From Theionarchaea archaeon (GTDB taxonomy: Archaea > Methanobacteriota_B > Thermococci > Methanofastidiosales > SZ-28-30), in assembly GCA_018992685.1 (NCBI GenBank), contig JACVGT010000019.1:1-64000 (forward strand): a DNA stretch of 64,000 nucleotides, written 5' to 3'. Both the position numbers and the translations under genes were made by a program. The notes under the pieces were generated by a model that did not search any database, was not told the origin of the DNA, and saw nothing but the letters and a program-made list of their open reading frames with translations. Numbering within the stretch: position 1 is the stretch's first letter; each line of letters begins with the position of its first letter. This document shows, piece after piece, positions 1-64,000 of this stretch.

Positions 1-2
1 AG

Positions 3-161
3 GTATTCATTGCTTCTACAAATGGGAAGGTATATTGCTTTGGCGAGAACCCTGAGCCACCAGTGTTATCTCAGCGCACAATTACGGTAGCGTTAGGGTC
101 GTTTTGCCTCATTGTCGGACTCTTTGCTGTTTTTTACCTCTATCAGCGTAGAAACAAATAG
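3..161 (+). CDS. C-terminal end of a membrane-anchored beta-propeller-like protein (partial)
   Basis: Reading from base 3 gives 52 codons ending at TAG 159-161; the 5' part lies outside the window. The fragment starts with a GKVYCFG-type strand, typical of PQQ-like or WD-type beta-propeller repeats, then a short proline-rich linker (ENPEPPV). One hydrophobic segment of about 20 residues and a basic tail (YQRRNK) follow. I infer a surface protein whose propeller faces outward on a C-terminal membrane anchor. The substrate cannot be told. Confidence 0.6.
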   Translation, partial: VFIASTNGKVYCFGENPEPPVLSQRTITVALGSFCLIVGLFAVFYLYQRRNK

Positions 162-308
162 AAAATGTGATTCAGAATTTCAATCCTACAATAGTCTGAT
201 TTCACTTGATTGGGGGGAATGGACCTGCTGTGAAGCGCACCACCTTCACCACGTCAAATCTCATAATCTACATCATAAGTTCACACACAAAACAGTAGTC
301 TACCTTTA

Positions 309-335
309 TTCACAAAAGAAAAAAAGAAGAAGAGT
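309..335 (-). terminator. Pyrimidine-rich terminator of the hydrogenase operon
   Basis: Directly after the last hydrogenase gene the minus strand carries a T/C-rich run (TTCTTCTTTTTTTCTTTTG), the kind of U-rich RNA that ends archaeal transcripts. Bases 162-308 hold no credible gene and separate it from the convergent partial gene. Confidence 0.55.
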
Positions 336-337
336 AG

Positions 338-616
338 TTACCAGTAGTTCGTTCTCTTGGGTTCCTTGCCAATCTTGTCTTTCACCGTCTGGAGCGCTTC
401 CGCCAGAGATTCTCCGGCCTGCATCTCGTAGGTGACAATACCCAGTTCTTTGATCTTCTCCACTTCGTCCATAGTATAGATGGGTACGGGTATCTTGATG
501 TTTTCATCAGTGGGGTTTCCCACGATCAAATCCCTGAAGGGAAACTCTGAGTGGTTCTCCACAATATACCCACCCATATTCTGCACCTTTTTTGATGGCA
601 AAATGAATTTACACAC
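338..616 (-). CDS. ehbP: EhbP-like small subunit of energy-converting hydrogenase
   Basis: Soluble protein of 92 residues, last gene of the hydrogenase operon, 8 bp after the NuoH-like gene. It has no cysteine motif and no membrane segment. The GGYIVE...FPFRDLIV...NIKIPVPIY pattern and its place right after the NuoH-like gene fit EhbP of methanogen Ehb hydrogenase, whose function is unknown. I chose GTG at 616 because GGTGAT lies 3 nt upstream, the same spacing as for the preceding gene. ATG at 577 with AAGGTG 6 nt upstream is an alternative giving 79 residues. Reading further upstream overlaps ehbO and looks non-coding. Confidence 0.65.
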   Translation of the reverse strand: MCKFILPSKKVQNMGGYIVENHSEFPFRDLIVGNPTDENIKIPVPIYTMDEVEKIKELGIVTYEMQAGESLAEALQTVKDKIGKEPKRTNYW

Positions 617-624
617 AGTATCAC

Positions 625-1638
625 CTACAAAGCCAGTAACAGCCCAAACACACCGATGGCAGTGAATCCGAAGGACACAGGATAGAGCTGTTTGAACGTC
701 AATATGGGGCCGAAGGCAGACAGGACTGACACCAGAACAGGCAGTGCAAACGTCAGCAGCACGTGCATGACCAGCTGTGACACTCCCAGCATGCTGGAAA
801 AGTCCACCACAGGGGGTATTCCGAAGAATAAGGTCACGAAGAGACTGGACAAGACGAACATCCACACACCACGCATGATATAGTAGTTCCCCCTGGCATG
901 TGCACCATATTCCAGAGGCGCACCCTCAATGAGGTCTCCCTTTGCCTTGGCAATGGTGAATGGATAGTCGTTCAACTGTGCCACATACCCCACAAAGTAC
1001 ACGATAGCACCCACAAACCCGGGCACCGTGAACAGAATGGGGCTCAAATCCAGGAAAGACCCCTGGTACAGGACAACATCCTGCACGAAAATGCTTCGAG
1101 CCATGACCACGGGTATGAAGATGGCAATGTAAATGGGGAATGACGCAATGGTGATGTGCTTGATGAATCTCACTGCACTCTGTCCCTCAAGAAATCGCCT
1201 GATCCTGGCTTTTGTCACAGCACCTTTTACCACGTCACCATAGGGCATGGTCACTGAGAGAATGGATCTTGACAGTGAACCCATGATAACATACATCACT
1301 TCCTCGAATTTCATGATCCCCACAATGGCGACCAACGTCGACAGGGACAGGGGGAGTCCCCACCAGTCGGGATTGGTCAGCCACAGAATCACGAGGATGA
1401 TGATGATGGTGGCCGGGGGCAGGGCATGGTACAACCAGGGCAAGGGCGAATTGGGTGTGAAGGGCTTCTTGTTCCAGAATTTCAGGATTGACCAGGTTCC
1501 CGGAGTCAGGATGGGCGGACCGATACGCTGCTGTATCCTGGCCTGTATCTTTCGTTCTATTCCCAGAAATACTGGGCCAAAGAACAGCGCTATAACGGTC
1601 AGGACCACCGCGGATATGATGAAGTTCACATTTTCCAT
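625..1638 (-). CDS. ehbO: Hydrogenase membrane subunit, NuoH/EhbO-like
   Basis: Integral membrane protein of 337 residues with about eight hydrophobic segments, in the respiratory complex I NuoH / EchB / MbhM family. It joins the soluble hydrogenase module to the membrane arm and takes part in ion translocation. The early segment ERKIQARIQQRIGP is the family signature, and acidic residues in the loops (KFEEVMYV, KGDLIEGAPLEYG) are those conserved in NuoH. GGTGAT lies 3 nt before ATG. It follows the large-subunit gene by 4 bp and so is probably translationally coupled. Confidence 0.9.
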   Translation of the reverse strand: MENVNFIISAVVLTVIALFFGPVFLGIERKIQARIQQRIGPPILTPGTWSILKFWNKKPFTPNSPLPWLYHALPPATIIIILVILWLTNPDWWGLPLSLSTLVAIVGIMKFEEVMYVIMGSLSRSILSVTMPYGDVVKGAVTKARIRRFLEGQSAVRFIKHITIASFPIYIAIFIPVVMARSIFVQDVVLYQGSFLDLSPILFTVPGFVGAIVYFVGYVAQLNDYPFTIAKAKGDLIEGAPLEYGAHARGNYYIMRGVWMFVLSSLFVTLFFGIPPVVDFSSMLGVSQLVMHVLLTFALPVLVSVLSAFGPILTFKQLYPVSFGFTAIGVFGLLLAL

Positions 1639-1642
1639 GATA

Positions 1643-2743
1643 TCACCTGTTGGTACAGCAGAGACAGGGATCGCAGGAGGCTACCGTCAGTACAGCATCA
1701 GTGAGATGCTCTCCCAGACAGGCCACTTCCATAGCCCCGAGGTTGGTCAGTGTCGGTGTTCTGTTCTTGTAGTGCCTGACGTTTCCCTTTTCATCCAGGC
1801 CATATGAGTCATACAGTTCCCCTCGGGGTGCTTCGTGATAACAGGTGGTAATGGGCATTGTACCCAGTTTCCAGTCCTTGGTTCTCACCTCACCTGCGGG
1901 GATGTTCTCGAATCCCTGTTTCAAAATCTTGATAATCTCAAAGGTTTCCAGGACTCTCTGTACAACTCTGGTCTTCACATCGCCGTCATCCAGGACGATG
2001 ACGTCCCAGTCAAAGTGCTTGTAATCTGGTATGTCTGTCCTCCAGTCTTTTGCCACGCCTGACGAGCGAGCTGTGGGTCCCACAACATGGTATTTGATGG
2101 CTTCCTCTTTTGTCAGAACCCCAACACCTTCTATCCTCGACATGATCATGGCGTCCTGCAGGATACGGTCTGCGTAGTCTTTCACGTAGTCAGCTGCAGG
2201 TCCGAGCTGGGCCAGAGCTTTCTTGCACATGTCGTCTGTGGGGTTGCACCGAGGCCTGATCCCTCCTATCACCGGGCAGGCATAGTGAACCCTGTTACCG
2301 GACAGTTCACCCAGGAGAATCATGAAGGGCTCTCGGGCAATGAACGCCCTCATGGCCAGCGTTTCATGACCAATGATCTCCAGCGCATGTCCAAAGAAGA
2401 TCAGGTGCGAGGTCAGTCGTTCCAGTTCGTTAATGATCACCCGCATGTACTGGGCCCGTTCGGGTATGGTGATATTGAGTCCCTTTTCCACCACCCGGAC
2501 TGAGTTCCACAGGTGGACGCAGGAGCAGATGCCACAGATTCTCTCCGTGATGATGTTGCACTTGTCCACCGGGATTCCTTCCATCATCCGTTCAATGCCC
2601 CGGTGCTGGGCGTCCAGTGTGATCTCACAGTCTGTTACCACTTCGTCCTGCAGGAAAAAGCGGGGCCTGTAAGGCTCCAGCAGAGCAGGGTGGACCAATC
2701 CTACGGGGATCTCCACATCAGCTTCTCCTCTGTCTTTTTCCAT
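1643..2743 (-). CDS. ehbN: [NiFe]-hydrogenase large (catalytic) subunit, group 4, EhbN-like
   Basis: Catalytic subunit of 366 residues, homologous to NuoD but keeping both nickel-binding pairs: RICGIC (C70, C73) and DPCLCC near the C-terminus (C360, C363). This argues for a true H2-activating enzyme rather than a sulfur-reducing Mbs/Mbx or complex I relative, which lack the full set. Only three residues (TNR) follow the last cysteine, so there is little or no C-terminal extension for maturation cleavage, as in several group 4 enzymes. Located on the cytoplasmic face next to EhbM. SD is GGAGGTG 6 nt before ATG. No NuoC-like gene lies alongside. Confidence 0.92.
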   Translation of the reverse strand: MEKDRGEADVEIPVGLVHPALLEPYRPRFFLQDEVVTDCEITLDAQHRGIERMMEGIPVDKCNIITERICGICSCVHLWNSVRVVEKGLNITIPERAQYMRVIINELERLTSHLIFFGHALEIIGHETLAMRAFIAREPFMILLGELSGNRVHYACPVIGGIRPRCNPTDDMCKKALAQLGPAADYVKDYADRILQDAMIMSRIEGVGVLTKEEAIKYHVVGPTARSSGVAKDWRTDIPDYKHFDWDVIVLDDGDVKTRVVQRVLETFEIIKILKQGFENIPAGEVRTKDWKLGTMPITTCYHEAPRGELYDSYGLDEKGNVRHYKNRTPTLTNLGAMEVACLGEHLTDAVLTVASCDPCLCCTNR

Positions 2744-2746
2744 GGG

Positions 2747-3205
2747 TTACACCTCCATCTCTGCCAGTATGGGAATGGCAGAGGCTGCAGCTGAAATGAT
2801 GTCTTCGGGTCGGGGCGGACACCCCGGGATCTTTGCTGCCACCGGGAGCACCTTGTCCAGGGGGCCTGCAATTTCCTCTGACGGTCCAAGGTCTCCTCCA
2901 AGGTTGGAGAACACATTGCCATTGATAGCACATGAACCCACTGCTGCCACCAGTTTGGGATCTGGAATTGCATCATAGATCTTCTTGAGTGCGGGCTCGA
3001 TTCGCTTCAGCACAGGGCCAGTCACCAGCAAGATATCTGCTTCCCGCGGATTCCAGGTGAGCATGACCTTGTACTGCTCAATGTCGTAGTAGGGGGAGAG
3101 GACACAGTTGACCACTTCAATGTCACACCCATTGCATCCGCCTGCGTAGACCAGCATGACATGCACAGCATTCCGTCTCGAGATTGCCTTGAACATCTTA
3201 GCCAC
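2747..3205 (-). CDS. ehbM: [NiFe]-hydrogenase small subunit, NuoB/EhbM-like
   Basis: Electron-transfer subunit of 152 residues carrying the proximal [4Fe-4S] cluster. Ligands are visible as CNGC (C24, C27), GSC (C92) and GCPPRPED (C129), the complete NuoB pattern. It passes electrons between the EhbL ferredoxin and the NiFe site. AGGAGGTGG stands 5 nt before the ATG. Its start overlaps the end of ehbL by 8 bp and its stop is 3 bp before ehbN, so the redox genes form one translational unit. Confidence 0.92.
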
Positions 3206-3605
3206 CTCCTAGTATCTTTGAAACATCCTCGTAGTAGGTACCCACCTCCCGGGGATGTATGGCCGAAGGCCTGTTGTATCGCCTGAAAATGGGACACGTA
3301 TCATGGCATCTGAAGCAGAAACAGCACTTCACCAGGTCAAGTTCGGGGCGCTGCTTCTTGGTGTACTTCTCAGTGAGATGAAGCGGTTCTGGAAGATCGA
3401 TCATGGTAATGGCGTCTGTGGGGCAGATCCTGGCACAGGCACCACATCCAATGCACATGGGGTCATTCACGGTCTGAGGTGGTGTTACCCCCCCTGAGAG
3501 GATCCTGTAGCGCATGTCCATGGAGGTCACCCGCTCAGAATGGAACAGGATGCGCTTCAGGTTCTTCCAGGAACCCCTGATTGCTATGGAGATGAGTCCT
3601 CTCAT
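3198..3605 (-). CDS. ehbL: 2[4Fe-4S] ferredoxin-type hydrogenase subunit, EhbL/NuoI-like
   Basis: Electron input subunit of 135 residues with two complete [4Fe-4S] motifs: [12 protein letters not shown] (C51, C54, C57, C61) and [12 protein letters not shown] (C94, C97, C100, C104). The N-terminus ([21 protein letters not shown]) resembles NuoI/MbhN. The likely partner is reduced ferredoxin. Methanogen Ehb also has a polyferredoxin (EhbK), which is absent here, so this may be the only ferredoxin subunit. It overlaps the preceding gene by 4 bp (ATGA) and ehbM by 8 bp. Confidence 0.9.
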
Positions 3606-3862
3606 TCAGAACCACCTCCACCACCAGGCAGCACTGATCCCACCACAATACCAAGGTACGATGTGATGAGCACCGAGTTTATTGGCAGGATGTCCCTTCC
3701 AACCTGGAAGGTGTAGAATGGATAGTCACCCACAAAGTAGGACAGCACCAGGATCACCAGGAACAAAACGATGTAGATCATGGCGGGGAGTCTTTGAATT
3801 CTCAGGCCAATGATAAACCCCAGAACGAAAGACGCCACCACTGCACCAATGAAGTCAATCAT
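3602..3862 (-). CDS. Small hydrogenase membrane subunit (EhbI/MbhI position)
   Basis: Protein of 86 residues with about three hydrophobic segments and a glycine-rich C-terminus. The start is ATG at 3862, overlapping the end of the upstream gene by 8 bp; a longer reading would intrude further into that gene. By position between the MrpB-like and ferredoxin subunits it corresponds to EhbI or to the linker subunit MbhI, which connects antiporter and hydrogenase modules. The sequence alone does not settle this. Confidence 0.6.
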   Translation of the reverse strand: MIDFIGAVVASFVLGFIIGLRIQRLPAMIYIVLFLVILVLSYFVGDYPFYTFQVGRDILPINSVLITSYLGIVVGSVLPGGGGGSE

Positions 3863-4604
3863 GTTTTCTCGCCTCCGCAAGAAAGACTGCTGCAACGCTC
3901 AAAGATCCAAACACCTCGAGTCCAACAGCCACATTCAGATAGGGCAGTATGCCAGCATTGGTGGGGTCCATGTACTGGAGGAACCCAACGAGGCCATATC
4001 CCCAGATGTTGGAACCAACATTGTACAGGTAGTACCCGGAGACTGCCACGCCTGCTAACCCCATGAGCAAAAAGATCAGAGCACCCAGTGTCTCCATGCC
4101 GATGAGGAAGTCATGTCCATAGTGGAACGGATTCTTCCTGACACCGTAGATCACCACCGAGATGAAGAATGCAGTGGCGAGCACTGAGCCACCCTGGAAC
4201 CCTCCTCCTGGAGTGAGATGTCCTCCGAAAATGAGGAGAAGTCCAAAGCACATAAGTACCAGGATCACCGGTGTCCCAAAGACTGCCTGGATGGGGGTGG
4301 GGACCACGTGCTTGAGTTCTGCCTTTTCTTCCTCAATGAAGGCTCCGCGTCCAAAGACCACACTCACGGTAATCACTGACGTGATGAGAATCAGAGTTTC
4401 TCCCAGTGTATCGTACCCTCGAAAGTCGAAGACAATTGTTGTAACGGCATTTGGGGCTATATTGGGCGCAATCAGACTGTAGAGGTAAGAAATACCTGGT
4501 ATGACCTCCAGACTGTAGAATGTGTGCAGGATAACTCCTGAGAAGATGAGAAACGCTGCCAGCGCCGCAAGGTTTCTGTATTGGTTGGCTTCTTCGAACT
4601 TCAT
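3855..4604 (-). CDS. MrpA-C-terminal/MrpB fusion antiporter subunit (EhbH-like)
   Basis: Membrane protein of 249 residues with two recognisable parts. Residues about 1-95 contain FDFRGYDTLGE, the motif of the MrpA C-terminal domain (MbhE in Mbh). Residues about 105-245 contain GGHLTPGGGFQGG, the MrpB/MbhF signature. The two pieces are separate genes in Thermococcus Mbh and are joined here. It belongs to the sodium/proton-translocating arm. AGGAGGG lies 6 nt before ATG; it is adjacent to the upstream gene and overlaps the downstream one by 8 bp. Confidence 0.8.
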   Translation of the reverse strand: MKFEEANQYRNLAALAAFLIFSGVILHTFYSLEVIPGISYLYSLIAPNIAPNAVTTIVFDFRGYDTLGETLILITSVITVSVVFGRGAFIEEEKAELKHVVPTPIQAVFGTPVILVLMCFGLLLIFGGHLTPGGGFQGGSVLATAFFISVVIYGVRKNPFHYGHDFLIGMETLGALIFLLMGLAGVAVSGYYLYNVGSNIWGYGLVGFLQYMDPTNAGILPYLNVAVGLEVFGSLSVAAVFLAEARKHD

Positions 4605-4895
4605 CTAGATCCCTCCTAATAAGAGAATCACCAGGCCTAGAGCCAGGGCAAAGTAGAACAGCATGCTGTCAAAGGTGTCAGAATGTTCTTTTGATACTCT
4701 GAACACCAGTGGAAGTGCGCGTATGACCAGCAGCAGCGCAATGAACGATGCCACAATGGCCAGCCGCACCGTGGTGAACAGCCGGAAGAACAGGAGGACA
4801 CCCAGAGATATCAAGAGGACCATCTGGAAGTCTGCGGTGAAAGCACCTGCAATGTCTTCTCCCTGCTTCAGTTTCTCAAAGAACTTCTCGTACAC
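4605..4895 (-). CDS. Small hydrogenase membrane subunit (EhbG position)
   Basis: Protein of 96 residues with an amphipathic N-terminus (KFFEKLKQGED) and three hydrophobic segments. The start is GTG at 4895, whose G is also the last base of the ehbF stop (TAGTG), with GGTGATC just upstream; the longer upstream reading runs inside ehbF and looks non-coding. Position after the MrpD-like subunit matches EhbG. I see no catalytic or cofactor motif. Confidence 0.65.
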   Translation of the reverse strand: MYEKFFEKLKQGEDIAGAFTADFQMVLLISLGVLLFFRLFTTVRLAIVASFIALLLVIRALPLVFRVSKEHSDTFDSMLFYFALALGLVILLLGGI

Positions 4896-6385
4896 TAGAT
4901 CACCCCCAGCATGGTGACAAAGTCCTGGATATACATGAGAACATTCTGCGGAGTGAACCCTATGGCAATACACATTCCCACAAGAACTGCCATGAAGGCC
5001 TCCGTTCGCCAGTGATATCTGGAAGGTGTCAGTTCCTTGTCTGTGAGATAGTCCTGACCTTCCTTGAGGTACATGGCGTAGAACCCTTTTATCAGGGCCA
5101 CCAGGGTCGCAATACTGGTGAGAATGATCAGCACTGAAAGCTCGGGATATCCTGCGGTGGAGGCTGCAATGATGATTCGGTATTCACTCTGGTAGGTGTT
5201 GAAAGGCGGCATGCCGCTGACTGCAAAGATGCCCAGGAGGCATAAGAGAGGCACATATCCTGTCCTCCACAGAAGCCCTCCCATCTTGTGCATATCCACC
5301 GTCTTGGTAATGTGGAGGACCACTGACACAGAGAGGAACAGGATGGACATGGCGAGAGCATCGTTAACAGCGTGGAATATGGACGCTGTCACTGCCGTCC
5401 TGGTTCCAATTCCCAGGCCAATTCCCACCAGTCCTGCCTGAGCAACAGCCACATAGGCCAGCAGGCGGGTGATCTCAGTCTGTTTCAAGGCCATTATCAC
5501 ACCAAACACCATGGACAGGATGGCAACACCCAGAATCAGTGCATTGAGAGTGGATACACCATAGAACAGCCGGAGAATGACCACCCACAGTGCTACCAGG
5601 ACGAACTTGGTCTGGGTCTGCATGAAGGCTGCCACAGAAGGGCGTGCTTTGCTGTAGACGTCTGACTTGATGATGTGGAACGGGACCATACCGGACTCAA
5701 AGAGCCAGCCCACGAAAATGAGGGCACATGCCACAATCAGGGTGTGGGGTATGCCTGCTTCAATATCCAGGGTGATGACCTTGTTGAGGTCACTGATATT
5801 CAGCATCCCGTAGGTATTCAGGAGAATGGCGATTCCCAGGAGTATTGAAGACCCTGCTATTCCTCCGAAGATCAGGTACTTTACAGCAGTCTTGTAGGCC
5901 TGGATATTCCCAATAGCAATGACCAGTGCTGCCTGAGATATGGTTAAGATTTCCAAGAAGACGAAGATATTGAAAATGTCATCTGCCATGATGACAGCAG
6001 ATGTCGACGCTATCCCCAGCATGATCATGGCTATATACACACCAGACAGGCGTTCTGTAAAGTGAATCAGCACAGCAGCTGTCGCCAGGATGGCCAGAAT
6101 CCCAATGAAGAGCTTCTGCACAGCAGCGTACTTATAGACAATAGCCAGGTTGAGCTTGGACAGGACAATATTTGTCCCTCCCGTGACGTTCTCCACCTGG
6201 GGATGCCCTCCAAACCAGTACACGGCTGCATTCGTTATCCAGGGGAGTACCAGGACCACCAGAACGGATATGATGGCAACTGCCTTCACTGCTCTGTCTT
6301 TCCCGTGCAGGAAATTGAGACAGATGGCTGCAATCAATGGGAAGGCTACCAGGAGAGCAGGGACAAAGATGGTGTCGAGGTTCAT
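4895..6385 (-). CDS. ehbF: Proton/sodium-translocating subunit, MrpD/NuoL-M-N-like (EhbF)
   Basis: Large polytopic membrane protein of 496 residues with about 14 helices, in the proton_antipo family (NuoN/M/L, MrpD, MbhH). It should form an ion channel driven by, or driving, the hydrogenase reaction. Visible family elements are the glutamate in FVFLEILTIS, the lysine in KYLIFGG and a second lysine in IIKSDVYSKARP. Length is usual for MrpD. AAGGAGGTG precedes the ATG by 5 nt; the start overlaps ehbE by 4 bp. Confidence 0.88.
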   Translation of the reverse strand: MNLDTIFVPALLVAFPLIAAICLNFLHGKDRAVKAVAIISVLVVLVLPWITNAAVYWFGGHPQVENVTGGTNIVLSKLNLAIVYKYAAVQKLFIGILAILATAAVLIHFTERLSGVYIAMIMLGIASTSAVIMADDIFNIFVFLEILTISQAALVIAIGNIQAYKTAVKYLIFGGIAGSSILLGIAILLNTYGMLNISDLNKVITLDIEAGIPHTLIVACALIFVGWLFESGMVPFHIIKSDVYSKARPSVAAFMQTQTKFVLVALWVVILRLFYGVSTLNALILGVAILSMVFGVIMALKQTEITRLLAYVAVAQAGLVGIGLGIGTRTAVTASIFHAVNDALAMSILFLSVSVVLHITKTVDMHKMGGLLWRTGYVPLLCLLGIFAVSGMPPFNTYQSEYRIIIAASTAGYPELSVLIILTSIATLVALIKGFYAMYLKEGQDYLTDKELTPSRYHWRTEAFMAVLVGMCIAIGFTPQNVLMYIQDFVTMLGVI

Positions 6386-6795
6386 TGGTCCACCTCCTTG
6401 AAGATGACAGAACAGCTCATTGAATTGTAGTGGTTGTAGAGTTTAATAGCAATGGCCAGCATGATGGCAAAGATAGACACTGAAATAACAATACTGGTGA
6501 GCACCAGGGCAGACGGCAGAGGATACGCTGCCTGCGCCGCAAACTCTGGATATTCCTTGAGACCTTCGTATATGGCGCTACTCACTCCTTTCTCAGCCAG
6601 TTCAGGTGAGATGATGGCCACAATCTTATTGAACCCTCCCGTAATCAGCACAAGGTTGACACCGTCTGAAATCAGGGTTACCCCAATAATCTTTTTCAAC
6701 AGGTTGTCCATGAAGATCACGGCGTACAGTCCCACCACCACCAGTCCGGCAGCAGTGAAAAAGCACATGGGTTGAAACAGCGTTTCCAGGCTCAT
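6382..6795 (-). CDS. ehbE: MrpC/NuoK-like antiporter subunit (EhbE)
   Basis: Membrane protein of 137 residues with three hydrophobic segments. The pattern GVTLISDGVNLVLITGG and the later PLPSALVLTSIVIS are typical of MrpC/MnhC, homologous to complex I NuoK. It forms part of the lateral ion-translocation path. Four-base overlaps link it to ehbD and ehbF, so these genes are probably translated in turn from one mRNA. Confidence 0.85.
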   Translation of the reverse strand: MSLETLFQPMCFFTAAGLVVVGLYAVIFMDNLLKKIIGVTLISDGVNLVLITGGFNKIVAIISPELAEKGVSSAIYEGLKEYPEFAAQAAYPLPSALVLTSIVISVSIFAIMLAIAIKLYNHYNSMSCSVIFKEVDQ

Positions 6796-7043
6796 TCTTC
6801 CTCCCTCCTTGTCTTGTAGACTGTTATGGCAAAAATACCGGGAAGCAGCGCTGCTCCGAGAATTGCCTGAGTAATCCCCACATCAGGAGCTCTCAATGTC
6901 TGGTAGAGGAATGCTACTGCGAGACCTTCCAGTCCAATCAGGATCACTGATTTCATCAAATCCCGCTGAATCAGGGCCAGTATCGAACCGAACAGTGCAG
7001 TAAACATGAAAATGTATCCCATGAGCATATATCCTGGAATCAT
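6792..7043 (-). CDS. MrpA C-terminal-like subunit (EhbD/MbhD, DUF4040)
   Basis: Membrane protein of 83 residues with two to three helices. The motif RAPDVGITQAILGAALLPG is the hallmark of the DUF4040 / MbhD family, equivalent to a fragment of the MrpA C-terminal region. It pairs with the MrpC-like subunit. Starts with an ATGA overlap on the preceding gene. Confidence 0.75.
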   Translation of the reverse strand: MIPGYMLMGYIFMFTALFGSILALIQRDLMKSVILIGLEGLAVAFLYQTLRAPDVGITQAILGAALLPGIFAITVYKTRREEE

Positions 7044-7312
7044 GGCTTCACCTCCTTGTCATACAGGGCATTAGCAATGGAATGGAACGCTACGGGAGTC
7101 AGTATGAAGTACACCAGGGCCACCAGGGCTGTGAACGGCTGCCACAGAACCAGCATGGTGAGAATGCAGGCGTGGTCAATGATACCAGCAATATGTATTC
7201 TCGCATAGACAACGTTCTTGCGTGGTCCATATCGCCATAACCCCAGGCTGGCAGCAAGGATGAAGATTCCTGCAATGACAAACAGGACTGCCTGTACAAG
7301 TTCCCAGTCCAT
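7040..7312 (-). CDS. ehbC: MrpG-like antiporter subunit (EhbC)
   Basis: Membrane protein of 90 residues with three hydrophobic segments. The sequence GLWRYGPRKNVVYARIHIAGIIDH followed by PVAFHSIANA matches MrpG/MnhG. It is part of the small MrpEFG module. GGGGAGGGGATC precedes the ATG; start and preceding stop overlap (TGATG). Confidence 0.85.
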   Translation of the reverse strand: MDWELVQAVLFVIAGIFILAASLGLWRYGPRKNVVYARIHIAGIIDHACILTMLVLWQPFTALVALVYFILTPVAFHSIANALYDKEVKP

Positions 7313-7572
7313 CAGATCCCCTCCCCTTTGATGATCTTGCTGATGAGGAGAGCACCCATGGTGGCCAGTGCCAGAAGGTACAGCGCAATGTCCTTGGAGA
7401 ATTGAATGTCATAGATTTTCCCTATGATTGTCAGGGCTGTGGCAAGAGCAATGATGACAATACTCACTCCCACCAGGGAGTTGTACAGCCCCTGACGGGC
7501 AGCAACTCGTATACCAGTCACGATAGAAACACCCAGCGAGAACAGCAGAAAATAGAGAGCAAATTCGTACAT
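7312..7572 (-). CDS. ehbB: MrpF-like antiporter subunit (EhbB)
   Basis: Membrane protein of 86 residues with three helices. The segment RVAARQGLYNSLVGV followed by KDIALYLLALATMGALLISK is typical of MrpF/MnhF. I chose ATG at 7572, one base after the ehbA stop and preceded by GGAGGG; the longer reading overlaps ehbA. Confidence 0.82.
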   Translation of the reverse strand: MYEFALYFLLFSLGVSIVTGIRVAARQGLYNSLVGVSIVIIALATALTIIGKIYDIQFSKDIALYLLALATMGALLISKIIKGEGI

Positions 7573-7573
7573 T

Positions 7574-7882
7574 TTATCCCTCCAGCATCCCTTTGATGAA
7601 GGGTTCAAAGGGTATGACGGCTTTTGGATCACGTGGAGATAACACAGCTACAATCAGGACCTGCTTCTCGTGGTCAATGTCTATGGTCAGGGTCCCCGGG
7701 GTCAGCGTAATGGAGTTTCCCAGAATAACCTGGGAGATTTCCCGCTTCAGTTCGGTGGGCACTTCCATGACCACCGGGTCGATGTTCCCTGTCACGCACT
7801 GAATGGAAACTGCAATCACTGATTTTATAATATTGTACACCAGGTCTATCACGTATGCTATCGCATAGATCGGGTTGAACAT
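7574..7882 (-). CDS. ehbA: MrpE-like antiporter subunit, first gene of hydrogenase operon (EhbA)
   Basis: Protein of 102 residues with one or two N-terminal helices, then the soluble MrpE domain. ILGNSITLTPGTLTIDID is the MrpE/MnhE signature. It is shorter than bacterial MrpE (about 160), lacking most of the N-terminal membrane part, as in archaeal Ehb/Mbh. The start at 7882 is set by AGGAAGGG about 7 nt upstream; the upstream alternative would lie close to the promoter. It is the promoter-proximal gene. Confidence 0.83.
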   Translation of the reverse strand: MFNPIYAIAYVIDLVYNIIKSVIAVSIQCVTGNIDPVVMEVPTELKREISQVILGNSITLTPGTLTIDIDHEKQVLIVAVLSPRDPKAVIPFEPFIKGMLEG

Positions 7883-7930
7883 GGTTTTTCCCTTCCTATG
7901 AGTCGTTTTCTGTTTAAAGGTCAAAGAAAC

Positions 7931-7948
7931 AATATATAAACCTTTCGG
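7931..7948 (-). promoter_or_regulatory. Promoter of the hydrogenase operon
   Basis: On the minus strand CCGAAAG (BRE-like) is followed by TTTATATA. Counting about 25 nt from the TATA centre puts the transcript start near 7912, about 30 nt before ehbA. No other TATA element is evident up to 338, so all 14 genes probably share this promoter. Confidence 0.7.
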
Positions 7949-8292
7949 AATAGATATTTACATATGACAATAAGAACTTTTTAGAAATCTTCACACTGGC
8001 CAAAAAAGATCAGGAATGGGCAATTTTCACCTGACAGGAGGAAGACGCGCACGAATGAGGGCAATAGAGGCTGGAATTCTGAGTATAAGGACGATTTGAG
8101 TCCACAGAAAGAATTCTTTCACCTGGTTCAAAGCCTCTGGGCACGGCTGTGCGTGGGGCCAAGAAAGACTTCCGCCTGCGTGAATACAGGGCACATTTCT
8201 CTCCTGTACAGACACATATCTTTTTATGGATCATATCCTATCTATCACTGATGGAATGCAGGGACCTGATATGAAACAAGGGAGAAGATACC
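7949..8292. other. Divergent intergenic region
   Basis: About 340 bp between the hydrogenase promoter and the flavin oxidoreductase gene. Short readings here lack ribosome-binding sites and plausible composition. A weak TATA-like TTTTTATG lies at about 8220-8228 for the plus-strand gene. I see no tRNA fold; the rest is unexplained. Confidence 0.4.
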
Positions 8293-8988
8293 ATGATATT
8301 CGAAACTGAAGTGAGAGAGATACTGACACGTGCCCCGGATGTCAGGAGCTTCAGATTCTCGAAGCCTGCCCAGTTCACCTACAAAGCAGGACAGTTCATG
8401 TTCATCACCATCCGGAAAGGGGAAGAAGAACTGCGGAAGCACTTCACCATATCCAGCAGTCCTACCGAAGACTTCCTGGAGTTCACCAAGAAGCTCACTG
8501 ACAGCGAGTTTTCCACAGCATTGCGGGCCAGTTCTCCTGGAGACTGGACGAGAATCGAGGGGCCTTTTGGGAAATTCACCTTTGAGAAAGAGTATGAAAA
8601 GAGTGCACTGCTCGCGGGAGGAATCGGAATCACTCCCATGAGGAGTATGGTGACGTACTGGTATGACACTGGCATGACATCAGACATCGTGCTGGTGCAT
8701 GGGTGTCGCACAGAAGCAGATATCGTGTTCAGAGAGGATTTTGAGAATATTCAGAGACACACTGAGAACCTGAGGGTTGTCTACTGCCTCACTGAACCCA
8801 TGCCGGGCTGGAAGGGATATTCCGGCAGAATTGATGCCCCTCTCATCAGGAAAGAGATTCCTGACTATCAAAAGCGAAGAATGTATCTGTGTGGTCCTCC
8901 AGCCATGGTGGAAACTATGGAACAGTTGCTCCGGGACATGAAGGTGCCTGTGCTGAACATCAAGAGGGAACAGTTCATGGGGTACTGA
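8293..8988 (+). CDS. FAD/NAD(P)-binding ferredoxin reductase-like oxidoreductase
   Basis: Protein of 231 residues with the ferredoxin-NADP reductase fold. An N-terminal FAD-binding barrel (YKAGQFMFI near 40, HFTISSSP near 55) is followed by the pyridine nucleotide domain (AGGIGITPMRSM near 112-123, YLCGPPAMVETM near 200). It should move electrons between NAD(P)H and a protein or flavin partner. No [2Fe-2S] domain is fused, so the redox partner is separate and unknown. Divergence from the hydrogenase suggests, without proving, a link to that system. GGGAGAAG precedes the ATG by 5 nt. Confidence 0.8.
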   Translation: MIFETEVREILTRAPDVRSFRFSKPAQFTYKAGQFMFITIRKGEEELRKHFTISSSPTEDFLEFTKKLTDSEFSTALRASSPGDWTRIEGPFGKFTFEKEYEKSALLAGGIGITPMRSMVTYWYDTGMTSDIVLVHGCRTEADIVFREDFENIQRHTENLRVVYCLTEPMPGWKGYSGRIDAPLIRKEIPDYQKRRMYLCGPPAMVETMEQLLRDMKVPVLNIKREQFMGY

Positions 8989-9105
8989 CGCAACCTTCTC
9001 CGTTACAGAAGACTCGTTTCTTCCTCTAATGCCTTCTTTATCGGTATAAATAGAAATGAATTGGATTGATCGTCCTGATCTGTCCTCCATGCCATTGAAT
9101 GAAAA

Positions 9106-9123
9106 CCGAAAGATTTATAAATA
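9106..9123 (+). promoter_or_regulatory. Thermosome promoter
   Basis: CCGAAAG (BRE-like) followed by ATTTATAAAT, a strong archaeal promoter; the start site is predicted near 9143, leaving a leader of about 40 nt with GAGGTGAT before the ATG. Confidence 0.75.
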
Positions 9124-9182
9124 AGTTACCCTAACGTCAAGTAAAGGTAATTGATTTTGCGAGATTCTAGAGGTGATAAAAA

Positions 9183-10790
9183 ATGGCTGATATTCGACAA
9201 GGCGAAATAATGAAAGAAGGCACACAACGCATTGTGGCCAGAGACGCACAGAGAATAAACATTCTGGCTGGCAGAATAGTGGCAGAAACGGTGCGAACCA
9301 CACTGGGACCCAAGGGAATGGATAAAATGCTTGTAGATTCATTGGGAGATGTGGTTATCACCAATGACGGAGCCACCATTCTTGATGAGATGGATATTGC
9401 TCATCCTGCAGCCAAAATGATTGTGGAAGTAGCAAAGACAGTAGATAACGAGGTTGGCGATGGAACGACCAGTGCTGCTATCCTGGCTGGCGAACTGCTC
9501 AAGAAAGCAGAGGAACTGCTGGACCAGAAGATTCATGCCACAGTCATAGCCAAGGGGTACCGGCTGGCTGCCGACAAAGCAGAGAAAATCCTGGATGAGA
9601 TTTCCATTAAAGCCAACGATGAAGACTTCAAGAAAGTCGCTGTTACCACTCTCACGGGAAAGGGCGCTGAAGTAGGAAGAGACTATCTGGCTGATATGTC
9701 GGTGAAAGCTGTGAAAGCAGTAGAGCAGGACGGGAAGGTGGACCTTGACGACATCAAACTGGAGAAAAAAGAAGGCGGAAGCCTTGAGGATTCTGAAATT
9801 ATAGAAGGAATCACCATCGACAAGGAAGTCGTCCACGCGGGCATGCCCAAGAAGGTCCAAGACGCAAAGATTGCCCTGATCAATGCAGCAATTGAAGTGG
9901 AAAAGACAGAGACAGACGCCAAGATAAATATATCAAGCCCTGACCAGCTGCAGATGTTCCTGGACCAGGAAGAGAAAATACTCAAAGACATGGCAGACAA
10001 GATTGCAGCATCAGGAGCCACGGCGGTGTTCTGCCAGAAGGGAATTGATGATCTGGCTCAGCACTATCTGGCCAAGCATGGCATTCTGGCAGCACGTAGA
10101 GTGAAGAAAAGTGACATGGAGAAACTGGCAAAAGCAACAGGAGGCAGGGTTGTCACCAATGTCAATGAATTGACCGAGAAAGACCTGGGCAAAGCAGGAC
10201 TGGTTGAGGAACGGAAGATTGCAAAGGATGAACTCATCTTTGTGGAAAAATGTGTCAATCCCAAGGCAATCACAGTCCTTCTGCGCGGAGGCACGAAACA
10301 CGTGGTAGAAGATCTGGAACGATCCATGCACGATGCAGTCAGTGTAGTGGCTGCCGTTGCCAGGGACCCGCGGGTCATGGCCGGTGGCGGAGCAGCTGAA
10401 ATGGAACTGGAAAAGAGATTGTCAGAATATGCTGGTTCAGTGGGTGGCAGAGAACAGCTGGCCATCAAAGCCTTTGCTGAGGCAATGGAAATTATTCCAC
10501 GGAGTCTGGCTGAAAACGCAGGACTGGATCCTGTGGACATGATCGTCAAGCTGAGATCACAGCATGGCAAGAAAGGAGGAGAAACCTTCGGTCTGGATGT
10601 GTTCAAGGGAGACGTTGCCAACATGTACAGCCAGGGAGTGCTGGAGCCTCGAAAGGTCAAAGAGCAGGCCATAAAATCAGCCTCCGAAGCTGCAGTCATG
10701 ATCCTCAGGATTGATGACATTATTGCTGCTTCAGAACTGAAGAGCAGCAGAGGGCCTCCAGGTGGAGGCGAATCTGAAGACTTTGACTAG
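9183..10790 (+). CDS. ths: Thermosome (group II chaperonin) subunit
   Basis: ATP-dependent protein-folding chaperonin of 535 residues, forming a double ring with built-in lid. It shows [26 protein letters not shown] (phosphate binding), [15 protein letters not shown] (catalytic aspartate) and a late GGGAAEMEL segment. The C-terminus is acidic and glycine-containing, ending in EDFD. Length is typical. AGGTGAT lies 5 nt before ATG. It has its own strong promoter and a terminator downstream, so it is monocistronic. Confidence 0.97.
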
Positions 10791-10794
10791 ACAT

Positions 10795-10833
10795 TCTTTT
10801 CACTTTTTTCTTTCTCGTTTTCTCTTTCTCAGG
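10795..10833 (+). terminator. Thermosome terminator
   Basis: T-rich run (CTTTTCACTTTTTTCTTTC and further TTTTC blocks) directly after the stop codon, facing the end of the minus-strand DUF2318 gene. Confidence 0.6.
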
Positions 10834-10837
10834 TTTT

Positions 10838-11332
10838 TCAGGCAAACATCTCTCTTCTCTCTTCCAGGTCTCGTGTCCTAATAACCAGGTATCCATCCTC
10901 CACGTAGCTTGGGAGATATCCCGGCCAGCATCCTCCAGGATTCACGTTCTTGGTTCCGAGGCCAGAAATCTCATATCTATTTCCACAGTTATTGCAGATC
11001 ATGAATGATCCAGTCTGGGAATATCCCTTGCTCGACCTGTAGCAGACATCACACGCGTCAAGCCCTGTCCTGATGCTCCCGTCGTTAGCTCTCACCGCGA
11101 AATACTTCACCAGAACTCCTCCCGCATTGTATTCATACCACTGAGCAATTTCCGATACCTCGGAAAGTGGAATTCTCACTGATTCCTCTGTGGGAGGTGA
11201 AACGTCTGAATCAAAAGGTTGCGCATATACCAGGACTAGTGCTGTACCTGCACAGATGACGATTCCCAGAAGGTACATGAAAGCCCTGCTGGTACTTGAT
11301 CTGTCCTTCTTCTTTTCTCGTGCCGGTTCCAT
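10838..11332 (-). CDS. DUF2318 membrane-anchored Fe-S/metal protein
   Basis: Protein of 164 residues. A basic N-terminus and one membrane helix (about 17-38) precede an exported domain with DACDVCY, FMICNNCGNRYEI and NPGGCWP, the DUF2318 cysteine pattern of two CxxC pairs plus GGCWP. Family members are described as Fe-S containing membrane proteins near metal transport genes; the reaction is unknown. GAGGTGAT lies just before ATG. It sits 80 bp downstream of the HMA membrane protein, probably in the same transcript, and likely works with it in metal handling. Confidence 0.75.
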   Translation of the reverse strand: MEPAREKKKDRSSTSRAFMYLLGIVICAGTALVLVYAQPFDSDVSPPTEESVRIPLSEVSEIAQWYEYNAGGVLVKYFAVRANDGSIRTGLDACDVCYRSSKGYSQTGSFMICNNCGNRYEISGLGTKNVNPGGCWPGYLPSYVEDGYLVIRTRDLEERREMFA

Positions 11333-11412
11333 TTCATCACCTCACAATGGCTCTCTCGTGAGCCCGCGTTGTCCCACCATGATATCACTCCTCATCAGGG
11401 TTCTGTATGTTC

Positions 11413-12246
11413 TCATGGGGTTCCCTCATCCATCACCGTGGTTTCGTAGACCTGGAACACCTCCAGAGAAAGCATTTCCTGGAGACTCGTCTCAGAGCTG
11501 TCATACCCAATGTTAAAATAATGGGGAAATCCGAACTGTATGGTAGCCACCCCGGGCAGTGACCTCAGCTCCTCAGATATGAGGGGAGCATGGCCCGGGC
11601 ATGGGATGTCAACACTCATGCGCACAAAGGAGAGAGCGTGAATGTCGCTGGCTGGTCCAATCCCCTGTACAGAAGCGATAGAAGCATTTGCCAGGAGCGG
11701 AAACACCACCATGAAGAAGAGGATGTTAACGCCAGCTGTGGAAGAGTACATGAGTGAGAGGTATTTCCACTTTCTCCTGATTCCTGAAGGAGAGAGAATA
11801 CCATTGGTTCTCAGATATATAACTGAGGACAGGGTGGCAAATCCCAGTGACATTGCTACAAGGATGTGAAAGAAGTATGGGTTCATGAGAAGTGGCCTGA
11901 AAAGGTTCATGGCCGCTGTTGCTCCCGTCACAGACGCTGCAATGAAGGCTATACACCCCGTGTGAGGAAGCAACCCATATACAATTCCTTTGGCGAATCC
12001 GGTTCTTGTGCTGCTGTCTGTATCATCAACAGTATATCCCAGAGAAGAGATTTCAGATGTGATCTCCTCCGGAGTAATCTCGTCGGGATCAAATGTGATG
12101 ACTGCGTTGTTCTCAGAGAGACGCACCTTGACGCTTTTCACTCCTGTGCAGAGGCCTATCTTTGATTCGATCAGTCTCTGGCAGCTAGCGCAGTGCATAC
12201 CCTTGATGACAAAAACCTGCGAGACTGGTGGTCTATCATGGTTCAT
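11413..12246 (-). CDS. HMA-domain membrane protein, putative heavy-metal transporter
   Basis: Protein of 277 residues. An N-terminal heavy-metal-associated domain (about 8-75) has the GMHCASC metal site. A membrane part of four or so helices (about 85-195) includes LLPHTGCIAFI. A C-terminal domain of about 65 residues begins CPGHAPLISEEL and looks like a second HMA-type fold with C-P-G-H in place of CxxC. No P-type ATPase motif is present, so this is not CopA. I infer binding and transfer of Cu, Hg or a similar ion. No clear TATA precedes it; a 14-bp palindrome lies 39 bp upstream. Confidence 0.65.
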   Translation of the reverse strand: MNHDRPPVSQVFVIKGMHCASCQRLIESKIGLCTGVKSVKVRLSENNAVITFDPDEITPEEITSEISSLGYTVDDTDSSTRTGFAKGIVYGLLPHTGCIAFIAASVTGATAAMNLFRPLLMNPYFFHILVAMSLGFATLSSVIYLRTNGILSPSGIRRKWKYLSLMYSSTAGVNILFFMVVFPLLANASIASVQGIGPASDIHALSFVRMSVDIPCPGHAPLISEELRSLPGVATIQFGFPHYFNIGYDSSETSLQEMLSLEVFQVYETTVMDEGTP

Positions 12247-12284
12247 GGAGGTGGTACTGCTGAAACAGCTCTTGAGTTCTTGTG

Positions 12285-12298
12285 TGAAACTAGTTTCA
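12285..12298. promoter_or_regulatory. Palindrome upstream of HMA gene (operator candidate)
   Basis: TGAAACTAGTTTCA is a perfect 14-bp palindrome between the winged-helix gene and the HMA gene. It would suit a dimeric metal-responsive repressor. The binding protein is unknown. Confidence 0.45.
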
Positions 12299-12373
12299 TA
12301 CTCGCTTTCAGGAATGCACAGTACAGGGAGAGGGTTCCAGCCACGGGGCTATGAATGCGAACAATCTCAGATA

Positions 12374-12387
12374 CGACACGCGTGTCG
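12374..12387. other. Palindrome after winged-helix gene
   Basis: CGACACGCGTGTCG is a perfect 14-bp palindrome starting 6 bp past the stop of the winged-helix gene. It could be a small hairpin ending or processing that transcript, or a second operator; no T-run follows. Confidence 0.35.
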
Positions 12388-12392
12388 GGCCA

Positions 12393-12878
12393 TCACTGTC
12401 TCAGGATAATCATGTTACTCATTCCACGTCTTCTCCTCTCAATGAGATGTCTCCCTTCCAGCTTGTCAAGAACTCGACTGACCTTTGCCTTGTTGAATTG
12501 CGCTCTATCCACCAAATCTGATTGGAATATTACCCCCTGGGCTTCAATGATGTTCTGGAGCAGAGTCCTCTCGTCGGGGCTGAGCATGTTCATAACCTGA
12601 GTGTAGTCTTTTGGTGCTGTTGTCTCAAGGAGGTTTAAGGAACGTGGATTCGCCTCCTTTCCTGTGAACGTTAGATACAACCCTATTACTGCCACGAACC
12701 CCATGATTCCAGTACTGATATTGGTCTGGAAATCAATCGTGTCCCACATGGGACAATCAGGTCCATGAGTGCACACACTGTTGACAATAGCTGCCATGGC
12801 TCCGTTAAATGAGAAGATTATGAAGCCCATCAATGCAGCAATTCCAATTATCAGGATTCCGGCTGATTTGTTGTTCAT
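12393..12878 (-). CDS. Membrane-anchored winged-helix regulator (MarR-like)
   Basis: Protein of 161 residues with two N-terminal membrane helices separated by a short loop with two cysteines (SVCTHGPDCP), then a cytoplasmic winged helix (about 95-161: LSPDERTLLQNIIEAQG, KAKVSRVLDKLEGRHLIERRR). The loop could sense an extracytoplasmic signal, perhaps metal, given the HMA and DUF2318 genes downstream. TATA (ATTTAAAT near 12902-12908) lies about 27 bp before ATG, so the mRNA is probably leaderless. Confidence 0.7.
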   Translation of the reverse strand: MNNKSAGILIIGIAALMGFIIFSFNGAMAAIVNSVCTHGPDCPMWDTIDFQTNISTGIMGFVAVIGLYLTFTGKEANPRSLNLLETTAPKDYTQVMNMLSPDERTLLQNIIEAQGVIFQSDLVDRAQFNKAKVSRVLDKLEGRHLIERRRRGMSNMIILRQ

Positions 12879-13138
12879 ACGTTGATACCTAAGATACTAT
12901 TATTTAAATGCTTCGGTAAACCCTATCAAATCATATATGTGCCTAAGTCCACAGATTAGAAGCTATAGCATATAATCTATTGGAGAGTATTATTATCATC
13001 AGTGAGGAGGCAGGTGGAATCGACTTCGTAGGGACTGAGTTGCCCTGCCGGAGAATGGGTGGACGGGGATAAGGCTGCAAGAAGACGGTTCTGTACCGAT
13101 GATACAAACCTTTATCTCCTGTATTCTGAAGTCTCCCC

Positions 13139-14539
13139 ATGGATCTTGTACTTCACAATGGGACTATTTTAACCATGACAGAAAAGAGTGCCAATGCAGT
13201 TGCTGTGTGCAATGGAAGAATCAGAAAATTTGAACGAGTGCCGGCCCAGGAAGAAATCGACCTGGAAGGAAAAACGCTCATCCCTGGATTCATTGACTGC
13301 CACACTCATTTCGTGTCCATGGGGATGAGACTGTCAAATGTTGACCTGTCGGACACCAGGAACCTGCAGGAAGCAGTCTCACGACTGGAAAAGAGGGCCA
13401 GTGAGACTGAACGTGACAGGTGGGTCCTGGGATTTAGCTGGGACGAGAGCATGTGGCCGGAGAGGAGATGGTTGTCCCCGGAAGATCTGGCAGGAATCGA
13501 AAATCCTGTGTGTGCCATGCGCATTGACGGTCACATGGCTGTGCTCAATCCAGCAGGAAAGAAAGCACTCCATAGAGAGGAGGGATATCTCTTTGAGGAG
13601 GACCTCTTTTATGTCAGTGAAATAAAGGCTGATCAGGATTTGGAGCAGGCCTTTGAGGCAGCCCTCTCTCTGGCCCACAGAGAAGGAGTCACTTCAATTC
13701 ACGACAACCCCATGGACATTAAGACGTTTCTGCTCTATCAGAAAATGAAGAGTAGAGACCTGCGCATTTACATAAATCTGCCTGCCTCAGTCCTGGATGC
13801 CATGAACCAGCTCAACCTGAGGACCGGATTTGGTGACGAATGGCTGCGGATAGGAGGAATCAAGATTTTCACTGATGGATCCATTGGGGCGAAAACTGCA
13901 GCACTGTCCTTTCCTTACAGAAATGAAGAAACCAAGGGACTCCTGGTCTATTCCGATCAGGAAATGACTTCCATTCTGGAAAAGGCACATCCCAATCAGA
14001 CTGCCGTCCATGCAATTGGAGACAGAGCGATCGAACAGGTCATTACCTGTTCAGTGCCTGGAAAGGAAAGCAGGAACCGTATTGAACACGCAGAGCTGGT
14101 ACGAGACCATCACATACCCACGATCAAGGAACTGGGGTTGCTCCTCTCCATGCAGCCTAACTTCTTCCAGTGGTCTCATCCTGGCGGGTTGTATGATGAT
14201 CGGTTTGGCACAGGGCTGGATAACAGAATGAGAACCCTCACGGAAGCTGGGATACCTATTGTATTCGGGTCAGATTGTATGCCTTTCTCTCCTCTTTACG
14301 GCATCGAACAGGCTACAAAGGCGCCATTTGAGGAGCAGAGGCTGACAGCAATGGAAGCTCTGGCCATGTACACAAGAGAGGCAGCCTACGCTTCTTTCGA
14401 AGAGGACATAAAAGGAACCATAGAGAAGGGAAAAGTTGCTGACTTCGTAGTGCTGTCAGATGACCCCAGAGAGGTAGATATCTCTTCCATAAAGGTGGAA
14501 ATGACCATTGTGGGTGGAAAGGTGGTGTACCGGCAGTAG
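13139..14539 (+). CDS. Amidohydrolase of the YtcJ family
   Basis: Metal-dependent hydrolase of 466 residues. It has the N-terminal IPGFIDCHTHF (HxH metal site near 60), the amidohydrolase-3 elements IKIFTDGSIGAKTA, VHAIGDRAI and RIEHAEL, the catalytic aspartate in FGSDCMPF, and a C-terminal strand typical of the composite domain (VADFVVLSDDP). It likely hydrolyses an amide or N-acyl bond; the substrate cannot be inferred from the neighbours. TATA-like CCTTTATC at about 13109-13116 sits 25-30 bp before ATG and no SD is present, so the message is probably leaderless. Confidence 0.85.
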   Translation: MDLVLHNGTILTMTEKSANAVAVCNGRIRKFERVPAQEEIDLEGKTLIPGFIDCHTHFVSMGMRLSNVDLSDTRNLQEAVSRLEKRASETERDRWVLGFSWDESMWPERRWLSPEDLAGIENPVCAMRIDGHMAVLNPAGKKALHREEGYLFEEDLFYVSEIKADQDLEQAFEAALSLAHREGVTSIHDNPMDIKTFLLYQKMKSRDLRIYINLPASVLDAMNQLNLRTGFGDEWLRIGGIKIFTDGSIGAKTAALSFPYRNEETKGLLVYSDQEMTSILEKAHPNQTAVHAIGDRAIEQVITCSVPGKESRNRIEHAELVRDHHIPTIKELGLLLSMQPNFFQWSHPGGLYDDRFGTGLDNRMRTLTEAGIPIVFGSDCMPFSPLYGIEQATKAPFEEQRLTAMEALAMYTREAAYASFEEDIKGTIEKGKVADFVVLSDDPREVDISSIKVEMTIVGGKVVYRQ

Positions 14540-14872
14540 ATTGCATCATTCTTCCTTTTTCCTGGAGATCTGCAGAGATCTGCTTTCGGGAACAGGTGAG
14601 TACAGTGGTTGATCACTACCGAGACGTGGAATGGTCATTGGGAACGGGGAAATCCCGATTCTTTATTTATCCACCGTAAACTGAATGCCCCGAGGAGTAC
14701 ATGCAGCACATTCTTCAGGCAGGAGAGTGACGTCAATCACGAATCCCGTCTGCAGAAAGAAAAAAGACGGGAAAAAGAAAAGATTAATAAAGTGTCGAAA
14801 AAAAAAGATCACTAGAGATTGTTCTCGCAGCAGGGATCACCCTACTGCAGCTTGAAAAAGAGGTGTCATGAA
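14540..14872 (+). other. Intergenic region with short tandem repeat and promoter
   Basis: A T-rich stretch near 14551-14561 may end the amidohydrolase transcript. It is followed by two adjacent copies of GAGATCTGC (14564-14582). An AT-rich promoter-like GATTAATAAAG lies near 14782 for the zinc-ribbon gene. I see no gene here; the short reading at 14609-14815 has no SD and poor composition. Confidence 0.4.
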
Positions 14873-15262
14873 ATGGCTCTACAAGACCCAGACAGCATGG
14901 AGGAATTGGTGTACTTCACCAACAGGGACCTTGAAGAGGGAGGACAGGTGACGTGCTGGGTACGGAGAAGAGAATGCCCCAAATGCGGTCAGGGACTGAT
15001 GGGGAAGCCCCGGAATGAAAAAACAGGTGAAATCAAAGTGCGGGCGCGGAAGTATGTGTGTCCAGACTGTGGGCTTACCATGGACAAGAAGCAGTATGAG
15101 GAAACGCTCACTGCAGAGATCAGATATACGTGCCCCCACTGTGGAACCCAGGGGGAAACCACTGCTCCCTTCAAGAGAAAGAAGATCAAAGGGGTTGAAA
15201 CTCTGCGCATCGCCTGTGAGACGTGTGGTGGGACTATCGATATTACCAAGAAACTGGCCTGA
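14873..15262 (+). CDS. Double zinc-ribbon protein
   Basis: Soluble protein of 129 residues with four CxxC knuckles: CPKCG, CPDCG, CPHCG and CETCGG, enough for two zinc ribbons. Spacing resembles small archaeal nucleic-acid or transcription-related proteins, but I do not recognise the family. The start is ATG 14873 with AGAGGTGTC upstream; the longer reading adds 18 unlikely residues. Confidence 0.7.
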   Translation: MALQDPDSMEELVYFTNRDLEEGGQVTCWVRRRECPKCGQGLMGKPRNEKTGEIKVRARKYVCPDCGLTMDKKQYEETLTAEIRYTCPHCGTQGETTAPFKRKKIKGVETLRIACETCGGTIDITKKLA

Positions 15263-15364
15263 TCTTTCCAGCAGCACAGAAATCAGCCCTTCGTGGAAGT
15301 GGGGATCGGTCACGCGATGTCTGAAAGCCCACCCACACAGTGGGCCATACCAGGAAGAGATAAA

Positions 15365-15856
15365 TTAGAACTTTTCCAGGATGTAGATTTTCTTGACCTT
15401 CTTGCCTTCAAATTCCACTCCTTCTTTCTCCAGAATCGTTCTCTTGAGATCAACCCCGCCACCGAATCCAGTCAAACTCCTGTCTGAACCGATGACACGA
15501 TGACAGGGTACCAGAAAAGGGACAGGATTGGAATGCAGGGCCTGTCCGACAGCTCTGAAGGCTCTGCTCCCTATCTTCTCTGCCACTCCCTTGTAGGTAG
15601 TGACTCTGCCCTTGGGTATTTTCTGAACTGCTTCATAGATAGCTCTCTGGAAAGGAGTCCCTGAAATCTCGAAAGGGTAAGAGAAGACCTCTCCCTGCTC
15701 CACCCAGGCTCTAACCTTCTCGGCAAGAACCTGCGCTTTCTGTGAGGGATCCAGTGGATGACCAGTGGGGGGTGTACCAATGAGAATCTTGTGGATTTTT
15801 TCGTTCATGACAACAGAAAAGGTTGTGCCATCCACCGTAACAGTACCGACATTCAT
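15365..15856 (-). CDS. ogt: Methylated-DNA--protein-cysteine methyltransferase
   Basis: DNA repair protein of 163 residues that removes O6-alkyl groups from guanine by transfer to its own cysteine. The active site PCHRVIGSD lies near residue 127, followed by LTGFGGGVDLKRTILEKEG. The DNA-binding helix (TTYKGVAEKIG, RAVGQALHSNP) is intact. The start ATG at 15856 lies about 25 bp after a TATA element (GTTTAAAAA), giving a leaderless message; the longer reading would start upstream of the promoter. Confidence 0.92.
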   Translation of the reverse strand: MNVGTVTVDGTTFSVVMNEKIHKILIGTPPTGHPLDPSQKAQVLAEKVRAWVEQGEVFSYPFEISGTPFQRAIYEAVQKIPKGRVTTYKGVAEKIGSRAFRAVGQALHSNPVPFLVPCHRVIGSDRSLTGFGGGVDLKRTILEKEGVEFEGKKVKKIYILEKF

Positions 15857-16028
15857 GAGAGTTCTCGGTAACAGTCTTTTTAAACTTTGAGATTTTTCAT
15901 GCCTGTCTGAATGCACCGGACGCCAACACAGGTGCCGACACTGAACGGTGAAGTTTCTCCCGGGGCCAATGGCTTCCTGATGCAGTCATATCCAGAATCT
16001 TTATATATACTCAAAATTGGGTATCATC

Positions 16029-16676
16029 ATGTTGGAAATCCTCATGGAGCTGGCAAAGCTCAATGGACCAAAAGGAATCACGATTACCACTCATCAGATA
16101 GGGCAGATGCTGGGCTGCTCTCAGCAGACAGCCTCACGAAAGCTCATTGACCTGGAAGAGAAAGGACTCATCAAGAGGCGGAGAACTATCAAGGGACAGA
16201 AGATCAGATTGACCGGAAAAGGAACAAGTCTCCTCAGAGAGTACTATATCCAGCTCCGCAGCATCTTCGAGGAGCGTGAAGCTGTAACTGTCAAAGGGCA
16301 ACTGGTGTCAGGAATGGGTGAGGGTCACTACTACATCTCTCGAAAAGGCTACACAGACCAATTTGAGGAAAAACTGGGATTCCGCCCCTTCCCCGGAACA
16401 CTGAACCTTCTCCTTGAACGTGAACATGATCTGGTGGTCAGAGAAATGCTGGACAACTGCCCGTATGTCAAGATCGAGGGATTCGAAGACGAGGGAAGAA
16501 CCTTTGGGGCTGTCAAGTGCTATCCCGTGTCCATCGGCAGGGTGCAAGGTGCAATTCTCTCTCCCTTGAGAACCCATCATCCCAAGAACGTCGTTGAGAT
16601 AATTGCTCCCGTGTGTCTGAGAAAGGAACTGGGCCTCCGTGATGGGGAGGACGTCATCGTCAAAGTGTTCGTGTAG
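16029..16676 (+). CDS. ribK: CTP-dependent riboflavin kinase with N-terminal winged helix
   Basis: Archaeal RibK phosphorylates riboflavin to FMN using CTP. The protein has 215 residues: an HTH domain (about 1-75, MLGCSQQTASRKLIDLEEKGLI) and the DUF120 kinase domain with GMGEGHYYISRKGY and LGFRPFPGTLNLLL. The fused regulator domain is common in euryarchaeal RibK and could make it a self-regulator. TTTATATATA at 16000-16009 is about 25 bp before ATG 16029, so the transcript is leaderless; the upstream TTG lies before the predicted start site. Confidence 0.92.
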   Translation: MLEILMELAKLNGPKGITITTHQIGQMLGCSQQTASRKLIDLEEKGLIKRRRTIKGQKIRLTGKGTSLLREYYIQLRSIFEEREAVTVKGQLVSGMGEGHYYISRKGYTDQFEEKLGFRPFPGTLNLLLEREHDLVVREMLDNCPYVKIEGFEDEGRTFGAVKCYPVSIGRVQGAILSPLRTHHPKNVVEIIAPVCLRKELGLRDGEDVIVKVFV

Positions 16677-16820
16677 GTGGAAGTGTCTGACAGGAAATGC
16701 TGCCTGTCTTAGATGTCAGAAGGAAGATTTCTCCTCTCATTACTCTCCTGCAATAGAATCAGAATTTCCTGCACCTCCATCCTTCGAAACCTTTATATTT
16801 CTGGATTCCATGCATATGAC

Positions 16821-17189
16821 ATGGAAATCCAATCTGTCATTGACACTATTGTTGACGCTCTGACTGGGTTCTATGAGTTCATTGTAGCTCACCCCCTGTA
16901 CATCGCTATCATTGTGATTGCAGTCATTGTGTATGCTGCTGTCAGTCATCTCTTCTTCAGAATGAAAGGCTACCAGCCCAGAGAGAAGACCCTGTGTACT
17001 CTTTCCATTGCCGGAAAGGAACGATCACTGGAATACCTGAGAGATTTCACCCACATGTCACCTCAGCAAATTGAAGCAATAGAACACTTGCGGGAACATG
17101 AACCGGTGCCAATAGCAGCTATGGCTAAACGATTTGGAAAGGACAGTATTGAGGAGCTTGTCCGGAGAGAGTATATCATTCTCAAATGA
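16821..17189 (+). CDS. Small membrane protein with C-terminal helical domain
   Basis: Protein of 122 residues with an N-terminal amphipathic stretch, one membrane helix (about 22-45) and a soluble C-terminal domain (SPQQIEAIEHLREHEP, AAMAKRFGKDSIEELVRREYI) that may fold as a winged helix. The family is not recognised. TTTATATTT at 16791-16799 is about 25 bp before ATG 16821, so leaderless. Its 3' end overlaps the convergent DUF835 gene by 8 bp. Confidence 0.6.
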   Translation: MEIQSVIDTIVDALTGFYEFIVAHPLYIAIIVIAVIVYAAVSHLFFRMKGYQPREKTLCTLSIAGKERSLEYLRDFTHMSPQQIEAIEHLREHEPVPIAAMAKRFGKDSIEELVRREYIILK

Positions 17190-17670
17190 TCTTGTCCATC
17201 TCTCTCTTTATGAAGCTCTGCTCTCTCTTTGGATATCTACCAAGATCAAGAGTGGTCAGCAACATGCTCTGACTGAGGGCGACCTGATCCCTCAGTGAGT
17301 GGAGGAATTTCACCGCCTCTTCAAAATCATTCTCGCTAATGAAATAGTCAAGGCAGTCCAGAAGCACCACCCTGTTTCCAGGTTTGATGAATTCATTTAT
17401 GAAATGAAGTAATTTCTCCAAATCACGTGACGATATGCCATTTTCATCCAGAATGAGGGTATTCTCGAATTCCTTCCCACTGGGAAGAGCCCGACACACA
17501 CACAGTCCCTCATGCCCGGAAAGCAGTCTTTCAAAGGCATCATACGCTGCCTTTTTCTTTCTAAGGAGATATGCGCATCTCATCCGGAATGTGGATCCGT
17601 TTTCTCTATAGAGTACTTTCACACCCAGTGCACACGCAACAACTCCTCCAATGAGAAATGCGTGCAACAT
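17182..17670 (-). CDS. DUF835 domain membrane protein
   Basis: Protein of 162 residues with an N-terminal membrane helix and a domain containing RVVLLDCLDYFISENDFEEAVKFL and LRDQVALSQSMLL, the pattern of archaeal DUF835 proteins (possibly signalling, mechanism unknown). It has its own promoter; ATG lies about 25 bp past the TATA centre, so the message is leaderless. Confidence 0.7.
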   Translation of the reverse strand: MLHAFLIGGVVACALGVKVLYRENGSTFRMRCAYLLRKKKAAYDAFERLLSGHEGLCVCRALPSGKEFENTLILDENGISSRDLEKLLHFINEFIKPGNRVVLLDCLDYFISENDFEEAVKFLHSLRDQVALSQSMLLTTLDLGRYPKREQSFIKREMDKII

Positions 17671-17690
17671 TGTCCTCTATCTGGTAGAGA

Positions 17691-17708
17691 GCATTTATAA
17701 ACCTTTCG
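17691..17708 (-). promoter_or_regulatory. Promoter of DUF835 gene
   Basis: Minus strand ACGAAAGG then TTTATAAATG. Bases 17709-17960 upstream contain no gene I can support. Confidence 0.65.
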
Positions 17709-18004
17709 TCCCTGTAACCGGTTAAAGGTGATACAAGACCTCCAAAATCCGGCCGAAATCTGGAAGCCTTCCAGAAAGAGCTACAAGAGGACAAGAGAGA
17801 GGAGTACACAGTGGAACAGCGGGTTCCTGCGTGTTATCACGGTCCCTTTTTGTGAGGAGATTAGAATTCTGCACCCCGTATTCTCTTCAGCCAGCGCTCT
17901 ATGTGCAGACTCGTGTTGATTCAAGGCAACTTATTCGGTTATACCTATGGAGTATGGGACAAATGTTTATAAACGGGAAAACATCTGCCAGGGAGGTGAA
18001 CAAT

Positions 18005-18304
18005 ATGGTTACACAAGAAGACGTCATGGATGCTCTCAAGCAGTGTTATGATCCTGAAATCCCCGTCAACGTTGTCGACCTGGGATTGATCTATGATGTT
18101 GATATTCAGGACAAGATCGTGAACGTGAACATGACATTGACAGCTCGCGGATGCCCGATGCATTCTTTGATTGCCCGGGATGTTAAGCAGAAGCTGCAGT
18201 CTCTCCCTGGAGTGGAGACAGCCAATGTCACGGTCGTGTGGGATCCTCCATGGACCCCGGACAGAATGTCAGAAGAAGCAAAGAAGAAACTGGGATTCAC
18301 CTAG
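18005..18304 (+). CDS. MIP18/SufT-like Fe-S cluster assembly factor (DUF59)
   Basis: Protein of 99 residues of the MIP18/PaaD/SufT family, helping to mature iron-sulfur proteins. It shows YDPEIPVNVVDLGLIYDV and MTLTARGCPMHSLIARDV, with the conserved cysteine, then VWDPPWTPDRMSEEAKKKLG. GTTTATAAAC at about 17965-17974 is the promoter and GGGAGGTGA gives the start; the longer upstream reading has no support. Overlaps the convergent ArsR gene by 8 bp. Confidence 0.88.
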   Translation: MVTQEDVMDALKQCYDPEIPVNVVDLGLIYDVDIQDKIVNVNMTLTARGCPMHSLIARDVKQKLQSLPGVETANVTVVWDPPWTPDRMSEEAKKKLGFT

Positions 18305-18794
18305 CTTCACCCACACTGACCGACTGCAGCAGAAGAGACATTTCTTTTTCTATTTCTATCAATTCCCTCAGGTACCCCTCTTTGACCGTGATATACTCTT
18401 TTTCAGTGATTTGATTGTCTTTGTGCAGCCTGTTGATCTCTTCTATGGATTCATATAGGGTATTCAGTCTGGTTTCCAGAATCTTGAGCTGTTCTCTCCT
18501 GTCCTGAGGGGTTTTTTTCTCTCTGAGGAATTTTTCAACCAACGTCCGTGCTTTTTCATAGAATTCTCTGGCCTCGCCACTGAGTTCGTACTTGACCTTT
18601 GCCCTTCCTGTCTCAATGAAACTGATCTTTTCCACCAGCCCACAATCCACCAGCTGCTTGAGGTGTCGTTCCAATCCTCCTCTGGTCATTTCCAGTTCGT
18701 TTTCAAGTTCATCCGGCCTCCGCTCTTTCTCATACAACAGTTCCACAATCTGCAGCCTGTAGGGGTTTGATAGGGCCTTGAAAATCTCCAGCAT
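18297..18794 (-). CDS. ArsR-type winged-helix regulator with C-terminal coiled coil
   Basis: Protein of 165 residues. The N-terminal winged helix (about 1-75: IFKALSNPYRLQIVELLYE, RGGLERHLKQLVDCGLVEK) is of the ArsR/HTH_20 type. The C-terminal half is charged and helical, likely a coiled coil for dimerisation, and ends in a SHOCT-like segment (NQITEKEYITVKEGYLREL). No metal-binding cysteine cluster is seen. A TATA box (CATATATAG near 18816-18825) places the message as leaderless. Divergent from the DUF4097 gene, which it may control. Confidence 0.75.
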   Translation of the reverse strand: MLEIFKALSNPYRLQIVELLYEKERRPDELENELEMTRGGLERHLKQLVDCGLVEKISFIETGRAKVKYELSGEAREFYEKARTLVEKFLREKKTPQDRREQLKILETRLNTLYESIEEINRLHKDNQITEKEYITVKEGYLRELIEIEKEMSLLLQSVSVGEAR

Positions 18795-19018
18795 GTTCAG
18801 TCTTCCTCATTCACCTATATATGGTTTTGTATCTTCGTTGCTGGCAGAGAATATGAACCACGTTACAGATAAGAGCTGGTATGCAGAATCGCGAAACCGC
18901 AAAAAAGCTAAAATGCGAATCTTTGCTCATTTTCAAAGGAATATTTTCGTTTTTCTTTCAAATAAGTTTATATATGTCTTTTTTCTAACAGGAATCAGAG
19001 AACCGAGAGGTGATCCTG

Positions 19019-20221
19019 ATGAGAATCAAGAGAAAACTGGATATGGACCGCTATGAAACGATGCTTCGAGATTTGGAGCAGATGAAAGATCGGCAAGAAA
19101 TTTCTCAAGAAACGTACGAGGAGATGAAACAGAAGTATGAGGAACGATTGAAGGAATTGGAGGAACAGTACTTCGAGGACGGGAAGGAGTTTGAGCTGGA
19201 ACTGGAGGAGTTTTCTGACTTGGGTGAAAGGATTACTGCCCAGGTGGAATCAGCTGTATCCAAGGCAATGGACAAGGTCCAGCGCATTACCATGCAGTTT
19301 CCTGACTCCTTTGACTCAGGGACCTACCACTCTGCAGAAGAAGTGTTTGAAGGCAAATTCGAATCAGATGCGGTGGATATAGACTTCTCCACTGAAAATG
19401 GCCACATCGACCTGAGAAAATGGGATAATGACACCTACAAGGTCGTTGTCACGAAGAAAGTGCGTGCCTATTCAGAGGAGCGAGCGGAAGAGAAATTGAA
19501 AGAAGTGGAGCTGGGGTTTGAACACCTCAAGAACGGGAAAGATGTCTTGAGACTGCACCCGTGTAAGACCAATACCGTGGTGTCAATCTCTGCCTACCTG
19601 CCTGCTGGTGCCAAGGGAGGAATGCTCTCCAGGGCACACCCTGTGACATACAACCTGACGCTGAGCAGTGAGAATGGACATTCTACCGTGACAGGACTGA
19701 CTGTGGGGACTGCCACCATACAGACTGAGAATGGACGAATTGGATTCGAGGATGTCAACGCCACCCGCCTTGAAGCAGAAACAGAAAATGGAAGGATCCA
19801 GGTGGAAGACAGTGAGGTCGAGACAGGGACGCTGTCAACTGAGAACGGGAGAATCGAATTGCTCAATGCCAAGGGAACTGCGATTAAAGTCTCAACAGAA
19901 AATGGATCTGTCAGAGGAAAGATGACGTTTGAGAAGGCAACACTGAAAACAGAAAATGGATCTATCCACATCTCGCCCAGAGGTAAGGGAACATATAGAG
20001 CCAGCAGCGAAATGGGAAGCGTCAGCATTGACGTAGACAGGAAGACTCCCTACGAGATTCTGGCCGAAACCCAGATGGGTAGTATTGCAGCTGCCCCCGA
20101 CCTGAACCTCTCGTCTGAGGGAAGGCACCACGCTGTTGTCAAGAGTCCCGATGTTGAAGGGGCGACAGAAAAATTCTCAGCAGAAATCAGCACCAAAATG
20201 GGAAGTGTCAGAATTCAATAG
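19019..20221 (+). CDS. Coiled-coil plus DUF4097 beta-helix protein with TENG repeats
   Basis: Protein of 400 residues. Residues about 5-60 form a charged coiled coil with a SHOCT-like end (DRQEISQETYEEMKQKYEERL). From about 120 the DUF4097-type domain consists of short beta repeats, each about 15-20 residues and marked by TENG or SENG (STENGHIDL, TENGRIGF, TENGRIQV, TENGRIEL, TENGSVRG, TENGSIHI), then SEMGSV and TKMGSV variants. This predicts a right-handed beta-solenoid. No signal peptide or membrane segment, so probably cytoplasmic. Start ATG 19019 is preceded by GAGGTGATC; promoter TTTATATAT near 18967. Confidence 0.75.
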   Translation: MRIKRKLDMDRYETMLRDLEQMKDRQEISQETYEEMKQKYEERLKELEEQYFEDGKEFELELEEFSDLGERITAQVESAVSKAMDKVQRITMQFPDSFDSGTYHSAEEVFEGKFESDAVDIDFSTENGHIDLRKWDNDTYKVVVTKKVRAYSEERAEEKLKEVELGFEHLKNGKDVLRLHPCKTNTVVSISAYLPAGAKGGMLSRAHPVTYNLTLSSENGHSTVTGLTVGTATIQTENGRIGFEDVNATRLEAETENGRIQVEDSEVETGTLSTENGRIELLNAKGTAIKVSTENGSVRGKMTFEKATLKTENGSIHISPRGKGTYRASSEMGSVSIDVDRKTPYEILAETQMGSIAAAPDLNLSSEGRHHAVVKSPDVEGATEKFSAEISTKMGSVRIQ

Positions 20222-20491
20222 GCTCTCATTTTTCTCTTCGTTTCCCTGTGGACCTTCTTTCTGATTCCTCTCACAGTCCCTGGTGATGGTGGCAAGCTAG
20301 GGGCTCTCATGGCTCACTGCCTGCTTCTCTCACAAATGAAATGTAGCAATAATCAGCTATTTCTCATCTATACAAAAGAGCAAAACTTTATATAGATAAA
20401 CCACCTTTTTTCTACTAGTGTTGAAAAGCCAGACTTTCACATTCATCATTCATCCATGCAAGAGACTAGTTCTGGCTTATTTGGTGATCCT

Positions 20492-21757
20492 ATGAAGAGA
20501 CAAAAAGCTGTAATTGGAGAGATTATTCGGAAGAAGGCAGGGGGTGCACGAATCAGAACAGATATTGGAACCACAAAGTACCTGATTTTTGCACAGATTG
20601 ATGCAAATGGTGTTGTCGAACGTCCAGACGTGGTGGGTGCCATTTTTGGACAGACTGAAGGATTGCTGGGAGATGATCTGGATTTGCGTGAATTGCAGAG
20701 AACAGGAAGGATTGGAAGAATCAGCGTTTCAGTGAATTCCAGGAATGGTCGTTCTCGAGGTTCCATAACGATTCCGTCCAGTCTTGATAAGATCGAAACT
20801 GCTGTTCTGGGGGCTTCACTGGAGACTATTGACAGAGTGGGTCCCTGCGAAGCAAAGATCACTGTCACCAAAATTGAGGACGTCCGGACCCTCAAGAGAA
20901 ACTACGTGATTGATAGAGCCAAACAGCTTGTCAAGTCCATGTTTACAGATGTCCTGCCTGAATCCCAGGAGATTACTGAAGAGGTCAAAGAATCCATCCG
21001 TATAAAGGAGATTACCAAATACGGCAAAGATAGTTTGCCTGCAGGACCCAACATTGATGATTCTGATGCCATTATTGTGGTAGAAGGAAGAGCAGACGTT
21101 TTGAATATGTTGAGGTATGGTATTAGAAATGCTGTGGCAGTGGAAGGCACCAGCATTCCCAAAACCATCGTTGACCTGTCAAAGGAGAAGACGGTCACGT
21201 GTTTTGTTGATGGGGATCGAGGTGGAGAATTAATTTTCAAAGAGCTGATGCAGGTGGCCGAGGTGGACTACGTGGCCAGAGCCCCACCCGGTAAGGAAGT
21301 GGAAGACCTGACCAAGAAAGAGACCATCAAAGCACTGCGAAACAAGATCCCTGTGGAACAGGCCATGACAGAACTGTTTGAAAAACAGCTGAAAGAAGAA
21401 TCGCAGAAAGAAGAAGTGAAAGAGGAAGTACCCGTTTGCCAGCAGGAAGGCCTCGAAGGGCTTAAGGAGTTTATCGACAAACTTCCCGGCACTCTGGATG
21501 CCTATCTCCTAGACGGGAAATACGTGCCCAAGATCAAAGTGTCTGTGAGAGATCTGGTCGATGCCATTTCACTGACCGATGATGTCAGGGTGGTGGTGTT
21601 TGATGGAGTGGTTACCCAGAGGCTGGTGGATGTTGCGGCAGAACGGGGGATTGAACGCCTGGTGGGAATAAAGATAGGCAACATCGCCAAGAAGCCTGTT
21701 GATTTAAAGATTCTGTCCTTTGGAGACATGATAGAAGAGCAGGATGAGATGTATTGA
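20492..21757 (+). CDS. dnaG: Archaeal DnaG primase (Toprim)
   Basis: DnaG-family protein of about 421 residues, an RNA primase in archaea also found with the exosome. The N-terminal part carries [25 protein letters not shown]. The Toprim core has the catalytic glutamate in [17 protein letters not shown] and the DGDRGG motif. A lysine/glutamate-rich linker precedes the C-terminal domain. GGTGAT lies 3 nt before ATG 20492, the spacing used elsewhere here; ATG 20456 is possible but lacks an SD. TATA (CTTTATATAG) is near 20386-20396. The N-terminus is about 20 residues longer than most homologues. Bases 20222-20380 hold only a T-rich probable terminator. Confidence 0.93.
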
Positions 21758-21867
21758 TTTTCCCCTGCTCAAACCTTTTTTTCTGGGACTCCTGAGTTAT
21801 GTACAAGATGGGTCTGTGGCTGGAGGAGAATGAGTAGAGTTAAAAAGACTCATGTCCTCCGGGCAGT

Positions 21868-22650
21868 ATGAGAACCAGTGTAATACTTGTGCTCTTGGTG
21901 TGCTCTTGTATTGGAAGTCCTGAGAATTCCTCCACACACGGCTGTGAAAAACCAATACTGGATGTTACTCTTGAGGAGATTACCCTTTCTGGAGGACCCG
22001 GCTTGCTGGTTAATGGGGTCACGTACTCTTTTGCAGGAGAATGTGGCCAGGACACAGCCCTTGAACTTCTGGAGTTTCCGATTCCCGACTTCCCGTGGAC
22101 AGTGTACAGTGAAACGGAATCTCGAAACCCTCCGTGCCTGTACATAGAAAAAGACGAGAAGCTGGAAAAGTATACCAAAAACAACGGGGGGGAGGTACTC
22201 TTTCTTGAAATCAGAAAAAAGAGAGAGGCAACCCAGATTAGCGGCGGGAAAAGAGGAGGGCACGAAGGAAGTCCTGTGACATATGTGTTTGATCCTGAAG
22301 ACAGGACACTGAAAGGACGCATGGATTTCCCCCTGGACGAAACGCTTGTCATGGTGTGTGGGTTCCACCAGGAGAAAACTGGAGATCAGGAGACAGGACA
22401 GGTATGGTACCTGTACGGGACAACAGATTTCCCCCAGAACGTTTCTGATGTGGAGATCCTTGGAGTGGAAAGAGATGGTACCGTACACCTCTTCGTTTTC
22501 TGTGAGTATCTGACCATTCCTCCAGGGGAAACCCGGCAGGTGAACAGGTCGTTCCAGGAACGTATCGTTGATTCTTCCTACGTTGTTGTAATTACAGTTA
22601 CGGTAGAGAACTACGGGTTCCTGAATATGGCGAATATCATTGCAGAATAG
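21868..22650 (+). CDS. Exported lipoprotein-like protein of unknown function
   Basis: Protein of 260 residues with a short signal peptide (RTSVILVLLVCSCIG) in which a cysteine could be lipidated. The rest is hydrophilic and beta-rich with several acidic segments; I do not recognise the family. A TATA-like GTTAAAAAG at about 21838 is 25-30 bp before ATG, so probably leaderless. It precedes the DUF4129-MoxR-DUF58 operon and may share its envelope role. An antisense open frame covers it but lacks a start signal and has shadow-like composition. Confidence 0.6.
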   Translation: MRTSVILVLLVCSCIGSPENSSTHGCEKPILDVTLEEITLSGGPGLLVNGVTYSFAGECGQDTALELLEFPIPDFPWTVYSETESRNPPCLYIEKDEKLEKYTKNNGGEVLFLEIRKKREATQISGGKRGGHEGSPVTYVFDPEDRTLKGRMDFPLDETLVMVCGFHQEKTGDQETGQVWYLYGTTDFPQNVSDVEILGVERDGTVHLFVFCEYLTIPPGETRQVNRSFQERIVDSSYVVVITVTVENYGFLNMANIIAE

Positions 22651-22811
22651 CCAGTGATGGATTTGAGGTGGAAATTTAGCCTGAAAATTCCTGCCTGATG
22701 AAGAGGACACTCCTTGCTGCCCTGTACGTGCCCTTTTAAAGATATTGCATCTTTTTTTTCGTGCATTGTTCTAATCGCAAGGTTTAAAAGTTCACGTTTC
22801 GACATTTCCTT

Positions 22812-23621
22812 ATGAAAGTGGCAGCCGTGCTGTTGTGTATCGTGGTAGCGTTCTGCATTGGATCACTGGCGTCCATACTCGAATCTGAGCGACATGGCAC
22901 CACACCACCTGCTGCAGAAGAAGGATCATCATACCGAATTCAGCTCACCAATGTATTGCTGCCGCTCATTCTCACCACGTGGGTTGTGGTCATCCTCGTC
23001 TCTCTCAGCAGAAGATCTGGACTGAAAAAGCAGCGACTTGTGGATGACAGCGTGTCGTGGCTGTCGACAATCGGGCTTGCCCTGGGATTGGGTCTCCTGT
23101 TGTTCTTCATGTACTATACCTTCCGGGATCCCAGGAGGCTTGAGTCTATCATTCCACTGAGAAGTCCCCTGAATATCAATGCACTCTTTGACAAGCCAAT
23201 GCTCATCAGGCCGCCCACCACCATGGAGAGGGGCATCTACTACGTGGGCATTCTGATTTTACTGTTGTTGATTGCCCTCTTCTTCGTGAGTTTCATTGCC
23301 TTCTCCAGGAAGAAAAAGTATGCGAGAACATCTATCCTTGAAAAGATTGAGAGTGAAAGAAGGAAATCGTTTTCCTTTGAGGGGTCTCATAGAGACATTG
23401 TAATCAATGCATATGGTGCTTCCTGTGATCATCTGGAGACCAAGGGATTCTTATTCGATAGGGCAAAGACTCCCTCTGAGGTCAAAGACAATGTGAGAAA
23501 TTCTGATCTTGAGCAGCTGACCGACCTATTCGAGAAGGCCCGCTACTCACACCATATGGTTTCCAAACAGGATTCTGACAAGGCCCTGACCCACTATGAG
23601 AGGTTGAAACATGAAGATTGA
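22812..23621 (+). CDS. DUF4129 domain membrane protein
   Basis: Protein of 269 residues. An N-terminal signal or anchor is followed by two further membrane helices (about 50-65 and 80-100), an outer loop, another helix near 145-165, and a cytoplasmic C-terminal DUF4129 domain (IVINAYGASCDHLETKGF, AKTPSEVKDNV, DLTDLFEKARYSHH). DUF4129 proteins accompany MoxR, DUF58 and transglutaminase proteins, as here. It overlaps the next gene by 11 bp. TATA-like GGTTTAAAAG lies near 22781-22790. Confidence 0.75.
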   Translation: MKVAAVLLCIVVAFCIGSLASILESERHGTTPPAAEEGSSYRIQLTNVLLPLILTTWVVVILVSLSRRSGLKKQRLVDDSVSWLSTIGLALGLGLLLFFMYYTFRDPRRLESIIPLRSPLNINALFDKPMLIRPPTTMERGIYYVGILILLLLIALFFVSFIAFSRKKKYARTSILEKIESERRKSFSFEGSHRDIVINAYGASCDHLETKGFLFDRAKTPSEVKDNVRNSDLEQLTDLFEKARYSHHMVSKQDSDKALTHYERLKHED

Positions 23622-24003
23622 AACAATATTTGACGTGCTGGGGAAAGCCCTCCTGTGGACTGTTATCCTATTTGTAATTCTCCTGGTTTTGTACTTCTTC
23701 ATGAAGGTCTTTTCAGCAGGAATTGTCGTGTCTCTGGCACTCCTGGCCGTGACTGTGTTCCTTGTGTGGTTTTACTGGAAGGACGTCTCTCCTGCAGCAT
23801 CTCTCAGGCCAGGAAGGACCCCTGCTCAGGAGGGAAAGATTAAGGCTCTGACCAGAGTGATTGAGAGAGCGTCCAAGGGGTACGATGTGTCTCGTGAGCA
23901 GGTGGATCTGTTGGTTCAGTATGTTACAGGCGAAGAGACACATATTGAAGGAAAAGGAGAACAGTACGTTAGAACCTTGGAAGAGGTGGTAGCACGACCG
24001 TGA
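23611..24003 (+). CDS. Small membrane protein of MoxR operon
   Basis: Protein of 130 residues with two N-terminal membrane helices (about 12-60) and a soluble tail containing RVIERASKGYDVSREQVDLLVQ. The same kind of gene often sits between DUF4129 and MoxR in archaea; function unknown. It overlaps both neighbours. Confidence 0.65.
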   Translation: MKIETIFDVLGKALLWTVILFVILLVLYFFMKVFSAGIVVSLALLAVTVFLVWFYWKDVSPAASLRPGRTPAQEGKIKALTRVIERASKGYDVSREQVDLLVQYVTGEETHIEGKGEQYVRTLEEVVARP

Positions 24004-24935
24004 AAGAAGACTGTACCAAAATTATGGATGAAATCAGTACTGTAATTGTGGGAAAGCGAGACGTCATGGAACTCATCCTGTGTGCCATACTGAGTCACGG
24101 GCACATTCTCTTTGAAGACTATCCAGGACTTGCCAAGACACTCATGGCATACTGCTTTTCACAGACGCTGGGATGCACGTTCAAGAGAGTCCAGTTCACC
24201 CCTGACCTTCTTCCCGCAGACATTACGGGGACGTACATATATAACCAGAAGGACATGACCTTTGACCTCAGGAAAGGCCCCATTTTCACCAACGTTCTGC
24301 TGGCTGACGAGATCAACAGGGCCCCACCCAAGACCCAGTCAGCCCTCCTGGAAGCCATGCAGGAACGGCAGGTTACCCTCGAGGGTGATACGCATAAGAT
24401 GGCAGAACCCTTTATCGTCATGGCCACGCAAAATCCCATTGAATACGAAGGGACGTATCCCCTCCCCGAGGCTCAGCTTGATCGGTTTCTCATAAAAATG
24501 TCTGTGGGGTATCCTTCCAGAGAACAGGAAATCGCAATCATTGAGCGAAGGAAAGAACGGAAAGAGGACGATGTTCATGTAGAGAGGGTTGTTGACTCTC
24601 GAAAGATCATGAAAATGCAGAAAGCATGTGAGGAGGTGTTCATACATCACGATATACAGCAGTACATTGTTGACATGGTTCAGGCGACCAGAGACCATCC
24701 CAGTGTGGAAGTTGGTGCATCTCCACGGGGATCTCTGGCCCTGTTCAAGCTGGCCCGTGCCCGGGCAGCACTCCGTGGAAGAGACTTCGTCCTGCCTGAT
24801 GATGTGAAAGATGTTGCCATGCCGGCACTGCGACACAGAATTATTCTGAAACCAGAAATCTGGTACACCAGAGTAAGTGAAGACACAGTTCTGGCCCAGA
24901 TACTAGATAAGATACCGGTGCCAAAGGTGGAGTGA
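24000..24935 (+). CDS. MoxR-type AAA+ ATPase
   Basis: AAA+ ATPase of 311 residues that acts as a chaperone or assembly factor for DUF58/VWA partner proteins. Walker A is FEDYPGLAKT near 37-46, Walker B LLADEINRAPPKTQSALLEAMQE near 101, and sensor 1 MATQNPIEYEGTYPLPEAQLDRF near 141. The start is GTG overlapping the previous stop (GTGA), implying coupled translation. Seven bp separate it from the DUF58 gene. Confidence 0.92.
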   Translation: MKEDCTKIMDEISTVIVGKRDVMELILCAILSHGHILFEDYPGLAKTLMAYCFSQTLGCTFKRVQFTPDLLPADITGTYIYNQKDMTFDLRKGPIFTNVLLADEINRAPPKTQSALLEAMQERQVTLEGDTHKMAEPFIVMATQNPIEYEGTYPLPEAQLDRFLIKMSVGYPSREQEIAIIERRKERKEDDVHVERVVDSRKIMKMQKACEEVFIHHDIQQYIVDMVQATRDHPSVEVGASPRGSLALFKLARARAALRGRDFVLPDDVKDVAMPALRHRIILKPEIWYTRVSEDTVLAQILDKIPVPKVE

Positions 24936-24942
24936 TTCCGGC

Positions 24943-26184
24943 ATGTACTCCTCCAAGTTTTTTTCTGTCCTGGGAATTGCTTTGGGATTCTTTGTACTGG
25001 GAATCCTGCTCAAACTGCCCCCCATCCTCTTTATTTCTCTACCTTTGATGATGTATCTCATACTCTCATCACGGGGGTGCCCCAGAACGGAATTCAGTGT
25101 GGAGAGGGGCGAGCTTCCTGCCAGGATGCTTGCTGGCGACTCTACGAAGATTACGCTCCGGGTGAGACTGTCAGGGGGAAATCCTCACTGTGTAGATATA
25201 AGGGAGACTGTCAGTACGGGCCAGGACGCATACTTCATGGTACGGGGAGAACCATGTCTTTCTCTTCACTATGAGAGAGGTGTAAAGAGAGGATTTCTTG
25301 AAGTCGGTCCCACCGCCATCTGTGCGCACAACTTCTCTCGCACGGTTTTTTTCACCGCCGAGTGTACTGACACAGCCAGTGTAACTGTTCTTCCCAGAGT
25401 TTGTCCAGTGAGGATAGGGCTTTCTCCTCGATTCACCACCTCGTTTCACGGGCCCATTCCATCCCGCCGGGCGGGAATTGGCGAAGAGTTTTACGCTCTG
25501 AGAGCATATCTCCCTGGAGATGAGTTCAGAATGGTAAACTGGAAAGCTACAGCCAGGGAAGGAGTTCTCATAACGAATGAATTTGAAGCAGAAAGAGTTT
25601 CTGAGGCCGTAATCGTAATAGACGCCAGCAAACGAACAGAAATCGGGATGAAAAAGAGCCTGCTGGATTATGAACTGGACGCTGCCGCTTCCATAGCACG
25701 GTTTCTCCTGGCCCAGGGACACAGGGTTGGGGCCTTCATATACAGTGATTACTTCCACTGGATGTCTCCTGGAACCACGCACCGGCACTTTGTCAAGATG
25801 CTGGATGTCTTTGCTGCCATTTCCCCCGCCGGATTTCACAGAACACAGTATGCAGCAGCCTATGTGTCAGCCTATGCACGCAGCGGCTCTCAAATTATCA
25901 TCATATCCTCAATGGAAGACCCCAGAGCGCTGGATGCTGTCCTGGATCTCCGCAGAGCAGGACTTCAGGTCATCGTGCTTTCTCCATCTCCCGAGAGTAT
26001 TGAGTGGCAGGAAATTGACCACACTCGCTACTCTGAGGCGGCTCTGGCCCTTTTGCAGAAGGAACGGAGGTTGACGTTTTCGCAGCTGAATGCTGTGTGC
26101 ACGGCAGTGGACTGGGATGTTTCCTATCCTCTGGAAGATATCTTGAAGAAGGTGGAACCATGGATTCGAACCAGAAAGCGGTAA
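24943..26184 (+). CDS. DUF58 protein, MoxR partner
   Basis: Protein of 413 residues. Two N-terminal membrane helices (about 5-45) are followed by a beta domain and the DUF58 core GIGEEFYALRAYLPGDEFRMVNWKATAR (near 178-205). A VWA-like half follows (AVIVIDASKRTEI with a DxS metal site). It is the expected client of the MoxR ATPase. It overlaps the next gene by 25 bp. Confidence 0.9.
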   Translation: MYSSKFFSVLGIALGFFVLGILLKLPPILFISLPLMMYLILSSRGCPRTEFSVERGELPARMLAGDSTKITLRVRLSGGNPHCVDIRETVSTGQDAYFMVRGEPCLSLHYERGVKRGFLEVGPTAICAHNFSRTVFFTAECTDTASVTVLPRVCPVRIGLSPRFTTSFHGPIPSRRAGIGEEFYALRAYLPGDEFRMVNWKATAREGVLITNEFEAERVSEAVIVIDASKRTEIGMKKSLLDYELDAAASIARFLLAQGHRVGAFIYSDYFHWMSPGTTHRHFVKMLDVFAAISPAGFHRTQYAAAYVSAYARSGSQIIIISSMEDPRALDAVLDLRRAGLQVIVLSPSPESIEWQEIDHTRYSEAALALLQKERRLTFSQLNAVCTAVDWDVSYPLEDILKKVEPWIRTRKR

Positions 26185-26669
26185 AAACCTTCCTCTCTGT
26201 CACCGCTCTCGGCCTGAGCATACCTCTCTGTATCCAGAGTTCACTCTATGGAGCAGAGATTCTTGTGGCAGCACTCCTCGCTGTTGTGGTGTGGGTCCAT
26301 CTCTCACTGTCCAGGGTTCTCCTTATCATCTGGGGGGCACTGCTGCTGACCGATCTCCTGCTTCTGAGGGTAAGCAATTATACGCTCATTTTTGTGGTAG
26401 CCTTTCTCATCGTGCTGTACGAACTCTGTGATTTTGCTGGCCTCCACTCCGGTGAGACAGACATGCAGGAAAGCCATAATGCAGTCAAGAAAGCGCACCT
26501 CAAATATATTGCAGGGTTGTTCCTGGGTTGCAGTATTGTCCCGGCCTTGGTTGCATTCCTGGCTCAGGTCATTAGACTGCAGATTGGACAGGAAGCTGCA
26601 CTGAACATCCTGCTCTTTGCGGGAATAATCTTCATGGTATTCATCCTCATCAAAGTCGCACCTACGTGA
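26160..26669 (+). CDS. Membrane protein at end of MoxR operon
   Basis: Protein of 169 residues with five to six hydrophobic segments and no recognised motif. Start ATG 26160 has GAAGGTGG 4 nt upstream and lies inside the end of the DUF58 gene; the longer reading is not needed. The gene ends in an 8-bp overlap with the convergent transglutaminase-like gene. Confidence 0.6.
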   Translation: MDSNQKAVKTFLSVTALGLSIPLCIQSSLYGAEILVAALLAVVVWVHLSLSRVLLIIWGALLLTDLLLLRVSNYTLIFVVAFLIVLYELCDFAGLHSGETDMQESHNAVKKAHLKYIAGLFLGCSIVPALVAFLAQVIRLQIGQEAALNILLFAGIIFMVFILIKVAPT

Positions 26670-28758
26670 TTCTCATTGCCAGGAATTGCTTCGCCACGAC
26701 CAGTGCAACCACAATGAGAATCCCCATCAGCACCAGGAAAATCACCAGGTTGCCCGACTTATCCAGAGGACTCCTGGGCTTCCCCCAGATGGTGACCAGA
26801 GACTCTGATGAAGAATCATGGATCTGGACCAGCAATATATCTCTGGGTTTGAGATCTCTGTATCCTGCTCGATCCCAGGGAGAAATAAAATCACTGTAGA
26901 GAAAGGGGGTATCGTACTCCCCTGGATTGTTCTTGACTTCTTCCAGGATGAACGATCCAGGTATATAAGCTGGGTACAGATGAGCACTCTCACCTGAAAA
27001 CCAGTACATCATGGTAGCGGGGATTCCCACAGACTTCAAATCCATCATGCTCTGATACGTGTGACAGATGCATGCCTCCTCCGTTGGTGACTCCCAGTTC
27101 CTGGCACTGATAAAAATGAAGAGTCGATCGCGGTCATCACCCTTCTGAACAATGGCATCCACCAGAGCGAACTCTTTCTTCATATACTTTTCACGCAGCC
27201 CGGGATTTTCCCATTCAGTCAATAAGGAGGCCTTCCTTCTGCTTAGGGTGAAAACATTGTGGGCTATTGCGAAAATTGCTGCATTCCCTCGCATGAGAGG
27301 AGAAGAAGTGGATTCTGTCGCCGTAATGGTACCGTCAAGATTCACCAGGTACTGATAGGGAATATCCAGGAGGTAGGAGAGCTCATGTTCACTCATTTCA
27401 GTCACATCGGTCATCAAATCCTCCTTCATGAAATACTCGATGAGACTGATATATGTTGAAAACTCCAAATCGTTCAGGAATTCATCTCCGGACAAGACAG
27501 TGAGATCGCTCTCGAAGCGGTTCCAGTCATAGAACCGCTCTCCGTAAATGTCAAGAGACACCTTCACCAGCACCCTATAGGGAGTGAGCACCTCACAGGG
27601 GAGAACCCGGGTGGTCTGCCACAGCAGATGATACCGGTATTTTTCAAATCGATCTTCATATACCAGACCCTCACTTGCAAAGCGAGCAGCTTGTATTACA
27701 GACGGATAGTCATCAACAGGTGCAAAGTCTGAGAGCACTGCAAGAAATCGGATGAACAATCCATTCTTCTCTGTGAAATCATAAAGATATCCCTCTTCCT
27801 CCAAGTAGTGGGCAAGCGAGCTGTCGGCCGAAAACAGATATGTCAGATTCTCCACCAGGTACGCGTGACTGTTCTCCACAGGAGAGGGAAGCCTCTCGAG
27901 AAGGGTTAGAGCAGTCTGACGATCCTCATATCCAATAGCACTGAGTGAAGACCATATACGCCAGGACTCAGTTGTCAAAGGATTGATTCGAAGACGTTCA
28001 AACAGGTGCTGATCTTTTTCTATGAGTCTAGTGACTCGCTCAAGCTGGGTTACATTGCTCCTATCAATAGCCTGAAACGACTCCAGATCTACAACCTCGA
28101 AGGTCAACTGGGGAGAATACTGGTACAGAGACTTCAATCCTTGCAACACCAGCACTTCTTCATGCGTGAGAAAATCAGTGAACCACGTTCTGCTGGACAC
28201 ATTCAAAGAAAGGTCAGCTGGGACATCAGCTAGAATCTCCAGCACAATGATTTCCTCAGCAGTGACGAATGTTCTGAACCACTCACTGGACGCAACTTGC
28301 GTGGCCAGCCCACTATTTTTCAATGCGATCTGATACATGAGGCCAACTGCTCTGATCTCCCTGTCACTGAGCGTATCACTTGTCCACCAGCAACCCACAA
28401 CGCTCTCTGCCAGAGAAGGATCCTTTTCAGAAATGTCCACGATAAGCTTCAGGAACTCCGCTTCATTTTCAGAAACAAAATCACTGATCCACATGGTATG
28501 GGCAATCAGGTAGGCAGCAACCGGACTCCTGTCTGCAATGCGGCACATGTGTTCCACGTAGGTCACTTCTGGCATGGTCCCTCTGCGGGCAGCCCACTTT
28601 ACCCACGGATACTCTTTGATAGCCTGGTATATCTCAGGGTGCTCTGTACAGAGAAGAGAGTCGTCTGCTTCTTGGTGCTGCTGAATGCATCCTGCACAAA
28701 GAAGAACCAAAACAGCATACACTGCAGCGCGTCTGAGGTGAGGGTTCTTTGTCCGCAT
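26662..28758 (-). CDS. Large lipoprotein with helical repeats and transglutaminase-like domain
   Basis: Surface protein of 698 residues. The lipobox LLCAGC lies at about 19-24. Residues about 95-240 contain imperfect repeats of about 35 residues built around W-x-x-D/T-F-x-x-x-E (WWTSDTLSDRE, WFRTFVTAEE, WFTDFLTHEE). Residues about 560-610 have a transglutaminase-like core (EEACICHTYQSMMDLKSVGIPA, then SAHLYPAYIPG) supplying candidate Cys and His. A C-terminal helix at about 670-692 would give a second anchor. Transglutaminase proteins commonly join MoxR/DUF58/DUF4129 genes, which face it. The active-site assignment is inference. Confidence 0.65.
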   Translation of the reverse strand: MRTKNPHLRRAAVYAVLVLLCAGCIQQHQEADDSLLCTEHPEIYQAIKEYPWVKWAARRGTMPEVTYVEHMCRIADRSPVAAYLIAHTMWISDFVSENEAEFLKLIVDISEKDPSLAESVVGCWWTSDTLSDREIRAVGLMYQIALKNSGLATQVASSEWFRTFVTAEEIIVLEILADVPADLSLNVSSRTWFTDFLTHEEVLVLQGLKSLYQYSPQLTFEVVDLESFQAIDRSNVTQLERVTRLIEKDQHLFERLRINPLTTESWRIWSSLSAIGYEDRQTALTLLERLPSPVENSHAYLVENLTYLFSADSSLAHYLEEEGYLYDFTEKNGLFIRFLAVLSDFAPVDDYPSVIQAARFASEGLVYEDRFEKYRYHLLWQTTRVLPCEVLTPYRVLVKVSLDIYGERFYDWNRFESDLTVLSGDEFLNDLEFSTYISLIEYFMKEDLMTDVTEMSEHELSYLLDIPYQYLVNLDGTITATESTSSPLMRGNAAIFAIAHNVFTLSRRKASLLTEWENPGLREKYMKKEFALVDAIVQKGDDRDRLFIFISARNWESPTEEACICHTYQSMMDLKSVGIPATMMYWFSGESAHLYPAYIPGSFILEEVKNNPGEYDTPFLYSDFISPWDRAGYRDLKPRDILLVQIHDSSSESLVTIWGKPRSPLDKSGNLVIFLVLMGILIVVALVVAKQFLAMRIT

Positions 28759-28770
28759 TGTACTCGTTTC

Positions 28771-29184
28771 TCATTTGGTTGAGTGCAATATAAACCCTAT
28801 GACCAATCCGAAAAAGAGAACCATCAAAAGCAGGATGGAATATATCATTGACCAGCCCAGTGCACTGAACAGCACAGGCTCCAGGTCAGGATTGATCCCC
28901 AGGAATGAAGGAATGCTGTAAAACAGAGATGTGAGGACAAAGGTCACGATAACAATGACCAGACAGACAAGAAAGGACTTTCTGATATCCTTTACTACAA
29001 GCACTGTCAGATAACCCAGAATGAGGCCTGAACCAAAAAGAAATGACATATTATAGTGTGGAAACGTAGTTATACGCTCAAGCATCAAGAAGATGGTAAA
29101 TGCGGAAAGAATGAAAGCTGCAAGAAAGACGAATGCAATGTTTCGCAAAAGTCTCGATCTGTCTTCCACAGAAAAGAACATCAT
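28771..29184 (-). CDS. Four-helix membrane protein
   Basis: Protein of 137 residues with four predicted helices and no family motif I know. It starts in a TGATG overlap with the preceding gene and ends 12 bp before the lipoprotein gene, so it is probably co-transcribed with the Opp1 operon upstream. Confidence 0.55.
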   Translation of the reverse strand: MMFFSVEDRSRLLRNIAFVFLAAFILSAFTIFLMLERITTFPHYNMSFLFGSGLILGYLTVLVVKDIRKSFLVCLVIVIVTFVLTSLFYSIPSFLGINPDLEPVLFSALGWSMIYSILLLMVLFFGLVIGFILHSTK

Positions 29185-29657
29185 TCCATCACCCAGTATT
29201 CAACTGCACCGGTATTTAGACGGAGTCCTCTGAAAGGAAGTTCCAGCACCAGTTCAAGCTCAATCATCCATATCATCTTACCATATTCTCTGGCCTCGTT
29301 GACGTATTCCATGGGATAACGGTGGATTTCTCCTGAAAACTGGATAATAGTCTCGCCAGGAGGCAGCGTCTGGGTAAGATACAAAGCGTCAGATTTTATA
29401 AAACGTCCATTCACATACAGAAGGTAACGAACCTGGAACGTTCTCAGGACAATAGAAGAGGGATTGATGCACTTCACCCTCACAGTCAATTCTCCCTGAT
29501 CCCCTTTTTCTTTGAGCTGCAAATCTACCAGTTCATACTCCATGCCGTGGGAAGCTTCAGCGGCCTGAACATAGTGCACAAGTGTCGTATAGAGAAATCC
29601 TCCACTGAGAAGCGCCCAAAAAAGTAAAATAAGGAGGATAGTGTTCTCCTTTTTCAT
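29181..29657 (-). CDS. Membrane-anchored exported protein
   Basis: Protein of 158 residues with an N-terminal anchor (ILLILLFWALLSGGFLY) and an exported beta-type domain (VDLQLKEKGDQGELTVRVKC, LTQTLPPGETIIQFSGEI), resembling an immunoglobulin-like or LEA14-type domain; not firmly assigned. ATG 29657 overlaps the end of oppF1 and has AGAGGGGG 4 nt upstream, so it is coupled to the transporter operon. Confidence 0.55.
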   Translation of the reverse strand: MKKENTILLILLFWALLSGGFLYTTLVHYVQAAEASHGMEYELVDLQLKEKGDQGELTVRVKCINPSSIVLRTFQVRYLLYVNGRFIKSDALYLTQTLPPGETIIQFSGEIHRYPMEYVNEAREYGKMIWMIELELVLELPFRGLRLNTGAVEYWVME

Positions 29658-29658
29658 A

Positions 29659-30627
29659 CTACCCCCTCTGAAAACATGCAATCCAGTGACCGCTTTCCAC
29701 CTCTGTCAGGACAGGATCCTGTTGAGCACAAATATCCTTTGCATATTCACATCGCGGGGCAAATCGACACCCGGGAGCCGGGTTGATGGGAGTGGGAACT
29801 CGTCCTCTCAACTCTATCCGCTCTCGTTTCTCCTTGGGATCAGGCACAGGCACGGCAGACAGAAGTGCCTTGGTATAGGGGTGATAGGGATTCCCAATGA
29901 GCTCTTCTGTTTCTGCCAGTTCTACCATTTTTCCAACATACATGATGGCAACTCTGTTGCACATGTACCTCGCCACCGCAAGATCATGCGTGACAAAGAC
30001 CAGCGTGAGGTTGAATCGTTCCTTCAACTCCAGAAGCAGGTTCATGACGCCTGCTCTGATAGACACATCCAGCATAGACATGGGCTCGTCTGCCACAATG
30101 AACTCAGGGTTGATCACCAGTGCTCGCGCCACTGCTATCCTCTGCCTCTGACCTCCGCTGAGTTCATGAGGAAATCGGAATATGAAATCCTCAGGTGGAT
30201 TCAGGTCCACGGTTTTCAAGGCATTGGCCACCAGTTCCTCCCGTTCTTCGGGAGTTCCGATGTCCTGGATGATCAGAGGTTCTGCTATGGTGTCCATGAT
30301 GGAGAACCGAGGGTTCAGAGATTCATATGGGTCCTGGAATATCATCTGTACATTTTTCCTGAATTCCTTCAGGGCAGACCCTTTCAGATACGCTATGTCC
30401 TCCCCTTTGAAGTAAATGTGTCCTTCAGTAGGGTCAATCAGTCGAACCAGGAGCTTTCCACATGTGGTCTTTCCACATCCGGATTCCCCTGCCAGACCAA
30501 AGCTTTCTCCTTTTTCTATCTGAAAAGAAACATCTTCCACAGCATGAACATAGTTCGTCTGTTTCTGGAAGAGACCTCCCTTGAGGGCGAATAATTTTGT
30601 CAGGTCTTGAACGTCTAGTAGCGGCAT
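29659..30627 (-). CDS. oppF: Oligopeptide ABC transporter ATPase OppF (system 1)
   Basis: ATPase of 322 residues energising peptide uptake. Walker [10 protein letters not shown] near 42-50, signature ELSGGQRQR, Walker B FIVADEP with D-loop SMLD, and the C-terminal oligopeptide domain with GCRFAPRCEYAKDIC, whose cysteines may bind an Fe-S cluster as known for Dpp ATPases. Partner of OppD1, 4 bp upstream. Confidence 0.93.
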   Translation of the reverse strand: MPLLDVQDLTKLFALKGGLFQKQTNYVHAVEDVSFQIEKGESFGLAGESGCGKTTCGKLLVRLIDPTEGHIYFKGEDIAYLKGSALKEFRKNVQMIFQDPYESLNPRFSIMDTIAEPLIIQDIGTPEEREELVANALKTVDLNPPEDFIFRFPHELSGGQRQRIAVARALVINPEFIVADEPMSMLDVSIRAGVMNLLLELKERFNLTLVFVTHDLAVARYMCNRVAIMYVGKMVELAETEELIGNPYHPYTKALLSAVPVPDPKEKRERIELRGRVPTPINPAPGCRFAPRCEYAKDICAQQDPVLTEVESGHWIACFQRG

Positions 30628-30631
30628 TGGA

Positions 30632-31600
30632 TCACCTCAATGATAATTCTCCTGCAAAGTGGCACGCTGCGTAGTGCCTCTCCTGGAATTCCCTGAACTC
30701 GGGCACTTGTTCTTTGCACAGTCTCTGGGCAAACGGACAGCGGGTATGGAACCGGCACCCTGTGGGTGGGTTGAGCAGATTGGGTGGTTCTCCTGGAATG
30801 GGATTCAGCTTCTTCAGAGGTCCCTTAATGCTGGGGAATGAAGACAGCAATCCGTTTGTATACGGATGAAGGGGCGACGCAAAGAGGGTAACAGAATCTG
30901 AATATTCCACGACATTGCCTGCATACATGACGGCTATTCGTTCACACGTTTCAGCAATCACCGAGATGTCGTGAGAAATATAGAGCATGGTCATATCAAG
31001 TTTGGCCTGGATCTTCTTGATTTCCTTTATGATGCTGTCCTGGACTATCACATCCAACGCAGTGGTGGGTTCATCCGCGATAATCATGTCTGGGTCACAT
31101 GCGAGAGCCATAGCGATGATAGCCCTCTGCTTCATCCCTCCACTGTACTCGTGAGGATAGTTCTCTGCTCTTTCCGGGGACATGCCCACCAACTCATAGA
31201 GCTGTGCAACCCGTTCATATGCTTCTTCCTTGGAAACCTCTTCGTGGAGCATGATTGCCTCCACAATCTGATCTCCTACCTTGTATACTGGATTGAGAGC
31301 GTTCATGGCAGCTTGAAAAATCATGGATATACCATTCCATCTGACAGATCTCATCTCATCCTCAGGCTTGGGAACCAGATCGTCACCTTTGAACAAGATT
31401 TCTCCTTCCAGTATGCGTCCATTGTCAGGGAGGAGCTTCAGGATGGATATCCCAATGGACGTCTTTCCACAGCCGGATTCGCCCACCAGTCCCACTGATT
31501 CTCCCTTCCCGATTTCAAGAGAAACTCCCTCTACAGCCTTCACGTCTCCTTTCTTTGTAGAGAAATACATTCTTAGATTATTCACTTCGAGAATCTTCAC
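30632..31600 (-). CDS. oppD: Oligopeptide ABC transporter ATPase OppD (system 1)
   Basis: ATPase of 322 residues with Walker [10 protein letters not shown], signature EYSGGMKQR, Walker B MIIADEPTTALD and the C-terminal cysteine motif GCRFHTRCPFAQRLC. It pairs with OppF1 to drive peptide import. It lies 4 bp from both neighbours. Confidence 0.93.
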   Translation of the reverse strand: MKILEVNNLRMYFSTKKGDVKAVEGVSLEIGKGESVGLVGESGCGKTSIGISILKLLPDNGRILEGEILFKGDDLVPKPEDEMRSVRWNGISMIFQAAMNALNPVYKVGDQIVEAIMLHEEVSKEEAYERVAQLYELVGMSPERAENYPHEYSGGMKQRAIIAMALACDPDMIIADEPTTALDVIVQDSIIKEIKKIQAKLDMTMLYISHDISVIAETCERIAVMYAGNVVEYSDSVTLFASPLHPYTNGLLSSFPSIKGPLKKLNPIPGEPPNLLNPPTGCRFHTRCPFAQRLCKEQVPEFREFQERHYAACHFAGELSLR

Positions 31601-31604
31601 CGGA

Positions 31605-32507
31605 TCACCTTTTTCTCAGTCTCGGATTGACGATTTCATCTACCGCTCTTCCAATGAGGTAGAACGAAAGCGTCATCAGTGTGATGCACAATCCAGGAGG
31701 AAGCATCCAATACCAGGTGAACGTGCTGCCTGTTGTCCTGCACCACTGGAGCATGATTCCCCAGCTCACTCGCGTGGGATCTCCCAGTCCCAGATAGGAA
31801 ACACCTGCTTCAGTCAGGATTGCACCCAGAACCAGGAAGCTCATGTACAGGAAACTCAGGGGAAGTACATTTGGACCTATGTGTCGGAAAATGATTCGTG
31901 CATCAGTGGCTCCCGCCACCCGGGCCGCTTCCACAAACGGCCTCTGCTTCAGAGACAATGTTTGAGATCGAATAACCCTTGAAATACCGCCCCATGAGAG
32001 CAGAGCAATGATGAGTACCAGAACCCAGATACTCTGCTTGCCCACGGCTGCAGACACCACAATGATGAGGGGCAAGAAAGGCAGGGTCAGTACAATGTCC
32101 ACTGTCCTCATCAGCAGCGTATCCGTCGTCCCTCCATAGTACCCAGAAACCAACCCTACGGTTGTCCCAATGGCAACTGCCACCACAGCTGCAGTCAGAC
32201 CAATGAGAAATGCGATCTGTGCACCTGACATGAGCTGAGACATAATGTCCCTGCCCCAGAAATCAGTTCCCAGAAGATGGGTTATAGACGGGGGAGATTT
32301 GGAAACAATGAAAGGATCAAATCCAGTCATGGGGTGATAAATAGGATCTATGTGGGGCATTACAAACCCCAAGACGGCAAACACGAAGAAGAAAACAAGG
32401 AGTCCAATTCCCACCAGTCCAATCTTGTTCTCCTTGTACATTTCCCAGCTCTTCTTCCACTGCTGGATTCGCGCTTCCCACTTGGTTCTCGGTTTCTGTT
32501 CTTCCAT
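31605..32507 (-). CDS. oppC: Oligopeptide ABC transporter permease OppC (system 1)
   Basis: Permease of 300 residues with about six membrane helices; the N-terminal segment is followed by a DPIYHPM-type loop. The EAA loop (FVEAARVAGATDARIIFRHIGPN near 200-222) contacts the ATPases. Acts with OppB1 as the membrane channel. Confidence 0.92.
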   Translation of the reverse strand: MEEQKPRTKWEARIQQWKKSWEMYKENKIGLVGIGLLVFFFVFAVLGFVMPHIDPIYHPMTGFDPFIVSKSPPSITHLLGTDFWGRDIMSQLMSGAQIAFLIGLTAAVVAVAIGTTVGLVSGYYGGTTDTLLMRTVDIVLTLPFLPLIIVVSAAVGKQSIWVLVLIIALLSWGGISRVIRSQTLSLKQRPFVEAARVAGATDARIIFRHIGPNVLPLSFLYMSFLVLGAILTEAGVSYLGLGDPTRVSWGIMLQWCRTTGSTFTWYWMLPPGLCITLMTLSFYLIGRAVDEIVNPRLRKR

Positions 32508-32517
32508 TTCTCATCAC

Positions 32518-33495
32518 CTAGTACACAATTCGTGGATCCAGATAGGCGTACAAAATATCCGCCACCAGGTTGGCCACCAGAACCAGTAAGGCGATAAACA
32601 GAAACGAAGCCTGGGCCAGCGGATAGTCAAAAGTCAGGGTTGCATCGACGATCATCTTTCCCAACCCCGGGTACGAGAAGGTGGTTTCCGTCAGAACACC
32701 CCCTCCCACAGATCCAGCAACCGCAATGGCGAACGTCGTTACCACCGGTAACATGGCATTGCGTGCAGCATGCCTATCTCTGATTGTCTTTTCCGGCAAT
32801 CCCTTTGCTCTGGCTGTCATGATATAGTCTTCCCGGAGCGTCTCAAGCATACTGGTACGCATGACCAGCATACTCCCTGCAAAGAATGCCAGCGTCAAAA
32901 CTGATAGAGGCAGAGTGACATGTTTCAGAACGTCATACGCCTTAAGCAGCATACCAGAAGAAGGATCAGACCAAACATCGGGGCCTTTCAGCCCTCCCAG
33001 AGGAAAAAACCCGAACTTGTAGGAAAATATCCACAGTGCAATGAGTCCCACCCAGAAAATCGGCATACAATAGAAGAACAGCCCAAACAGGGTAGACCCA
33101 AACTCAAGCTTTCCTCCCCTCCTCCATGCAATTATCTTCCCAAGTGTTATTCCCAAACTATACGAAATGATATACGCACCTGTCCACAGGAGAATGGTTG
33201 CAGGGAGTTTCTCCTTCACCAAATCGTAAACAGGTCTCGCATAGTAAAACGAACGCCCAAAATTCCCTCTGAAAAAGTTCCTCAGATAAAAGAGATACTG
33301 ATACCATATTGGCTTATCAAGACCAAACTGAGCACGAATTATAGCTTTATGCTCAGGCGTCATTCTGGTATCCAGCATAAAAGCAGTGGGATCGCCAGGC
33401 ATCATTCTAAAGAGAATGAACATAATGGTCATAATGATTATCAAGGTTAAGAATATCTGGAATATCCTTTTTACAATGTACTTTTGCATGCTCAC
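32518..33495 (-). CDS. oppB: Oligopeptide ABC transporter permease OppB (system 1)
   Basis: Permease of 325 residues. Family markers are YIVKRIFQIFLTL at the start, MMPGDPTAFM, and the EAA-like loop LREDYIMTARAKGLPEKTIRDRHAARN. The start is GTG at 33495 with GGAGGTTGAT 3 nt upstream; ATG 33489 is an alternative. A T-tract separates it from the binding-protein gene. Confidence 0.92.
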   Translation of the reverse strand: MSMQKYIVKRIFQIFLTLIIIMTIMFILFRMMPGDPTAFMLDTRMTPEHKAIIRAQFGLDKPIWYQYLFYLRNFFRGNFGRSFYYARPVYDLVKEKLPATILLWTGAYIISYSLGITLGKIIAWRRGGKLEFGSTLFGLFFYCMPIFWVGLIALWIFSYKFGFFPLGGLKGPDVWSDPSSGMLLKAYDVLKHVTLPLSVLTLAFFAGSMLVMRTSMLETLREDYIMTARAKGLPEKTIRDRHAARNAMLPVVTTFAIAVAGSVGGGVLTETTFSYPGLGKMIVDATLTFDYPLAQASFLFIALLVLVANLVADILYAYLDPRIVY

Positions 33496-33540
33496 GTTAT
33501 CAACCTCCTCCTTTCAGCTTTCCTACTCTCGACTGGTTTC

Positions 33541-33562
33541 TAAAAAAAAATAAAAAAAAAGG
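33541..33562 (-). terminator. T-tract between oppA1 and oppB1
   Basis: Read on the minus strand, two runs of nine and ten T follow the oppA1 stop almost at once. Such U-tracts end or thin archaeal transcripts, so the binding protein would be made in excess over the permease. Confidence 0.6.
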
Positions 33563-33563
33563 G

Positions 33564-35408
33564 TTAGTTTCTCCTCTTGAGATAGACAGTACTACCTCCA
33601 ATCACTGCAAGCACCACAAAGAGCGTTCCGAGACAGGGCCCGTCGCCTTCTGCTTCTTTCTCTTCGGCTGCTGGCGCTGGTGTCTCTTCTGGAGTTACGA
33701 CAGGTTTGATGTACACGATGGAGTCTGAGATTCCGTCAAGTTCGTCAAACCAGCCAGAAAAGTGGTCATTCCTGTAGGCTTCCACAGCTGCGGGAGCAAA
33801 CAGCGGAATGTAGGGCAGTTCGTTTGCCAGGTACTCCTGCAATCTGAAAGCTGCCTGGATCTTCTCACCACGAGGTCCACAGGTGACCAGATCATCAGCC
33901 AGTCTGTCAAACTCAGGGTTAGAATACTGAGGAATGTTGTACCCGTACTCCATGATCTGCGAAGAGTGGAAGAAGTCTCTCAGGTAGTCAGGATAGATTG
34001 TCAGAGACCACCCCAGAACGAACATGTCATAGTCACGCTCACCCATTGCCTTCTGGACAATTGTACCAAATGCAGTCGGTTGCGCTGTAACTGGCAGGCC
34101 AATCTGTTTCAACCACTCCTGAATCAGCATACCAGACATAGCACGCAGTGGGTCGTAATCAGCAGGCGGTGTCAAGATGACGAATGGTTTGATGTACTCT
34201 CCTTTGTACTTCATACCTTCTCCAGGAACAACGACTCCTTCTTCAACAGTGGGCTCCACATCCCAAGAGTAGTTGCCAGTTTGCTTGAGAATATTCACAG
34301 CTTCAGGGACCCTTTCTGTCATGGGCTGACCGTACCCCCACTTCTTGACCTCAGTGTTGTACCACTGACGGTTGCCTGGAGGCACGACAGAGTAGAGAGC
34401 TTCACCATAGTTCTGCAACACTCTCTCCTGGATGAAATCTCTGTCCACAAGAGTCGCTACAGCCTGCCTGAAAGCCACATCACTGAAGGGCTCTCGTGCA
34501 CAGTTAAATGCCATGTAACGCATTCCGTTCTCAGGGTTGTTGGTTACCGTGACATTGGGATCTGCCAGAAGGTCTGACACATATCCGGGCTGAATTGCCC
34601 ACCATATGTAGTCAATCTCACCCTTTTTCAATCCCAAAATAGCAGCGTCTGTAGTGTCATAAATCCTATACACAATATAGTCAAAGTAAGGACCGAGAAC
34701 CAACTGGGTCCCATCGTCATATACATGGGTGCGACCGGTGTCAAAGTAGTTAGGATTCTTCTTGCTCTTGACATAGGAACCTCTCTGCCATTCCATGAAG
34801 ATAAGAGGCCCACAGCTCAGAATCTCATCAGGTTCTACAGGTTGGTACTCCTGCACAGCCTTGGTGGGATTCTCTGCAGCCCTAAACTCAGCGAGCTTGG
34901 GTTCCCAGATGTGACTGGGGATTGGCAAGCTCATGAGAGTCCCTTCAATGAAGGTTACTCTACATTCTGAGAGCACGAAGTGCAAGGTATAGTCATCGAG
35001 AGCTTCCACCGTCTCCACAAATTCCCAGCTAGACAGGTAACGGCCAATCTGGAATTCCTTGACCATGTTTCCAAACAGTGCATAGTCATGAGCAGTCAGT
35101 GGTTTACCATCAGACCAGTAGACGTCATCTCTGAGCTTGACTGTGTAATCAAGTATGTCAGAGGAAACCTCTGGAACTTCAAGAGCCACATTGGGGACGA
35201 TCTTGAAGTCAATTGGTCTGTAAGTCACTAGTCCTTCATAGAAATAGGTCAAAACGTGCCAGTCCCATACATCCTGCGCTTGGAAAGGATTCATGGTCTT
35301 GGGCTCATCTTGCATTCCGACATTGAAAGTCACTCCACCCTGCGAATGTACCGGTACCATGCTTGCTACCAAAATAGCCACAACAGCGACTATAAAAAGT
35401 CTTTTCAT
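33564..35408 (-). CDS. oppA: Family 5 extracellular solute-binding protein (system 1, normal domain order)
   Basis: Peptide-binding protein of 614 residues. Signal peptide (RLFIVAVVAILVASMVPVHS) is followed by the usual family 5 order: N-terminal lobe (VGMQDEPKTMNPFQAQDV, VKLRDDVYWSDGKPLTAHDYALF), middle (SCGPLIFMEW, FNCAREPFSDVAFRQAVATLVDRDFI) and C-terminal lobe (PVTAQPTAFG, DYDMFVLGWSLTIYPDYLRDFFHSSQI). An acidic linker, GPCLGTLF, a membrane helix and a basic tail (KRRN) form a C-terminal anchor. ATG 35408 has GGAGGT upstream. First gene of the Opp1 operon. Confidence 0.93.
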   Translation of the reverse strand: MKRLFIVAVVAILVASMVPVHSQGGVTFNVGMQDEPKTMNPFQAQDVWDWHVLTYFYEGLVTYRPIDFKIVPNVALEVPEVSSDILDYTVKLRDDVYWSDGKPLTAHDYALFGNMVKEFQIGRYLSSWEFVETVEALDDYTLHFVLSECRVTFIEGTLMSLPIPSHIWEPKLAEFRAAENPTKAVQEYQPVEPDEILSCGPLIFMEWQRGSYVKSKKNPNYFDTGRTHVYDDGTQLVLGPYFDYIVYRIYDTTDAAILGLKKGEIDYIWWAIQPGYVSDLLADPNVTVTNNPENGMRYMAFNCAREPFSDVAFRQAVATLVDRDFIQERVLQNYGEALYSVVPPGNRQWYNTEVKKWGYGQPMTERVPEAVNILKQTGNYSWDVEPTVEEGVVVPGEGMKYKGEYIKPFVILTPPADYDPLRAMSGMLIQEWLKQIGLPVTAQPTAFGTIVQKAMGERDYDMFVLGWSLTIYPDYLRDFFHSSQIMEYGYNIPQYSNPEFDRLADDLVTCGPRGEKIQAAFRLQEYLANELPYIPLFAPAAVEAYRNDHFSGWFDELDGISDSIVYIKPVVTPEETPAPAAEEKEAEGDGPCLGTLFVVLAVIGGSTVYLKRRN

Positions 35409-35467
35409 ACACGAACCTCCTTTTCTCTTTTGCCGACTCAGCCGGCTATTACTCCTTATAGCAACCC

Positions 35468-35480
35468 ACTTATAAAGTTT
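35468..35480 (-). promoter_or_regulatory. Promoter of Opp1 operon
   Basis: Minus strand AAACTTTATAAG; a start site near 35448 leaves a leader of about 40 nt. Unlike the permuted paralogues, no AGTA/TACT palindrome lies close to it. Confidence 0.6.
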
Positions 35481-35771
35481 TCTGTCAAGGGTCAACAAGG
35501 TCTATACGGTAGCTAAGCGAACTTAAAGGATACTCTGTCCTTTTCTTGTCATGGGAAATCAGTATTCAACTGGAGCATTCTTTTCTGAGCGCAATTGTAC
35601 GTATATCTACATCTTCCAATGATACCTACAACCACGTAAGTCTCCGTCCATCATTCGTCGCAGAACGAGAAAAAGGGCTCGGGTATCCTACCTCTTTTTC
35701 TGCTGTGTCTACCTTCTCTTGAGGTTGCCTGTCCCCCTTCCATGGGGCTGCTCTGTGCAGCAGAAGAGGCT
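35481..35771. other. Intergenic region upstream of Opp1
   Basis: About 290 bp between the Opp1 promoter and the end of the Opp2 transcription unit. A T-rich minus-strand stretch is absent and short open frames lack SD sites; I see no gene. Confidence 0.35.
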
Positions 35772-35921
35772 CTAAACCAGAAGCGAGAATATCACAGCCA
35801 ACACAAACAGAAAGACCAATACCAGAACGTACGGGAGAAAAATCTGCCAAAGAGCAATAGTAAAGGCCAGGACATCTTTCTTATCGGCCTTGAATTCCAG
35901 GTTGTTTTCCATGTCTTCCAT
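35772..35921 (-). CDS. 49-residue single-helix membrane protein after archaeosortase gene
   Basis: Small gene found by reading the minus strand after the archaeosortase stop. ATG 35921 is 9 bp downstream of that stop, with AGGTG 6 nt before it, and TAG is at 35772. The first 18 residues are charged (MEDMENNLEFKADKKDV), then about 30 hydrophobic residues (IFLPYVLVLVFLFVLAVIF). Its place at the end of the Opp2-archaeosortase operon suggests an accessory subunit or a regulator of that membrane system; no homologue is recognised. Confidence 0.6.
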   Translation of the reverse strand: MEDMENNLEFKADKKDVLAFTIALWQIFLPYVLVLVFLFVLAVIFSLLV

Positions 35922-35930
35922 TCCATACAC

Positions 35931-37391
35931 CTATTCTCCGTGTGAGTAAAGAGATAAAAAGGTTTCTTCTGCTGATTGTGAAAGGCGAGAAAAGTCTTTC
36001 GCAATTTCAGGAGATACCATACTACATAGCTTCAAGACCAGGACCAGCACAATGAATCCTCCAACATAGAAGAACACATCATGTGAGAAGACAGTGGGCA
36101 CATTTCCCCTGAGCAGAATGACCAATATAATCAGTCTCAATATGTTCCAGGCTGAGATCAATCCAAATCCCACGAAAGAGAGCAATACCTTCTTCTTAAG
36201 GGATATGGTGGTTGCAAAAACCACACCCAGAAAAACCGCTATGAAGAAGAGAGAAAGACAGGATTTCTCTATGGAACAGCCCTCCAGAAAGACGAAGTCA
36301 CTCCCTGCAACGTACGCGGTATAAAACCCAAACAGATCAAGAATCGCTTTTGTGACCAGAGCAACTGCCTTCCTGAACAGAAAATAGTCTGAAATATAGT
36401 AGATGATCACAGAGATAATGGTGGCTTTGACGAGAAATGCACTGAGCTCACTGGAGATGAAGAACGAATACAATTTCTCCAGCACGTTCTCCTTCCGGGG
36501 GTATTCCCGGGTCATCAGTTCGTCCAGGAATATGGGGAGCAGGAGGATGAGAACCATAATGATTGACCAGAAGGGGATGATCACGTTACTGGGTTCACGA
36601 ATATCACTGTACTGTGCCCTCTTGTCCAGGTTCACCTGAAATATCTCCCTCGTGGCCATACCAGTGATGAAGTAGGTGTTCTCTTCTCCAGCGGCAATCG
36701 CGCGGGGAAGACTGTCAGGAGCGTAGTACCATGAGGACGTCGTTTTACCCCTGGCATTAATGTGGAACACCTTCCTTGAGGTTACTCCAGTCACAATAAT
36801 TTCACCATTCTTGTATTCAATGTCTCCTGCAAAAGGAGCGGGTGACTCAAGAAAGTCCAGGATTTCTCCTGAATCGGGATTATACCGATAAATGATGGAA
36901 TTAGGGTATATGTTGGCAAAGAGATCCGGGTACTCTTCAAGCCCAAACACGTCCAGGATCCACAGGGCCTCTCCGTCCCAGGCCAGTCCGTATGGAGTGC
37001 TGTAAGGAGTCACATATGATCCTTTGACAGTTCCATCGATCGAAACCTTGTAGATGGTCCTTCTTGCATAATCAGCTACCCAGAAGTTCTCCCCATCAAA
37101 GGTGAGTCCAGCTGTCTCAAAACAGGGCACACTGATGGTCCGAATGACCTGGCTGGTTTTCAGATCAAACTCCAGGATTGCCTTGTCAAGACCAGACGAT
37201 ATCCAGAGGGAGCCATCCATGAAGTAAAGCCCATTGGTAGTGTAGGTGGGGCGCTGGTAGATTTCATCATTCTTGTATCTGTTGGGGATGTATTTTTCTC
37301 CTTTCCACTCCTGGTACTCACTATTGACGTAGAGAACAAATAAGAAAAAGAAGAAAACAACCGCAACCAATTTCTTGTTGTCGCTTTTCAT
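35931..37391 (-). CDS. Archaeosortase-like membrane protease with N-terminal beta-propeller
   Basis: Protein of 486 residues. After a signal anchor (about 8-22), residues about 45-265 form NHL/streptogramin-lyase-like propeller repeats (GLYFMDGSLWISSG, GLTFDGENFWVADYARRTIYKV, GLAWDGEALWILDVFG). A polytopic part (about 270-455) contains EGCSIEKSC (C372), NILR (R419) and FSHD (H437), matching in order and spacing the Cys-Arg-His triad of exosortases and archaeosortases, transpeptidases that process C-terminal anchors of surface proteins. It starts 1 bp after oppF2, so it belongs to the Opp2 operon. The family call rests on the triad and topology; the propeller fusion is unusual. Confidence 0.65.
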   Translation of the reverse strand: MKSDNKKLVAVVFFFFLFVLYVNSEYQEWKGEKYIPNRYKNDEIYQRPTYTTNGLYFMDGSLWISSGLDKAILEFDLKTSQVIRTISVPCFETAGLTFDGENFWVADYARRTIYKVSIDGTVKGSYVTPYSTPYGLAWDGEALWILDVFGLEEYPDLFANIYPNSIIYRYNPDSGEILDFLESPAPFAGDIEYKNGEIIVTGVTSRKVFHINARGKTTSSWYYAPDSLPRAIAAGEENTYFITGMATREIFQVNLDKRAQYSDIREPSNVIIPFWSIIMVLILLLPIFLDELMTREYPRKENVLEKLYSFFISSELSAFLVKATIISVIIYYISDYFLFRKAVALVTKAILDLFGFYTAYVAGSDFVFLEGCSIEKSCLSLFFIAVFLGVVFATTISLKKKVLLSFVGFGLISAWNILRLIILVILLRGNVPTVFSHDVFFYVGGFIVLVLVLKLCSMVSPEIAKDFSRLSQSAEETFLSLYSHGE

Positions 37392-37392
37392 T

Positions 37393-38361
37393 CTACATCA
37401 GAGGGTAGTGGCATGCCACGAAATGGCCATCTCCCATATCACGCAGCTGAGGGATTTCTGTGGCGCAGTTTTCTTTTGCATATCGACATCGGGGATGGAA
37501 CCGGCATCCCTGAGGAGGATTGGCTGGTGTCGGCACATCACCCGTGAGAATGATCCTCTTCCTCTTCTTTCGGGGATCGGCTATGGGTGCTGCCGAAAGG
37601 AGTGCCTCAGTATAGGGATGGTACATCTTCTCGAAGATCTGTTCTTCTGTACCCATCTCGACAATGACACCCACGTACATCACAGCCACTCTATCACTGA
37701 TGTGTCTGACGATGCTCAGATCGTGAGTAATGAACATCATAGTTAGCCCTTCCTCTTTCTGGATGTCAGACAGCAGATTCAAGATCTTTGACTGAACAGA
37801 CACATCCAGGGCAGATGTTGGTTCGTCTGCCACGATCAGCCTTGGCTTGAGCGCAATGGCTCGGGCTATGCCAATTCGCTGCCTCTGTCCTCCAGAAAAT
37901 TCATGAGGGTAACGGTATATGTGAAAGGGCGCCAACCCAACTTCATTCATGAGCCGCAGAACAACTTTCTTCTTCTCTCCTGATTTCAATTCCCCATGGA
38001 TTTCGAAGGGCTCTCCAATAATGTCATAGACAGTCATCCTGGGATCCAGTGATGAGTAGGGATCTTGGTATATCATCTGAGCTTCTTTCTTGAATTCCTT
38101 CAGTTCCCGGGATCCCAACTTACTAACATCTCTTCCTTCAAAGAGGATTTCTCCTGCTGTTGGTTCGATGAGCCTCAGGACAGTCTTTCCCAGCGTGGTC
38201 TTTCCACATCCAGACTCACCCACAATGCCCAGGATTTCCTTGGGGAAGACATCAAAACTCACATTATCCACTGCTCTGATATCTCCCACCTTTCGCCCAA
38301 AGAATCCCGCAGTTATGGGAAAGTACTTCTCCAGATTCCTAACCTGCATTAGCGGCTTCAT
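37393..38361 (-). CDS. oppF: Oligopeptide ABC transporter ATPase OppF (system 2)
   Basis: ATPase of 322 residues: Walker [10 protein letters not shown], signature EFSGGQRQR, Walker [14 protein letters not shown]-terminal [15 protein letters not shown]. Start ATG 38361 overlaps the oppD2 stop (ATGA). Last transporter gene before the archaeosortase. Confidence 0.93.
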
Positions 38362-39338
38362 AACTTGGTCCCCTCCCTTTTGTGCCAGCACTCAACATAG
38401 TGATCGCCAATCCACTCTCCGTTTGGCTGTTCCTTTTCACAAACCTCTGTTGCAAAGTCACACCGAGGATGGAACCGGCATCCAGATGGAGGATAGATTA
38501 GATTGGGGACAACACCCTTGATAACACCCAATTTCTGTTTCTTCTCTGTCACCTTGGGTATCGCCTCATGAAGTGCGATAGTATAGGGGTGAAGTGGGGC
38601 ATGAAAGACAATGTCAACTTCTCCATACTCAACCAGCCGCCCAGCGTACATCACTCCCACATGATCAGACATCTCGGCAATGACACCAAGGTTATGCGTG
38701 ATGAGCAAGACTGTTGTGCCTAGCTCTCTCTTGAGGTTGTTTATCATGTCCAAAACCTGTGCCTGAACTGTCACGTCGAGATTTGTCGTGGGCTCGTCTG
38801 CTACCAGCATTTTGGGATTACATGAGAGAGCCATTGCAATCATGACCCGCTGCTTCATTCCTCCACTAAACTGATGTGGAAAGTCATCAACACGGGCATC
38901 AGGGTCGGGGATACCCACGAGATCTAACATTTCAATTGCTTTCTGTCTAGCTTCTTTTTTCCCAAGACCCTGGTGAAGTTCAATCACTTCTCTCAATTGA
39001 TTGTCCACCGTATATACGGGGTTAAGTGCACTCTGAGGATCCTGGAATATCATTGAAATGTCATTCCCTCTGATTTGCCTCATGTCGCTCTCAGAAAGAG
39101 CCAGGAGGTTCACACCTTCAAAGAGAATCTCTCCATCAATAATCTTCCCCGGAGGATCGGGAACAAGTCTGAGGACAGACAGGGCAGTGACAGTCTTTCC
39201 ACAACCAGATTCACCGACCAGCCCTAAGGTCTCTCCCTGCTCAATGTGAATATCGATTCCTTCCAACGCTCTTACGATGCCATCCTCTGTATAAAAGTAC
39301 GTTCTCAGTCCTTTAATTTCCAGTAGATTATCAGCCAA
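38358..39338 (-). CDS. oppD: Oligopeptide ABC transporter ATPase OppD (system 2)
   Basis: ATPase of 326 residues: Walker [10 protein letters not shown], signature QFSGGMKQR, Walker [14 protein letters not shown]-terminal [15 protein letters not shown]. It pairs with OppF2. Confidence 0.93.
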
Positions 39339-39342
39339 AATA

Positions 39343-40269
39343 TCACCTTTTCAGTCGAGGATCGAGTGAATCTCTGAGTCCATCACCCAGCAAATTGAAT
39401 CCCAAAACAGCAATGAAAATCATGATACCGGGCAGTACGGTAATCCACCAGGCTGACCTCATGACATCTCGTCCTTCAGCGCAAATTCGTCCCCATGAGG
39501 GAATCACAGGGTTCCCGAACCCCAGGAATGCAACACCTGCCTCTGTCAGAATTGCTGCAGCCATTCCAAACGTTGCTGCCACGATCACAGGTGCAATTGC
39601 ATTGGGGAGCATGTGCCTCCAGATGATACGAAAGTTGGATGCCCCGAGTCCCCGTGCTGCTTCTGTGAACTGCCTCTCCCTGAGAGACAAGATTTCGCTC
39701 CGGATTAATCGGGCATATCCTGTCCAGTTGATGAAAGCAATGGCCAACCCGATCATGATCAGACCGCCTTCAGGATACAAAGTCACGAGGATGACGACTA
39801 TTGGGATAAAGGGCAGTGCCAGGAAAACATCAACAATTCTCATCAGAAGAATGTCCAGTACTCCTCCATAGTACGCAGAGATGGCTCCATACAATGTACC
39901 GACTATTCCACCGATGCCAACAGCAACAATCCCCACCAGAAGGGATCTTTCTGCACCATACAGCAGGCGAGAGTACAGACACCTTCCAAGAGCGTCAGTG
40001 CCAAGTGGAAATTCAGGGTTTTCACCCGGTGCCAGGTAACTGTTCATCAGCGAAACAGTATTAGGGTCATTTGGTGCTATTTCTGGAGCAAAAATCGCCA
40101 TTAATACAACTACCAGGAATACGCCAAATCCTACAATACCAGCTTTGTTTCTGATGAAGCGCCGGAGGGTTGTCATGAGCATTCCTGCACTTCGTTCTGC
40201 CTCACGCAACTGCTGCTCCAGCTCCTTGTCCATTTCAGGTATCTCAGTCGTTTTCTTCTTTTCTGCCAT
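39343..40269 (-). CDS. oppC: Oligopeptide ABC transporter permease OppC (system 2)
   Basis: Permease of 308 residues with a charged N-terminus, about six helices and the EAA loop FTEAARGLGASNFRIIWRHMLPN. The loop LGTDALGRCLYSRLLYGAERSL is typical of OppC. It lies 4 bp before oppD2. Confidence 0.92.
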   Translation of the reverse strand: MAEKKKTTEIPEMDKELEQQLREAERSAGMLMTTLRRFIRNKAGIVGFGVFLVVVLMAIFAPEIAPNDPNTVSLMNSYLAPGENPEFPLGTDALGRCLYSRLLYGAERSLLVGIVAVGIGGIVGTLYGAISAYYGGVLDILLMRIVDVFLALPFIPIVVILVTLYPEGGLIMIGLAIAFINWTGYARLIRSEILSLRERQFTEAARGLGASNFRIIWRHMLPNAIAPVIVAATFGMAAAILTEAGVAFLGFGNPVIPSWGRICAEGRDVMRSAWWITVLPGIMIFIAVLGFNLLGDGLRDSLDPRLKR

Positions 40270-40284
40270 GAAATCACCTTTAGA

Positions 40285-41268
40285 CTAAAACTCCACTCTT
40301 GGATCAAGCCATTTGTAGGAAATGTCAATCAAGACATTAGCCACTAGAATAAGAGTTCCAAGTACCACGGTAATCCCTACAATGACGAAATAGTCCCTGT
40401 GCTGAATTGCATACACAAAGTACTTCCCCAGGCCGGGCCATGAAAACACTGTCTCAGTAATAGGTGCTCCTCCCAGGGTAAGTGCAATCTGCATCCCTGT
40501 CACAGTTATCACTGGAAGCATTGCGTTTCTCAGTGCATGCTTGTAAATCACTATTCGTTCCTTGAGCCCCTTGGCCCTTGCTGTCATGATATAGTCTTCC
40601 CGCAGGACATTGAGCATTGAGGATCGGACCAACCGCGCATTGTATGCAGTCGATGCCAGACCCAGAGTCAATGTGGGCAGAGCCAGATGTTTCAGGTAAT
40701 CAAAGTAGTACGAAAAGTCATGGGGAATATCTTTTCCCAGAAACACCGTAGAATGGGCACCCCCACTGGGAAGCCATCCCAGTATCAGGGCAAATATGAA
40801 AATGTTCATCAACCCCAGGAAGAATATGGGGAACGAAACGCCCAGTAACGCCGCTGTCATGACCAGATTATCCGTCTTTGAATATTGTCTGACTGCAGAT
40901 ACAATTCCTGCTGGGATAGCAACACCTATCGAAAAGACAACGGCAAGCAGCTGGTATGATAGGGTGTTTACCACTCTGGCCCCGATTTCTTCGGAGACAT
41001 CTCTTCCAGATAGAAATGAAGATCCAAGATTAAAGGTTGCAAACTGTTTGAGCCAGTAAAAGTACTGGATATACCAAGGTTTATCCAGGCCGTAAATCGA
41101 TTTTATGTGTGCCACGTATGCAGGATCAGTGTCGGGCTGTAGTGCCAACATGAGATCAACAGCATCCCCTGGCATCAAGTACATTAGCATGAACACTATG
41201 AAAGAGATTCCCATGAGCATGGGAATAATCAGGATCACTCTTTTCAGGATATATTCTCTCATTCCCAT
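40285..41268 (-). CDS. oppB: Oligopeptide ABC transporter permease OppB (system 2)
   Basis: Permease of about 327 residues: REYILKRVILIIPMLMGISFIVF at the start, LMPGDAVDLM, and the EAA-like loop LREDYIMTARAKGLKERIVIYKHALRN. AGGAGG lies 9 nt before ATG 41268; an upstream ATG abuts the SD and is unlikely. Confidence 0.92.
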   Translation of the reverse strand: MGMREYILKRVILIIPMLMGISFIVFMLMYLMPGDAVDLMLALQPDTDPAYVAHIKSIYGLDKPWYIQYFYWLKQFATFNLGSSFLSGRDVSEEIGARVVNTLSYQLLAVVFSIGVAIPAGIVSAVRQYSKTDNLVMTAALLGVSFPIFFLGLMNIFIFALILGWLPSGGAHSTVFLGKDIPHDFSYYFDYLKHLALPTLTLGLASTAYNARLVRSSMLNVLREDYIMTARAKGLKERIVIYKHALRNAMLPVITVTGMQIALTLGGAPITETVFSWPGLGKYFVYAIQHRDYFVIVGITVVLGTLILVANVLIDISYKWLDPRVEF

Positions 41269-41351
41269 ATCGCACATCCTCCTTTGTTTTGTTTAGAGCA
41301 AGTCTCCTCATGTCGGGGCTGTTCTTTCTTGTCCTCAGTCATTTCAACTCT

Positions 41352-41392
41352 CCCTCTTCAAAAAAGGGAAAAAGAGGGAAAAAATTTTGTTC
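41352..41392 (-). terminator. Hairpin and T-tracts between oppA2 and oppB2
   Basis: On the minus strand, T-runs are followed by CCCTCTT, a loop with further T-runs and AAGAGGG (7-bp stem, loop 13). As in Opp1, it lies between the binding-protein and permease genes and probably thins transcription. Confidence 0.55.
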
Positions 41393-41394
41393 TT

Positions 41395-43314
41395 CTAGTC
41401 TTTCTTCTTTACCATGTACCCAATGGCAAGTCCGACTATCAGGGCAACTATTCCAATTACAATCAGTGTCGTGGTGGACGTACCACCAGCTCCAGCTTCT
41501 CCGCCTTCTACCGTTACCTGTTTCTCAATGATGTAGTAGCGGTATCCTGCCGTGTCCATCAATTCTCGTGCCTTGGCCAGGTCATACGGGTCTGGTGCAA
41601 TGTTGGTGTTGAAGGCCCATGAGGGAACAGCAACAGGGTTCCGTCCGGGTACACCGTAGCCACCCAACAGGTTGTCCACAATTCCCTGTCTGTCAATACA
41701 GGAGGAAATGGCCTGTCTCACGTACTTGTTGGCCAGGTATGGGTTGCGGCAGTTGAAGTGCAGGTGCTGGTAGCCGAACTGCTCTGAAGTCCACAACTTG
41801 ATGCCGGGAGTAGCTTCGAGATCCTCACCAATGGCTGTCAAGTTGTAGTAGGTGTCCATCATGTCGATTTCGCCAGTTTCCAGGGCAACACGGGCTGCCT
41901 CTCTCTCGGGTATCAATTTCAGCACAAAGAAGTCGCATCCTGCTTCTGGGAGACCATACTTTGAACCCCAGTAGTTGGGATTCTTCTTCAACTTCCAGTA
42001 CTGGTCAGCTTCCCACGAGTCAAAGATGAAGGGTCCAGAACCAATGACGGTTTCTCCCCTGTTGACGTCAGACTCCATCCACTTGGTAGCAGCTTCTGCT
42101 CCTGTTATAGGAATATCACCATAGAGGTGCTTGGGCAGAATGTTGGTGTCACAGTATCTGAGCCAGGCAGCGTGGGGCATTCCGACATACACTCTCAGTG
42201 TGTACTTGTCAACGATTTCTGATCCACCATAGACATCTCTGAATGTTCCATATCCCTGGAAGGCAGTATCTGGGCTGACACAGGCATCAAAGGACCACTT
42301 GATATCTTCGCTTGTCATTTCCACACCATCGTGGAACATGATGCCTTCTCTGATCTTAATGTCGAAGTATTCTGGGAAGACTACAGGTTCAGCGAGCTTG
42401 GAACTGACATTACACTTGTTGACATCAGGGGCCATAGCCTCAATTGAAGCATCGTCCAGCATGCTGGGGGCAAACACAATAGTAGGTCCTTCTGTTGTAG
42501 AATCTGCCAGCAAGGGTGACATGTTCAGGTTATCGTCGTTCTGCCACAGTGTCTGGAAAATCTGCTGGTTGCAGTAGTATCCATACACTGAGTTCCATCT
42601 CCAGACCAGCATTCCCTCAACAGCTGCAGGTGTACCATAGACAATGGTGTCTTTTCCAGGAATTGACCAGGACGCAGCATCATAGTTCTGTGTCCACAGC
42701 AATCCACTGAATCCTTCAAAGGTGTCTATTGAGGCCCACATGTTGAGTGGGATGTACACCACACAGTACGGCTGTTCATCTGCAACAATCTCCTGGAATC
42801 TCCACAGGTATTCCTTTCTCTTTGCCTGATCAATTTCGACTCGTGCTTTAGCCAGCATCTCGTCAGCTTCCGGGCAGTACCAGAATGTCACGTTGTTACC
42901 TATGGGGGTCATTGCAGAAGAGTGGAATATGTCAAAGGGATCAGGGTCTACGCCCACTGACCAGCCGAACGAAGAAATGTCGAATCCATCTTCAGAATAG
43001 GATTTTCCGTAGTAGTTGTTGAACTCCCTGTTGATCAGGTCTCCGAACTCCAGCAACTTGAAGTCAGCCTGAATGCCGATCTTGGGCATCTCAAGGTTGA
43101 CAGCCTGGGTGTACTGCTCTCTGACCTTGTTCCCGATAGGAGCAATCTGCGTAATCGAAAAGAACGGTGGGTACTTGGAATAATCCTCAGTAAAGGGAAC
43201 CTTCGTGATCTCCTGTTCCTGAGCAATCGCAGTAGTTCCGAATAAAGAAAGTACCAAAGAAGTCAAGAGAACAATCGACAGCACCATTGAGACTTTTCTT
43301 GTTTTTACATTCAT
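41395..43314 (-). CDS. Circularly permuted family 5 solute-binding protein (system 2)
   Basis: Binding protein of 639 residues with a signal peptide (about 8-31). Residues about 50-205 (IGIQADFKLLEFGDLINREF, DISSFGWSVGVDPDPFDIFH, RFQEIVADEQPYCVVYIPL) match what is normally the C-terminal lobe. Residues about 222-590 match the normal N-terminal and middle parts (IREGIMFHDGVEMTSEDIKW, SGPFIFDSWEADQYW, CRNPYLANKYVRQAIS, KARELMDTAGY). The order is thus rotated against OppA1. A glycine-rich linker, helix and KKKD tail anchor it. AGGAGG precedes ATG 43314. It is the first gene of Opp2 and presumably feeds OppBCDF2. Confidence 0.85.
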   Translation of the reverse strand: MNVKTRKVSMVLSIVLLTSLVLSLFGTTAIAQEQEITKVPFTEDYSKYPPFFSITQIAPIGNKVREQYTQAVNLEMPKIGIQADFKLLEFGDLINREFNNYYGKSYSEDGFDISSFGWSVGVDPDPFDIFHSSAMTPIGNNVTFWYCPEADEMLAKARVEIDQAKRKEYLWRFQEIVADEQPYCVVYIPLNMWASIDTFEGFSGLLWTQNYDAASWSIPGKDTIVYGTPAAVEGMLVWRWNSVYGYYCNQQIFQTLWQNDDNLNMSPLLADSTTEGPTIVFAPSMLDDASIEAMAPDVNKCNVSSKLAEPVVFPEYFDIKIREGIMFHDGVEMTSEDIKWSFDACVSPDTAFQGYGTFRDVYGGSEIVDKYTLRVYVGMPHAAWLRYCDTNILPKHLYGDIPITGAEAATKWMESDVNRGETVIGSGPFIFDSWEADQYWKLKKNPNYWGSKYGLPEAGCDFFVLKLIPEREAARVALETGEIDMMDTYYNLTAIGEDLEATPGIKLWTSEQFGYQHLHFNCRNPYLANKYVRQAISSCIDRQGIVDNLLGGYGVPGRNPVAVPSWAFNTNIAPDPYDLAKARELMDTAGYRYYIIEKQVTVEGGEAGAGGTSTTTLIVIGIVALIVGLAIGYMVKKKD

Positions 43315-43324
43315 ATCTTTTCTA

Positions 43325-43340
43325 CCTCCTTTGATCGGTA
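43325..43340 (-). promoter_or_regulatory. Ribosome-binding region of permuted binding protein 2, complementary to leaders of its paralogues
   Basis: The mRNA reads TACCGATCAAAGGAGG. Its exact complement lies in the leader of the gene at 58179 (58095-58110), and a 19-nt match with one mismatch lies in the leader of the gene at 55922 (55832-55850). Confidence 0.75.
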
Positions 43341-43362
43341 TTGTATCCACGTACAGGGAAAG

Positions 43363-43379
43363 GCTTATAAACCTTTCGG
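43363..43379 (-). promoter_or_regulatory. Promoter of Opp2 operon
   Basis: Minus strand CCGAAAGG then TTTATAAGC; predicted start near 43342, leader of about 28 nt holding little more than the SD. Confidence 0.75.
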
Positions 43380-43385
43380 TTTCAG

Positions 43386-43452
43386 TAGTATATACTATCT
43401 TAAGTCGTAGCTAAAGCCAATAGTAGCATGCTACATTATATAATAGCTATTA
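43386..43452. promoter_or_regulatory. Three palindromes upstream of Opp2 promoter (operator candidates)
   Basis: TAGTATATACTA (43386-43397), GTAGCATGCTAC (43423-43434) and TAATAGCTATTA (43441-43452) are perfect 12-bp palindromes just upstream of the BRE/TATA. Half-sites resemble AGTA/TACT, also repeated at the promoters of the two paralogues at 55.7 and 58.0 kb. Confidence 0.6.
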
Positions 43453-43563
43453 CCTTAAATAGTAAATTGAAGATTCTGGATTGGCTGCTTTTTACCTGGG
43501 CGGGCCGAACTCGGGCTTTTGCAGATAATCAAAAAAGAAACGCCGAAAAAATGAGAAACAAAG

Positions 43564-43752
43564 TCAGAATACGATGACAACTCCCATTTTCTCCAACAAG
43601 AAATATATACAGATCAGAAAGATAACAATCAGCCCCAAAATGAACAGCAGGGTGACTTTCTCTTTCGAATTCTTGTAATCTCTAGCGAAAATACCAATCA
43701 GTAGCACATCGCACACAATCGCTACCAGGAGTAGCAAAGCCTGTACATTCAT
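43564..43752 (-). CDS. Small two-helix membrane protein
   Basis: Protein of 62 residues: a first helix (about 3-22), a charged turn (RDYKNSKEKV) and a second helix. AGGAGG lies 6 nt before ATG, and a TATA-like GTATTTATG is upstream near 43823. It has the look of an accessory membrane peptide; no family recognised. It lies next to, but is transcribed separately from, the Opp2 promoter region. Confidence 0.6.
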   Translation of the reverse strand: MNVQALLLLVAIVCDVLLIGIFARDYKNSKEKVTLLFILGLIVIFLICIYFLLEKMGVVIVF

Positions 43753-43883
43753 CTAATTCCTCCTTTTCTAATCAGCATTTCGTAAGTTTTCAGATGTGGT
43801 GGTGTGTCCTCGTCACGTCGACATAAATACTTTTGGATAGGGTTCCTGTGTTACATAATCAAATCGTACTAATACATCATTTA

Positions 43884-43913
43884 CAGCATAGTAGGAATTT
43901 TCTTACTATGCTG
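43884..43913. repeat. 30-bp near-perfect palindrome
   Basis: CAGCATAGTA at the left and TACTATGCTG at the right are perfect inverted repeats; inner bases also pair (one G-T), leaving almost no loop. It holds AGTA/TACT half-sites and lies about 75 bp from an IS relic, so it could be an operator or an IS-derived end. Confidence 0.5.
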
Positions 43914-43988
43914 CAACTTCTATCTTGAAGAAATGATTATCATAAGAGGATTTCGTATGCTTTTCTTTCACTGCACTGCGTGTGCAAT

Positions 43989-44078
43989 CATCCATTGTCA
44001 AGCATAATTCTCCCTTTCTTACCAGCATCTTGTTATGTTCTTTCCAATTTCTGGTCATAAAACCATCTGGTTTTCTAC
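43989..44078 (-). pseudogene. IS5-type transposase relic, N-terminal fragment 1
   Basis: Minus strand from ATG 44058 encodes TRNWKEHNKMLVRKGELCL then loses similarity near 43989. The stretch is about 90% identical to the start of the relic at 45510-45722, including upstream bases (AACCAGATGGTTTTAT). Remnant of an insertion sequence. The rest of 43753-44197 holds the palindrome above and no other feature I can support. Confidence 0.6.
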
Positions 44079-44197
44079 AGTGACAATTCCTGGATGGACC
44101 ATCTCACAGAACAGGAAGAAGACTTTCCATTTGCGAGGAATTCAAGAAATTCTCTGGAAAAGCAAATCTTACTCTCCCTGTAGGACATCTCTCAGAG

Positions 44198-45133
44198 TCA
44201 GTACTGCCTTTCCAGTCTCATTATCTGTACAAAGTGCACGGCTACTAAAGTCAGTAGAGAAAGAACAAACACGATGAAAGTGTCAGAAATGATGTCATGT
44301 ATGTGGACAAAATTTGTGTCAATGCCTGTGTAGAGAATTTCGCCCGAGAAACTCGCTCTATCCAGTACGTGGAGGGTATCATTGAGGGCATACACGACTT
44401 CAGCGTCCATGATTGCTCCTGCAAAATCCTTCTGACTCTTGCGCACCTGGTAGTTATGATACGCTGTCTCCGCCATGAATATGTAGGACTCCGACAGGAC
44501 TTCACTATACGTATTTCTCAATGCGGCTTTCTCTGCATGATCTATAGTATTCTGGTAGCACTTGTCAAGAGGCAGTTCCTCCATAGTTTCAATAGAGGAG
44601 AACAATTCATTCAAGAATGCTTCATAGTGATCTGATTTCACAAAGTCGTCCCAGGAACTGGAATTTTCGCCACCATAATATTTCTGCAGTATTCTGCAGT
44701 ATTCTCCAGCATGACCTGAAATTCCTATTGCGTCAGGACCACAGGCCCACTTGTCACACACACGAAAATAGGCACCCAGAATCTTTGACTTGACCTCCAA
44801 TAGTGTACACTCACGAGCCTGCGTTCGGATTGTTCCACTGAAGAGTTTTTCTTCACTTTGAAGGTATTCGTGAAAATCCAGAAGATAGATGGAGTAGAGG
44901 GCACTTGTCTCTTTCTGGAAGTAATCAGAGAGCTCTTCTGGGTCATTTTTGTCAAGGGCTTCCCAATCTCTCTCTAGAATGTCTGAATTTTCTCTGACTA
45001 TCTCTTTCAGGTCAGATATGTTTTCTTCAATCTGTCCTTCGAATTGTTTCTGTCTATAGTAAGAGGTAGCCACCAGCCCTACAAGAAAAAGAACAATCCA
45101 AAGATAAATCAGCTCTTTTCGATTTTCTTTCAT
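44198..45133 (-). CDS. Membrane protein with large exported helical domain
   Basis: Protein of 311 residues with an N-terminal helix (about 8-26), a long helical, acidic domain with several cysteines (REC, FRVCDKWACGPDA, EYC, DKCYQ) and a second helix near the C-terminus (FIVFVLSLLTLVAVHFVQI). The topology suggests an outward domain held at both ends. Family not recognised. AGGAAGACG-type SD precedes ATG 45133; it follows the truncated gene by 1 bp. It lies between two IS relics. Confidence 0.6.
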   Translation of the reverse strand: MKENRKELIYLWIVLFLVGLVATSYYRQKQFEGQIEENISDLKEIVRENSDILERDWEALDKNDPEELSDYFQKETSALYSIYLLDFHEYLQSEEKLFSGTIRTQARECTLLEVKSKILGAYFRVCDKWACGPDAIGISGHAGEYCRILQKYYGGENSSSWDDFVKSDHYEAFLNELFSSIETMEELPLDKCYQNTIDHAEKAALRNTYSEVLSESYIFMAETAYHNYQVRKSQKDFAGAIMDAEVVYALNDTLHVLDRASFSGEILYTGIDTNFVHIHDIISDTFIVFVLSLLTLVAVHFVQIMRLERQY

Positions 45134-45134
45134 A

Positions 45135-45509
45135 TTAGAACGTCTTCCTCCATGCATCTTTAAATATGCCACGTATCAACGACTCTATGACTTCAGTACA
45201 CATGTCTTTCCATGCATCATTTCTGATGAAACTTTTGGTAATAGTCAAATAAGTCCGGTTCTCTTTTTGTGAAAGATAATCGCTTAGAGCATATCCCATA
45301 AGATATCCATTCCCCCAGTCTTTGGCCTCATCATCAGACATTTCAAGACTCCGTGTGAAGTTATAAGCCTCCTTATAGTCACGTAGTCGCGGTGTTTGCG
45401 AACCAAATGCTCCTAAAGTAACTGATGCTGGTTGGCTAAAATCAAAAAGAAATCCTACAGCAGAGACAGTCTGCTGAGGTAAGTCCCTCTGTATACTGCG
45501 ACAACTTTC
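45135..45509 (-). pseudogene. 5'-truncated gene, fused to transposase relic
   Basis: An open frame of about 124 codons begins right after the TGA that ends the transposase fragment and runs in the same frame to 45135, with protein-like composition throughout (TLGAFGSQTPRLRDYKEAYNF, KDWGNGYLMGYALSDYLSQ, SFIRNDAWKDMCTEVIES). The only ATG is at 45341, leaving 68 residues. I read it as a gene that lost its start through an IS-linked rearrangement; translation from 45341 may still occur. It is followed at once by the gene at 44198. Confidence 0.55.
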
Positions 45510-45722
45510 TCAAAGTGCCTTTAACTGTCTATAGGACACGCTGAACACTGTCTTCGTCAGGGCAGTATATGCTATGAATTGAGGAAATGCAAAAGGGCTA
45601 CCTCGCTTGTTCACATTCATCTGCTGAAGTTCTTCATTCCAATATTCAATGAAATCCATTGTCAAGCATAATTCTCCCCTTCTTACCAGCATCTTGTTAT
45701 ATTCTTTCCAATTTCTGGCCAT
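45510..45722 (-). pseudogene. IS5-type transposase relic, N-terminal fragment 2
   Basis: Encodes 70 residues (NWKEYNKMLVRRGELCLTM, WNEELQQMN..KRGSPFAFP, VFSVSYRQL) typical of the N-terminal region of IS5-family transposases. A TGA stops the frame before any catalytic DDE residue, so it cannot be active. The upstream flank (45723-45805) probably holds the element end. Confidence 0.75.
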
Positions 45723-45757
45723 AAAACCATCTGGTTTCCCTATAGTATCCTTCTATT

Positions 45758-45805
45758 GGTTTATGCGTCAAACAAGGTATTTGAAGGCTAAATTGTACAA
45801 CACAG
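45758..45805. repeat. IS end-like repeat, copy A
   Basis: TTATGCGTCAAACAAGGTAT and the following bases recur with about 90% identity over 24 nt at 46748. Position upstream of the transposase relic suggests an IS terminus. Confidence 0.5.
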
Positions 45806-45890
45806 CAGATAGGGTTGAACAGCTAGAGTATGACCATCAGATTGGGGTAATCTTTATAAGGTATTGATAACCAACTCCCATGGTGATCTC

Positions 45891-46322
45891 ATAAAACAGA
45901 TTATGGCTCTACTGTGTTGCTTTCTGGTACTCGGCTGTACCATTGGTGTGAACCTTGATACACCTGAAAACACAGTGAACACATGGGTTCGATCGTACAA
46001 CGATCGGGATGTTGAGGGTATATATATAACACTGTCAAGAGCATACATCATGGCCAATGGCGGCGAGGAACGAGTGAAATCGATCATCGGGACCATGCTG
46101 GAAGAGGCTGAGGAATCAGAAATTTCGTTTACTGTGAAGGGGATTGGATTGCTTGCTTTGTCGACGGAACAGCCGGGATTGTCATCAGGCAGAACCATAT
46201 ATCTCGCGAGAATGGACAGGAAGTTTACAGAGGAAGGGGAGAAAAGAGTCGAAGAAGTCTTCTGGAATTTCGCTGTAGTAAAAGAAGACGACAAGTACAA
46301 GATCGAAGATTTCTGGGACTGA
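45891..46322 (+). CDS. Small lipoprotein, possible ATA start
   Basis: Protein of about 143 residues with lipobox LVLGC and a mature part that may be NTF2-like (PENTVNTWVRSYNDRDVEGIY, then YKIEDFW at the end). TATA (TCTTTATAAG, 45850-45859) predicts a start site near 45880. GGTGAT (45882-45887) stands exactly 3 nt before ATA 45891, the spacing used by ATG starts here, and starting there gives a proper basic n-region (xKQIMALLCCFLVLGC). ATG 45903 would lack a positive charge and be 15 nt from the SD. An upstream TTG precedes the predicted transcript start. Confidence 0.6.
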   Translation: MKQIMALLCCFLVLGCTIGVNLDTPENTVNTWVRSYNDRDVEGIYITLSRAYIMANGGEERVKSIIGTMLEEAEESEISFTVKGIGLLALSTEQPGLSSGRTIYLARMDRKFTEEGEKRVEEVFWNFAVVKEDDKYKIEDFWD

Positions 46323-46745
46323 AAAGAGACGGATTTCTTATTCTTTTTGCACTTTCTTTCGCTGCCGTTATACGTCTCTACGCTTTCCACACATGGCCCA
46401 TATAGCATTTTAGGCAAGGCTGGTGCAGGAATGGTAAGCACGCATTAGGATTGCTATGCAGGTTCTGGAACAGGAGGTGCCTCGTGGTGTTCACAGACAG
46501 AACGCACTCCTTGTGCTTCTAACAAGACTACCAGAATCCACAGAGAGTCATATTTCGCGTGAAGGAATGAAAATGTGAATTTGAACCCTCAGTTACCAGT
46601 ACTCTCTTTCTCAGGTTCTCTAACCTCATTGTTGAGTCAAATTCCCTAACAGCTTGCTTCTCCCGTTTGACGTCCTCTCACCACGGTGCCTTTCAGATTT
46701 CTGGTCACACTAGTCTGGGTTCTCCGTGTCTAATTTCCCGACCAT
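46323..46745. other. Intergenic region without recognised gene
   Basis: After a T-rich probable terminator (46330-46360) I find no open frame with a start signal, no RNA gene and only degenerate AT-rich sequence. It may be further IS-derived debris. Confidence 0.35.
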
Positions 46746-46793
46746 TTTATGCTTCAAATAAGGTATTTGAATGAAAAATCGCGTAGTACACCA
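46746..46793. repeat. IS end-like repeat, copy B (solo)
   Basis: TTATGCTTCAAATAAGGTAT is the counterpart of the repeat at 45758. No transposase fragment accompanies it. It lies just upstream of the BlaI-like gene promoter. Confidence 0.5.
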
Positions 46794-46837
46794 CCAGAGC
46801 ACAAACCTTTAAAAGCTTACGACAACAGGTAGTAGTA

Positions 46838-47224
46838 ATGAATATCAAAAGACTTGGTCCTCTAGAACGAACAATAATGGAAGTCTTCTGGGAGAAGAAA
46901 AAAGCTGATGCACGGGAGGTCTATTCAGAACTCAACAGAGAAAAACAAATCGCCTACACCACCATCAATACTACTCTCACCCGTCTTCACAAGAAGAAAT
47001 TGCTCAACAGAAAGCTGGTGAAGGGAAGAGGAGGATACCGTTATGTGTACACCATTGCCAAGTCAAAACCAAAATACATTGATCAGGTCATACGCTCTAC
47101 CATAGATGATCTCCTGATGCGGTTCGGAAATCGAACCATAAGTTACTTCTCAGAAAGTCTCAACCTGAATGAAGAGGATGTGGAGAAGCTAAGAGTTCGT
47201 CTGAAGGAGTTGTCTCATGAATGA
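46838..47224 (+). CDS. BlaI/MecI-family transcriptional repressor
   Basis: Winged-helix repressor of 128 residues. GPLERTIMEVFWEKKKADAREVY and YTTINTTLTRLHKKKLLNRK are the BlaI/MecI/CopY DNA-binding pattern, followed by a helical dimer domain. In bacteria such proteins are cleaved after activation of a BlaR1-type sensor, encoded next here with an 8-bp overlap. TATA (CTTTAAAAG, 46807-46815) implies a nearly leaderless message; GGTAGTAGTA just before ATG resembles the AGTA half-sites near the permuted binding-protein genes. Confidence 0.85.
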   Translation: MNIKRLGPLERTIMEVFWEKKKADAREVYSELNREKQIAYTTINTTLTRLHKKKLLNRKLVKGRGGYRYVYTIAKSKPKYIDQVIRSTIDDLLMRFGNRTISYFSESLNLNEEDVEKLRVRLKELSHE

Positions 47225-48554
47225 GTGGCAGAATTTTGCGCTTGCGATTGTATTGATTGTGGTGGTACAATTCACCAACGAGGGCATCATTGCGCTACTG
47301 AAAGTGAGGAATGCCACCACTCGATTCCGTATTAGGCTCATTTCTCTTGTCTCCTGTTTTTTCGTGTTTTTGATTGTTCCGTTCAAGATCGTGGAACTCA
47401 CCATCCTGTCGGGAGAGATTTTTGTCGGCAGCAGTGAATCTTCCCAGATTGATGGCTGGGTGGCCAGATCTGCCACAATGACGTCGACCTATTCTGGGTT
47501 TGCACGGGCCAGCGTTGTTCTCCTCTTGATAGCTGTGTGCTGCTTTGTTGTCATGGTTCTGTTCGGCAAGCACATAACTGGTAGAGTATTTGGATGTGAG
47601 CCAGCAACAGATTCGAGGCTTCTGACCATTGTGAATCAAGTCTCCTCTGAACTGGGACTGTCCATCAAGCAGGTGATGGTGTGCAGAAAGAAATGTGACG
47701 CCTTTGTATATGGATACCCTCCTTTCCTAGCAGTGGGAAGAGACCTCCTCACTATGCTGGATGACAGTGAGCTCCGGATAGTCATCAGGCATGAATTGTA
47801 CCATGTCAAAGGTAAGGACACACTCCTGAAGCCATTTCTTGCCGCTCTGTGCATTGTCTTCTTATACAACCCCATGAGCTGGTTCCTGTATAGAAAAGTG
47901 TTTAATGACAGGGAGTGCTGCGCTGATCAGGCTTCTATCACCTGTTCTCAGGACACCAGGACATTTCTTTCCCTGCTGCTGAAATTCCACAGCCTTGCAA
48001 GTGGCATGCCGCACACGTTTGCTGTTCACTGGACGGGAGCCACTAACAGAATTGACTCACTCCTCTTTGCAGAAAAGACCCGGAAGATCCCTGTCTTCTT
48101 GTGTTTGTTCTTTACGGTCTCATCGCTTTTTGTGGGAGGTACTCAGCTCTTTGAGAACCAATTTGTGGAAATCAACAGCTCTATTCCGTTTGATTCAGAA
48201 ACATATGGTCCGGAAGCTGATTTCTCAGACTATTTCTATGATATTCCTGTAGCAGAATGGTACAACAGAAAACGATCGGAAAATGAAGTGAGTATCCCAC
48301 TACAGGAAAGAGACCTCAGAAAACTCCTGTCTGCAGACGAACTTGCCAAGGGAGAAATCACCATAAGAATGGCCACGCTTCCCTTGGGAAGGAGACCTCA
48401 GTTGTTTGGCAGAAACGATATTGTGGATGGCAACTGTAACCTCATCATTGAAATAGAAGAGGGCAAACTATTCGTTTCCATAAGACAGAACAATGGACCT
48501 GGAACGTCCCAGAAGGAAGCCGTTCTCAGTGGAGGACCTGCCACAGCAATGTAG
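47217..48554 (+). CDS. BlaR1-like M56 membrane metalloprotease
   Basis: Protein of 445 residues with four or so membrane helices, a zinc protease site RHELYH (H192, E193, H196) and downstream ECCADQASI supplying the third ligand, as in M56/M48 enzymes. The C-terminal exported part (about 310-445) shows no penicillin-binding motif, so the signal sensed is not a beta-lactam by this evidence. Predicted to cleave or inactivate the BlaI-like partner. Confidence 0.82.
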   Translation: MNEWQNFALAIVLIVVVQFTNEGIIALLKVRNATTRFRIRLISLVSCFFVFLIVPFKIVELTILSGEIFVGSSESSQIDGWVARSATMTSTYSGFARASVVLLLIAVCCFVVMVLFGKHITGRVFGCEPATDSRLLTIVNQVSSELGLSIKQVMVCRKKCDAFVYGYPPFLAVGRDLLTMLDDSELRIVIRHELYHVKGKDTLLKPFLAALCIVFLYNPMSWFLYRKVFNDRECCADQASITCSQDTRTFLSLLLKFHSLASGMPHTFAVHWTGATNRIDSLLFAEKTRKIPVFLCLFFTVSSLFVGGTQLFENQFVEINSSIPFDSETYGPEADFSDYFYDIPVAEWYNRKRSENEVSIPLQERDLRKLLSADELAKGEITIRMATLPLGRRPQLFGRNDIVDGNCNLIIEIEEGKLFVSIRQNNGPGTSQKEAVLSGGPATAM

Positions 48555-48758
48555 GACTGTACTGAACGTGCAGGGAGAGTCACGGTATTCTAAAGGTATC
48601 CAGGGGTGTCTCGCACGCTCATGTGGCAATCCAGCACCTGGAATTTTCCTTGAATATATTGTTATATGTGTCCTCAGTCAGTCCCTGTGTGCCTAAGACC
48701 TGACGGTGGGACCTTCTCAATCAAAAAGCATTTATGTGGAATTATGTGAGAGACCACA

Positions 48759-50465
48759 ATGATCAGTGTTGAAGATCTCTCCTTTCAATACAGCACGGGT
48801 GAATCTCCGGTGCTAAGTAAAGTCACCCTGGTTGTTCCTCAGGGCGGCTACCTCGCGCTGGTTGGCCCTTCAGGTTCAGGAAAGAGTACTCTCTGTTTCA
48901 CCATGAATGGGATCATCCCCCATTCCATTACGGGTATTCTGTCGGGAAATGTTGTTGTTGACAGGTTGAATACGCGAGAACACCATGTGCACGAGCTTGC
49001 TGAAAAAGTGGGCATTGTTCTTCAGAATCCTGAATCCCAGCTCTTTGCCATGAGTGTGGAGGAAGAACTGGCTTTTGGTCCCGAGAATCTGGGTCTGCCC
49101 CGAGAAGAAATACTGGCCCGCATTGAGGACGTCCTAACCATTATTGGAATTGCAGACAGGGGGCGGTTTCCTTTCTCTCTATCGGGAGGAGAGAAACAGA
49201 AGCTTGCAATTGCTTCTATTCTGACCATGAACCCCTCTCACCTTGTGTTAGACGAACCAACCTCTCAACTGGATCCCCGGGGAAGAAAGAGTGTGTATGA
49301 TGTCCTGGACAAGCTTCACGCTGGCGGAATGTCCATCATACTCATTGAACATAATACAGAGCACATTGCAGAGCGTGCCCAGCAGGTGCTGGTGATAAAA
49401 GATGGCTCTGTCGTTGCCTCGGGATCGCCAAGAGATGTATTTTCTCAGGTGGAGACCATGAAAGCTCTGGGCATACAGGTTCCTGGGGTTGCTGAAGTCA
49501 CCTATGAGCTTCACAGGAGAGGCATCATACAAAGAATAGCTGTGACCCTCGAAGATGCGGTGTCACTGCTTGAAAATCTCAGACCCAAGGAATTCACTTC
49601 TCAGAGCCTGAAGACAGAATCAACCCTCACGAGAGTGGGGAGTTCTTCACCATCTTCACGTACGGAACCTGCTGTTGAGGTGAAGAATCTGTCCTTTCAG
49701 TACGGCGATGTCCCCGTCCTCAATAATGTTTCTCTCACTATTGGACACGGAGAGATTGTAGCAATCATTGGACAAAATGGATCTGGAAAGACAACGCTGG
49801 TCAAGCATTTCAATGGATTGCTGCGTCCGAAGGAAGGAGACATTTTCATCTTTGGAGAATCTGTTAAGGACAAGAGTGTTGCTCAATTAGCCCGGAAGGT
49901 AGGATATGTTTTTCAGAACCCAGATCATCAGATCTTTGCAGATAGTGTGTTCGAAGAAGTGGAATTCGGCCTCAAGAACCTTAGTGTCCCTCTGGAAGAG
50001 AGAGCAGAACGCGTGGCTGCGGTTCTGAAGCAGACTGACCTTTTCAGATATAAGGATACACACCCTACCAGCCTGTCGGGTGGGGAAAAACAGCGGCTGG
50101 TCATCGCGTCTGTCCTGGTAATGAACCCCCAGATTCTCGTCCTGGATGAACCAACGACTGGCCTGGATCTCAAGAGCTCTCGCTCAATAATCGACCTGGT
50201 CAGAGCCCTTCACCAGCAGCATCGCACTGTAATCCTGGTGACTCATGACATGAACCTGGTGGCAGAGATGGCACACCGTATACTCATTCTCAAAGACGGG
50301 ACCCTGGCTGCTGAAGGAAGCCCGCATCAGATCTTTTCAGATGAAGGCCTGCTCAGTGATAACTTCCTGGAAGCACCGCAGATCGCCAGACTCAGCAGTC
50401 GTCTGGGATATGGAACGTGTCTGAACATAGAAGAGTTTCTCCACAAACTGGAGGGTACCCTATGA
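48759..50465 (+). CDS. ECF transporter ATPase, two nucleotide-binding domains fused
   Basis: Protein of 568 residues equal to EcfA1 and EcfA2 in one chain. First domain (about 1-240): GPSGSGKST, SLSGGEKQK, LVLDEPTSQLD. Second (about 305-540): GQNGSGKTT, SLSGGEKQR, LVLDEPTTGLD. It powers uptake of a vitamin or metal through a substrate-binding S subunit, which is not in this window. A TATA-like GCATTTATG about 27 bp before ATG suggests a leaderless message. Confidence 0.92.
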   Translation: MISVEDLSFQYSTGESPVLSKVTLVVPQGGYLALVGPSGSGKSTLCFTMNGIIPHSITGILSGNVVVDRLNTREHHVHELAEKVGIVLQNPESQLFAMSVEEELAFGPENLGLPREEILARIEDVLTIIGIADRGRFPFSLSGGEKQKLAIASILTMNPSHLVLDEPTSQLDPRGRKSVYDVLDKLHAGGMSIILIEHNTEHIAERAQQVLVIKDGSVVASGSPRDVFSQVETMKALGIQVPGVAEVTYELHRRGIIQRIAVTLEDAVSLLENLRPKEFTSQSLKTESTLTRVGSSSPSSRTEPAVEVKNLSFQYGDVPVLNNVSLTIGHGEIVAIIGQNGSGKTTLVKHFNGLLRPKEGDIFIFGESVKDKSVAQLARKVGYVFQNPDHQIFADSVFEEVEFGLKNLSVPLEERAERVAAVLKQTDLFRYKDTHPTSLSGGEKQRLVIASVLVMNPQILVLDEPTTGLDLKSSRSIIDLVRALHQQHRTVILVTHDMNLVAEMAHRILILKDGTLAAEGSPHQIFSDEGLLSDNFLEAPQIARLSSRLGYGTCLNIEEFLHKLEGTL

Positions 50466-51253
50466 TTCAGCAGACCATGTTTATTCGAAAAGAATCCTTT
50501 CTTCACTCTTTGGATCCCAGAACAAAGCTATTCTTATCCATTGGCCTGTTTCTCGTGGGTGTCCTGTTCACTGATTACAGAGTGCTGATGGCCCTCTTTG
50601 CAGGCGAGGTTATCATTCTCAGAGTGGCAGCCAGAATTCCTTTTTCGAAGTTATTCCCGTACCTGAAACTGATTCTTCCTCTTGTGGTTATGGCACTGCT
50701 GATATGGCCCCTCTTCCAGAGAACGGGGACAGTTCTGGTATCCTACTGGAAGGTTATCATCACGAAGGAGGGAATCCAGATGGGAATTGCCATGTCCTTG
50801 AGACTGCTGTCTTTGATCGTGGCTACGTATTTGCTCCTCATGACCACCGAGCAGAGAGATCTGGTTCTTGCTCTCGTTAAATCCGGATTGCGGTATGATT
50901 TCGGGTTAATGTTGGCCATTGCTCTGAGCAAGGTTCCTGCTCTGGCAGGGATTGCCTTGACCATCATGGATGCGCAGAAGGCACGAGGGCTCGAACTCGA
51001 AAAGGGAAATATCGTTGAAAAAGTGAGAAAGTACATACCTATTCTGATTCCATTGATTATTTCAGCTATAAGGCTGGCTGAAGCGTTGTCCATTGCAATT
51101 GATTCTCGAGCATTTGGGAGAGGGAGGCGCACCTACCTGAGAGAGCTTCACTTCACGATGAAAGATGCGCTGGTCACTGGTATGGCTGTGGTGGTGATTT
51201 CAGTATGTATGGGAATGCGTGCTGCAGGATATGGTGTTATGGAATTGCCGTGA
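50462..51253 (+). CDS. ecfT: ECF transporter T subunit
   Basis: Membrane protein of 263 residues with five to six helices and the coupling helices AQKARGLEL and SRAFGRGRR that contact the ATPases. ATG 50462 overlaps the ATPase stop and has GGAGGG upstream. With the fused ATPase it forms the energising module. Confidence 0.9.
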   Translation: MIQQTMFIRKESFLHSLDPRTKLFLSIGLFLVGVLFTDYRVLMALFAGEVIILRVAARIPFSKLFPYLKLILPLVVMALLIWPLFQRTGTVLVSYWKVIITKEGIQMGIAMSLRLLSLIVATYLLLMTTEQRDLVLALVKSGLRYDFGLMLAIALSKVPALAGIALTIMDAQKARGLELEKGNIVEKVRKYIPILIPLIISAIRLAEALSIAIDSRAFGRGRRTYLRELHFTMKDALVTGMAVVVISVCMGMRAAGYGVMELP

Positions 51254-52059
51254 TGGCTGTCGGAACCGTATTGATGTCGGCTGCACTGGAAAACCCGGTG
51301 GAGGGGTGGGCTGTCCTCATGGAAACCAATGATTTCCCTGGAGGGTACACTGATCTCCCTCTGGGCTTCGTGGATGTTGAACGAATGGAGACCCTGCTCC
51401 AGTACCACGGGTGGCAGAAATCACACATGCTACTAAGAAGAGATACTATTACGACGCAAGCAGTGAAGGAGGGTATTGCATACCTGCAGAAAGCAGATCA
51501 GAATGACATTGCTTTGTTCTACATTTGCTCTCACGGAGGATATCTGAGGCATGATCTCCAATGGAACAGTCTCATGCCTCCGCTCTGGGAGCGTGTTACC
51601 AGTGAAAAGAGAGTATTGATTATAGATTCCTGCTATGCAGGTTCCTTTCTGCCGGAAAGCGAGAGACCATACATCGGGATTGGCTCAGTTTCGGCTGACG
51701 AGCTTGGGTGGGCAGGCCTGCCAGAAGAGAACCTGCCTATTACCGGGTTCGTGTTCACCTACTACTTCTGCCAGTCCACCCTGGGAGTATCAGTTGAAGA
51801 GGGATTTGGAAGGGCCAGTCCCCAGGTACAGCAGTACATGCAGGATGTGGTCTATCCGGCTTTCAAGGAAGTCTATCCTCCCGAGCACTACAATGTCTAT
51901 GATCCTCATCCTGTGTTGAAGGATTCGTATCCAGGTGAGCTCTCCCTGTGGGTTGATGAGGGTGGAGTTTCTCTCTCTCAGGTTCTGGCTGTCCTGATGC
52001 TTCTCCTCCTGGGAATCATCCTTGCCCTGGATAGAAAAGGAATCTGTTCATGTGACTAG
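51253..52059 (+). CDS. Caspase-like (clan CD) membrane-anchored cysteine protease
   Basis: Protein of 268 residues with a caspase-haemoglobinase core: YICSHGGYL holds the catalytic His (H94) and LIIDSCYAGSF the catalytic Cys (C127). A C-terminal helix (QVLAVLMLLLLGIILAL) and cysteine-containing tail follow, and an N-terminal signal-like segment is short, so the domain may be exported. Start ATG overlaps the ecfT stop (TGATG), so it is co-translated with the ECF transporter, an odd pairing. Substrate unknown; a peptidase or a nonenzymatic relative are both possible. Confidence 0.7.
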   Translation: MAVGTVLMSAALENPVEGWAVLMETNDFPGGYTDLPLGFVDVERMETLLQYHGWQKSHMLLRRDTITTQAVKEGIAYLQKADQNDIALFYICSHGGYLRHDLQWNSLMPPLWERVTSEKRVLIIDSCYAGSFLPESERPYIGIGSVSADELGWAGLPEENLPITGFVFTYYFCQSTLGVSVEEGFGRASPQVQQYMQDVVYPAFKEVYPPEHYNVYDPHPVLKDSYPGELSLWVDEGGVSLSQVLAVLMLLLLGIILALDRKGICSCD

Positions 52060-52166
52060 GAAATGTGTAATGAAAGGGACGCTATACGGGGAAGTGAAGG
52101 TTTTCATCCTTTGTTCCTCTGCGTGCCGGCCAAAAGCTTTATATTTCAACAGAAGCAATCTCTCCT

Positions 52167-53210
52167 GTGGAATCGACAACTGATATTCTGGAGAAACTCA
52201 TAGAAGAAGAACAGAGAATAAGGCAGAAAGCAGAAGAACTGGGACTCCATGTCGGAAAAGAGTCACTAGAAGAGGCTAAGAAGCCCTTCAGGGCCAAAGA
52301 AGGAATTCCCAGGACAGAACTCACTGAACGAGAGATGTCTCGGCTGCTGGCCGAAACGAGGGATATTCTTGACATCTACAGCTTGGATTATGTTTCTGAG
52401 CATTTTGATGAGGCTAAGAATCTGTATTACGCGCTGAAGGACAAACCCTTCTCGCCTGATTCTCTCATTGGATCACGAATCGTGCAGAATATCCAGGAGT
52501 TGAAGGAACGAATCGATGCAGTGGAAGAACAGGAATCTCCAACAAAACCACTGGAAGAACTGCTTTCTGATTCGAAGAGGCTTCTTGATTCTCTGGATTC
52601 ACTTGACGCAGTTCAGGCGAAACGGCGCTATGCTGATCTGCTGAAGAGACAGCAGGATGCGCCCAAGAATGTGGATCAGCCACTTGAAGTAGAAATCGAC
52701 GAGTACCTGCTGGAAATTGGGAAACGAATTCAGCGAACAGAAAAAAAGACATCTGAAGAAATTGGAGAAGAGCTTCTGGAAGAAATCAGCACGTTGATTG
52801 GATCCAAGAGTTTTGATCCTGAAGGATACAACAGGATTGCCAGAAAATTCCAGGAAATAGCAGATGATCTTCCTGAAGATCTCAAAGTGAAAATAAGAGA
52901 CCGCATACGCGAGTCCTTTGCCAAGATGAAGGATCTCGAACAAAAGGAACACGTTGAAGAACGAATACGGGAAGAACGTGCCAAGAAGTTCTACTGGGAT
53001 TCATTCGCTCAGGAGGTGGAACAACTGAAGGCCGATCTGGAGCGAGCAACACCTGGAGAGTTTTTCAGGCTCTACGATATCTACAATCAATTGCTGGACT
53101 CACTGGAACACGCAGATCTATCAGATGTTCATGCTGCCCAGATTGAGCGGGTAAAATCAATGATAGATCAGTGTTACTACATGCTGGAAGAACTCAGATC
53201 ACGAGCATGA
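52167..53210 (+). CDS. Long alpha-helical, charged protein
   Basis: Cytoplasmic protein of 347 residues, almost wholly charged helices (repeated EE/KR heptads) and no cysteine-metal or enzyme motif. Probable coiled-coil scaffold. Start is GTG 52167: CTTTATATT (52137-52145) lies about 25 bp upstream, so the message would be leaderless with a GTG first codon. Ends 4 bp from the convergent bactofilin-like gene. Confidence 0.65.
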   Translation: MESTTDILEKLIEEEQRIRQKAEELGLHVGKESLEEAKKPFRAKEGIPRTELTEREMSRLLAETRDILDIYSLDYVSEHFDEAKNLYYALKDKPFSPDSLIGSRIVQNIQELKERIDAVEEQESPTKPLEELLSDSKRLLDSLDSLDAVQAKRRYADLLKRQQDAPKNVDQPLEVEIDEYLLEIGKRIQRTEKKTSEEIGEELLEEISTLIGSKSFDPEGYNRIARKFQEIADDLPEDLKVKIRDRIRESFAKMKDLEQKEHVEERIREERAKKFYWDSFAQEVEQLKADLERATPGEFFRLYDIYNQLLDSLEHADLSDVHAAQIERVKSMIDQCYYMLEELRSRA

Positions 53211-53214
53211 TACC

Positions 53215-53997
53215 CTATTTGGGGAGTCGTCCCAGTTCCACCACTCCTTTGGAAACAATGCGCTGTACCGTTGTTCTGGATCCGATCTTCAGGCTGCCAT
53301 CACACATGACTTTCTGAAGAACGCTGTCAGATCCCACGTAGATATCTCCTTTACAGTATACATCTTCTTTTACTTCACAGAAATTCCCTATTTCCAGCTG
53401 GACTTCTATGTTCACCGGCGAATTCATAATATTTCTGTCTCCAAGAGATGCATCCTTACCTTTTATAGAACCCTTGAACTCACACTCGGCTTTGCTCTTC
53501 ACCGTTGAAGCCACCACATCCCCATACACCATATTTTTGCTACCAAGGTGGACTTCTTCTCCTGCTTCAATATTCCCTTTTATAATGACTCCATCTCCGA
53601 GGTGGATGCTGCGGCTGGTTTTCAGCCCTCCTGTAAGAACCAGATCATCAGAGAGGCTAATGTCTGAGTCTCTGGCCACAATGGCAAAGGTTTTCAGGGA
53701 AATCTCATCCTTTTTCTGCTGTATTACCTGTTGAAGTTCGGATATTTCAAGATTCTTTTCTTCAATAATCTGTTTCAGCTGGCGTTCAGTTTCTGCAAAA
53801 TTTTCCACCTTGTCCAGGAGAGCCTGGTTATCCTCAGTCAGCCTTTCGGCTACCTCTCGTAACTTGGACACTCCGCCGTATTCCTTCCTGTAGGTTTCCA
53901 ACTCCCTGGTGATACGGGAGTTTTCGTCCCGCAATTCGGTGGCCATCCGTCTTAGAGATTCTATAACCTCATCTTTTCCTTTGTCAAAGAGCCCCAT
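53215..53997 (-). CDS. Coiled-coil plus bactofilin-like polymerising protein
   Basis: Protein of 260 residues. Residues about 10-105 form a coiled coil (RRMATELRDENSRITRELETY onward). From about 115 to the end there are short beta turns with G and V/I at regular intervals (LTGGLKTSRSIHLGDGVIIKGNIEAGEEVHLG, VYCKGDIYVGSDS, DGSLKIGSRTTVQRI), as in bactofilin/polymer-forming beta-solenoids. It may build filaments. GGAGGT precedes ATG 53997; the longer reading is unlikely. Confidence 0.72.
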   Translation of the reverse strand: MGLFDKGKDEVIESLRRMATELRDENSRITRELETYRKEYGGVSKLREVAERLTEDNQALLDKVENFAETERQLKQIIEEKNLEISELQQVIQQKKDEISLKTFAIVARDSDISLSDDLVLTGGLKTSRSIHLGDGVIIKGNIEAGEEVHLGSKNMVYGDVVASTVKSKAECEFKGSIKGKDASLGDRNIMNSPVNIEVQLEIGNFCEVKEDVYCKGDIYVGSDSVLQKVMCDGSLKIGSRTTVQRIVSKGVVELGRLPK

Positions 53998-54157
53998 GCT
54001 GTTCAACCTCCATTCTTTTTTTCTACAGCATATATATAGCTTTTTCCATTGCCATTGCCGGACTGGTGAAGACCACATCCATTGTCAAGTCAGGCTCTGT
54101 TCTTCATACGTGGCTGAGCAGAAAAGTCGTTTTCTTTCGCCAATGCGAAAATAAAGT

Positions 54158-54619
54158 TCACATTGAGGATTTTCTCTCAGTCAGCTCGAACAAGCAGTAG
54201 CTATCTCCGGCAGCCTGACAGGAGGTCTCCCTGTACATGATGTCTTCTTTACTGTAATATCTGGAAACCAGCCCCTCGAAAAACCCAGCCAGAAAATGAC
54301 ACACGGGGTCATTACTTTCCGCATAGCCAGAAGCAATCGGAGAATCAGTAACCTGGAACTGAAATTCTTCAGGATGAAAGGTAGCCCTCACAAAGCCAGT
54401 GGCTTCCAGCTCGGCCAAAAGATCCTGGATGGTGGCGCCTTCATCTTCTGATTGCATGATTTCCATGTACTTGTCGCCAAATTCCTTTCCTGCAGAGTAG
54501 AGAACTTTGGCCGCAGAGGGCCCAATGGAATCCTCCAGCGTTTTCTGGATTTTCATGAAAATGCTGTTAAGCACCACTAGCTTCCTCTTTTTTTCCACCG
54601 GCAGCAATTCTTTCATCAT
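54158..54619 (-). CDS. V4R (4-vinyl reductase) domain protein
   Basis: Protein of 153 residues with the V4R pattern: GPSAAKVLYSAGKEFGD, PVCHFLAGFFEGL and C-terminal ETSCQAAGDSYCLFEL. V4R domains bind small hydrophobic ligands or help regulate by sensing them. CTTTATAAAG at 54637-54646 is about 25 bp before ATG, so leaderless. Confidence 0.82.
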   Translation of the reverse strand: MMKELLPVEKKRKLVVLNSIFMKIQKTLEDSIGPSAAKVLYSAGKEFGDKYMEIMQSEDEGATIQDLLAELEATGFVRATFHPEEFQFQVTDSPIASGYAESNDPVCHFLAGFFEGLVSRYYSKEDIMYRETSCQAAGDSYCLFELTERKSSM

Positions 54620-54742
54620 ATATCCTTTCAATCAGGACTTTATAAAGGTATAGGAGGCGAGCAAAGAGGTAGTAGACCTGCCTTCTTGCTGACATTTCAA
54701 GATCTGCTGCTCCGGTGTCTGCCATCACGCTGAGGAGCCACA

Positions 54743-55537
54743 CTACGAGCCAAACCAGGCATCTAGCCTCCTCTGCCCAGGCTGGGCCTTCCTGTACGGG
54801 ATGTTCAGAAGGTCCTTCAACATTCGTGCGTTGCTGATTGCCTGCCCTCGGGGGTGATTATTGAACTGGAGATACAAAGTCTCGGTTGAGAGACGTATTT
54901 CTTGCACTTTGGGTACCCACTCCTTCAATTCTTCTTCTGAGTATTGATAGTCATACCAATGCGATGGGTTCCTTCCATGCCATCTAACATATCCAAGATC
55001 TGATGTGATTCGTACGAGAGGTTCCATTTTCACAGAATCTGTCACAACAAAGGCGGCGTGGTCATCTCTGAGAAAGGAAACGTCAATTCTCGAGTCCCAG
55101 GAGGTGTGGCGGAACTCTACCGCAAACCGCACATTGTCAGGTAGAAAGTCCAAGAACTCCTTCAGGTTATCTTCATACTCTGTAGAGAACTTTGGAGGCA
55201 ATTGAATGAGGAAACAGCCCAGCTTTCCTGAATCTATGAGAGGAAACATCAAAGAATAGAATTCCTTGAACACCGGTTCTGAATTCTTGAGAAATCTCTT
55301 GTGAGTAATCTCTTTGGGGATCTTTGCGGTGAAGACAAAATCATCAGGTACCTTCTTGTTCCAGGAAATGACCGCGTACTTATTGGGTAGGGCATAGAAA
55401 GTGGAGTTAATCTCTACCAGATTGAATTCCCTTGCATAAAACTCTAACATCTTTCCCTTCTCAATGCCTTCAGGGTAAAACGGGCCAATCCAATCATCAT
55501 AGCTCCAGCCACTCGTTCCTATGTATAAGGTTCCCAT
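54743..55537 (-). CDS. DUF72 (YecE-like) protein
   Basis: Protein of 264 residues with a TIM-barrel-like fold of the DUF72 family: IGTSGWSYDDWIGPFYPEG at the start, FNLVEINSTFYALP, FAVEFRHTSW and YLQFNNHPRGQAISNA near the end. Function unknown. GGGAACC-type sequence before ATG is a weak SD. Confidence 0.88.
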   Translation of the reverse strand: MGTLYIGTSGWSYDDWIGPFYPEGIEKGKMLEFYAREFNLVEINSTFYALPNKYAVISWNKKVPDDFVFTAKIPKEITHKRFLKNSEPVFKEFYSLMFPLIDSGKLGCFLIQLPPKFSTEYEDNLKEFLDFLPDNVRFAVEFRHTSWDSRIDVSFLRDDHAAFVVTDSVKMEPLVRITSDLGYVRWHGRNPSHWYDYQYSEEELKEWVPKVQEIRLSTETLYLQFNNHPRGQAISNARMLKDLLNIPYRKAQPGQRRLDAWFGS

Positions 55538-55720
55538 AGTAGGAGTTCTTCTGATACCAAAAAAATGTTACGGTTCCTGTGCTGTAATGAGCCCCTGTGA
55601 TACTTCTGCTCCTGTTCTGCTGAGCCCCCATATCGATGCAAGGCCTCACATCACACATCTTTTGTTCCCACATCGAAGGGACGTACTTCCAGCATCCGAG
55701 CTCAATCATCCACGTGTCAA

Positions 55721-55736
55721 CCGAAAGTCTTATAAG
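55721..55736 (+). promoter_or_regulatory. Promoter of permuted binding protein 3
   Basis: CCGAAAG then TCTTATAAG; start predicted near 55758, giving a leader of about 165 nt. Bases 55538-55720 upstream hold no recognised gene. Confidence 0.65.
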
Positions 55737-55741
55737 TAGTA

Positions 55742-55787
55742 GTTATTATAATAACAAGTAGCTACTACTAAAAGTAGTATCTACTAC
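55742..55787. promoter_or_regulatory. Palindrome cluster at promoter of permuted binding protein 3
   Basis: GTTATTATAATAAC (55742-55755), AGTAGCTACT (55757-55766) and GTAGTA-TC-TACTAC (55774-55787) lie around the predicted transcript start. They share AGTA/TACT half-sites with the Opp2 and 58.0-kb promoters. Confidence 0.55.
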
Positions 55788-55804
55788 GGAAAATCGGAAC
55801 TCCA

Positions 55805-55914
55805 ATACCGTCTGCTGGTTGAAGATGTCGGCCTCCTTGGATCGGTATTGCAGACACTGAACCCGATCAACATCACCTCCAGCAGATGGTATACAGAATG
55901 GAGACCAAAGGAGG
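55805..55914 (+). promoter_or_regulatory. Structured mRNA leader with anti-SD bulge (gene at 55922)
   Basis: P1 pairs 55805-55818 with 55879-55892 (14 bp, one G-U). P2 pairs GATGT 55824-55828 with ACATC 55870-55874. P3 pairs GATCGG 55840-55845 with CCGATC 55863-55868. The left strand between P2 and P3 is a bulge containing CCTCCTT (55832-55838), complementary to the gene's own SD AAGGAGG (55908-55914). Folding was done by eye. Confidence 0.6.
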
Positions 55915-55921
55915 AAGAAAA

Positions 55922-57811
55922 ATGAACACAAGAAAGATCTCAGTCGTATTGTCTGCCGTGTTACTTGCTTCTTTAACTCTATCCCTATTCGGAACCAGTA
56001 CTGTTGCACAAGAACAGCAGTGGAAAAAAGTGCCAACTACTGAAGACTATTCCAATTACCCCGCATTCTTTTCGATCACGCAGATTGCCCCCATTGGGAA
56101 CAAGGTTAGGGAACAGTATACACAGGCAGCCAACCTCGAAATGAGAAAAATCGGCATAGGGGCTGACTTCAGAATGCTGGAGTTCGGAGACCTGATCAAC
56201 AGGGAATTCAACAACTACTATGGCAGCACATTTGCTGAAGATGGATTCGACATTTCTTCATTCGGCTGGTCAGTGGGAGTAGACCCCGATCCCTTTGACA
56301 GTTTCCACTCTTCTGCAATGACCCCCATAGGTAACAACATTACATTCTGGTACTGCCCGGAAGCTGATGAGATGCTCTCTCTCGCACGAGTTGAACTTGA
56401 CCAGCAAGCCAGAAAGGAATACCTGTGGAGATTCCAGGAGATTGTTGCGGATGAAAAGCCCTACTGTGTGGTGTATGTGCCACTGCTCATCTGGGCCTCC
56501 ACAGATCAACTGGAAGGCTTTAATTCACTGATGTGGCAGCAGAACTTTGATGCTGTAACCTGGTCAATTCCAGGAAAAGACACCGTTGTCTATGGTACAC
56601 CCGCAGCTGTCGAGGGTATGCTGCCCTGGAGATGGAACTCAGTGTATGGACACTATCTTCACAACCAGATATTTGAGACATTGTGGACCGTTGCTCCAGA
56701 CCTCACCATTGAATCAAGAATTGCTGACTCTGCAACAGAAGGACCTTCAATCGTATTTGCCCCTAGCACTCTTGATGATGCTTCAATTGAGGCTCTCGGA
56801 CCTGATGTCAAGAAGTGTGTGGTGAACACCAAACTCGCAGGTCCTGTTGTGTTCCCCGAATACTACGACATCAAAATCAAAGAAGGCATCATGTTCCACG
56901 ATGGCGTGGAGATGACCAGTGAAGATGTCAAGTGGTCAATGGATGCCTGTGTCAGCGCAGACACCGCCTTCCAGGGATGGGGTACCTTCAGAGATGTATA
57001 TTCCAGCTCAGAAATCCTTGACAAGTACACACTGAGAGTGTATGTCGGGATGCCCCACGCAGCATGGGTACAGTATTGTAATCCATATGTATTGCCCAAG
57101 CATATCTATGGTGGCATTCCTATAACAGGAGCAGAAGCTGCCACCAGCTGGATGGAATCTGACATCAACAGAGGAGACACTGTCATTGGTTCAGGACCCT
57201 TCATGTTTGATTCCTGGGAAGCTGACCAGTTCTGGAAGATGAAGAAGACACCTGACTACTGGGGTTCTGCATATGGATATCTTGAAGCAGGATGCGACTT
57301 CCTGATACTGAAATTGATACCCGAGAGAGAGGCAGCCCGTGTTGCCCTGGAAACTGGAGAAATTGACATCATGTGCTGCTACTACCAGCTCGGAGCAATT
57401 GCTCAGGACCTGGAAGCTACCCCCGGCCTAGTGTTGTGGACCACAGAAGACTTCGGCTACCAGCACCTGCACTTCAACTGCCGCAACCCGTACCTTGCCA
57501 ACAAGTACGTGAGACAGGCCATTTCCTCCTGTATTGACAGACAGGGAATTGTGGACAAGTTGCTGGGTGGTTATGGTGTGCCTGGTGCCAACCCTGTTGC
57601 CGTTCCCTCGTGGGCCTTCAACACCAACATTGCACCAGACCCATACGATCTGGACAAGGCACGAGAGTTGATGGACACGGCAGGATATCGCTACTACGTC
57701 CTAGAAAAGACGGTGAGCACAGGCGGAGAAGAGGAAGCTGGAGGCGGATTCTGTCTGGGAACCCTGTTTATAGCCCTTATGAAGACTAATCATCTATTCA
57801 GGAGAGAGTGA
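55922..57811 (+). CDS. Circularly permuted solute-binding protein 3, altered C-terminus
   Basis: Binding protein of 629 residues, close relative of the genes at 41395 and 58179 with the same rotated lobe order and no permease genes beside it. The linker GGEEEAGGGFCLGTLFIALM is shared with the 58179 copy, but the reading then turns to KTNHLFRRE and stops, so the anchor helix is cut to about 10 residues. It may be released or poorly anchored. AAAGGAGG lies 7 nt before ATG 55922. Confidence 0.83.
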   Translation: MNTRKISVVLSAVLLASLTLSLFGTSTVAQEQQWKKVPTTEDYSNYPAFFSITQIAPIGNKVREQYTQAANLEMRKIGIGADFRMLEFGDLINREFNNYYGSTFAEDGFDISSFGWSVGVDPDPFDSFHSSAMTPIGNNITFWYCPEADEMLSLARVELDQQARKEYLWRFQEIVADEKPYCVVYVPLLIWASTDQLEGFNSLMWQQNFDAVTWSIPGKDTVVYGTPAAVEGMLPWRWNSVYGHYLHNQIFETLWTVAPDLTIESRIADSATEGPSIVFAPSTLDDASIEALGPDVKKCVVNTKLAGPVVFPEYYDIKIKEGIMFHDGVEMTSEDVKWSMDACVSADTAFQGWGTFRDVYSSSEILDKYTLRVYVGMPHAAWVQYCNPYVLPKHIYGGIPITGAEAATSWMESDINRGDTVIGSGPFMFDSWEADQFWKMKKTPDYWGSAYGYLEAGCDFLILKLIPEREAARVALETGEIDIMCCYYQLGAIAQDLEATPGLVLWTTEDFGYQHLHFNCRNPYLANKYVRQAISSCIDRQGIVDKLLGGYGVPGANPVAVPSWAFNTNIAPDPYDLDKARELMDTAGYRYYVLEKTVSTGGEEEAGGGFCLGTLFIALMKTNHLFRRE

Positions 57812-57988
57812 CACTATTTGAAATCTCCTGATTGAGCCAAAAATCCCATAAAGATTTTATCCTTCAACCTAAGAACTCAACCTGTCAACATTTCTTATCC
57901 AGTATTACCAATAGTGTCATGACATATGCACCTTTCATCCCACTACCATAGCAGCAAGTAGCTCCGGGAGAAAGAACATTAATTCCAA

Positions 57989-58005
57989 GCGAAAGTTTTA
58001 TAAAG
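57989..58005 (+). promoter_or_regulatory. Promoter of permuted binding protein 4
   Basis: GCGAAAG then TTTTATAAAG; start predicted near 58027 and leader about 150 nt. The stretch 57812-57988 has only a T-poor spacer and no gene I can support. Confidence 0.65.
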
Positions 58006-58008
58006 CAC

Positions 58009-58047
58009 AGTAACTACTAAATTCAAGTAGTTACTATTTTAAATAGT
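58009..58047. promoter_or_regulatory. Palindromes at promoter of permuted binding protein 4
   Basis: AGTAACTACT (58009-58018) and AGTAGTTACT (58026-58035) are perfect inverted repeats with a 7-nt spacer. ACTATTT-T-AAATAGT (58033-58047) overlaps the second. All lie across the predicted start site. Confidence 0.6.
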
Positions 58048-58070
58048 ATCTACAACTGAGACAATCCCGG

Positions 58071-58171
58071 ACCGTTCACTGGATGAAGATGTCACCTCCT
58101 TTGATCGGTACTCTACATTCGATCCGACATCTCATCTGGTGGATGGTGCGGGAAATGGAGACTAAAGGAGG
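58071..58171 (+). promoter_or_regulatory. Structured mRNA leader with anti-SD bulge (gene at 58179)
   Basis: P1 pairs 58071-58085 with 58133-58147 (15 bp, four G-U). P2 pairs AGATGTC 58087-58093 with GACATCT 58126-58132. P3 pairs GATCG 58103-58107 with CGATC 58120-58124. The 9-nt left bulge ACCTCCTTT (58094-58102) faces one base and is complementary to the SD AAAGGAGG (58164-58171). Same architecture as the 55.8-kb leader with different P1 sequence. Confidence 0.65.
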
Positions 58172-58178
58172 ATAAAAA

Positions 58179-60080
58179 ATGAATACGAAAAAGATTTCGG
58201 CAATCCTGTCAGTTGTGCTCGTTGCTTCTCTTGTGATATCCCTTTTCGGGACAACTACTGTCGCTCAAGAGGAAACCATGACACAAGTACCGTTCACCGA
58301 GGACTATTCCAAGTACCAGCCATTCTTTTCGATTACGCAGATTGCTCCCATCGGGAACAAGGTCAGAGAACAGTACACCCAGGCCGTCAACCTTGATATG
58401 CCAAAGATCGGCATTAAGGCTGACTTCAAGCTGCTGGAGTTTGGAGACCTGATCAACAGGGAGTTCAACAACTACTATGGTAGTACATTCGCTGAAGACG
58501 GATTCGACATCTCTTCATTCGGCTGGTCGGTGGGTGTAGACCCCGATCCCTTTGACATATTCCACTCTTCTGCAATGACCCCCATAGGTAACAATGTGAC
58601 GTTCTGGTACTGCCCTGAGTCTGACGAGATGCTGGCCAAGGCACGAGTCGAATCAAATCAGGAAACCAGAAAGGAATACCTGTGGAGATGGCAGGAAATT
58701 ATTGCAGATGAACAGCCCTACTGTGTGGTGTATGTGCCACTGCTCATCTGGGGCTCAACAGATCAGCTGGAAGGCTTTGACCCACTGTTGTGGCTGCAGA
58801 ACTATTCTCTGGAAACATGGGAAATTCCAGGAAAGGATACCATTGTCTATGGATCACCTGCGGCTGTCGAGGGTATGCTGCCCTGGAGATGGAACTCAGT
58901 GTATGGTCGTTATCTGCATTCACAGATCTTTGAGAGTCTGTGGCTTGTGGATAACAACCTGGTGATTTCACCCCGACTTGCAGAATCAGCAACAGCAGGG
59001 CCTACCATTGTGTTCGCCCCCAGCGCTATTGATGATGCTTCAATTGAGGCTCTGGCCCCTGATGTCAAAAAGTGCAAGGTGAATGACAAGCTCGCAGAGC
59101 CTGTCGTATTCCCCGAGTACTATGACCTCAAGATCAGGCAGGGCATCATGTTCCACGATGGCGTGGAGATGACCAGTGAAGATGTCAAGTGGTCAATGGA
59201 TGCTGTCATCAGTGCAGACACTGCCTTCCAGGGATGGGGTACCTTCAGAGACATATATGACAGCTCTGAGATTATTGACAAGTACACGGTAAGAGTATAT
59301 GTCGGAATGCCCCACGCAGCATGGGTTCTGTACTGCAACCCAACTGTACTGCCCAAGCATGTCTATGGTACTATCCCCATAACAGGAGCAGAAGCTGCCA
59401 CTAGCTGGATGGAGTCTGACATCAACAGGGGAGAGAACGTCATTGGTTCTGGACCCTTCATGTTTGATTCCTGGGAAGCTGACCAGTTCTGGAAGATGAA
59501 GAAGACACCCAACTACTGGGGTGTCAAGTATGGTGTTCCCGACCCACAATTCGAATACTTCCTCATCAAGCTGATACCCGAGAGAGAAGCTGCACGTGTC
59601 GCTCTGGAAACTGGAGAAATTGACATCATGGACACGTACTACCAGCTCGGAGCAATTGCTCAGGATCTGGAAGCTACTCCTGGGTTGAAGCTGTGGACCA
59701 CAGAAGACTTCGGCTACCAGCACCTGCACTTCAACTGCCGCAACCCGTACCTGGCCAACAAGTACGTGAGACAGGCCATTTCCCACTGTATTGACAGACA
59801 GGGAATTGTGGACAACCTGTTGGGTGGCTACGGTGTACCCGGTGCTAACCCTGTTGCCGTCCCGTCATGGGCCTTCAACACCAACATTGCACCAGATGCA
59901 TATGACCTGGTCAAGGCTCGGGAAATGATGGACAAGGCAGGATACCGCTACTTCATCGTTGAGAAAGCAGGCGCAGCTGGTGGAGAAGAGGAAGCCGGAG
60001 GCGGACTCTGTCTAGGAACCATGTTCATAGCCCTTATGGTCTTGGGCGGAAATCTGCTCTATCTCAAGAAGAAAGAGTAA
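58179..60080 (+). CDS. Circularly permuted solute-binding protein 4
   Basis: Binding protein of 633 residues with signal peptide (about 8-30). As in the 41395 copy, the usual C-terminal lobe comes first (about 50-205) and the usual N-terminal and middle parts follow (about 220-590). C-terminus: GGEEEAGGGLCLGTMF, a full membrane helix and KKKE. It is an orphan, so it may feed OppBCDF2 or a distant permease. AAAGGAGG lies 7 nt before ATG. Confidence 0.85.
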   Translation: MNTKKISAILSVVLVASLVISLFGTTTVAQEETMTQVPFTEDYSKYQPFFSITQIAPIGNKVREQYTQAVNLDMPKIGIKADFKLLEFGDLINREFNNYYGSTFAEDGFDISSFGWSVGVDPDPFDIFHSSAMTPIGNNVTFWYCPESDEMLAKARVESNQETRKEYLWRWQEIIADEQPYCVVYVPLLIWGSTDQLEGFDPLLWLQNYSLETWEIPGKDTIVYGSPAAVEGMLPWRWNSVYGRYLHSQIFESLWLVDNNLVISPRLAESATAGPTIVFAPSAIDDASIEALAPDVKKCKVNDKLAEPVVFPEYYDLKIRQGIMFHDGVEMTSEDVKWSMDAVISADTAFQGWGTFRDIYDSSEIIDKYTVRVYVGMPHAAWVLYCNPTVLPKHVYGTIPITGAEAATSWMESDINRGENVIGSGPFMFDSWEADQFWKMKKTPNYWGVKYGVPDPQFEYFLIKLIPEREAARVALETGEIDIMDTYYQLGAIAQDLEATPGLKLWTTEDFGYQHLHFNCRNPYLANKYVRQAISHCIDRQGIVDNLLGGYGVPGANPVAVPSWAFNTNIAPDAYDLVKAREMMDKAGYRYFIVEKAGAAGGEEEAGGGLCLGTMFIALMVLGGNLLYLKKKE

Positions 60081-60121
60081 TCCTTTTTTCCTTTTTTTCT
60101 TTGCATTTTCTCTTTTTATTT
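60081..60121 (+). terminator. Terminator after permuted binding protein 4
   Basis: CCTTTTTTCCTTTTTTTC and further T blocks follow the stop codon closely. No gene lies in the remaining bases to 60246. Confidence 0.65.
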
Positions 60122-60246
60122 GGAATTAAACCACTGAATCAGAAATCATTTTCTCACACACTCCACCCAATACCTGAGGAATCCTTTGCCTTGCTTTCCT
60201 TCTTGTCTCACTCAGGAATTTCTGTGTCCAGAAATCACTCACCAGA

Positions 60247-61047
60247 CTACGTCCCGTCCACTATGTGTATCACTCTCTGAGGAAAGGGTATGTGTATGCC
60301 TGCTTTTTCCAGCTCTACTTTCATTTTCCATAGCAACTCCATCTGTACTGTATACCACACCTGTGAAGGGGCCCATACCCGTATGCTCAGGCGGACACTG
60401 CTGTCCCCCAGGTCGTCCACATAAACAGCTGGTCTAGGATTGACCAGTACAAAAGGGTGTTCTTCCAGCACCTTCTTTATGACCTGTATAGCCTCCTCCG
60501 CATCATCCTCGTATCCAATTCCTATGGAATACTCAAACCGTCTGGCAGGGTATTTCACATAGTTCGTAATGTTTGACGAAAACACCTTCTCGTTCGGTAT
60601 CCTCATATACGTGCCATCAAATGTCCTCACTACTGTAGAAAGTACCCGTATATCCTCTACAACACCTGAAATATCTCCTATCTGAATCTGATCTCCGATC
60701 CTGATTGGTCTTTCAACAATCAAGAAGAGTCCTGAGATCAAATTCGAGACAACACTCTGGCTGGCAAACCCCAGCACAACACCCGCGAATCCTCCAGCAA
60801 CCAAGAGTCCAGTGAGATGAAGACCAAGTTGAGGGAGGGCAATGACAACTCCCACAGCAATTATGCCATAGTATATGAGTCTCTCCGCGATGCTGAGGAC
60901 ATGTTCAGCAACCCGTTCTTTCAGGGCTGTTCTCACATTTGTCCTCACTAATCTGGCAACGATCACAGAGATGACAACAGTTAAAAGAAACACCGCAATG
61001 TCGCGCAGAGTAACGTCGCCAAATACTGAAAGAGATTGATCCATCAT
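60247..61047 (-). CDS. mscS: Mechanosensitive channel of the MscS family
   Basis: Channel of 266 residues relieving osmotic stress. Three membrane helices end in the pore helix GLLVAGGFAGVVLGFASQSVVSNLISGLFL, then the beta domain (ERPIRIGDQIQIGDISGVVEDI, NEKVFSSNITNYV). Length is normal for small MscS. It overlaps the DUF432 gene upstream by 4 bp. Confidence 0.94.
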   Translation of the reverse strand: MMDQSLSVFGDVTLRDIAVFLLTVVISVIVARLVRTNVRTALKERVAEHVLSIAERLIYYGIIAVGVVIALPQLGLHLTGLLVAGGFAGVVLGFASQSVVSNLISGLFLIVERPIRIGDQIQIGDISGVVEDIRVLSTVVRTFDGTYMRIPNEKVFSSNITNYVKYPARRFEYSIGIGYEDDAEEAIQVIKKVLEEHPFVLVNPRPAVYVDDLGDSSVRLSIRVWAPSQVWYTVQMELLWKMKVELEKAGIHIPFPQRVIHIVDGT

Positions 61048-61781
61048 AACCCCCGCTCCATCAAAAATGATTCCTTCTCCATTACCGCCCCCTTACTTGA
61101 ATTGAAAAGTGTAGCCGCCTTCTTCATACCCACTAGGGGAGGTTCTTCCAGAAATGAGGTTTCAGCGCTGCCAGTACTGTTGACTTTCATGACAGCATTT
61201 GCCATGGCCAGCCCATCATAGAATATTCTCATGTAGCGCACGTCGAACACAAGGTTAGTTATTTCTTTGCGCTGAGGAGCAAGGTTCTCGATTTCCACGT
61301 TCGCAATACCCTCAGAAAGTGGGTCGACTTGAGGAACTTGAGTATAAACATCACTTCTCCACATCTTACAAATGACGCCATTGTCAGGATCTCCGTACAG
61401 TGTGTATTTCGGGCTCGTTACAGTAAAAAGATCTATGGGTTCTTCTTCCTTTCGTGTACTGCTGAAGAACCCCATATTCAAAGACTCTTCTGTTTCGGGG
61501 AAAACACCAATCTCAATGGGAAAGGTCACAACCACAGTAATCTTACTCCTGGAGGGCACCAACACGGGGAAGGCCGTTCTGATCAGCAGATAATGGGTTA
61601 TCATTTCCGGCTGAGTAACTGGTTCCACAGGGGTCACCAGCAAATTGAAAGGAGATGGCATAATTTTTTTGAGTTCGCTATCAGATTTCCGATGGTAGAC
61701 ATATAGTCCTTTTTCCTGATATGTTTCTATCGTAGAGGAACCGAGGCTGACTGGTTTCCCGAATTGATAGGAACCGAACAT
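61044..61781 (-). CDS. DUF432 protein
   Basis: Soluble protein of 245 residues, mostly beta (FGSYQFGKPVSLG, KIMPSPFNLLVTPVEPVTQPE, RSKITVVVTFPIEIGVF), resembling the archaeal DUF432 family that often accompanies MscS genes. A role in controlling the channel is inference from the overlap. CTTTATAAAT at about 61801-61810 places the start site at or next to ATG. Confidence 0.7.
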   Translation of the reverse strand: MFGSYQFGKPVSLGSSTIETYQEKGLYVYHRKSDSELKKIMPSPFNLLVTPVEPVTQPEMITHYLLIRTAFPVLVPSRSKITVVVTFPIEIGVFPETEESLNMGFFSSTRKEEEPIDLFTVTSPKYTLYGDPDNGVICKMWRSDVYTQVPQVDPLSEGIANVEIENLAPQRKEITNLVFDVRYMRIFYDGLAMANAVMKVNSTGSAETSFLEEPPLVGMKKAATLFNSSKGAVMEKESFLMERGL

Positions 61782-61961
61782 GTCCCCTTTTCTTTCTCGA
61801 GATTTATAAAGGTTGCAGTGTGGTTACAGGCCAGGATGGGGCCAATTCAGGTGCCCTGACATGTCTGTCCTGCAGTCTTTCCAGTGCTGCTGTATCGCTC
61901 CCCGAAGAAAAAGAAAAGTTTAAGTAGACTCTTGTCGATCAACATCTATGGAGGAACAATC

Positions 61962-62360
61962 ATGATTGGAACATTACCTGACTTGCTCTTGCATGCACTT
62001 CTGGAAACAATTCCCATAGAGTTCTCAGTGCTGGACACAGATGATAGAGTGCTGGCCTGGAACAAACATGACACACGAATCTTCAGAAGGCCTTCGGGAG
62101 AGGTGGGAAGGAATGTCCGTGACTGTCACCCAAAGAAGAGCCTGCATAAGGTTGAGCAGATTCTGAAGGAAATGAAGGAAGGAAAAAGAGATAAAGCCAC
62201 GTTCTGGATTGACCTGGAGAGGAATGGAAAAATCTCAAAAATCCTCATCGAATATTACGCTCTACGGGACGAGGAAGGGACCTACCTGGGCTGTCTGGAA
62301 GCCAGTCAAGACATCACGGACATGAGAGAGCTGGAAGGCGAAAGACGGTTGCTTGAATAA
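61962..62360 (+). CDS. PAS domain protein (DUF438-type sensor)
   Basis: Protein of 132 residues that is a single PAS domain: LLETIPIEFSVLDTDDRVLAWNKHDTRIF, GRNVRDCHPKKSLHKVEQIL and DEEGTYLGCLEASQDITDMRELEGERRLL. This variant, with the DCHP motif, occurs at the C-terminus of DUF438 proteins and may bind haem or another ligand. No output domain is fused. GGAGG before ATG 61962; TATA-like AAGTTTAAG near 61915. Confidence 0.8.
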   Translation: MIGTLPDLLLHALLETIPIEFSVLDTDDRVLAWNKHDTRIFRRPSGEVGRNVRDCHPKKSLHKVEQILKEMKEGKRDKATFWIDLERNGKISKILIEYYALRDEEGTYLGCLEASQDITDMRELEGERRLLE

Positions 62361-62433
62361 GGATTGACACAGTGGTTCCCCTTTTTTATGTCTCTCTCAT
62401 GCCGGTATTCTAGACGTTCTCTGTGAGGTGGGT

Positions 62434-63315
62434 TTACAGGTCAATGTTGAAGAACATCCTCATAAAAATTCCTATCACAAAGGTTATTCCTGCAATACCC
62501 AGGCTGATAAGAGCCATCTCCAAGAATCGTTTCCTGAAGGACACATCCTGCACCACGGAAATGTAGAACGTGAACACCATAATCACTGTGACTGCAATGA
62601 GCAGGGCAGCCCCCAGGCAGACAAAATATGAATCAAAAAGCACGTATGGAAAAATCAACAACAGGACTGTTCCCACATATGTGATACCCGTGTAAACAGA
62701 TGCTTTCACTGCATTCTGATCGATCCTCTGGGACTTGGTGGACAAGTACTCTGAAGCTGCCATGGACAGAGAAGCAGCAATCCCTGTTATCAACCCCACC
62801 ATGGCGATAAGGTCAGTTCGTTGTAGTGTCAGGGTAAACCCCGCAAGAGCCCCCAATAACTCCACCAGCGCATCATTCAACCCAAGGACAATTGAACCCA
62901 CGTATCGGAGCTTTTCCTCGTCCAGCAGTGCTATGAGCTCGTGCTCATGAACATCCTCATCTTTCTGAATTTCATTGGCCTCGGGAATGGATTCAGAGAC
63001 TTTCTCGTATACGTGCTGTGCCTTCTCTTCTCCTCTTTCCATCAGCTTGATTCCGAAGGTCAATCCCAGCACTTTCGAGACTGCGCAGTAATAGCCGATT
63101 TTCAGTCGGGAGGGCTTCACCTCTTCCCTGGTAAACTTTTTCCAGAAATCATAGTGAGTTAATTCATCCTGGGAGATACGCTGCAGTATCTCTTTGTTGT
63201 GAGGATTCTTCACCCACCGGGCGAGATTGCTGTATATGTGGTGCTCTGTTATTTCAGTCCTCTGCACGTTCAACAAGATATTTCTGATCCTTTTGCCGAG
63301 GGGTTCGTGCACCAT
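62434..63315 (-). CDS. Ferritin-like/VIT1 family iron or manganese transporter
   Basis: Protein of 293 residues. The N-terminal ferritin-like domain (about 15-140) has E and H pairs (EITEHHIYSNLA, SQDELTHYDFW, DVHEHELIAL). The C-terminal VIT1/CCC1 domain has about five helices (GLNDALVELLGALAGFT, AASLSMAASEYLSTKSQ). The arrangement matches erythrin-vacuolar iron transporter (MbfA-type) proteins, thought to export iron and protect from oxidative stress. CTTATATATG about 25 bp upstream gives a leaderless message. Confidence 0.85.
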   Translation of the reverse strand: MVHEPLGKRIRNILLNVQRTEITEHHIYSNLARWVKNPHNKEILQRISQDELTHYDFWKKFTREEVKPSRLKIGYYCAVSKVLGLTFGIKLMERGEEKAQHVYEKVSESIPEANEIQKDEDVHEHELIALLDEEKLRYVGSIVLGLNDALVELLGALAGFTLTLQRTDLIAMVGLITGIAASLSMAASEYLSTKSQRIDQNAVKASVYTGITYVGTVLLLIFPYVLFDSYFVCLGAALLIAVTVIMVFTFYISVVQDVSFRKRFLEMALISLGIAGITFVIGIFMRMFFNIDL

Positions 63316-63457
63316 GAGGAAGAATGGTTTTTTTCATATATAAGGGTTTGTAACTCCCGAATTACCACAGAATCTGTTCTTACTGCTTTGGAACCTGGTT
63401 TTCCGCAAGATTTAAAAGGTTGCACCCTCATAGAAGTAGATCAATGGAGAAGACGTC

Positions 63458-64000
63458 ATGATGAAAAAGAAAGCACTCGGTTGCCTTGTCATCTTCATGG
63501 TCATGAGTGTGTTTATCCCCCCCGCCAGCTGTCAGTCCAGCTGGACGGTCATGGTCTACATGGACGGGGACAACAACCTGGAAGCTGCTGCCATTGATGA
63601 CCTGAATGAACTGGAAGCTATTGGATCATCAACTGAGGTGAATATTCTGGTGCAGCTCGATCGAATCGAGGGCTGGGACAGTTCAAATGGCGACTGGACG
63701 AGCACCCGAAGGTACTTTGTCCCTCAGGATCTTAATGGATATGATAGCCTCATTGTTTCTACACTGATTGCGGACCTCGGTGAGTTGAATATGGGTGACC
63801 CCACCACCCTGACGAATTTTGTCGATTGGGCACGTACGAATTATCCTGCAGATAACTATCTTCTTGTGTTGTGGGATCATGGTGATGGCTGGAAAACACG
63901 GCTAACCCAGATTACCACGAAAGGAAAAATCACCAGTATACAGAAAAAAGAGCCTCTAAAAGGCGTGTGTCTTGATGATACCAGTGGTGATTATTTGACC
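63458..64000 (+). CDS. Secreted clostripain-like (C11) cysteine protease, N-terminal part
   Basis: Runs from ATG 63458 to the window edge, 181 codons without a stop. Signal peptide (KKKALGCLVIFMVMSVFIPPAS), then SSWTVMVYMDGDNNLE and LLVLWDHGDGW, which hold the family start and the catalytic His; CLDDTSGDYLT leads towards the catalytic Cys beyond the edge. It would degrade extracellular proteins to peptides, fitting the Opp importers. ATTTAAAAGG near 63411 is the promoter. Confidence 0.85.
   Translation, partial: MMKKKALGCLVIFMVMSVFIPPASCQSSWTVMVYMDGDNNLEAAAIDDLNELEAIGSSTEVNILVQLDRIEGWDSSNGDWTSTRRYFVPQDLNGYDSLIVSTLIADLGELNMGDPTTLTNFVDWARTNYPADNYLLVLWDHGDGWKTRLTQITTKGKITSIQKKEPLKGVCLDDTSGDYLT

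Follow-up and report, generated by a model that had tools for sequence, protein, structure and literature searches.

Three proteins encoded in the window, by which we mean the whole 64,000-nucleotide stretch of DNA analysed here, are best understood as exported Opp/Dpp-type solute-binding proteins of family 5 whose mature domain is a circular permutation of the usual one, with the signal peptide and, in copies A and C, the C-terminal anchor left at their original ends. We put the probability of this reading at about 0.88, with the fold and the binding function being inferred.

All three open reading frames were present at the coordinates given by the earlier note. Copy A lies on the minus strand (41395..43350) and comprises 651 aa from a GTG codon or 639 aa from the MNVK start at 43314, and copies B (55886..57811) and C (58179..60080) lie on the plus strand. 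In copy C, residues 1-48 hold the signal peptide and a short spacer, residues 49-214 the old C-terminal segment (58323-58820), and then, from a W-EIPGKD-TIVYG junction, the old N-terminal and middle segment (58821-59948) extends to AGYR at residue 590, followed by about 43 residues of linker and hydrophobic anchor (59949-60077). Copies A and B share this plan. The corresponding segments of copy A are at 43164-42667 and 42666-41542 (minus strand), with a W-SIPGKD-TIVYG junction, short joins, and a linker and TM anchor after the second segment; those of copy B are at 56066-56563 and 56564-57688 (plus strand), and its hydrophobic anchor is lost, the truncated protein ending FIALMKTNHLFRRE. The same window encodes OppA1 (33564..35498, minus strand, with its own OppBCDF genes at 33495-29659), a family 5 binding protein that the earlier note had named as a built-in control for the usual order and that served well as one, giving a single SBP_bac_5 stretch over profile positions 1-352.

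Each of the three copies matched Pfam SBP_bac_5 twice above threshold and in swapped order (192-206 bits against a gathering score of 32.4), the outcome that the earlier note had named as support, with the main match ending at position 278-279 of the 368 in the profile. In phmmer searches against the PDB, residues 301-590 of copy C corresponded to residues 65-345 of Bacillus subtilis AppA (1xoc; i-Evalue 2.1e-27) and residues 49-214 to AppA 359-516 (4.3e-14), and the same swap was seen in BLASTP comparisons of copies A, B and C with OppA1 (E about 1e-17 to 1e-19 and 4e-11 to 3e-9 for the two pieces). The canonical N-to-C order of segments is absent in all three and, as such, they represent a permuted variant rather than ordinary members of PF00496.

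The fourth of these independent sequence tests of the order used an HMM built from 13 normal-order proteins, for which each candidate was cut at the central junction and rejoined at AGY after trimming of the signal peptide and anchor, since HMMER otherwise splits most of the proteins at these inserted ends. Before rotation, copy C aligned with model positions 392-530 at residues 59-201 and with 49-377 at residues 215-590; after rotation, a single continuous match was obtained for copy C (271 bits), copy A (264) and copy B (257), spanning positions 51-530 of the 546 in the model for copy C and about 116-530 for copies A and B, so that the domain is complete and the criterion for a circular permutant, namely that rotation restores one alignment, is met. 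As a control, 55 normal-order proteins among the 108 family 5 ORFs in our pool were contiguous in the same test. The cut falls directly after the helix ending KARELMDTAGY(R), at residue 589-603 (the number varies with the copy and its start codon), and the point of rejoining is FFSITQ at residue 49-63, where the permuted domain now begins; both positions agree with those first proposed. An AlphaFold2 prediction from a shallow alignment of 6 close permuted sequences reached a mean pLDDT of only 28.

The permuted proteins are functional. An independent MAG, Theionarchaea SZ_28-30, carries orthologues of the same plan (L014-L016) at 73-95% identity, and dN/dS between orthologues over the domain was 0.037 and 0.073, values that imply purifying selection and hence function. 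With six copies in two genomes that have remained under such selection, the arrangement cannot be put down to chance. Copy A, moreover, heads a complete DppBCDF-type operon on the minus strand, consisting of a DppB/OppB-type permease directly downstream (40285..41277; BPD_transp_1, BPD_transp_1_N), a DppC/OppC-type permease (39343..40269; BPD_transp_1, OppC_N), a DppD/OppD-type ATPase assigned from its translation (38358..39338) and a DppF/OppF-type ATPase with an oligo_HPY tail (37393..38391). Copies B and C are tandem orphans, leaving one copy of the three with partner genes for permease and ATPase.

Homologues with the same order, for which a search of archaeal genomes had been suggested, do exist in archaea and extend to bacteria. 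Proteins with the cut of the window proteins, here called class I, were found in haloarchaea, other archaea, Alphaproteobacteria and Bacillota-type bacteria. Haloarchaeal and alphaproteobacterial plasmid proteins aligned with the window protein in one piece ending just past AGY (tblastn), and the HMM order test assigned 15 retrieved plasmid loci to class I, the remaining retrieved loci being normal-order controls; 51 plasmid records covered at least 80% of a Halalkalicoccus query, those beyond the retrieved loci being judged by coverage alone. A Halobacteroidaceae genome (G436) encodes one class I protein (G436:C1:7958-9487) together with ten retrieved family 5 paralogues that are all in normal order, and matches at E <= 1e-90 were present in 10 of 249 genomes of the same phylum, the retrieved ones being class I. 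Further class I proteins came from the archaeal groups f2, f20 and f42. Given that the genome searches scored few candidates per genome, the frequencies are lower bounds.

Two further cut points were identified. Class II consists of ten retrieved proteins from archaeal group f42 (47 genomes searched), in which model positions 240-535 come first and 56-247 last, the cut lying between NPxY and the strand that enters lobe II, that is, at the crossover from lobe I to lobe II; rotation raised their scores from 119+58 to 196 bits and from 132+69 to 206 bits. Class III occurs in three genomes of the same archaeal class as the class II proteins, a group whose Thermococcales label is inferred from the GTDB class. 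Here, the last about 95 residues of the domain are placed after the signal peptide, with 4pfu residues 443-540 corresponding to residues 34-129 and 4pfu 4-433 to residues 140-570, and the cut lies before the NYG-Y-N-E helix.

For several permuted proteins a close relative in normal order is available. After rotation, the normal protein L045 shares 78-81% identity with the class III proteins L073, L103 and L104; the signal peptide is unmoved in all three, L103 and L104 also retain their T-rich linker and anchor at the original position, and the hydrophobic anchor is missing from L073. Likewise, the normal protein L115 is 58-60% identical to class I L083 and L067, again with the anchor unmoved, and the normal protein L072 is 49% identical to class I L036. 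These pairs exclude both chance similarity and assembly error.

We propose that in the three window proteins the old C-terminus and the old N-terminus, both in lobe I, would have been joined through the short linker W-S/E-IPGKD-TIVYG, and that the new termini would lie in the exposed loop of lobe II that links the AGY helix to the strand after it. Both termini are in lobe I in known family 5 structures; the two-lobe position of the new termini is inferred from the structures of DppA, OppA and AppA. From the position of the cut and the known structures, and without a three-dimensional model, it can be inferred that attachment of the tether would shift from lobe I to lobe II at both ends, and that the anchor would thus be carried by the other lobe, while the hinge crossovers would remain two because the cut falls inside one lobe. 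The permuted protein would then be expected to fold and bind like its relatives. The loop is a tolerant one, as normal proteins carry long insertions there (27 residues or so in the OppA1 sequence). The permuted order is inferred to stem from a rearrangement within the gene, most likely an in-frame duplication from which the outer parts were then lost, or else a comparable exchange of segments; on the trees this took place several times at the AGY loop and also at the two other places used in classes II and III. No tandem double-domain intermediate was present among the ORFs of 700-2570 aa that we checked, each having one SBP domain and other sequence in the rest.

Whether the permutation was itself an adaptation, with the tether moved from lobe I to lobe II so that the anchored protein docks better on its permease, is a possibility that we regard as doubtful. 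A tether and docking idea of this kind has been proposed for TpMglB-2 (PMC4990184). A crude motif scan found a C-terminal anchor in all class II proteins, in two of the three distinct class III proteins and in nine class I proteins of the pool, including archaeal groups f20 and f42 and most Theionarchaea class I proteins, and eight of the pool's class I proteins have a lipobox, which is N-terminal in some of the Bacillota-type ones; all of this is in keeping with such an adaptation, as are the pairs L115/L083 and L045/L103, in which the anchor stayed in place while the domain was permuted. However, in the same scan many alphaproteobacterial class I proteins had neither anchor nor lipobox and so look untethered, copy B is without its hydrophobic anchor, and neutral drift following a tolerated rearrangement would be equally compatible with the data. 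Relocation of the tether is therefore not a general reason for the permutation; anchoring may favour it but does not explain every case.

A different question is how often the class I order arose. Quick trees with SH-aLRT support were inferred from alignments of rotated and normal sequences, using 104 rows under LG and 77 rows under the C20 mixture. The deep branches of the trees are long. Class I required 7 changes on the LG tree and 6 on the C20 tree, all of them forced at SH-aLRT >=95, and classes II and III required one change each on both trees, class II having a single origin with 100% SH-aLRT. AU tests rejected a single class I clade (p 8.1e-5 and 2.3e-4). The identities point the same way, in that L036 is closest to a normal-order protein (48.9%) and shares at most 32.1% with class I proteins outside its own group, and the f42 pair is closest to a normal-order protein as well, at 59.9%, and shares at most 37.6% with class I proteins of other groups; for the window group this measure gives no decision, because the top normal-order match, at 31.3%, differs too little from the top match among the other class I proteins, at 28.9%. 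Trees, AU tests and best-match identities thus say that class I either arose several times or was repeatedly reverted. An unlikely alternative is that class I originated once, was passed horizontally between bacteria and archaea, and returned several times to normal order. The identical loop cut in every class I protein would fit such a history, the plasmid location is suggestive of transfer, and the normal-order proteins L115 and L116 fall within a permuted group, so that some class I changes could be reversions, which is not excluded where normal proteins nest among permuted ones. Against it, the one-clade topology is rejected by the AU tests, L036 and the f42 pair resemble normal-order proteins much more than they do the rest of class I, and each exact reversion would demand a second rare rearrangement at the same place. 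We consider it probable that family 5 permutes repeatedly, with at least three cut points and some five or more independent cuts at the AGY loop in archaea and bacteria, yielding functional products with signal peptide and anchor unmoved.

We reject on sequence grounds the view that the first 200 residues form an extra domain of their own, with the usual C-terminal lobe located in another part of the protein. The N-terminal piece does match more weakly (54-63 bits in the Theionarchaea copies and 10-19 bits in those of Neorhizobium and Salipiger), but it is exactly the part of AppA that is otherwise missing (359-516, E 4e-14), and the same segment is found at the other end of normal relatives with 51-53% identity (L036/L072, L083/L115) or 59-62% identity (class III/L045). 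Rotation yields one continuous match, and the second C-terminal lobe that would have refuted the permutation is not there, only a linker and anchor of about 40-47 residues following AGY. Chimeric contigs or two adjacent genes read as one can be dismissed, for although several genomes, that of the window among them, are assemblies of metagenome type, the order is shared by three paralogues and an independent MAG, recurs both in plasmids recorded as complete and in near-complete genomes of few contigs (G043, G491), and has a junction that is spanned by purifying selection.

Natural circular permutations are usually single and ancient events that are recognised from structure only. Family 5, in comparison, is large and much studied, and seems to have undergone several permutations, some of them recent. 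Since normal and permuted homologues are 50-81% identical, the mechanism, the fitness effect and the role of the tether become testable and, if our reading is true, such pairs would allow the effects of permutation and of tether position to be measured directly. Pfam and NCBIfam models respond chiefly to the larger of the two segments, so permuted proteins receive the label of ordinary binding proteins and the relocated piece of the lobe escapes notice; searching with rotation allowed for would alter domain annotation and substrate prediction for Opp/Dpp systems.

Permutation in family 5 is apparently unreported so far, and its recurrence is the surprising part. We found no report of it for family 5, OppA or cluster C in the open-access literature, subscription papers being outside our scope; the CIRPIN paper does not mention binding proteins, and there was no permuted family 5 chain among the PDB matches listed for five permuted queries. 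The earlier note's remark that no permuted clade was described thus holds for family 5 within that literature, although other families do include permuted binding proteins. Compared with the SBP_bac_5/Opp-Dpp proteins of cluster C (AppA, DppA and the Thermotoga mannoside-binding protein 4pfu), the proteins studied here are homologous over the whole domain and have the same operon partners, and differ in being permuted: class I has its termini at the AGY loop, class II at the lobe crossover and class III at the NYG loop. A circular permutation between families relates glycine-betaine and molybdate-binding proteins (CPSARST paper, PMC2395249); that relation is at the level of structure with less than 24% identity, whereas those in family 5 lie within one family and reach up to 81%. 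A further parallel is TpMglB-2 (Tp0684), the 'Type Ic / Cluster Bc' protein of Treponema pallidum (PMC4990184). It is an ABC binding protein that resembles the family 5 permutants in its natural permutation, its tether and the proposed link to anchoring. Copies A, B and C show no homology to cluster B (MglB), SBP_bac_5 being the sole binding-protein family they match in Pfam. TpMglB-2 is a cluster B sugar binder whose permuted part shows poor sequence conservation and whose hinge needs a fourth crossover (PMC4990184), whereas in the family 5 permutants both segments are clearly homologous, a cut inside one lobe is inferred to leave the crossovers at two, and there are several origins and three cut points.

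Between the two Opp-type operons of the window lies a gene on the minus strand (35931-37391) whose product joins an exosortase/archaeosortase domain (TIGR04178, 30.6 bits against a cut-off of 23) to a beta-propeller-like N-terminal part, and the C-terminal anchors of the window's binding proteins may be its substrates. Among the three circularly permuted binding proteins, the hydrophobic C-terminal anchor is present in copies A and C and has been lost in copy B (57740-57811), which ends in ...FIALMKTNHLFRRE followed by a stop.

Anchors also vary among the class III proteins, which are cut before the NYG-Y-N-E helix: L103 and L104 have one, while the T-rich linker of L073 (2930-3063) stops without a hydrophobic anchor, possibly through a frameshift within this repetitive linker. 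In the archaeal group f42, class II proteins at loci L125-L129, permuted at the crossover from lobe I to lobe II, continue past the binding domain into a fused C-terminal extension, which is several hundred residues long in some and reaches about 2000 at most.

A permuted copy very similar to those of the window, cut off at a contig end, was found in a genome from another family (loci L020 and L071, G003:C113), and whether this reflects recent transfer or contamination is not resolved. In locus L075, a short decayed minus-strand fragment (about 2013-2108; genome contig C1:189979-190110; SIDSAEGFSGLLWTQSYDAASCSIPRKDASVH) contains stops and is similar to the part of a permuted gene of the copy A type where the two segments are joined.

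Elsewhere in the window, an ECF-type transporter (48759-51253) is directly followed by a plus-strand gene (51205-52059) for a caspase-like protein, which matches NF047832 at 32 bits, below the cut-off, and has both the HGG and DSC motifs.
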